From positions 1 through 25,153 of IMG/VR virus record IMGVR_UViG_3300032561_000114: a stretch of DNA of 25,153 nucleotides, one strand, 5' to 3'. Source of the stretch: a virus. Shown one piece after another: positions 1 through 25,153 of the stretch (positions are counted from its first letter, which is position 1; each line of letters starts with the position of its first letter). A model generated the notes under the pieces. The model did no database searches. It was not told the DNA's origin and was given only the letters and a program-made list of their open reading frames with translations. The position numbers and the translations under genes are program-made.

Positions 1-56
1 ATCAACGTGTCCACAGCTTGCGTCATGGACAGTTTAGAATCTACCCCAGAATCACC

Positions 57-102
57 TGTCAAGCCCTTTCTTGACGGGGGGGACCTGGGCAGTTACTAAA
101 AT
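57..102 (+). promoter_or_regulatory. possible promoter and small inverted repeat upstream of the HNH gene
   Basis: A GTCAAG / CTTGAC inverted repeat (57-62 and 70-75) overlaps a TTGACG hexamer at 71-76. The hexamer is followed after 17 nt by TACTAA (94-99) and after 20 nt by the better -10 match TAAAAT. The spacing is not ideal for either. The site lies about 120 nt upstream of the HNH gene. This is a weak promoter call; the inverted repeat could be a regulator site. Confidence 0.25.
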
Positions 103-222
103 CCTTGAAAGTGCCGGCGGAGGCACCGTACCCTTCCCGTCAAGACCGCCGGCCCCACGGCCGGAACCGATTCCCTCGTATCAGGCGACAAACCTTCATC
201 CCCGAGACCAGGGAGACGGATC

Positions 223-723
223 ATGGGCTTGCCCCGAATGCTATTCTGCGGGTTTTTGCTGGCCGCCCCGGCCGCCCTCGCGGGAGACCTTCCCGACCCG
301 GCCACCACGCCGGGGGCGATCGATCCGGAGGTGACCCAGGACAACATCCATCAGACCATCTGCGTCGAAGGCTGGACCAAGAAGGTTCGCCCGCCCAACG
401 GCTATACGCGGGCGCTGAAGCGGCGCCAGCTCGGCCCCGACGACAATCCGGCCGATTATGAGATGGACCACCTGATTCCGCTGTCCATCGGCGGCGCGGC
501 GCGTGACGAGCGCAATCTGTGGGTGCAACGCTGGCACGGCCGCTGGGGCGCCTATACCAAGGACCGCCTCGAAATCAAGCTCCAGCATCTGGTCTGCGCC
601 GAGGAACTCTCGCTCCGGGAGGCCCGCGACGCCATCGCCCGGGACTGGATCGCCGCCTATGGCCGATTCTGCCCGACCTGGACGGCATGTCCGTCGTGGA
701 AGGAAACCCATCCCGACCGGTGA
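223..723 (+). CDS. secreted HNH-type endonuclease-like protein
   Basis: The protein has 166 residues. Residues 1-20 form a signal peptide (basic Arg5, hydrophobic core, AALA before Gly21), so export to the periplasm or beyond is expected. The segment around residues 79-114 has the HNH pattern: Asp82-His83 in EMDHLIPLSIGG, Asn98 in ERNLW, then His105 or Lys113. Cysteines at 47 and near the C-terminus may form a disulfide. Such small exported HNH proteins are known in proteobacteria, but their substrates are usually unknown. GGGAGA about 8 nt upstream supports the ATG. The gene is convergent with the prophage operon and is probably host or flanking DNA, although phages also carry HNH genes. The nuclease fold is well supported; the physiological role is not. 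Confidence 0.75.
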   Translation: MGLPRMLFCGFLLAAPAALAGDLPDPATTPGAIDPEVTQDNIHQTICVEGWTKKVRPPNGYTRALKRRQLGPDDNPADYEMDHLIPLSIGGAARDERNLWVQRWHGRWGAYTKDRLEIKLQHLVCAEELSLREARDAIARDWIAAYGRFCPTWTACPSWKETHPDR

Positions 724-732
724 TCCCCCAAC

Positions 733-765
733 AAAAAAGCGCCCACCCGGCCATGGCGGGTGGGC
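733..765 (-). terminator. intrinsic terminator at the end of the prophage operon
   Basis: A 9-bp GC-rich stem (741-749 with 757-765) is followed on the minus strand by a run of six T (733-738). It lies 95-127 nt past the last minus-strand stop codon and directly after the convergent HNH gene stop. It fits the final terminator of the leftward late operon. Confidence 0.8.
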
Positions 766-787
766 AAGTTCGGGGAGGCAAGGCCGG

Positions 788-852
788 TTAGAGCGCCGAG
801 CCCCATATCCGCATCACCCTGACGGAAACGGATATGGGGCTCGGCGCTCTAA
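788..852. repeat. perfect 24-bp inverted repeat with 17-nt loop
   Basis: Positions 788-811 are the exact reverse complement of 829-852, with a 17-nt loop at 812-828. The stem is far longer than an intrinsic terminator needs and has no T-run. It sits between the convergent HNH gene and the last prophage gene, 7 bp beyond that gene's stop. It could be a bidirectional transcription or RNase barrier, a miniature inverted-repeat element, or a remnant at the prophage edge. No target-site duplication is visible in the immediate flanks. Confidence 0.85.
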
Positions 853-859
853 AGCCTGG

Positions 860-1165
860 TTATTCGCGGTCCCGTTCGACCTCCTCCGCCAATCCCACCG
901 CCGCCCATTGCCGGACCAGCCCGGCCGCGTCCGATGGGATATTGGCGCACCATGCCTTGCCGGCCGGCGACGCGGGCGGGTTCTCGGCGCACAGCATGTC
1001 CTTGAACGGCTTGTCCACCGCCAGGGCGGTATCCAGATCGGTCGCCGCCGATTGCACCAGGGCGATGGTGCCGGTGCCGGCCCCGCCCATCCCCAGCACC
1101 GCCGGCAGCGCCGCGCAGCCCGAGAGGCCGAGCACCGCCACCGCCACGACCATGGCGCGGATCAC
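860..1165 (-). CDS. small lipoprotein, candidate outer spanin
   Basis: The product has about 101 residues. I choose the GTG at 1165 because it overlaps the upstream stop (GTGA) and gives a signal peptide with Arg3. The alternative ATG is at 1153. The signal ends in a lipobox, LSGC, at residues 14-17, so diacylation and membrane anchoring are expected. The mature part is small, Gly/Ala-rich at first, with two more cysteines. It is the last gene of the lysis group, after an endolysin and membrane proteins. That position fits an Rz1-like outer-membrane spanin partner, but no family is recognised and the protein is longer than typical Rz1. Confidence 0.6.
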   Translation of the reverse strand: MIRAMVVAVAVLGLSGCAALPAVLGMGGAGTGTIALVQSAATDLDTALAVDKPFKDMLCAENPPASPAGKAWCANIPSDAAGLVRQWAAVGLAEEVERDRE

Positions 1166-1887
1166 TTCGCGGCCGGATCGTTGGCCACGGCGGGCACCAC
1201 CCCCACCAGGGTCAGCACCACCGCCTTGACCGCCGTGAGGGCCTGGGTCTGGCCGTCCTGGCCGGCCATGGGGAGGCCGCAGGCTGCCGTGGGCGGCACG
1301 GCCTGGGAGGCCCGCCACTGGGCGAGCGGGCAACCGAGAATGGCGGTTTCCGCCTGGACGAAGGCGACGGAGGCCGAGGTCTCGGCCAGGGCAATGTCCG
1401 AGACCACGGCCGGATCGCGGCACAGCGTGGCGCCCGCCCCGCAGGCCGGCAGGCCGGAATAGGCCGCCGCCCCGATCAGGGCGGCCTGATAGCCGTCTTC
1501 GGCCAGCAGCAGATCGCTCTGAATCTGGCTGGTGGTGGCGGGAGCCGAGCAGGCCGACAGGCCGCCCGCCGCCAGCAGCAGACCCAGCAGGAGACTGCCG
1601 GTGACGAGGCCGGGATTGGCGGGCGGCACCGGAGCGGGCGGGATGGCCGGAGGGGGGGGAGCGGGCGGCGTCAGGCCGGCGAGACTCGCCACGGTGGCGC
1701 CGATGCCGTCAGGGACCAGGATGGCGATCAGGCACAGGGCCAGAGGCTGGACGAGGCCCAGCCACATGGGCAGGCTGCCCTCCTGCCACGCGGAAGGCTG
1801 GCCGGCGACGGTGGCGATGGCGGTCAGGGCGGCGGCGATGGCCGCCTGGGACACGCGCTCTTTCGCGCGGTCGGCAATGTAGGACAT
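1162..1887 (-). CDS. holin-like membrane protein fused to a lipoprotein-like domain
   Basis: The protein has 241 residues. The start is the ATG at 1887, with GGAGAA 5-10 nt upstream. The N-terminus has hydrophobic stretches at about residues 15-28 and 41-58, like a small phage holin. A Pro/Ala linker (about 73-92) leads to a third hydrophobic segment (94-112) ending in a perfect lipobox-like LSAC (110-113). A Cys-containing, Ala-rich domain follows to the end. It looks like a holin joined to a lysis lipoprotein. No ATG, GTG or TTG near residues 90-97 would allow separate translation. Endolysin lies just upstream and a second lipoprotein downstream, so a lysis role is likely. The exact mechanism is unknown. 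Confidence 0.6.
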   Translation of the reverse strand: MSYIADRAKERVSQAAIAAALTAIATVAGQPSAWQEGSLPMWLGLVQPLALCLIAILVPDGIGATVASLAGLTPPAPPPPAIPPAPVPPANPGLVTGSLLLGLLLAAGGLSACSAPATTSQIQSDLLLAEDGYQAALIGAAAYSGLPACGAGATLCRDPAVVSDIALAETSASVAFVQAETAILGCPLAQWRASQAVPPTAACGLPMAGQDGQTQALTAVKAVVLTLVGVVPAVANDPAAK

Positions 1888-1902
1888 GGCGATTCTCCAA
1901 TG

Positions 1903-1932
1903 AAAAAGCCGCCGGGCGAGATGCCGGGCGGC
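1903..1932 (-). terminator. intrinsic terminator between endolysin and holin-like gene
   Basis: GCCGCC (1908-1913) pairs with GGCGGC (1927-1932). One mismatch and three further GC pairs close a 5-nt loop. On the minus strand the hairpin is followed by TTTTT (1903-1907) and then directly by the GGAG ribosome site of the next gene. Confidence 0.75.
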
Positions 1933-1957
1933 AATATTTGTGCTCAAGCCCTGGGGA

Positions 1958-2539
1958 TCAGGCCGGTCCTCCGCAGGCCTCACGGACGCCCGCCAGCAGA
2001 TCGGCGGCACTCACCCACCGCTCGGCGGCCTCCTGGCCGTTCTCGCGGCAGATGACGGCGTAGACCAGACGGCCCAGCATGGCGGCATGGCTCAGGTCAA
2101 GCCCGGCATCGGGCGCGACGCCGGCGCTTTCCGCCACATAGGCGATATAGCCGGCGGTGTCGTTTTCGCCGGGCGGCGCCCAGCGCCCGACGATGGCGGC
2201 GACGGTGTCGAGGCGATGGAGCGTCTGGTAATTCCGGATCAGCCTGGCCATGGCCCGGACCCCGTCGGTCATGGTGTCGAAGGTGATGAAGTCGGGGTCA
2301 TCGCCCGGGACTTCCCCCCGCCACGGCGCGATGCCGTGGCGGATATTGCCGGGATTGTTGTTGCGCAACCCGCGCGGCAGAGCCTGCCCCGGACTTGATC
2401 CGGGGGTAACGGAAGCGGTACCGGTTGCTGCGGCTTGTGGGCCATTTGGCACATTTGCTTCGCTGTGGGTCTTCGACACATTTGCTTCGCTGTGGGTCTT
2501 CGACACATTTGCTTCGCTGTGGGTCTTCGACACATTCAT
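1958..2539 (-). CDS. phage endolysin (peptidoglycan hydrolase) with repeat-bearing N-terminus
   Basis: The protein has 193 residues from the ATG at 2539, which overlaps the upstream stop (ATGA) and has AGGAG about 10 nt upstream. The catalytic part starts near residue 55 with GLRNNNPGNIRHG. This motif is typical of a phage lysozyme-like endolysin family often labelled structural protein P5. A conserved block with WAPPGENDTAGYIAYVA follows. The enzyme would cleave peptidoglycan at lysis. The N-terminus is unusual: residues 2-28 are three exact copies of a nonapeptide beginning NVSKTHSEA. The linker around residues 43-52 is encoded by a GC-rich palindromic repeat. No signal peptide is visible, so export should depend on a holin. 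Confidence 0.8.
   Translation of the reverse strand: MNVSKTHSEANVSKTHSEANVSKTHSEANVPNGPQAAATGTASVTPGSSPGQALPRGLRNNNPGNIRHGIAPWRGEVPGDDPDFITFDTMTDGVRAMARLIRNYQTLHRLDTVAAIVGRWAPPGENDTAGYIAYVAESAGVAPDAGLDLSHAAMLGRLVYAVICRENGQEAAERWVSAADLLAGVREACGGPA
2387..2405 (-). repeat. alphaproteobacterial palindromic element inside the endolysin gene
   Basis: CCCCGGA and TCCGGGG arms flank a 5-nt centre. The surrounding bases match the second copy at 22944-22962 in opposite orientation over roughly 28 bp. This REP-like palindrome is familiar from alphaproteobacterial genomes. Here it is read in frame and encodes part of the linker (TPGSSPGQA). Confidence 0.75.
2450..2536 (-). repeat. three exact 27-bp tandem repeats plus a 6-bp partial copy
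   Basis: Identical 27-bp units occupy 2450-2476, 2477-2503 and 2504-2530, with a partial copy at 2531-2536. Being a multiple of three, each unit adds nine residues (NVSKTHSEA) to the endolysin N-terminus. The exact identity suggests recent expansion by slippage or insertion. Confidence 0.95.
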
Positions 2540-2883
2540 GTCTGGGGACTCCTCTTGGTTGGCGAACGTCGGCGCTTGACCGCCGCCGGACACGGCATCC
2601 GCTCGGCCAGGTCGTTGATCTGGCGGTCACGCTCCTCCAGGGCGTCGTCGAGACGGCGCAATTCGGAAGCATGCACGGCGAGGGGGACATAGGTGGCGCC
2701 GATATGCGCCCTGAGATTCTCGATCAGGGCATGGGTCCGGGTGGTGCGCTCCTCGCCCAGGGTGGCGGCGCGGTCGAACTGTTTCTTGATGGCGCCGTAG
2801 ACGGTCCACAGCCCGCCGCAGATGATGCCGACGGCAACCAGGACGGCGCCGAGCGCCTGCCAGGTGATGGGGGTTTCCGGCAT
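2536..2883 (-). CDS. membrane protein with coiled coil, candidate inner spanin or holin
   Basis: The product has 115 residues. One membrane segment at about residues 9-32 is followed by a charged, heptad-rich region (about 33-90) likely to form a coiled coil, then a strongly basic tail. An N-terminal membrane anchor plus coiled coil is the layout of inner-membrane spanins (Rz-like). Small single-span phage holins and DUF2730-like proteins look similar. AAGGAA about 11 nt upstream supports the ATG at 2883. The stop overlaps the endolysin start, so the two are translationally coupled. Position beside endolysin supports a lysis role; the choice between spanin and holin is open. Confidence 0.65.
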   Translation of the reverse strand: MPETPITWQALGAVLVAVGIICGGLWTVYGAIKKQFDRAATLGEERTTRTHALIENLRAHIGATYVPLAVHASELRRLDDALEERDRQINDLAERMPCPAAVKRRRSPTKRSPQT

Positions 2884-2907
2884 TGGCTCGGGTTCCTTTC
2901 AGGCAAC

Positions 2908-2929
2908 AAAAAACCGCTCGGAGGCGGCT
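2908..2929 (-). terminator. intrinsic terminator ahead of the lysis genes
   Basis: A CCGC / GCGG stem (2914-2917 with 2924-2927), extended by a G-U and an A-U pair, is followed on the minus strand by six T (2908-2913). It lies in the 71-bp gap before the membrane-protein gene. The stem is short, so efficiency may be partial. Confidence 0.55.
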
Positions 2930-2954
2930 GGAGATCGGCGGCGGGCGGGGATGG

Positions 2955-3455
2955 TTACCAGGTGACGGCCAGGACCGCCGCGACGGTGGTGGCGGCGGCG
3001 ACCTCGGCCTTGAGCGTCTGGAGATGCTGGAATGCGGTCCAGCCTTGAGCCAGCATCGCCGCCGCCAAACCCTGGAGATCAGCGAAGCTGAACGGCACCT
3101 GGGTATTGTCCGCCGCGACCCAATAGAATCCGGCCGGCGTTGCCTGAGCGCCGGACAGGCCGGCCAGGGTCTGCTGCAAAACGGTGATGGAGCCGGGGTC
3201 GGCCTGGAAGGTCTTGGTCACCTTGGCGGCGGTGGTGAAGCTGACCGGCTGGGCGCAGGCCGCCGCATAGGCGGCGCCGAGGCTGACGCCCTGGGCTCCT
3301 TGAGCATCGGCGACAACCCCCGCCGTGTATGCGGGGAAGGCCGCCGCCAACTGCTCCGGAGTGGCGTAATCGGGGAAGATGACCTCGCCCGATCCGGCTT
3401 GATATTCGGGATCGACGGCGCGAAAAGCCCGTCCATTATTGGAGTAGACGTACAT
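2955..3455 (-). CDS. tail-fibre-associated protein, DUF4376-like
   Basis: The protein has 166 residues. The C-terminal half (about residues 70-166) carries the block AGFYWVAADNTQVPF, then DLQGLAAAM, GWTAFQHLQTLKAEV and a terminal AVTW. I recognise this as the DUF4376 pattern found next to phage tail fibres. The N-terminus (YSNNGRAFRAV) resembles the start of fibre-assembly or fibre-cap proteins. Its ATG overlaps the fibre stop (TAATG), so the two are coupled. A role as fibre chaperone or distal fibre subunit is inferred from position. Confidence 0.7.
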   Translation of the reverse strand: MYVYSNNGRAFRAVDPEYQAGSGEVIFPDYATPEQLAAAFPAYTAGVVADAQGAQGVSLGAAYAAACAQPVSFTTAAKVTKTFQADPGSITVLQQTLAGLSGAQATPAGFYWVAADNTQVPFSFADLQGLAAAMLAQGWTAFQHLQTLKAEVAAATTVAAVLAVTW

Positions 3456-5509
3456 TAGATATTATCCTCCCATCCATAACAGGCCAGAATGCAGGTGCTT
3501 TGCATGACCACGGCGATATTCGTACTCTCCAGCGCCATGTCCGCCGAGGTCTGCACTTCGAAGCTGGAGTTGTTGTTTGCCTGGATAACGCCGGAAATCC
3601 CGTTTCCGCCGTTCGCGGTCCATGTGGTGCCGGGGGCGGCATAGCCTCCGTTGTTCTGGCCGACATAGAACGTAATCATGATGCGGCTTGCCGTGGAAGG
3701 AACCGCATTCGAGACCGAAACCGCAGCATAAGGGCCATTGGGCCACGTCCCTTGCGCACCGCTGGCCAGAACCGGCGGGGCGGTCAACAGGGTTCCATCG
3801 ACCACCCACTGAGCGCGGCGGCCATACTGAATGGTGCGATACAGGTTGGCGCTGGCATTGGTGCGCACCCAGCCGAGGCGGGCCTTATAAAGATAGCCGG
3901 TCGGCAAGGTCGGCGCGGTGGCGCTGGCCGACAGCAGTCCGGCCACGGTACCGGCGGCCGTGGCGATCACCCACACCGAATACCAGGTGTTGTTGGCGAC
4001 GGCGCCGGTGTCCAGGGCGTTGGCGCCGGTCGAGGCGGTGGAAAGACTCAAGCTGACCGAGCGGGCCATGAAATAAGCGAAGGCCGGGCTTTCCAGCACG
4101 GTCTCATCCGCCGTCAGGGCCACGGCGGTGTTCGACGACGGGGCGATCTTGAGGTTTTTAAAGGCCGCTCCGACCGTGCCTGCACCCGGCTGGAAGAAGA
4201 TCCACCAATTGCCCGGGGCACCCCCATCGGTAACCAGGAAGGCGCTGGAGCCCTGCGGGATGACGGTGTTGGCGCCAACCGTGCCGCCCTGGATGGCGTC
4301 GGCGGCGTTGGGGGTGAGCGTCACCGCGCCACCCTGGGCCAGCAGCGCAACCGCCATCATGCCGGCGGTGGACGCCTTGGGCAGGGTCAGGGTCAGCGCC
4401 GCCGTGGCGACGATATTGGCAAGGTGGTTGGCGGCGGTCAGCGTCTGGCTGGTGGCATAGCTGGTGATGGCCTCGTTGACCTGGAGACCCGAGGCGCCGG
4501 TCTTGAGGCTGTTGTCAGCCAGGGTGATGGCGGCCCCATTGAGCTTTTCCCAGACGGTCCCGTCAAATTCGAGATCAACCAGCATCCCGGCCGGAAGATC
4601 GCCGGAAGCGACATTGACCAGCGCGCCGCCGGAGTTCTTTTTGATCGCCGCCGCCCCCAGGCCGTTGGGATTGAAGCTCGAAGCGCCGGTATTGGTGTTA
4701 CTGATCAGCAGCGACACCCGGGCGCCGGCGGTAATGGAACCGGGGACCGGAGACAGGGTGGCGGCGTAGGTGTTGGCGGTGCCGGTATCGGTGGCTTCCC
4801 ACGACTGGACTTGCGACAGTTTGAGGTACCGCGCATCGCCGGTCGCCTGGCTGATCTTGCTGGTCAGGGTCTCGGAGACGAAGGGCGCCCCGCTGACCGT
4901 GGCGATATTGCCGGCGGTGATGGTGGTCTGGCCCTGGGCCACCGTCACGGTATAGAGCGGGGTATAGCCGGTATCGGCCGCCGGAACGGTCTGGGAGCCG
5001 GTGGCCGCCGCCACCCCCGCCTTGACCTGGACCGAGCAGGCGCCCTTGCGGGTGGTGTTCTGGGCCACCCCGGTATTGTTGGGGCCGCTATAGGCCTGGG
5101 CCGGATTGCTGCTGTTGTAATAGGGCAGCACCACCGGATTGGTGTCGCTGTCGAGATAGCAGGCCTCGACCAGATAGACCTGGGACGTGCCGGCGGTGGC
5201 GGGGGCGGTGATGGTGAAGGCCTGGGCATCCAGCACGATGCCCTGCTTGACGATCTGGTGGGTGGTGTCGGCCGCCAGCGACGAATAGGCGGTATTGTCG
5301 AGATTCTGCAGGCTGTAGACCGAGCCCGCCCCCACCTGGACCTGCATGGAGGCGGGAGAGGTCGGGGCGCAGGCGAGGCCCTGGACCAGGGTCGAACTGC
5401 CCAAAACCGTCTGCATGATGGATCCCAGCGCGGTCATGGTGAAGCGCTGGGCATTCAGCAGATCGGTTTCAAGCGGGATGGCGGCGGGAAAGACAATCTG
5501 GCGATCCAT
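3455..5509 (-). CDS. tail fibre / receptor-binding protein
   Basis: The protein has 684 residues from the ATG at 5509, with GGAG just upstream. The N-terminus (about 1-200) looks like a baseplate-attachment domain (MDRQIVFPAAIPLETD). The middle is Ala/Thr/Gly/Asn-rich and low in charge, with many short beta-prone repeats, including an ATGDARYLKLS segment like those of phage collar/fibre proteins. The C-terminal part (about 560-684) is Trp/Asn-rich (GTTWTANGGNGISG) and probably forms the receptor-binding tip. It follows the baseplate genes and precedes a DUF4376-like gene. It should determine host range. Confidence 0.8.
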   Translation of the reverse strand: MDRQIVFPAAIPLETDLLNAQRFTMTALGSIMQTVLGSSTLVQGLACAPTSPASMQVQVGAGSVYSLQNLDNTAYSSLAADTTHQIVKQGIVLDAQAFTITAPATAGTSQVYLVEACYLDSDTNPVVLPYYNSSNPAQAYSGPNNTGVAQNTTRKGACSVQVKAGVAAATGSQTVPAADTGYTPLYTVTVAQGQTTITAGNIATVSGAPFVSETLTSKISQATGDARYLKLSQVQSWEATDTGTANTYAATLSPVPGSITAGARVSLLISNTNTGASSFNPNGLGAAAIKKNSGGALVNVASGDLPAGMLVDLEFDGTVWEKLNGAAITLADNSLKTGASGLQVNEAITSYATSQTLTAANHLANIVATAALTLTLPKASTAGMMAVALLAQGGAVTLTPNAADAIQGGTVGANTVIPQGSSAFLVTDGGAPGNWWIFFQPGAGTVGAAFKNLKIAPSSNTAVALTADETVLESPAFAYFMARSVSLSLSTASTGANALDTGAVANNTWYSVWVIATAAGTVAGLLSASATAPTLPTGYLYKARLGWVRTNASANLYRTIQYGRRAQWVVDGTLLTAPPVLASGAQGTWPNGPYAAVSVSNAVPSTASRIMITFYVGQNNGGYAAPGTTWTANGGNGISGVIQANNNSSFEVQTSADMALESTNIAVVMQSTCILACYGWEDNI

Positions 5510-5524
5510 ACGGGCGCTCCAACG

Positions 5525-5547
5525 AAAAAGACCGCCGGGACAGGCGG
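5525..5547 (-). terminator. intrinsic terminator ahead of the tail fibre gene
   Basis: CCGCC (5532-5536) pairs with GGCGG (5543-5547) around a 6-nt loop. TTTTT (5525-5529) follows on the minus strand. The sequence after the T-run (CGTTGGAG) is nearly the same as after the terminator at 1903, and again gives the ribosome site of the next gene. Confidence 0.65.
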
Positions 5548-5589
5548 CGGACGTGAGGGGGCCGAAGCCCACAGTGAGGGGCGGAAAAA

Positions 5590-6252
5590 CTAGCTGCTGA
5601 TGGCGGTCCAGGCGGTGGTGCCGGCGGGTTTGGTGGCATCGACCGCGGCGTAGATGTCGGCATCGGTGACGGCGCCCTGGACCATGGTCATGGCGGCATA
5701 TTCGGCCTGGCCGGCGGTGGCGTAAGCGCCGGTCGGGATGCCATAGCCGGCGACGATGGGCACGCCGGTGCCGGTGGGGCGGAAGGCGGTGACGAAGACC
5801 TGGGCCGGCAGCAGCACCGACCCCCAGCCCCCCGCCACGCCATAGCCGCAGCCACCACCCCAGCCGCCGGTATCGGCGGGGCGCTCCGGCTCGAACACCA
5901 GCGGCGCCCGGCCGGTCAGCACGGTCAGCATGCCGATCATGCCCTTGCGGGTGGCCCGTTCCCGCAGCAACTGAGCCAGGATGCGGGCGCGGTAGCGGCT
6001 GTCCAGTTCTCCGGTCCGGCGCGGCAGGGTTGTGCCGAAGAAATCGGCCGAAATCAGGTCGAGCCAGCCATCGCTGGCGGTGCCGATGCGGGTCTGGAGC
6101 TTGGCATAGGCGGTCAGGCTGTAGATCAGCGCCAGCCCATTGCCCAACCCGGCCAGCAGCACCGACAGCACCGGAACCGCGCCCTGGAACCACGAGACCG
6201 GCAGCAGGGCGGCCAGCCGTCCCGCCATGTCGTTCTGATCGCCAATCGCCAT
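5590..6252 (-). CDS. baseplate protein, gpI / gp48-like
   Basis: The protein has 220 residues. It lies directly after the J-type baseplate gene, where contractile phages encode gpI or Mu gp48. The N-terminus (about 1-110) contains LQTRIGTASDGWLDLISADFFG and SRYRARILAQLLRERATRKG, typical of this family. The C-terminal half is Gly-rich and probably contacts the fibre. Its ATG lies 1 nt beyond the J stop. It is the last gene before a terminator and the fibre gene, consistent with linking baseplate to fibre. Confidence 0.75.
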   Translation of the reverse strand: MAIGDQNDMAGRLAALLPVSWFQGAVPVLSVLLAGLGNGLALIYSLTAYAKLQTRIGTASDGWLDLISADFFGTTLPRRTGELDSRYRARILAQLLRERATRKGMIGMLTVLTGRAPLVFEPERPADTGGWGGGCGYGVAGGWGSVLLPAQVFVTAFRPTGTGVPIVAGYGIPTGAYATAGQAEYAAMTMVQGAVTDADIYAAVDATKPAGTTAWTAISS

Positions 6253-6253
6253 A

Positions 6254-7276
6254 TCAGGACACCACCGGGGTGCCGGGCTTGATCGCCTGCTTGACCGTGG
6301 CGGTCAGGTCGGCGGTGGCGCCGATGAAGGCGGTCAGGGCGGTTCCGACCGCGCCGACCACCGTGGCATGGGGATATCCGGCGGCGGCGGTAATGGTCAT
6401 GGTGGGGGTGGCGGTCACCACCACCGGGGCGAACACCCCGAAGCGGATCGCCAGCCCCCGCACCGCGTCGATGGCGGTGTTGACATTGGCCAGCAGGGTC
6501 GATGACGGATAACCGGAGCCGTCATCCACCACCACGAAGAAATAACCGTTGTCGGTGGTGCCGCCATATTGCTGGTTCTCGACGATCTGGTATTGCAGCC
6601 CCTGCTGGACGCTGGTGATGGCATAGCCGACCGAAGCCTTGGTCGCCTTGGACAGCGAGGCGATATAGGCGATGAAGCGCAGGCGGAAGGCGCCATCGGT
6701 CTCGGCATCCAGCCCATTGGTGAAGGCGGCGGCATTGGTGACGGTATCGACGCCGGGGATGGCCTGGCCGATGGTGGTGATGGCCCCCACCAGCACATTG
6801 CCGCCGCTGCCGCTGGTGATCGCCTGGACCGCCACCGACAGGCTGGAGACGCCAACCGCCAGGACATAGCCGCCGAGATTGGCGTTATAGGCCGGATTGG
6901 TGGTGTCCAGCGCCACCACGAAACCCTGACTGCCGTCGCCGGTCCGCACGGTGGCGTTCAACGGCACCACCGCCGCCTGGGTGGCGGTGAAGCGGGCGAA
7001 GGTGACGGCTCCGGTGGCGCTGGTGGCCGGCAGGCGGGTCAGGCTGAAATCCGCCATCCAGGACTCGAGATCGCTGCCCGAACTGGTGGCGGCGCGGGTC
7101 AGGATCAGCACCTGGAGGATCAGGCTTTCCAGCCACAGCACCGTCCCGGCCACCGCCTCGATGATAGCGCGCAGGGTCGAGCCCGGGGTCAGATTGAGGG
7201 CGGCGGTGGCGCCACCCTGGGCGGCGGCGACCATGTTGCGCACCAGCGTGGTGAAATCCTGGGTGCTGAGAACCAT
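6254..7276 (-). CDS. baseplate wedge protein J (gp47-like)
   Basis: The 340-residue product matches the baseplate J family in its main features: a helical N-terminus with TPGSTLRAIIEAVAGTVLWLESLI (about 31-54), then SGSDLESWMADFSLTRLPATSATG, a beta-rich core, DAETDGAFRLRFIAYIASLSKATKASV (about 190-216), and a C-terminal domain ending in a predicted helix and beta strand. It forms the inner wedge around the hub in contractile tails. It sits between the gp25/W-like and I-like genes, the conserved W-J-I order. Confidence 0.9.
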   Translation of the reverse strand: MVLSTQDFTTLVRNMVAAAQGGATAALNLTPGSTLRAIIEAVAGTVLWLESLILQVLILTRAATSSGSDLESWMADFSLTRLPATSATGAVTFARFTATQAAVVPLNATVRTGDGSQGFVVALDTTNPAYNANLGGYVLAVGVSSLSVAVQAITSGSGGNVLVGAITTIGQAIPGVDTVTNAAAFTNGLDAETDGAFRLRFIAYIASLSKATKASVGYAITSVQQGLQYQIVENQQYGGTTDNGYFFVVVDDGSGYPSSTLLANVNTAIDAVRGLAIRFGVFAPVVVTATPTMTITAAAGYPHATVVGAVGTALTAFIGATADLTATVKQAIKPGTPVVS

Positions 7277-7288
7277 CTGGCGCCGCTC

Positions 7289-7651
7289 CTACTGAAGATC
7301 GAAGGCGAGGGTGACGGGCGAGCCGCTGCCGGCATCGGTATAGGCGATGTCCACCGACAGGCCGTTGGGGATGGCGGTGACCGTCACCACCGGGGCGGGA
7401 TCGGGGGCGACCGCCGGTTCCAGCGTCATCTGGCCGCCGATCAGGGCGGCGATCTCGGCCACCGCCGGCGTCAGCCCGACATAGGTGGGCAGACCGGCGC
7501 CATACCCCGGCTGCCACAGATATTCCCCCGGATTGGTCAGCAGGCGGCGCAATACCCGCTGGCGGCCCATCTCCAGGCCATCGACGATGGCGAGGTCGCC
7601 GGTGGGACCGAACGACAGGTCGCCGGCCCACAGATGCGCGAGATCGGGCAT
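7289..7651 (-). CDS. baseplate wedge protein W (gp25/gp46-like)
   Basis: The protein has 120 residues. The segment LAIVDGLEMGRQRVLRRLLTNPGEYLWQPGYGAGLPTYVG (about 21-60) is characteristic of gp25/gp46-type wedge proteins. It includes the conserved Arg-Arg-Leu and Pro-Gly-Glu core that nucleates sheath assembly. It lies between the spike gene V and gene J, as in P2- and Mu-like phages. The stop is 12 nt from the J start. Confidence 0.85.
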   Translation of the reverse strand: MPDLAHLWAGDLSFGPTGDLAIVDGLEMGRQRVLRRLLTNPGEYLWQPGYGAGLPTYVGLTPAVAEIAALIGGQMTLEPAVAPDPAPVVTVTAIPNGLSVDIAYTDAGSGSPVTLAFDLQ

Positions 7652-7654
7652 GGT

Positions 7655-8266
7655 CTATCCAATTTCCGGCGGGCTGATGGGGTTGGTGGTGCCGGCGGTC
7701 TCGCCGGTCTGCCAGGTGTTGACGCTGGTCGGCGTCCAGTGCTGGCCGTGGCCGTTGACATCCCAGCGATACGAATTGGTGGCGTGGATCTGGATATCCG
7801 CCCCGGCCAGCCGCAGGGTCTGGCCGGCGGTGATGGTCAGGTTGGTTGCCGCCGCCAGTTCGACGCTACCGTCATTGTGGAATTTGAGCTTGCTGCCCGA
7901 TTGATGCACCAGCCAGAACTCGCCCGAGGGCGCCGGCAGCGGCTGGGTGACGGTGCTGAAGAACCGGCCGAGGACGATCCCGGCCTCGCGTCCGCCCTCC
8001 TGGAACTGGACCTCGACCACATCGCCGGGCGACGGCGGGCAGAACAGGCCCCAGCCATTGCCGCCCCACAGCGCCAGCACCGGCAGCCAGCCGGTTTCGG
8101 TGGAGCCCGCCGGCTGGTCGGGCGGCTCGGGCTGCAGCCGAACCTTGGCGCAATAGCGCACCGGGTCGAAGCCGCTGACGATGCCGATGCGGGTATGCTG
8201 GCGGTGGGCATCGGCGGCGGCGATGGCCTCGCCGCGGACGCGGTTGAGGATGCGGCCGATGCTCAC
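7655..8266 (-). CDS. baseplate assembly / spike protein V (gpV/gp45-like)
   Basis: The product has 203 residues. The likely start is GTG at 8266, overlapping the upstream hub-gene stop (GTGA); no good ATG exists in this frame nearby. An OB-fold-like region (about 28-105) includes RIGIVSGFDP, VRLQPEPPD, LPVLALWGG and PSPGDVVEVQFQEGG. A beta-helix-like tail follows (KLKFHNDGSVELAAATNLTITAG) and forms the membrane-piercing spike. It directly follows the D-like hub gene, as expected. The non-ATG start suggests coupling-dependent translation. Confidence 0.8.
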   Translation of the reverse strand: MSIGRILNRVRGEAIAAADAHRQHTRIGIVSGFDPVRYCAKVRLQPEPPDQPAGSTETGWLPVLALWGGNGWGLFCPPSPGDVVEVQFQEGGREAGIVLGRFFSTVTQPLPAPSGEFWLVHQSGSKLKFHNDGSVELAAATNLTITAGQTLRLAGADIQIHATNSYRWDVNGHGQHWTPTSVNTWQTGETAGTTNPISPPEIG

Positions 8267-9369
8267 AGCGCCACCATGGCGCGCGTCGGGTGATTCTTGG
8301 CCCGCCAGGACATGCGGAACCCTCCCGGGACGGAAAAGCCGCGCTCGACCTGATCGACGGTATAGACCCCGTCCCAGCCGCCGAAGCCGGTGGTCTTGAT
8401 CAGTTGGCGGGGGCTCAGGATCAGATCGGCGGGGCCTTCGGCCTCGATCACATATTCGTGGCGGGAGATTTCGGCCGCCATCTGCTGGGCATAGGCCACC
8501 GCCCGGTCCCACTCCAGGTTCGGCCGGGTGAAGACATAGGTCTGCGCCTCGCCGTCAGAGGATACGGACGAGGCGCGCGGCATCTTGGTTTGGATCGTGT
8601 AGCCCGATTCCTTGGCCTGATTCCACGAGTGGACCTTGACCACGATATCCTTGGCGATGGTCAGCGACCGCTTCAGCCGGGGGCGGTCGAGGGTGGCGAT
8701 GCCCGGCCCCTGGTCGCCCGGCTCGACCCAGAGATAGGGGCGCGGCGCCGTCACCGCCGGGTCCAGGCTGGGGTGGAAGTAGAGCGTGGTGCCGCCCACC
8801 CACAGGTCGTATTGCTCCTCCTGGGCCAGCCAGGACAGCAGCGCCCATTCGGTCTGTTCCGTAGTGATCCGGGCGTGGTCGATCTCGTAATAGCGCCCCA
8901 CCCGGGTGGTGGTGGCGACGACGTCGGCGGTCAGGCCGCGCCGCGCCGCCAGGGTCTGCACCACCTGGGAGGCGGTCTGGTTCTGGAATTTCTCGGCGGT
9001 CTTGGCGTCGATCAACCGGGACGACAGATCGCGGCCGGTCAGGCGCAGGGTGCGCTCGAGCGGGCAGAGCTCGACCTCATCGACCCGCCCGACGATCAGG
9101 CTGGTCAGAGCGGAGATCTCCCCGGACTCGTCAGCGAACCCGGCGGCGATCTCCACCGTCGCCGCGTCGGTGGTGGCCCACCACGCCGGATCGACGCCGG
9201 CCGGCAGGGTCTTGACGGCCAAGGTGACGGCGAAGGTGTCGGCGGAAAAGTGGCTGACATTGGTGACGGTCCATTCCGTCCACGGCACCACGATCCCGTT
9301 GACGGTGACGCGGGCTCCCGGCTGGCGCACCTGCGAGGCCACGGCATTTGGATCAACGGCGCGGGTCAA
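8263..9369 (-). CDS. baseplate hub protein, late control D-like
   Basis: The protein has 368 residues. The start is TTG at 9369, with a full GGAGG 5 nt upstream (…GGAGGCATCCTTG), overlapping the gpX-like stop. The fold resembles gpD/gp27-type hub proteins: an N-terminal beta domain (SADTFAVTLAVKTLP), LIVGRVDEVELCPLERTLRLTGRDLSSRLID (about 91-121), QTASQVVQTLAARRGL, then a beta-rich domain and a C-terminal VYTVDQVERGFSVPGGFRMSWRAK. It forms the central hub that holds the spike. Confidence 0.85.
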   Translation of the reverse strand: MTRAVDPNAVASQVRQPGARVTVNGIVVPWTEWTVTNVSHFSADTFAVTLAVKTLPAGVDPAWWATTDAATVEIAAGFADESGEISALTSLIVGRVDEVELCPLERTLRLTGRDLSSRLIDAKTAEKFQNQTASQVVQTLAARRGLTADVVATTTRVGRYYEIDHARITTEQTEWALLSWLAQEEQYDLWVGGTTLYFHPSLDPAVTAPRPYLWVEPGDQGPGIATLDRPRLKRSLTIAKDIVVKVHSWNQAKESGYTIQTKMPRASSVSSDGEAQTYVFTRPNLEWDRAVAYAQQMAAEISRHEYVIEAEGPADLILSPRQLIKTTGFGGWDGVYTVDQVERGFSVPGGFRMSWRAKNHPTRAMVAL

Positions 9370-9547
9370 GGATGCCTCCGCTGTCGGTGGGGGTGAGGGC
9401 GGGAATGGTCAGGGTGACGGTGCCGCTGATCATGGGGTCGCTCAGGCCGTTGGCCTGGGCGATGCGCCACCATTGGGTGGCGTCGCCATAGTGATCGAGG
9501 GCGAGGCGGAACAGCGTCCCGCCGCTGGTGGTGACGGTGGCATTCAT
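9353..9547 (-). CDS. tail protein X, LysM-like
   Basis: A 64-residue protein whose ATG overlaps the upstream stop (ATGA). The sequence TLFRLALDHYGDATQWWRIAQANGLSDP (about 11-38) is the compact LysM-like fold of phage tail protein X. A hydrophobic VTLTIPAL follows. It sits between the U-like and D-like genes, the usual place. It probably clamps the tape measure or hub to the baseplate; it need not bind peptidoglycan. Confidence 0.85.
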   Translation of the reverse strand: MNATVTTSGGTLFRLALDHYGDATQWWRIAQANGLSDPMISGTVTLTIPALTPTDSGGILDPRR

Positions 9548-10449
9548 GATGCCGCCGCCATGACGGCGGGGCCGTTCCAGCCGCCGTCGCCGTCGATCTG
9601 GTTGCCCAGATTGGTGGCGGCCCGGTTGGTCAGGCTTTGCAGGGCCAGCAGTTGCGCCATCTGCTGGAAGGCCAGCGACGACATCGCCAGGGTCGCGGCC
9701 GATGCCAGCGCCGCCATGCCGCCGCCCGGCAGCGCCGTCGCCTGGAGCAGCGGCGCGGTCACCGCGATGGCGGCGGTGACGGAATTGGACAGGCCGAGCA
9801 GCGATCCCATCAGGGCGCTGGACGGTCCCGCCGCGGTGGCGCCGGCTGCTGCCGCCCCGATCAGCGCGCCGATGGCGGTATAGTTGCCGGCCCGGACGGA
9901 CTGATAGGCGGCGTAGGCGGTGGCCACGGCGCGCAATTGGGTCAGGACGTTGGCCTCGGCGAGACCGAGGGCCTGCATGGCGGCCATATCGGCGGCCAGG
10001 GCCTGATCGACGCTGGGGGGCGTCGCCAGCAGGGGGCGATTGCTGTTGATCACCACCGACAGGGTCAGCTTGTAGGGAATCTCCAGCCCGGCCATCTGAA
10101 CGTCGTAATGGAACCGGCGGATCACCACCTGGCGGCGGAACCCGCTGAAGGTGAGGGTCAGTTGGCGGCCCCCTGCCCGCAGGGTGTCGAGGCGCAGGGC
10201 GCGAAGCTGGGCATTGGCGCCACGGAACCGCCCGCTCCATTCCACGTCGCGCTCGTCCGGTCCCATGGCGTCGATCACCCGGACGCCGCCGGGCAGCTTG
10301 TGCTCGGCCAGCATATGATCGCCGCCCAGCGGCAGGGATTCGGGGATCTCGAACTCGGAGAACACCACGTCGCCCAAGGTCAGGTTGGGGCCAGCCGAGA
10401 GCATCTGTCCGGAGGGGCCGGCGCTCGATGATGTTGGGGTGACGGGCAT
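9544..10449 (-). CDS. tail/baseplate protein, gpU-like N-terminus with Ala-rich tail
   Basis: The protein has 301 residues from the ATG at 10449, which overlaps the tape-measure stop by one base (TGATG). Residues about 18-140 carry a gpU-like pattern: LTLGDVVFSEFEIPESLP, HKLPGGVRVIDAMGPDERDVEWSGRF, RALRLDTLRAGGRQLTLTF and YKLTLSVV. The C-terminal half is Ala/Leu-rich helix, likely extending along the hub. Position between tape measure and gpX supports a baseplate-tail tube junction role. Confidence 0.7.
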   Translation of the reverse strand: MPVTPTSSSAGPSGQMLSAGPNLTLGDVVFSEFEIPESLPLGGDHMLAEHKLPGGVRVIDAMGPDERDVEWSGRFRGANAQLRALRLDTLRAGGRQLTLTFSGFRRQVVIRRFHYDVQMAGLEIPYKLTLSVVINSNRPLLATPPSVDQALAADMAAMQALGLAEANVLTQLRAVATAYAAYQSVRAGNYTAIGALIGAAAAGATAAGPSSALMGSLLGLSNSVTAAIAVTAPLLQATALPGGGMAALASAATLAMSSLAFQQMAQLLALQSLTNRAATNLGNQIDGDGGWNGPAVMAAAS

Positions 10450-12038
10450 CAGGGCATCATCGGCAGGAAGGTGGGGGCGAGCGACTGGCGGCCGTCGAAG
10501 CCGGTCCCGGAATCCGGGGCGCGGTCCATGCCGTCGGCCATGTGTTTGGTGACGCTGGTGGCGATGACCTTGCCGTCGAGTACGGTCGTGTTGGTCAGGT
10601 TGATGGTCTGGGGCTGCCCCCCAATGCCGAATTTCTCCCGCTGCTCGGCATAGCTCAGGCCGAAGCCGACCTTGCTGGCCTTGTCGTCGATCCACGACAT
10701 GCCGGGGATGGTCTTATCCATCCAGCCGCCGGCCTTGTCCTCGGGATCGACGGCGGAGACCACCCCATGGGCGACCGCCCCATAAACCCCGCCCTTGGCC
10801 AGCAGCGCGATCAACGGTCCCAGCGCCCCGCCAAGGGCGGTGAATCCGTTCGACAGGCCCATCAGCTTGGCCCCTGCAGGAAACCCCTTAAGCGCCAGCC
10901 CCAGCGTGGCGATCCCACCCGAGACCGGCATCAACACGCCGCCAAGGCCGGCGGCGGCGGCAAGACCCGCCGCCCCGATCTTGACCCATTTTGTGAGGGT
11001 GCCGTGCTCTCGGGCAAAGGCCATGACCCGCTCAAGGACGCCATTGAGGCGCTCGAACCCGGCGATGGCCAGCGGCAGGATGTTGCGCCCAGGCTCCGGC
11101 GTCAGATCGGCGCGCCGCGCCTCGTCTTGGAGGAGCTTGCCGCTCAGTGTGCCGGCGCCGGCGGTGGCCATGCTCTGTTGAATCCCCTCCCGATGGCTGG
11201 ACCTCCCCAACATCAGGTCAGTGAATTTGCGATCGCCGGTCATCCTGGACAGCGCCCCCGCCATGGCGGAGCCGTCCCTGATAGCGGTGGCGCGCAGATG
11301 CTCCGTCCAGGCAAACGGGTCCGTCCCATCCTTGAGCGCGCCCGGATCGCCGCCGGCCTGCCCCGGTTCCCGCATTCCGTTCCCGGCCATCAGGTCGGCG
11401 ATTTGCCGGGTGGTGTGCCCCAGGACCCATTCCCGGCAACCGGCCAGCAGCCCGTCGCCGATTCTGCCGGGGCCGGCCGCCTTCGCCGGGTCCATCGTCC
11501 CGAGGAACAAGGCGCGGTCCGACCGTGCCTGTGCCGCGATCCCGCCGGCCATGATCAACTCCAGGGATTGATCGGGCGCCGCCCGACCGCCGGAAGCGGT
11601 ATAGGCCTTGGTGATCAGGCTCAACACGTCGTTGAAGCGATCCGGGGTGAAGCCCCCGGTCGCCGGATCGCCGAGGGGGCCGCGCTGCTCGGCGCGTTTG
11701 GGCGCATCCATGATCACCCGTTCGGCCACGTCGCCATCCCGGGCCATGGCCGAGGCGAAGTTGCCATGGTTAATACCCGGGAAGCGGAGCACCGCCAATT
11801 GGTCCTGGTGCCGCCTCGCCTCATCCAGCATCCCCTCGTCCATTTTCAGGACGAGGTTTCCCGCGGCGCGCTGAGCTCCGCCGAACGTCGACATCTTGCC
11901 GATGCGGGCCAGCCTCTGCTCCAACGCATCGGCACCCGCATTCGCCGATTGGAAGTGGCGCGACAGCGCCGCCAGACCGCTGGTAACATTCTCGATGAGG
12001 GCGATTCTCACCGCGACCTGATAGGCTTCAATCGTCAT
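10449..12038 (-). CDS. tail tape measure protein
   Basis: The product has 529 residues. I choose the ATG at 12038 (MTIEAYQVAVRI) because GAGAGG lies about 8 nt upstream; an in-frame ATG at 12092 is possible but less typical. The N-terminal helix (SGLAALSRHFQSANAGADALEQRLARIGK) is typical of tape measure proteins. A hydrophobic Gly/Ala segment near the middle-end (WVKIGAAGLAAAAGLGGVLMP) could enter the host membrane. It follows the chaperone frameshift gene and precedes baseplate genes. At about 1.5 Å per residue it predicts a tail near 80 nm, short for a myophage. Confidence 0.85.
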   Translation of the reverse strand: MTIEAYQVAVRIALIENVTSGLAALSRHFQSANAGADALEQRLARIGKMSTFGGAQRAAGNLVLKMDEGMLDEARRHQDQLAVLRFPGINHGNFASAMARDGDVAERVIMDAPKRAEQRGPLGDPATGGFTPDRFNDVLSLITKAYTASGGRAAPDQSLELIMAGGIAAQARSDRALFLGTMDPAKAAGPGRIGDGLLAGCREWVLGHTTRQIADLMAGNGMREPGQAGGDPGALKDGTDPFAWTEHLRATAIRDGSAMAGALSRMTGDRKFTDLMLGRSSHREGIQQSMATAGAGTLSGKLLQDEARRADLTPEPGRNILPLAIAGFERLNGVLERVMAFAREHGTLTKWVKIGAAGLAAAAGLGGVLMPVSGGIATLGLALKGFPAGAKLMGLSNGFTALGGALGPLIALLAKGGVYGAVAHGVVSAVDPEDKAGGWMDKTIPGMSWIDDKASKVGFGLSYAEQREKFGIGGQPQTINLTNTTVLDGKVIATSVTKHMADGMDRAPDSGTGFDGRQSLAPTFLPMMP

Positions 12039-12114
12039 GACCACGCCTCTCTCCGATACCCGCGCTTGGCTCGCCGACCGTTTCCGGTTCATCGACCACC
12101 CCGATCCTCACCAC

Positions 12115-12603
12115 CTAAACTTTGTGGTCGTATCCCAGGCTCTGATGAATCTGGGCATTGCCCCGCAGGCCCTGCACCGCAGCCGTCCCGACCAGCGTCC
12201 TGATGACCTCGTGATTGCGCTCGACCGCCGGCCCCATGAAGGGGCGCGGCGGCATCTTCGCCGTGCCGAATTCCTGGTCGACGGCAACCTCCGAGGTTGA
12301 TCCGATGACCGCCTGCCGCCCTTTCGTCTCGTGACTGATCGAGTGGAGCAACTCGCCCGACCGAAGCAGAGGGTCGTTCTCGGTGAAGCCCTGCCGCACC
12401 CGGTCTTCCTTGGTGGATTCGGCGAGTTCGGCCCAGGCGGGAAAGGGGCCGATCTCATCCTGGTAGCGGCCGATCTCGGCTTTCGCCGTGGCCTCGACCT
12501 TTCTCGCCGCCACCTCAAGGCCATGCTCAAGGGCCTTTTCGGTGACAATCCGGAGCGCCAGCAATTCGACCGCGAACGCCCCCAGGCTGCCGAATTGCTT
12601 CAT
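12115..12603 (-). CDS. HK97 gp10-like / virion morphogenesis protein
   Basis: The protein has 162 residues from the ATG at 12603, which overlaps the stop of the frameshift extension (ATGA). It contains a helical N-terminus with many Ala/Glu/Lys, the segment DPLLRSGELLHSISHE, and AKMPPRPFMGPA near residues 118-130. The PRPF(L/M)GPA signature is typical of HK97 gp10-like and Mu virion morphogenesis proteins, which act at the neck or in tail completion. These usually sit among connector genes; here it lies between the tail chaperone and the tape measure, which is odd. Confidence 0.7.
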   Translation of the reverse strand: MKQFGSLGAFAVELLALRIVTEKALEHGLEVAARKVEATAKAEIGRYQDEIGPFPAWAELAESTKEDRVRQGFTENDPLLRSGELLHSISHETKGRQAVIGSTSEVAVDQEFGTAKMPPRPFMGPAVERNHEVIRTLVGTAAVQGLRGNAQIHQSLGYDHKV

Positions 12604-13141
12604 GGCTTGCGCTCCTTGAACCGCATGGCGCCGATGTCGAATTCGGCGCCGTGGAACTCGCTGAACTTGATGGCCATCCATTGACGATGGGGGGTGTCCA
12701 GCGAGAACGCCACGTCGAAGGGGACTCCGTTATGGACGAGCCACAGGCATTCGTTGGCGGCGTCGTCCCTCAGGAGTTTTTTAGGTCGGACTCCTCCATT
12801 CCTTTCGGCATGAAGTTCTCCGCCACCGCCATCTGCACCGCCTCGTTGCCATTGTCGCCCAGACGCTGATAGAGGGCGCGCAACTGGAGTTCGTTGGAGG
12901 GGGTGGAAACGGTGTCACCATCGATCTGCCGCACGAATTTGAGGTGGGCGACCTCGGCGAGATAGATCAGGTTGAGCTTGTCACCGCCGGCCGCCTTGGC
13001 GAAATCCAGGTTGTCGAGGGGCCGGGGCTTGCCGATGACGATGACACGGCCATCGGCGTCGGTGACGGAGATGGTCGCGGCGGCGGCCTTGATGATCTTT
13101 TCCGACGGGGTTGCCCCGTCCCGCATTGTCACTTTTGCCAT
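12600..13141 (-). CDS. -1 frameshift product of the tail assembly chaperone (G-T type)
   Basis: At 12782-12776 (minus strand) the 0-frame codons CTA AAA AAC form the canonical slippery heptamer A AAA AAC, four codons before the 0-frame stop. GGAGGAG lies 8 nt upstream (12797-12791), the place of the dnaX stimulator. After a -1 slip the frame stays open for 58 codons and ends exactly at the start of the next gene (ATGA at 12600-12603), giving about 180 residues. The extension is rich in Trp, His and charged residues and reads as real protein (LWLVHNGVPFDVAFS). This is the lambda G/G-T arrangement. Coordinates give the whole span; the join is near 12776. Confidence 0.85.
12770..13141 (-). CDS. 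tail assembly chaperone (G-type short form)
   Basis: The unshifted product has 123 residues. It lies between tail tube and tape measure, where tail chaperones are encoded. The segment GKPRPLDNLDFAKAAGGDKLNLIYLAEVAHLKFVRQIDG is typical of these families, followed by the helical LQLRALYQRLGDNGNEAVQMAVAENF. The protein should coat the tape measure during tail assembly and is absent from the virion. A slippery A AAA AAC at its end yields a longer form. The ATG at 13141 is 1 nt from the tail tube stop. Confidence 0.85.
   Translation of the reverse strand: MAKVTMRDGATPSEKIIKAAAATISVTDADGRVIVIGKPRPLDNLDFAKAAGGDKLNLIYLAEVAHLKFVRQIDGDTVSTPSNELQLRALYQRLGDNGNEAVQMAVAENFMPKGMEESDLKNS
12776..12797 (-). 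promoter_or_regulatory. programmed -1 frameshift site with Shine-Dalgarno-like stimulator
   Basis: Reading the minus strand: GGAGGAG (12797-12791), 8 nt, then A AAA AAC (12782-12776) in the correct phase (CTA AAA AAC), followed by TCC TGA. Heptamer, phase, upstream SD-like element and a downstream open -1 frame are all present. Confidence 0.88.
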
Positions 13142-13142
13142 A

Positions 13143-13574
13143 TCACATCACCTTCTTGCGGCGGTTGGCGAAGCCGGCGACGCTCATCTGGATCAGCTTG
13201 TCGCCCGCCTTCTCGCCGGCATCGTCGAATTTCAGCGTCACCCCCTCGTAGCGGTACTGGCTGATGGAGCCGTCCGGGTTGGTGATGGTTTCCTGCACCG
13301 TTCCGGGCGCCTGGTTGATGCCGGCGAAATAGTCGGCCTCCACCTGGGCGAAATAGTCGTCGGCGGTGGAATCGCCGCGATCCAGCTTGAAGGTCAGATC
13401 CCAGCCGGCCGGGACATAGCCCTCGCGGTGGGTGCCGTCCAGGGCCACCGATTTGAGGTCGGTATGCTTGGGCTTGGCGTGAAAGCTGGTGGTGATGGAG
13501 AAGCTGACGAGGCCATAGGAGGTGACGATATCCACCGTCACGTCGCGGCCGACGCTTTGGTCGTTGATGGGCAT
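13143..13574 (-). CDS. tail tube protein
   Basis: The protein has 143 residues, a typical length for P2 FII/Mu M-like tubes. Beta-rich segments and the pattern VTVDIVTSYGLVSFSITTSFHAKPKHTD, GYVPAGWDLTFKLDRGDSTADDYFAQVE and a C-terminal VTLKFDDAGEKAGDKLIQMSVAGFANRRKK fit the tube fold. It directly follows the sheath gene and precedes the chaperone, the canonical order. It polymerises inside the sheath. Confidence 0.85.
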   Translation of the reverse strand: MPINDQSVGRDVTVDIVTSYGLVSFSITTSFHAKPKHTDLKSVALDGTHREGYVPAGWDLTFKLDRGDSTADDYFAQVEADYFAGINQAPGTVQETITNPDGSISQYRYEGVTLKFDDAGEKAGDKLIQMSVAGFANRRKKVM

Positions 13575-13586
13575 GGGAAGGGTTCC

Positions 13587-15131
13587 TTACGCGGCCAGGG
13601 TGTTGGTCAGGCGGACGCTGACGGACTGGCCGCCCTCCAGATTGACCAGGAAGAACCAGACGATGGACAGATACTTGACCTGGACATCGGCCTGCATGTA
13701 GCCGAGCGCCACCCGGCTGTCGGGGTTGTTGGTCTGGTCCAGCACCACGCTGAAGGCCGGGCCGCCGTTGACGTCGCCGATCATGCCCTGCTGTTCCAGG
13801 CCGGACAGGAACGCCGCGATCGAGGCCTTGGCCTTGCTCCGCAGATCCTTGGTCTGGGGCTGGCCCACCACCCAGCCATAGGACGCCGCCAGGGTGATGG
13901 CCAGGTAGTTGGTCATGCGGGTGTAGTTGTCGCCGTTGCGGGTGGGATCGCTGCTGGCGTTGCGGCCGGTGCGGCAGCCGTAATAATTGCCGCCGGGGCA
14001 GGGATTGGTCACCACGTCCAGGCGGCTGGTGGCGGTGGCGCCGATCTCGGCCAGGCTGTAGGGCTGGTTCTGGCTGCTGCGCTGGGTGCCGACCACCCCG
14101 GCCAGCGGCTGGTTGAGCGACGACAGATGCGGCGAGGTGGCGGCGATCCGGGCCGCCACCATGGTGGCCGGCGACAGCAGCCGCAGCACGCCGTTGACGG
14201 TGTCGTTCCAATAGGTCCAATCACCCACCAGCGGCTTCAGGGCCGGGTCGTCGGTGCCGGCGGTGTTGAGCAAGGTCGAGGTGGCGGAATAGGAGGTTCC
14301 GGCCGCCGCCGCGTTGACCGAATAGATCCCCTCGGACTCGGCGAAGGCGACGATGGTGGGCCAACCGGTCGAGGTGGTGTGGTCGATGAGGTTGAGCACC
14401 TGGACGCCGGAACCGCGCAGGGCGTACATGCCGGTGCGGGCCGACGGCGTCGTGCCATCGGTGCCCAGCAGCAAGGTGTCGGTGATCGTGGTGGTGCCAT
14501 CGCTGCCGCCGGAGAGGGTGACGGCGCCGGCGACGGCGGGGGCGGCGCTGGAGGTGCCGAGACTGGCCACCGCCAGCTGCGACGGACCACGGATACCGCT
14601 CTGGCCGTTGTTGACGGCGCTGACCAGATTGACCCAGAACGCCGCACCGCTGCCGCCGATATTGTCGAACACCTCGGCGGTATAGGTCGGGCGCTGGAGG
14701 GTCAGCTTGAAGCTGCCGGTCCTGGTGCCGGCGGCCATAGTTGCGGTCAGGGTGTTGCCGACCACGCCACTGTAGAACGCGGTCAGGGTAGCGCCGGTGA
14801 CGGGGGTGCCGGCGGTGTCCACCAGCGCGGCCGTGGCGGCGGCGTCGGTGCCGTCGGTGATCCGTACCGCCCGCACATTCTGGGCGCCGGCCTGAGCGGA
14901 AACCGCCAGGGCGGTGGCGAGATCGCGGGAGCGCACCGTCACCGGCCCGAAGGTATCGGGACTGGCCAGGATGGCCGAGTTGACCGGTCCCCACGACCCG
15001 ACGCCGACCAGACCGAGACTATCGGAGGGGACGCCGTTGATATAGAGGGTGCGCGGCGGAATTTTCTGGATGTAGACATCCGGGGCGGTCAGCGCCGTGG
15101 TGTTGAGCGCGCCAAGGGCATAAACGGGCAT
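13587..15131 (-). CDS. contractile tail sheath protein
   Basis: The protein has 514 residues. The N-terminus (APDVYIQKIPPRTLYINGVPSDSLGLVGVGSWGPVN) is the standard sheath start that links neighbouring subunits. The C-terminal third contains TRNGDNYTRMTNYLAITLAASYGWVVGQPQTKDLRSKAKASIAAFLSGL, typical of the conserved sheath domain IV. It shows that the particle has a contractile (myovirus-type) tail. The middle is a beta-rich surface domain with Ala/Gly/Thr repeats. Confidence 0.93.
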   Translation of the reverse strand: MPVYALGALNTTALTAPDVYIQKIPPRTLYINGVPSDSLGLVGVGSWGPVNSAILASPDTFGPVTVRSRDLATALAVSAQAGAQNVRAVRITDGTDAAATAALVDTAGTPVTGATLTAFYSGVVGNTLTATMAAGTRTGSFKLTLQRPTYTAEVFDNIGGSGAAFWVNLVSAVNNGQSGIRGPSQLAVASLGTSSAAPAVAGAVTLSGGSDGTTTITDTLLLGTDGTTPSARTGMYALRGSGVQVLNLIDHTTSTGWPTIVAFAESEGIYSVNAAAAGTSYSATSTLLNTAGTDDPALKPLVGDWTYWNDTVNGVLRLLSPATMVAARIAATSPHLSSLNQPLAGVVGTQRSSQNQPYSLAEIGATATSRLDVVTNPCPGGNYYGCRTGRNASSDPTRNGDNYTRMTNYLAITLAASYGWVVGQPQTKDLRSKAKASIAAFLSGLEQQGMIGDVNGGPAFSVVLDQTNNPDSRVALGYMQADVQVKYLSIVWFFLVNLEGGQSVSVRLTNTLAA

Positions 15132-15146
15132 GGGTCAGGCCTCCGG

Positions 15147-15317
15147 TCAGGCGGTGGGGGCGGGAGCGGTCTTCGGCGCCGGGGCATCGGGCAGTTCGAC
15201 CCGGTTGACGTGGTGGGCGTTGTCGCCCGCCAGCACGGCGGCGATGGCGGCCGGATCGGTGATGCGGTCCCCCCGCGCATAAGCGCCGAAGGGGTGAATG
15301 ACGGTGAGGGCCTTCAT
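15147..15317 (-). CDS. small hypothetical protein upstream of the tail sheath
   Basis: A 56-residue ORF whose ATG overlaps the upstream stop (ATGA at 15314-15317) and whose stop lies 16 nt before the sheath start. It contains GAYARGDRITDPAAIAAVLAGDNAHHVNRV. This short pattern (Y..GD.I.D...I...L) is common in small phage proteins placed just before the sheath gene. The tail is Pro/Ala-rich. Tight coupling on both sides makes it a real gene. Function unknown; perhaps a tail or neck accessory. Confidence 0.75.
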   Translation of the reverse strand: MKALTVIHPFGAYARGDRITDPAAIAAVLAGDNAHHVNRVELPDAPAPKTAPAPTA

Positions 15318-16183
15318 GGCGTCGGAACTCCGGTGGTGGTGTCGAATCGGGTGACGGGACAGCCCTCGGGCGAGGGCGATAGCGTGGTAGTGACCACGGC
15401 GACGGTGGCGGCGCTGCCGGTGACGGTGGTGGCGTATTCCACCGGAACGATCAGGATGCGGCGATAGGCCTGTTCCTTCTGGTCGGCGTCGTCATCGTCG
15501 CCGTCGCATTCGGTGATCAGGCGGGCGCCGCTGCCATCGGGCAGGGCCAGCCGGGTGACGGAGCGGAGCGCCGGAACCAGCGCCTTAGCGGCGGCATCGC
15601 GGATACCCGGGGTCGGCGCCCAGATATTGACCTGCAGCCGCCGGATCTGCCGCGCCACCTCCTGGAGGGATTGGCCGAAGGTTCCCACCGTTGCGCCGAT
15701 AGTGGGCGTGCCGGGGATGGTGATCACCGGGCCGGAACTGGTGGCGCCGCCGCCAATGGCCATGGCCAGGCCTGAGGCGATGCCGGCCAGGGTGTCGCCG
15801 GCCTGGACGGCATGCACGGAACCGACGCCATCGACGACAATCGCCACGTTCTGGCCGGTGGCGATGGCGCCGCCCAGGGTGACGGTATTGCCGGAGACCG
15901 CCAGGGTGACGGTCGGCGGGGTGACCGCCACCGTCTGCCACCGGACGGGATAGCGGGTGGTGGACTGGCCGCCCTTGAGCGCCCAGACGTTGACATAGAC
16001 CGAACCGGCCCGGAGGAGGTCCTGCAACTGGGCCGGCTGTGGCCAGCCGCGCGATGCCTGGAACGTCACCGGGGCGCCGGTGGCGGGATCGATGATGGCC
16101 GATGGCTGCGCGGTGCCGGCGGGATAGGCGGTGGCGGCCAGGAGATCGACCACCGCCCGCTGAACGTCGGAGAGGTCAGCCAT
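15314..16183 (-). CDS. neck / tail terminator-like protein with inserted LysM-like domain
   Basis: The protein has 289 residues from an ATG with GGAGAA upstream. The N-terminus (1-90) and C-terminus (about 170-289) read like one neck/tail-terminator domain (DVQRAVVDLLAATAYP, QVNIWAPTPGIRDAAAKALVPAL, RRILIVPVEYATT). Between them, about residues 91-165 form a separate beta-rich insert (VTLGGAIATGQNVAIVVDG, AVQAGDTLAGIASGLAMAIGG) that recurs in other phage structural proteins and resembles LysM at GDTLAGIA. Position before the sheath gene supports a tail-terminator role, which is inferred. Confidence 0.6.
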   Translation of the reverse strand: MADLSDVQRAVVDLLAATAYPAGTAQPSAIIDPATGAPVTFQASRGWPQPAQLQDLLRAGSVYVNVWALKGGQSTTRYPVRWQTVAVTPPTVTLAVSGNTVTLGGAIATGQNVAIVVDGVGSVHAVQAGDTLAGIASGLAMAIGGGATSSGPVITIPGTPTIGATVGTFGQSLQEVARQIRRLQVNIWAPTPGIRDAAAKALVPALRSVTRLALPDGSGARLITECDGDDDDADQKEQAYRRILIVPVEYATTVTGSAATVAVVTTTLSPSPEGCPVTRFDTTTGVPTP

Positions 16184-16200
16184 GTCAATTCTCCACCAAA

Positions 16201-16243
16201 CGGGTCTCCGACCCGCGCCGGATGAAACACTGCGGTTTCATCC
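16201..16243. repeat. two adjacent small hairpins between neck genes
   Basis: CGGGTC/GACCCG (16201-16206 with 16210-16215) and a 9-bp stem (16220-16228 with 16235-16243) sit in a 59-bp gap. The second touches the stop codon of the upstream gene. Neither has a T-run. They may stabilise or process the transcript, or slow downstream translation. Confidence 0.6.
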
Positions 16244-16875
16244 TAGGTCACCGCCTGCTGGACCATAAGCCGCCAGCCCAGATCGGTCAGTTCGACCTGA
16301 CCGCAAATGTACCGATTGCCGAGGTCGTCGGTGATGATGTCCGAGGGCCGGAGCATGGGACCGGCAGAGGCCGGCAACAGCACCTGAAACCAGGGTTGAC
16401 GCACATCGTCGGGCAGCCCGACCGGGTTCTTCTCGCCTGGCGGGCCGCGCAGCACCGAGGCAGGCCAGCCGGTCAGAAACGCAACCTCGGTGGCGGGCGA
16501 GCCGCCGTTATAGCCGACCACGCCGGCACCGGAAGCCGCCGCGACCCGGGCCGCCTGGATGGTGCGATTGCACTCCACCGCCAGGATCGGCAGCAGCGGC
16601 TGCAGGGCGGCGATGAAATAGGTGGCGGCGCCGCGCAGATAGTCGCCAACTCGCAACTGCGCCCCATCGGCGATGCACTGCCACAGGGCGTTGCCATAAA
16701 TATTGGGCTGGGTATAGGCGCCCTTGACATTGAAACTGGCCGCTAGGCTGACCAGCACCGCCGCCAGCGGCGCCATGGGATCGGCCGGGCGGTAGAGGTG
16801 GTGCGGCAGGCCGACGCGGGCCGCCGCCTTGGCATAGCCGGCATAGACCCGGGCCTGGATGGTGAATCCGTCCAT
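16243..16875 (-). CDS. phage connector / structural protein, uncharacterised
   Basis: The protein has 210 residues. I choose the ATG at 16875 (MDGFTIQARVYAGYAKAA), 1 nt after the previous stop; the longer ORF upstream is a shadow of that gene. It contains LGLPHHLYRPADP-like and NIYGNALWQCIADGAQLRVGDYLRGAATYFIAALQPLLPILAVECNRTI segments, then a C-terminal domain ending in GQVELTDLGWRLMVQQ. Such proteins occur beside head-tail connector genes in P22-coat-type phages. The role in the neck is inferred from place only. Confidence 0.55.
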   Translation of the reverse strand: MDGFTIQARVYAGYAKAAARVGLPHHLYRPADPMAPLAAVLVSLAASFNVKGAYTQPNIYGNALWQCIADGAQLRVGDYLRGAATYFIAALQPLLPILAVECNRTIQAARVAAASGAGVVGYNGGSPATEVAFLTGWPASVLRGPPGEKNPVGLPDDVRQPWFQVLLPASAGPMLRPSDIITDDLGNRYICGQVELTDLGWRLMVQQAVT

Positions 16876-16876
16876 A

Positions 16877-17275
16877 TCAGCACCGCACGATGCTGCAACC
16901 GCTGCCGGCCAGCAGCGGACCGGGGGGAAAGCCGATGAAGGCGCACATCTCGCGGCGCCAGCGATTGAACAGGGCGGCACGCTCGGCGACCTCGTTCTTG
17001 TTGTGGGTCCACACCGCGGCGCTGTCGGTGTCGAGATTGGCAGCGGCGGCGGGAATGGCCGCCTCGAGGGTATTGAGATTGGCGAGATAGGTGGTGGTGA
17101 GGATGGCCTCTTCGGCGGCGCCGAGCGTGGTCAGGCGCTGCTGCAGGGACATGGTGACCATGCCGAACCGGCCATAGACCAGATCCTGGTCATTGGTGAT
17201 CGGCATGGTGGTTCCGGCGAGCGGATAGCCCATGTAGCGCCGGACATCCACCATCTGGGCATCGGTCAGCGCCAT
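16877..17275 (-). CDS. head-tail adaptor-like protein
   Basis: The protein has 132 residues from the ATG at 17275 (MALTDAQMVDVRRYMGYPL), 1 nt after the upstream stop. It is mostly helical: DVRRYMGYPLAG, MSLQQRLTTLGAAEEAILTTTYLANLNTLEAAI, then WTHNKNEVAERAALFNRWRREMCAFIGFPPGP near the C-terminus. This helical layout and length fit a head-completion adaptor of the gp6/gp15 kind. It comes soon after the coat gene. Family assignment is tentative. Confidence 0.55.
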   Translation of the reverse strand: MALTDAQMVDVRRYMGYPLAGTTMPITNDQDLVYGRFGMVTMSLQQRLTTLGAAEEAILTTTYLANLNTLEAAIPAAAANLDTDSAAVWTHNKNEVAERAALFNRWRREMCAFIGFPPGPLLAGSGCSIVRC

Positions 17276-17276
17276 G

Positions 17277-17438
17277 TCACTTGGCCCGTTTCGGAACGGA
17301 GACACTCTCGGGCGCCCCCTTTTCCGGGGCGTCGAAAAGCGTGTGCCCGTCGGTCAGGTCCGATTCGTTGATGACGATGTAGCCGAGCGGGTTTTCGTCC
17401 GAGACCGGCGCGGTGACCCGGATGGTTTTGCAGATCAT
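17277..17438 (-). CDS. small hypothetical protein after the coat gene
   Basis: A 53-residue ORF with ATG at 17438, GGGGGA about 8 nt upstream, and a stop 1 nt before the next gene. The sequence MICKTIRVTAPVSDENPLGY, then VINESDLTDGHTLFDAPEKG, is acidic and reads as protein. Small proteins of this kind are frequent between coat and connector genes of phages. Close packing supports it. Function unknown. Confidence 0.7.
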   Translation of the reverse strand: MICKTIRVTAPVSDENPLGYIVINESDLTDGHTLFDAPEKGAPESVSVPKRAK

Positions 17439-17461
17439 GGGATGTCCCCCAGATGATGGAG

Positions 17462-17485
17462 GGGCGAGGGCGGAAGCCCTCGCCC
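17462..17485. repeat. perfect 10-bp hairpin just after the coat gene
   Basis: Positions 17462-17471 pair exactly with 17476-17485 around a 4-nt loop, 6 nt past the coat stop. No T-run follows. A stable 3'-end structure would protect coat mRNA from exonucleases and give more coat than downstream products. Confidence 0.8.
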
Positions 17486-17491
17486 GCCGTA

Positions 17492-18658
17492 TCAGCCCAG
17501 CAGCAGGGCGATGTGGTTGGACTTGATCGCCTGATAGCCCCAGGCCAGCCGCACCTGGTAGACCAGCTGCATGAACTGACGGTAGACCGCGATATCGAAG
17601 GTGATGCCGGTCAGCGGATCGGTGATGGACATCACGTCGTCGGCCATGTCCATGGCCTTGCCGTCCGGGCCGACCGGCATGGCCGGGGCGCGGGTGACAA
17701 GCTGCACCGCCGAGCGGGTGAAGGCGATATTGGCCATGGCGGTATTGCCGATGGTCACGGCGGTGGCGGCGGCCGGCAGCGCCACCTTGAGACCGGGAGC
17801 CGCCAGGGTGATGGCACCGGGAGCGGCGATGCCGCCGGCCACCATGTAGATATTGGCGTCGCCGGCGAAGGTGACGCGGTCGCCGGCCAGGACGGTGCCG
17901 GTGCCGGTGATCAGGGTGATGGTGGTGGCGCCGGCGGCATAGCCGGCGGTGTCGGTGGTGTAGCCGGCGCCGGTGCCCTTGGTCACCGCCTGGACGGCGT
18001 TGGAGTTGCGGATGTTCATGCCTTCCAGCTCGCCGATGATGCCCTGGCGCAGCAGCGCGTCGGTGCCGGCCTCGTTGACCTTGAACAGCACGTTCTGCTT
18101 GCCGCGCAGATTGGCGATGGCGGCCGAACCGAGGGCAAGCTGAAGGTCACCCTGGGGCGTGCCGTTGTCGTCCAGGATCTTGCGGACCTGGGCGATGTCC
18201 GACAGGTCGCCGGCCGTGCCGAACGGGGTGGAGCCGGCGGTGCCGTAAGCGCGGGAGGCGTTCTGGGACGCCGTCGTCCACAGGTCGATGTCGATCTGGT
18301 TGGTGATGGCGCGGAACGCCTGGACGAACTGGTTGGTCAGGATGCCGCCATAGCTGCCGGCATTGATCAGGCCGCGCTGTTCCTCGCCGTTCCAGCGGAT
18401 CGGGGCGTGCTTGGAACGGCTGATGGTCATGGCGACATTGCCGACGGTCTGGTCGCCCTCATTGGGCGCCGTGACGGCGGGGGTGTTGTCGGACAGGGTG
18501 GTGGCCGGCGCGATGGGGACCAGGATGGTCTGGTTGAGGGCGGCGCGTTCGGCGCTGGAATTGCGCGCCACGGCGGGGATGAAGCCGATCTGTTCGCGCG
18601 AGACCACGTCGAGGGCCTCATAAATGGTCGGTACCAGGGAGGTCAGGGTATTGGCCAC
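17492..18658 (-). CDS. major capsid protein, P22 coat-like
   Basis: The protein has 388 residues. It starts with GTG at 18658, with GGAG 9 nt upstream. The N-terminus (PTIYEALDVVSREQIGFIPAV) and the block QTVGNVAMTISRSKHAPIRWNGEEQRGL match the P22 gp5 coat family (HK97 fold). Residues about 228-305 (GATTITLITGTGTVLAGDRVTFAG … GAITLAAPGL) form a beta-rich insert in the position of the P22 I-domain. It is preceded by a scaffold gene. A P22-type coat is usually linked to short tails; here it is linked to a contractile tail. Confidence 0.88.
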   Translation of the reverse strand: MANTLTSLVPTIYEALDVVSREQIGFIPAVARNSSAERAALNQTILVPIAPATTLSDNTPAVTAPNEGDQTVGNVAMTISRSKHAPIRWNGEEQRGLINAGSYGGILTNQFVQAFRAITNQIDIDLWTTASQNASRAYGTAGSTPFGTAGDLSDIAQVRKILDDNGTPQGDLQLALGSAAIANLRGKQNVLFKVNEAGTDALLRQGIIGELEGMNIRNSNAVQAVTKGTGAGYTTDTAGYAAGATTITLITGTGTVLAGDRVTFAGDANIYMVAGGIAAPGAITLAAPGLKVALPAAATAVTIGNTAMANIAFTRSAVQLVTRAPAMPVGPDGKAMDMADDVMSITDPLTGITFDIAVYRQFMQLVYQVRLAWGYQAIKSNHIALLLG

Positions 18659-18702
18659 GGTGGTTACTCCGAAAATGGGGATTGGTTAACCTTCGATGGA
18701 GC

Positions 18703-18719
18703 GCGGGCGTCTCGCCCGC
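18703..18719. repeat. 7-bp hairpin between scaffold and coat genes
   Basis: GCGGGCG (18703-18709) pairs exactly with CGCCCGC (18713-18719) around a 3-nt loop. No T-run follows on the minus strand. It lies in the 73-bp gap before the coat gene and may act in mRNA processing or stability. Confidence 0.6.
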
Positions 18720-18731
18720 ATTCCCCGTCGA

Positions 18732-19490
18732 TCAGTCGGTGACGGTGCCGCCGGCCTTGACGTGGGCCATGCGCTGCTCGGGAGGCATGCGGTCGAAGGC
18801 GGCGCGGTCGAGGGTCCTGGTTCCGGGGCGAAGGGCATGGCCGCCGCCTTGGGCGCCGCCGCCGGAGGCCCCCGACCCCTTCACGATGTGGTCGCGGTAG
18901 GGATAGTGCTCGATCAGCAGTTCCAGGGCTTCGTCGAACCCGGCGGCCTCGCCCGGGCGGGCGCGACTGAACAGCTTGTTGCCGGCCTTGTCGTAGGCCA
19001 CCACGTCGCCGCCCTCCAGGCGGAAGGACTCGCCGAAGCGGGCCTGGGCCAGATCGGCGGGAATGGCCAGCTTGTCGGCGATGAACCGGGAGCGGGCGAA
19101 GGCGCCGCCCAGCTTCTCGCTCACCAGGGCGGTCTTGAGGTCGTCGCGTTCCTTGAGGACCGGGGCGTATTTCTCCTCCACCGCCTTGATCGCCTCGGCC
19201 TTGGCCTGGTGGACCTCGGCGGCCCCCACCAGGGTCTTGGCGTCGAGTCCCTTGACCGTCTCCAGGGCCTTCAGCGCCGCGCCGGCATCGGTGATGCCCT
19301 CGAACCCCTTGAGCCCGGCTTCGGCCTTTTCGGCCCGTTCCCGGTGGCCCTTGGCCTCGCCGTTGAGGCGGGAGATGGTGGCGACGGTGCCGGCGGCGTC
19401 AAAGGCGATTTCCTTGCCGTCGTCGTGGACATAGACCGGTTTGCCGTCCTGCACGACCACATGGCCGTTATCGTCGAGCTTGAGTTTCAT
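18732..19490 (-). CDS. capsid scaffolding protein, DUF6651-like
   Basis: The protein has 252 residues. The N-terminus begins MKLKLDDNGHVVVQDGKPVY, with VHDDGKEIAFD, followed by a long Ala/Glu/Lys-rich helical region (about 40-135, coiled-coil-like) and a flexible Gly-rich C-terminus (GSGASGGGAQGGGHALRPG). This is the pattern of phage scaffolds placed between portal and coat genes, and I recognise the DUF6651 style. It would guide procapsid assembly and then be lost. No protease gene is seen next to it. Confidence 0.75.
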   Translation of the reverse strand: MKLKLDDNGHVVVQDGKPVYVHDDGKEIAFDAAGTVATISRLNGEAKGHRERAEKAEAGLKGFEGITDAGAALKALETVKGLDAKTLVGAAEVHQAKAEAIKAVEEKYAPVLKERDDLKTALVSEKLGGAFARSRFIADKLAIPADLAQARFGESFRLEGGDVVAYDKAGNKLFSRARPGEAAGFDEALELLIEHYPYRDHIVKGSGASGGGAQGGGHALRPGTRTLDRAAFDRMPPEQRMAHVKAGGTVTD

Positions 19491-19510
19491 GAATCATCCG
19501 ACCTTCTGGC

Positions 19511-19583
19511 AAAAGGCCCATCCGGGCCGGGGGCGCCGGGCGCATCGGCGCCGCGGCATGAAAAACCCGGCGCAATGGCCGGG
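19511..19583 (-). terminator. tandem intrinsic terminators between portal and scaffold genes
   Basis: On the minus strand the first hairpin, CCCGGC/GCCGGG (19578-19583 with 19566-19571), is followed by TTTTT (19561-19565). The second, GGCCC/GGGCC (19524-19528 with 19515-19519), is followed by TTTT (19511-19514). A third GC-rich 7-bp stem without T-run lies between them. Three stable structures in the 104-bp gap should separate packaging from capsid transcription levels. Confidence 0.65.
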
Positions 19584-19594
19584 CGGGTGAATGA

Positions 19595-20977
19595 TCAGGT
19601 GGGCTGGTCGTCCTTGACCGGCGGCGGCTTGGCGGCCAACTTGCCCTGCTCGTCGTCCCAGCTCAGATCGGGGGCGATGATGTCGCGGCGCCGCAACTGG
19701 TGGAACACCGTCTCCGACGACACATGGCCGCCAGCGGCGGCGCGCAACAGGATGTCGCTGGACCGTTCGGACAGATCGGTGGCGCCGAAATCCTTGAACA
19801 TCTCGACTTCGGCGGTGACGGTCTCGCCGATCCACGCGCCCATCAAGCGGAGGCATTCCGCGAGGGAATCCTCGAAGGTCTCGGTGATGCGCTGCAGGAT
19901 CGAGCGGCTGGCCTCGCCCTCGGAGACCGTCTGGGTGGCGGTGGCGATGGTGGGCTTTTGCACCAGCAGTTCGGCGCCGATCTGGCGCATGCGGTCCTCG
20001 GTGTCGATCAGCGCCTGACGGCCGGCCTCGATGGCGGCGCCGCTATGCTCGACATATTTGAGTTCGGCATCCGGGCTGGCGCTGGACACCGCCGAACTGG
20101 CCCCGACCAGGATGGAATCGCCCTCGGCGAACCCCTTGGCGAACAGGATCGGCACCCGGGCCACATGCAGGATGGTCTGCTGGTCCGAAGCCGATTGCCA
20201 ATGCTCCACATTGAGATAGGCCAGGTCGAGCAGCGGCGGCGGGCCGAGACCGAAGCCATCGCGCAGGCCGTAGAAGAACACGAAGGGAATCGTCGTCAGG
20301 GTGGTGGTGCCCTGGCTGTGGAGCACCCACTCCTCCCTGTCGCCGGTGCCGGCGGATGCCTGGCGCCAGATAGCCCAAGCGCCGGGAGTCAGGACCCGGA
20401 CCTGGGTAATCGTGGCCTCGCCGAAATCGCCATCGGCCTCGGTCACCTGTTCCAACAGGCGCAACTGGGTCAGGATGGTGCCTTGCGGACCCCGGGCCGA
20501 GCGCCAGCCCAAAATGGTCTTGGCGGGGTAGAGGGCCAGATAGGGCCGGATGCCGCGGGCAACCTCGTCGGCCCGGGTCACCGCCCCCTCGGCGGGGGGG
20601 CATTCCACCAGCACCCCGGCCAGGCCATAGCGCAGGCAGGCCAGCATCACCTGCGCCGCGAAGGCATGCAGGGTGCTGCCGGCCATGTCGATATCGGCGA
20701 TCAAACCGGCGATGGCGGGCGGCAGCTCGCCCAGGCCGATGGGCTTGGACAGCGGCTTGGCCGCCAGCACGGCGGTGGTACGGCTGAACGCCGGGAACAG
20801 GGTGGCGACGGCAAGGCGGGTCTGGTAGCTGGACTCGTCTTCCTTGGGCCATTGCGGCAGGAACGCCCTGCCGGCGGCGCGCATGGCCTTGGTGCCGCCC
20901 ACCAGGGCGTCGATCATCGGCCAGTGTTCGGCCATGGCGGCGACGGCGGCGGATTGATCGCTTACTTGGGATGCCAT
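19595..20977 (-). CDS. portal protein, DUF4055-like
   Basis: The protein has 460 residues. It shows the DUF4055 pattern: WPMIDALVGGTKAMRAAGRAFLPQWP at the N-terminus, DESSYQTRLAVATLFPAFSRT, IDMAGSTLHAFAAQVMLACLRYGLAGVLVECPP (about 94-126), GIRPYLALYPAKTILGWR, and IPFVFFYGLRDGF near the middle. The C-terminus is Pro/Lys/Asp-rich. It forms the dodecameric DNA gate at one capsid vertex. It follows the large terminase by 9 nt. Its ATG at 20977 has GAGG upstream. Confidence 0.85.
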   Translation of the reverse strand: MASQVSDQSAAVAAMAEHWPMIDALVGGTKAMRAAGRAFLPQWPKEDESSYQTRLAVATLFPAFSRTTAVLAAKPLSKPIGLGELPPAIAGLIADIDMAGSTLHAFAAQVMLACLRYGLAGVLVECPPAEGAVTRADEVARGIRPYLALYPAKTILGWRSARGPQGTILTQLRLLEQVTEADGDFGEATITQVRVLTPGAWAIWRQASAGTGDREEWVLHSQGTTTLTTIPFVFFYGLRDGFGLGPPPLLDLAYLNVEHWQSASDQQTILHVARVPILFAKGFAEGDSILVGASSAVSSASPDAELKYVEHSGAAIEAGRQALIDTEDRMRQIGAELLVQKPTIATATQTVSEGEASRSILQRITETFEDSLAECLRLMGAWIGETVTAEVEMFKDFGATDLSERSSDILLRAAAGGHVSSETVFHQLRRRDIIAPDLSWDDEQGKLAAKPPPVKDDQPT

Positions 20978-20986
20978 GACGAAACC

Positions 20987-22255
20987 TCACAGGGAAAGAT
21001 TGACCACCCGCGCCGCAGGTGGCCTGACCACCGGCCACAGCTTGACCACGACATATCCCAGGGCGTCCGGGGCATGGTCCTTGCCGGCCGCCTTGTCCGG
21101 CTCGCCGTGCCGGTCGTAGACCTGTTGCTCCAGGCACTCGGTCAGCACCGGGCAGCGCCGGGTATTGATCAGCAACCCGCGCCGGGCCTCGCCGTTGCAG
21201 ATCACGGCGCCGACCGCCGCCACCCGGTCCTTGACGGCGGGATTGGTGGGGTTGACCACCACCGTCAGGCCGTGATCCTTGAGAATCTGCAGGTCCGACA
21301 GCGAGGCGTTGACCGTCTTGTGGCCCTGGCCGCTGGCATCGGGATAGACGGTGACCGGATGGTCCCGGTCCCGGTAGCGTTCCTTCAGCAGGCGGGCCAG
21401 GGCCGGGGTATCGCGCAACCCGGTCAATTCGTCGAGGATCAGCGGCCGGCCGTTGCGGATCGCCACGATCACCGCGGTGCAGTTATAGACGTTGAAATCG
21501 ACCCCGGCATGGACCGCCTCGCCCGGCGCCAATTCGGCGTCGGTGTGGTTCGCGCGCCGGCAGAAATCCGGGTAGACGGTGCCGCTGGTCAGGTTGACGA
21601 AGCGCCCCTCCAGATAGGCGTCGAGCAATTGCGGCGAATAGGTCGAGCGCAACTGCTCCATATAGCCCTGGGGCAGAAACGGATTGGAGCGGGTCGGCGC
21701 CCGGAACAGCCGGTAACCCTGCCGCCGGTCGCGCTGCCACAGACAGTAGACCAGCCGGAACCCTTCCGGCGTCGTCGCCACCGCGGCGGTGTTGGGGGTT
21801 CCGTCCGGCTTTCTCTGCCGGCAGCGGGCGATGATCCGGTCCCAGGCCTTCCTGGCGTGGTCTTCGCGTAGCGTATCCAGCTCGTCGACCCCGGCATCGG
21901 CGATCTGGAAGCCGACGATGCGTTCGGGAACCTCCATGGAACGGAAGATGATCTGGCCGCCGGTCGCCAGCCGCATGACCTTCTCCGACCGGTTCAGCCG
22001 GTAGCGGATTTTCCAGGCGTCGAGCTTTTCCTCGAACCGGGGCCAGGCGATCAGCCGGATCAGGTCGAAATTGGGGGCGAAGTAACCCACATCCAGCCGG
22101 GGATGGCGGAACTTCAGCAGCAACAGCCGCACCACCAGGGCCTCGGACTTGCCGGCGCCATAGCCGCCGACGAAGGCCGGAAAGGGATCGCCGGCGAACA
22201 CGAAGTCGAACTGCGGCGCGGTCAGTTCCGGGGTAACCTCAATCCGCCGTCCCAT
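20987..22255 (-). CDS. terminase large subunit (packaging ATPase/nuclease)
   Basis: The protein has 422 residues. The true start is the ATG at 22255, with GAAGGA 6 nt upstream and a 17-bp overlap with the small subunit; the ORF extended upstream is a shadow. Walker A is GGYGAGKS (30-37). Walker B/catalytic is AGVDELD with Asp124-Glu125. The C-terminal RNase H-like nuclease has acidic residues in HAGVDFN, in VYPDASG, and at Asp393/Asp397 in DHAPDALGY. It cuts concatemers and translocates DNA through the portal. All key residues are present. Confidence 0.92.
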   Translation of the reverse strand: MGRRIEVTPELTAPQFDFVFAGDPFPAFVGGYGAGKSEALVVRLLLLKFRHPRLDVGYFAPNFDLIRLIAWPRFEEKLDAWKIRYRLNRSEKVMRLATGGQIIFRSMEVPERIVGFQIADAGVDELDTLREDHARKAWDRIIARCRQRKPDGTPNTAAVATTPEGFRLVYCLWQRDRRQGYRLFRAPTRSNPFLPQGYMEQLRSTYSPQLLDAYLEGRFVNLTSGTVYPDFCRRANHTDAELAPGEAVHAGVDFNVYNCTAVIVAIRNGRPLILDELTGLRDTPALARLLKERYRDRDHPVTVYPDASGQGHKTVNASLSDLQILKDHGLTVVVNPTNPAVKDRVAAVGAVICNGEARRGLLINTRRCPVLTECLEQQVYDRHGEPDKAAGKDHAPDALGYVVVKLWPVVRPPAARVVNLSL

Positions 22256-22667
22256 CGCCGATCCTTCGCACCGTGACCATGATCGCGTCGGCCACCTCAT
22301 CCGCCCCGGCGGCATCGACCTTGGCCTTCTGCGCCGCCAGCTCGACCCGGGTGGCCTGGGCCGCGGTGCGCACCGCGCGGGCGATGCGGGCATCGATGGC
22401 GTCGGTGTCCCTCTGGGGGTCCTGCGTCGCCGCGTCATGGGCGGCGAGGGCTCGCTGGGTCATCAGGTTGGCCAGCACCCGCATGCGCTCGACCGGGTCG
22501 GGCGGCGGCGGCTCCGGATCGGCGGGCGTGTCCCGGGGAGCGTCCGCGTCATGGCGCCGGCAAAGGCCGGTGCCGGGATGGCCGGTGCCCCAGCCCGCCT
22601 TGCGCCGGCAGGGTCCGCCGCGTCGGGTTGGGGCGCCGCATTGGCTCTGGAGAGGATGGACCGCCAC
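22239..22667 (-). CDS. terminase small subunit-like protein with Cys/His zinc site
   Basis: The protein has 142 residues. It starts with GTG at 22667, with GGAG 8 nt upstream. Residues 10-39 hold Cys10, Cys20, Cys36 and His39 in CGAPTRRGGPC … GTGHPGTGLCRRH, a putative zinc knuckle found at the start of many phage small terminases. A Pro/Asp-rich linker (about 40-60) leads to a helical C-terminal half (VERMRVLANLMTQRALAAHD, ARIARAVRTAAQATRVELAAQKAKVDAA) for oligomerisation. It lies directly before and overlaps the large subunit, so it most likely recognises the packaging site. Confidence 0.75.
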   Translation of the reverse strand: MAVHPLQSQCGAPTRRGGPCRRKAGWGTGHPGTGLCRRHDADAPRDTPADPEPPPPDPVERMRVLANLMTQRALAAHDAATQDPQRDTDAIDARIARAVRTAAQATRVELAAQKAKVDAAGADEVADAIMVTVRRIGDGTAD

Positions 22668-22668
22668 A

Positions 22669-22821
22669 TGGGGACTCCGGATCGTCGGATCTCCCGGTGC
22701 CGTCCGGCCCCGGGAATGGGAAACGCCCGGAAGCTGGCAGGCCTCCGGGCGCTTGATCGTCCCGGGCGTTCGATCGCCAGGGTGTATTAATGACTTCGCA
22801 CGTCCTTAAGGGAATGTCAAC
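22669..22821 (-). promoter_or_regulatory. intergenic region with hairpin and possible late promoter
   Basis: This AT-richer gap separates the first gene from the terminase genes. On the minus strand a perfect TTGACA (22820-22815) lies just past the first gene's stop, below an A/T-rich stretch that could act as an UP element. At 17 nt lies only GAAGTC, preceded by TGC, so the -10 is poor. This is the look of an activator-dependent promoter. Further on, an 8-bp hairpin (22724-22731 with 22744-22751) followed by TTT resembles a weak terminator or attenuator. Confidence 0.4.
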
Positions 22822-23541
22822 CTAAAATTCTAGATTTATCGGAAAATATTCCGCATCCTGCCCGCACCGCCGCCCCCGCGACCGGGCCTGGGCGAGAGCG
22901 CCGAGGCCCGAGCGCAGCGCCGCCAGCGCCGCCGAGCGCTCGCCCCCGGATCTTGTCCGGGGCAAGCTCTGGAGCAGGCTTTCCGGTACGACGTTGTCGA
23001 TCACCACAGCGTCGATCATCGCCGCCACCAGCCGTCCTTGCGGGCAGGCCCGCAGGATTCCATTGGCCTCGGCCATGCGCGCGATCACCCGTTTGGCCGC
23101 CGCGTCGCTGGTGGTGTCGACCGCCGCGCTACGGCCGTGCCGCTCCAACGCCATGCTTTGGGGATGGCGGCGGGGCAACCCGACCACGCGATACCAGCGC
23201 ACCCACAGCGCCCGATACTCCTCGGCCGCCGCTTCCATCTCGTCGGTGATCCATGCCGAAGGTCGCGCCTCCCCGAAATCGCCCAGGCGCCGCTCGCGGC
23301 TGCCGTCGTTGCGGGTGCGCCAGGTCAGCCGCCCCAGGGCGGTTCCCGCCCCCGGGTCCAGGCAGATGGCGGCGATGGCGGCGGCGCCATGGCGGATCAG
23401 GGTATCGACGTCGAGGCCGAGCGAAGCGGCGCGCTGGGCCAGGGCGGCAGGGGGAATGATTAATGGGGGCTGGCGCCGCGCCCGTCCGTTGGGCTCGCGG
23501 TCGACCAGGGAGTTGCGGGGCCGTCCACGCTTCTTGCTCAT
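22822..23541 (-). CDS. uncharacterised basic protein, first gene of the operon; candidate regulator
   Basis: The protein has 239 residues with an excellent AGGAGG 7 nt before ATG 23541. Residues 3-11 (KKRGRPRNS) resemble an AT-hook. The N-terminal 30 residues are very basic and Pro-rich. The rest is helical (AALAQRAASLGLDVDTLIRHGAAAIAAI; EMEAAAEEYRALWVRWYRVVGLP; AAKRVIARMAEANGIL). The C-terminus is Arg/Leu/Ala-rich and partly encoded by a palindromic repeat (22944-22962). I do not recognise a family. Its place between the repressed promoter and the packaging genes suggests a late activator or antiterminator, or a packaging accessory. Confidence 0.7.
   Translation of the reverse strand: MSKKRGRPRNSLVDREPNGRARRQPPLIIPPAALAQRAASLGLDVDTLIRHGAAAIAAICLDPGAGTALGRLTWRTRNDGSRERRLGDFGEARPSAWITDEMEAAAEEYRALWVRWYRVVGLPRRHPQSMALERHGRSAAVDTTSDAAAKRVIARMAEANGILRACPQGRLVAAMIDAVVIDNVVPESLLQSLPRTRSGGERSAALAALRSGLGALAQARSRGRRCGQDAEYFPINLEF
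22944..22962 (+). repeat. second alphaproteobacterial palindromic element, inside the first gene
   Basis: CCCCGGA and TCCGGGG arms flank a 5-nt centre, with the downstream bases (GGGGCAAGCTCT) matching the other copy at 2387-2405 in reverse. It is read in frame and encodes the LPRTRSGG part of the C-terminal region. Confidence 0.75.
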
Positions 23542-23588
23542 GCTGTCCTCCTGAGGTTGCCTTGCCGTTGATCACTATTTGTTCTCAT

Positions 23589-23619
23589 GCCGCCACAGCC
23601 TGAACCGCCGCCGCCACAG
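23589..23619 (-). repeat. 10-bp direct repeat in the operon leader
   Basis: GCCGCCACAG occurs at 23589-23598 and 23610-23619, spaced 21 bp (two helical turns). It lies in the predicted 5' untranslated leader of the leftward transcript (about 23652 to 23542). It could be a protein or RNA binding site. No function is shown. Confidence 0.45.
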
Positions 23620-23658
23620 GGCGCATCGACACAAGGGGTAAGGAATCGGCATGGCGAG

Positions 23659-23687
23659 AGTATCGCGTTATAACGCTAAACGGTCAA
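23659..23687 (-). promoter_or_regulatory. repressed leftward lytic promoter
   Basis: On the minus strand TTGACC (23687-23682) is separated by exactly 17 nt from GATACT (23664-23659): a near-consensus sigma70 promoter. Predicted start near 23652, about 110 nt before the first gene. The palindrome GCGTTATAACGC fills the promoter-proximal part of the spacer, so repressor binding would block RNA polymerase directly. Confidence 0.85.
23665..23676. promoter_or_regulatory. repressor operator O1
   Basis: Perfect 12-bp palindrome GCGTTATAACGC, abutting the -10 of the leftward promoter. An identical copy lies 34 bp away centre to centre. The context (next to an S24 repressor gene) makes it the likely operator. 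Confidence 0.85.
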
Positions 23688-23698
23688 GCCGGGATTTC

Positions 23699-23710
23699 GC
23701 GTTATAACGC
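23699..23710. promoter_or_regulatory. repressor operator O2
   Basis: Second perfect copy of GCGTTATAACGC, also preceded by TC, 11 bp upstream of the leftward -35. It contains TATAAC on the plus strand, which could serve as a -10 for the repressor gene and give autoregulation; no good -35 accompanies it. Confidence 0.8.
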
Positions 23711-23888
23711 ACTCGGGAGTCTGCTATCCCGTGTCTCGATGAGCACGACTCATCGAGACACGGTCGGGCGCGACTGCGACCGCGCCGCTCGTGCGGCGAA
23801 AGCCAAGGCGGACGGAGCTCCGCCGCCCGGCGACTGAGGGCCCGTTGATCGGTTCCGATCAACGGGATTTGGTATTACACTGCCGGCC
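23711..23888. repeat. hairpin-rich spacer between operators and repressor gene
   Basis: A perfect 15-bp stem with 5-nt loop lies at 23729-23743/23749-23763. A bulged GC stem surrounds GGAGCTCC near 23810-23832. A perfect 12-bp palindrome with 2-nt centre lies at 23841-23852/23855-23866, 22 bp before the repressor start. If transcription starts at O2 this would be a structured leader. Otherwise it is a spacer with possible extra binding sites or a host repeat. A 64-codon minus-strand ORF here (23668-23862) is not convincing. Confidence 0.7.
23853..23881 (+). promoter_or_regulatory. possible promoter for a leaderless repressor mRNA
   Basis: TTCCGA (23853-23858), 17 nt, then TACACT (23876-23881). 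The predicted start falls on or next to the ATG at 23889, and no ribosome site is visible before that ATG. A leaderless transcript, as for lambda cI from PRM, is plausible. The hexamers are weak. Confidence 0.35.
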
Positions 23889-24503
23889 ATGGACGCCACA
23901 GAAACCATCCGGGCCGAGTTCAAGCGCTATCTGGCCGCCCATCCCCGCTTGAACGTCAACGCCTGGGCCCACGCCGCCGGGGTCAGCGAGGGGGGGCTGC
24001 GCGATTTCATCAAGGGCCGGGTCAAGACCATCACCGTCAATCAGGTCGAGAAGCTGGCCAAGGCCATCGGCCGCCACGCCGCCGACTTCATCCTTCCGGC
24101 CACGGTGCCGGTGGTGGGCAGGGTCGGGGCCGGGGCCGAGATGCATCCGTTCGACGATGGCCCCAACGGCTCGGGCATCGGCGAGGTCGGCGCCCCGCCC
24201 GGATGCCCCGCCGATGCCGTGGCGGTGGAGGTGGTGGGCGAGTCCATGTTCCCGGATTATTGGGAAGGCGACGTGCTGCTCTATCGCCGCGACTTCCCGT
24301 TCGACCGCTCCGGCTGCCTCTACCGCCATTGTGTGGTCAAGGTGGCCGAGGGGCCGACCCTGGTGAAGCGGATCAAGCCCGGCAGCGCCCCGGACCGGTT
24401 CACCCTCGAATCGACCAACGCGCCGCCGCGCCCGGATCAGCGGATCGAATGGGCGGCACCGATTTTTCACCACGACATGAGCCGGCGCAAACCGCTGGGG
24501 TAA
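23889..24503 (+). CDS. prophage repressor, LexA/CI-like S24 peptidase with HTH
   Basis: The protein has 204 residues. An N-terminal helix-turn-helix spans about residues 22-60 (NAWAHAAGVSEGGLRDFIKGR). The C-terminal S24 domain has the self-cleavage site Ala81-Gly82 (VGRVGAGAE), nucleophile Ser119 in GESMFPDYWEGD and general base Lys160 in LVKRIKP. The spacing (82 to 119 to 160) fits the LexA/CI family. RecA-dependent self-cleavage after DNA damage should therefore induce the prophage. It is divergent from the phage operon. Its likely targets are the two GCGTTATAACGC sites. No Shine-Dalgarno precedes the ATG. Confidence 0.9.
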   Translation: MDATETIRAEFKRYLAAHPRLNVNAWAHAAGVSEGGLRDFIKGRVKTITVNQVEKLAKAIGRHAADFILPATVPVVGRVGAGAEMHPFDDGPNGSGIGEVGAPPGCPADAVAVEVVGESMFPDYWEGDVLLYRRDFPFDRSGCLYRHCVVKVAEGPTLVKRIKPGSAPDRFTLESTNAPPRPDQRIEWAAPIFHHDMSRRKPLG

Positions 24504-24672
24504 GGATTCGGGGGGGCGTCAAGGTCGGGAAGGGTGCTGGCTGCCTCACTCCGCGCCGATCCGGTTGACGCCGACACCCCCTCTCTGTGGGGGGGTGGCG
24601 CGGAACCGCGTGGCCCCCCCATAGACCGCACATGGCCCCAAACTGACGTAGATGCGTTGCAATCAATAGGGC
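24504..24672. other. right junction region, no gene
   Basis: This segment follows the repressor. It holds a C/G-rich hairpin (24575-24581 with 24591-24597) without a T-run, which may still end the repressor transcript. After about 24640 the composition becomes AT-richer. No direct repeat matching the left end (724-860) was found, so no attachment site can be placed. Confidence 0.4.
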
Positions 24673-24675
24673 TTG

Positions 24676-25086
24676 ATGCTTTATTGGTTGTCGGTGTTTA
24701 GCTCTAATGGAAGCTCGGAATTGCCCCCGCCCCTTTTATGTGCCGTATTTCGCCGGCTACCGTGCGTCGGCCCAATCCTTGGGGTCACTATGCTTGCTGT
24801 GGGGTGCGCACCATATTTATCACAGCCAAAGAATGCCATTGCATATGTTCGTTCAGAGTTGATTACAAAATATGGTCTCAGAGAGGTCGAGGCGCAGGAA
24901 CCATTTACAGCGAATGAGGATGGCGGATACTGGATAATAAAAGGAAACAAAGTGCCATGCGGTGCTTGGGATACGGTTAAGATTTCTCGTAATTTAAATT
25001 TTAGATTTGGAGAGAAGTTTGAGCACGCCGCCTCATATTGCGAGCCGCCTCCGACTAAGCCTAATGCAACAAATTCGTCAAAATAG
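24676..25086 (+). CDS. hypothetical AT-rich lipoprotein-like ORF
   Basis: About 136 residues from the only ATG that gives a full signal region; a TTG lies one codon earlier. A hydrophobic stretch with Arg-Arg before it (FRRLPCVGPILGVTMLAVGC) ends in a lipobox-like AVGC, so the first residues may be non-coding and the true start further in. The mature part contains AIAYVRSELITKYGLREVEA, then GGYWIIKGNKVPCGAWDTVKIS and FEHAASYCEPP. The base composition is clearly more AT-rich than the phage genes. No family recognised. It is probably host or transferred DNA outside the prophage. Confidence 0.4.
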   Translation: MLYWLSVFSSNGSSELPPPLLCAVFRRLPCVGPILGVTMLAVGCAPYLSQPKNAIAYVRSELITKYGLREVEAQEPFTANEDGGYWIIKGNKVPCGAWDTVKISRNLNFRFGEKFEHAASYCEPPPTKPNATNSSK

Positions 25087-25116
25087 CTGAAAATTACTCA
25101 GTGAAATCAAGCCGCC

Positions 25117-25136
25117 CCGCAGAATGCGGTCGTTTC
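25117..25136 (+). terminator. possible weak terminator after the AT-rich ORF
   Basis: CCGCA (25117-25121) pairs with TGCGG (25125-25129) around GAA, followed by TCGTTTC. The stem is short and the T-run is interrupted. Confidence 0.3.
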
Positions 25137-25153
25137 TACAAAATACCACTCCC

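Follow-up and report, generated by a model that had tools for sequence, protein, structure and literature searches.

A contractile-tailed phage late module with an unusually short interval between an SOS-type repressor and its packaging genes

Introduction

When a viral sequence encodes a whole contractile particle and its lysis genes, with no visible integrase or replication gene, is it a prophage that has lost its early genes, a longer prophage seen in part, or a particle kept by its host? IMG/VR record IMGVR_UViG_3300032561_000114 raises this question. We analyzed the entire record of 25,153 bases (hereafter, the window); it is classed as linear and the window may therefore be a fragment. 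The original prediction, made from the letters alone, offered a minimal prophage, a deletion relic, and a domesticated element as possible readings.

Results

What the window carries is the half of a common contractile-tailed phage that makes the particle; this half is intact and comes either from a shortened prophage or from a longer one cut by the record end. In profile searches the minus strand, read from 23.5 kb to 0.86 kb, begins with an orphan gene, continues through terminase, portal, scaffold, P22-type coat, and a complete contractile tail, and ends with fibres and lysis genes; a repressor on the plus strand faces them (Table 1). The predicted inventory and gene order, running from the repressor through a single unknown gene to packaging, head, contractile-tail, fibre, and lysis genes, are thus borne out. 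Across the 25,153 bases these searches returned no match to integrase families and none to replication or recombination families. The longest ORF of the large terminase begins at 22438, and the 22255 start agrees better with relatives, many of which encode a protein of 176–187 aa overlapping the terL start at the small-terminase place. Among the lysis genes, homology supports the endolysin only.

Table 1. Features of the window and the basis of each assignment
Feature	Position	Strand	Basis
LexA/CI-type repressor, S24 peptidase domain	23889..24503	+	phrog_4, E 3.5e-11; PF00717 above cut-off
Promoter-like site and two perfect GCGTTATAACGC palindromes	23659..23710	-	putative operator of leftward operon
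Orphan gene, 239 aa	22822..23541	-	sole gene between repressor and terminase genes
Small terminase subunit, probable	22239..22667	-	position, HGGxSTG-like motif, weak NF041373 (E 0.028)
Large terminase	20987..22255	-	Terminase_6N/6C
Portal protein	19595..20977	-	phrog_145, E 1e-119
Head scaffolding protein (DUF6651)	18732..19490	-	profile matches
Major head protein, P22-coat type	17492..18658	-	phrog_283, E 1e-101; PF11651
Head completion/neck genes	16877-17305, 16243-16980, 15314-16183	-	phrog_14539, 14605, 13532; syntenic in relatives
Tail sheath	13587..15131	-	phrog_23, E 3e-33
Tail tube, probable	13143..13574	-	follows sheath; phrog_12993 (no function given); synteny
Tail assembly chaperone with -1 frameshift	12600..13141	-	slip site A AAA AAC, 12782-12776
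Tail completion protein, HK97 gp10-like	12115..12603	-	phrog_26, TIGR01725
Tape measure	10449..12092	-	phrog_28
Baseplate genes, first two	9544-10440, 9353-9750	-	profile matches
Baseplate hub/D	8263-9369	-	profile matches
Baseplate V	7655-8410	-	profile matches
Baseplate W	7289-7651	-	profile matches
Baseplate J	6254-7276	-	profile matches
Further baseplate protein	5590-6252	-	profile matches
Fibre	3455 to about 5590	-	profile matches
Fibre assembly protein (DUF4376)	2955-3455	-	profile matches
Lysis, membrane protein	2536-2883	-	sequence and position
Endolysin	1958-2539	-	phrog_873, E 3e-47, for 1958-2593
Lysis, membrane protein	1162-1887	-	sequence and position
Lysis, lipoprotein-like	860-1162	-	sequence and position
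Intrinsic terminator of late operon	740..766	-	

Conserved positions are largely retained. The large terminase keeps 62/63 invariant residues (columns conserved in 97% or more of 83 aligned sequences), and fifteen other late genes show 0–2 departures each at conserved columns; the tape measure shows 24 and baseplate J 13, and some of those inspected are gaps or mild substitutions. In the repressor, both the S119/K160 dyad of the S24 family and the A81-G82 cleavage site are preserved. The tail chaperone retains its slip site A AAA AAC, which extends a 123-aa frame to a 180-aa fusion whose stop is overlapped by the tail completion start at 12603. These results agree with the original prediction that the terminase and repressor residues and the frameshift site are intact. 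To judge by these residues, the repressor, packaging, particle, and lysis parts look functional, and the intact late genes argue against advanced decay without demonstrating domestication.

On the evidence of synteny, the late module is a member of a widespread group of temperate myophages that includes phage phiKX1, an Aquitalea element, and the plasmid RHOApg. Members share a structural module with a P22-like coat or its replacement, a sheath, and baseplate J; a related sheath is encoded on 320 IMG/VR stretches, and the synteny is found in IMG/VR records up to 64 kb and, for structural genes, in complete genomes of 53–55 kb at 26–63% identity. Komagataeibacter phage phiKX1 (LC644975, 53.2 kb), a mitomycin C-induced phage with a myovirus-type particle (PMC8566455), resembles the window in the order of terminase, sheath, baseplate, and endolysin; unlike the window it carries an early block of ~10.5 kb and an integrase, the latter separated from the repressor by an arm of 8.3 kb, and its coat, portal, and scaffold have no detectable relation to the window's. 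The element in Aquitalea sp. USM4 (NZ_CP029540, 54.4 kb) shares the late module in syntenic order, with identities of 62% for sheath, 63% for scaffold, 49% for portal, and 46% for coat, and likewise has an S24 repressor divergent from the early/late strand, but has DnaB and NinB in an 8.7 kb early block and an integrase 12.6 kb past the repressor. The alphaproteobacterial Rhodovastum atsumiense plasmid RHOApg (NZ_OW485608, 55.5 kb) is also syntenic (coat 63%, scaffold 63%, and portal 52%); it differs in being a phage-plasmid with RepA, ParA, and DnaB, and its terL has no detectable relation to the window's. Four relatives of 25–28 kb (L071, L079, L095, and L106) were considered as compact copies and rejected as apparent fragments: in 3/4 the fibre gene ends 0.4–2 kb from the record end and the searches gave no terminase relative, and the fourth is cut off by the record end within its tail genes.

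The absence of an early block between repressor and terminase is real and is the one solid anomaly of the window. Repressor and small terminase are 1.2 kb apart, an interval that holds a single orphan gene and two palindromes. Across five comparators the corresponding distance is 7.5 kb (Paracoccus Pyei1), 8.7 kb (the Aquitalea element), 10.5 kb (phiKX1), 11.0 kb (Mesorhizobium MseS-P1), and 11.3 kb (RHOApg, which has an unrelated regulator). Distances come from annotated complete genomes; naive ORF calling upstream of terL was too noisy in relatives. A block of at least 7 kb between repressor and terminase characterizes the three complete members of the phiKX1/Aquitalea/RHOApg group (8.7–11.3 kb) as well as the two further phages Pyei1 and MseS-P1 and is not found here, and replication genes lie within it in 4/5 comparators (Pyei1, MseS-P1, the Aquitalea element, and RHOApg). 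Its absence is informative because the interval lies fully within the window. No relative among the IMG/VR loci examined, in searches that reach close relatives only, has the same short junction. The original prediction that the repressed promoter leads straight into packaging genes is therefore upheld, and this arrangement is unusual in the phage group.

Within the short interval lie a leftward promoter-like match (TTGACC-17-GATACT, −35/−10) and the GCGTTATAACGC palindromes, at 23665-23676 and 23699-23710. Two such matches arose in 0/100 shuffles, and the tandem palindromes are likely the operator of the leftward operon. Neither the operator pair nor the hairpin arm is matched in IMG/VR. The gene at the repressor position of phiKX1 shares 37% identity with the window's repressor over 129 aa in the S24 domain; by close-match search, none of the related IMG/VR loci examined has a relative of that repressor or of the orphan gene next to its terminase. 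The orphan gene has a basic N-terminus (KKRGRPR), a GC3 of 0.83, and no relative in PHROGs, Pfam (above cut-off), NCBIfam, PDB, phages, plasmids, or IMG/VR. Its structure model was unusable (pLDDT 35), and a weak match in G1165 was dismissed once that locus was read. Position and basic N-terminus suggest that it is possibly a late regulator.

Absence of an integrase is uninformative, since its usual place lies 3.8–12.6 kb past the repressor and only 650 bp of that side is in the window. Four complete phages share a layout in which the repressor diverges from the early/late strand and the integrase lies at the distal end of the arm that carries the repressor, starting 3.8 kb (MseS-P1), 8.3 kb (phiKX1), 10.3 kb (Pyei1), or 12.6 kb (Aquitalea) beyond the repressor. 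Among related IMG/VR records, 9/20 encode a tyrosine integrase, and all nine are about 40 kb or longer. The claim of missing genes holds for replication genes in the repressor-terminase interval, and for the window as searched; the missing integrase is an effect of the record end. The 650 bp past the repressor hold a low-GC orf with a weak resemblance, below cut-off, to an NTF2-fold immunity protein; cargo of a prophage and DNA of a host island are equally plausible origins for it. On the left lies a secreted HNH-like gene, accessory and scattered in its distribution. No att-like direct repeat of at least 11 bp joins the two flanks. Neither the non-phage character of the flanks nor element boundaries at 860 and 24503, both part of the original prediction, find support here, the right flank being only these 650 bp and the left the scattered HNH-like gene.

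Discussion

We place the probability at roughly 0.5 that the window derives from a prophage that is reduced or defective. It would represent the late half of a phiKX1/Aquitalea/RHOApg-group phage whose early block was lost or replaced by one orphan gene. The block that normally lies between repressor and terminase would have supplied replication, recombination, and cro-like control. In such a prophage, DNA damage would activate RecA and lead the repressor to cleave itself; the freed leftward promoter would then drive transcription of the orphan gene, which may encode a late activator, and onward of the packaging, particle, and lysis genes. Lacking its own replication, the element might use a P22-type headful terminase to fill heads with surrounding chromosome or from host pac-like sites, as PBSX does, and these heads would be built for about 53–55 kb by the genome size of relatives. 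Against early-block loss, replication and recombination genes also occur beyond the repressor elsewhere: on this side, which in our case lies past the window's end, Aquitalea carries ERF and SSB, and a helicase and a DNA polymerase III beta subunit are encoded in Pyei1. Since no second genome among those searched has the same junction, the short interval could reflect either one isolated deletion or a join made during assembly.

A tentative alternative is that an ordinary, complete temperate prophage is seen in part, one whose integrase, recombination, and replication genes would sit past the repressor, beyond the record end, and whose cro-side arm happens to be short. The position of the integrase in the four complete phages relative to the 650 bp visible, its restriction to records of ~40 kb or more among the 20 related ones, and the resemblance of the other 25–28 kb relatives to truncated fragments are all consistent with it. 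The short repressor-terminase block speaks against it, being unique to the window when 4/5 comparators hold replication genes there, as do the visible 650 bp, which are low in GC and without a phage-like match.

It is improbable that the window represents a domesticated, chromosomally fixed particle, GTA-like or PBSX-like with a contractile tail, selected for host-DNA transfer or for killing relatives. The full, intact particle and lysis set, the SOS-type repressor, and the lack of visible mobility genes fit such an origin, as does the gene order, which follows that of PBSX from the repressor through middle gene(s) and terminase to late genes and lysis (PMC8347963). PBSX is a contractile cassette under repressor control whose particles take up random 13-kb pieces of host DNA (PMC8347963), and both it and the PBSX-like element of B. 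pumilus resemble the window in having a contractile cassette behind an SOS-type repressor and in length. Here too, terminase heads the late operon and lysis genes end it; the contractile particle and lysis cassette are complete, and an SOS-type repressor and putative operators precede the late cassette, as read from sequence. PBSX also has a known late sigma factor, holds the same place across strains, and packages host DNA, traits that are hypothetical for the window; the resemblance serves as a working analogy rather than as membership.

A syntenic copy is absent from all genomes searched, and no relative shares the repressor or orphan gene by close-match search, both of which count against domestication. 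Genome searches used the HNH gene, repressor, orphan gene, and sheath as queries and included candidate orders chosen by tetranucleotide and codon composition of 20-kb stretches (1–3 genomes per order), in which no match turned up. With no syntenic copy in a second genome among those searched, the comparison of syntenic loci proposed with the original prediction had no partner, and the key test for domestication is not passed. We regard as doubtful, to a similar degree, that the window encodes an SOS-released contractile gene-transfer particle from the P22-coat myophage group, in which removal of the early block has linked the self-cleaving repressor and a single small new regulator straight to packaging, and heads of ~53–55 kb capacity carry host DNA. 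Such a particle would be unrelated to RcGTA: the window carries a contractile sheath, a P22-type coat, and a baseplate J set in place of a non-contractile, siphovirus-like cluster homologous to RcGTA. The interpretation first offered has partial support: the joining of promoter to packaging genes is real, and integrase absence is no evidence for any of its three readings, each of which is possible.

Finally, it is very unlikely that the window is part of a RHOApg-like phage-plasmid with replication and partition genes in place of an integrase; RHOApg does have RepA, ParA, the same structural module, and no annotated integrase, but RepA and ParA are absent from the 25,153 bases of this possibly fragmentary record and in RHOApg lie between the lysis genes and early region, outside the window's span.

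For phages of this layout, short viral contigs cannot be called integrase-less, as the integrase lies 4–13 kb beyond the repressor. If the junction is real and fixed, the reduced prophage would be a natural example of a prophage turning into a nonreplicating particle maker, in which one deletion puts the particle genes under direct SOS control.

Genes and repeats in the flanks and the endolysin gene

Sequences on both sides of the repressor-to-lysis gene cluster, and a repeat at the start of its endolysin gene, are collected in the table. Homologues of the HNH-like protein have a sporadic distribution in proteobacteria and Streptomyces, some being plasmid-borne and others chromosomal. The homologue carried by one sequence, L153, lies near a tRNA, in overlap with a reading frame of the kind that antisense translation typically gives, which suggests that the HNH-like gene is an island gene. 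The inverted repeat lacks a T-run and has no copy in IMG/VR; RNA of the surrounding region (730-870) is predicted to be very stable (z -7.5). At the other end, the product of the low-GC orf matches the NTF2-fold immunity family PF15631 weakly, at 19.0 bits (cut-off 26).

Features at the flanks and in the endolysin gene
Feature	Coordinates	Location	Remark
Secreted HNH-like protein	223-723	left flank of the cluster	family not known
Perfect inverted repeat	788-852	between last lysis gene and HNH gene	24 bp, loop 17 nt
27-bp triplication, in frame	2445-2536	endolysin gene start	encodes NVSKTHSEA x3
Low-GC orf	24673-25086	directly behind repressor	GC 40-46%

Fibre protein

The fibre protein (3455-5590) shows a sub-threshold match to PF21916, the second domain of Mtd, the tropism protein of BPP-1, and no match to a reverse transcriptase was found anywhere in the window.

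Acetobacter phage phiAO1

The 34.1-kb record of Acetobacter phage phiAO1 (LC644971) contains terminase, DUF2184 and baseplate J genes among host metabolic genes, with sorbosone dehydrogenase, peroxiredoxin, Cu-Zn SOD and catalase interleaved, and no integrase anywhere along its length. Its particle is of the myovirus type and was induced with mitomycin C (PMC8566455). phiAO1 looks like a chromosomally fixed contractile element that resembles PBSX or a gene-transfer agent (GTA).
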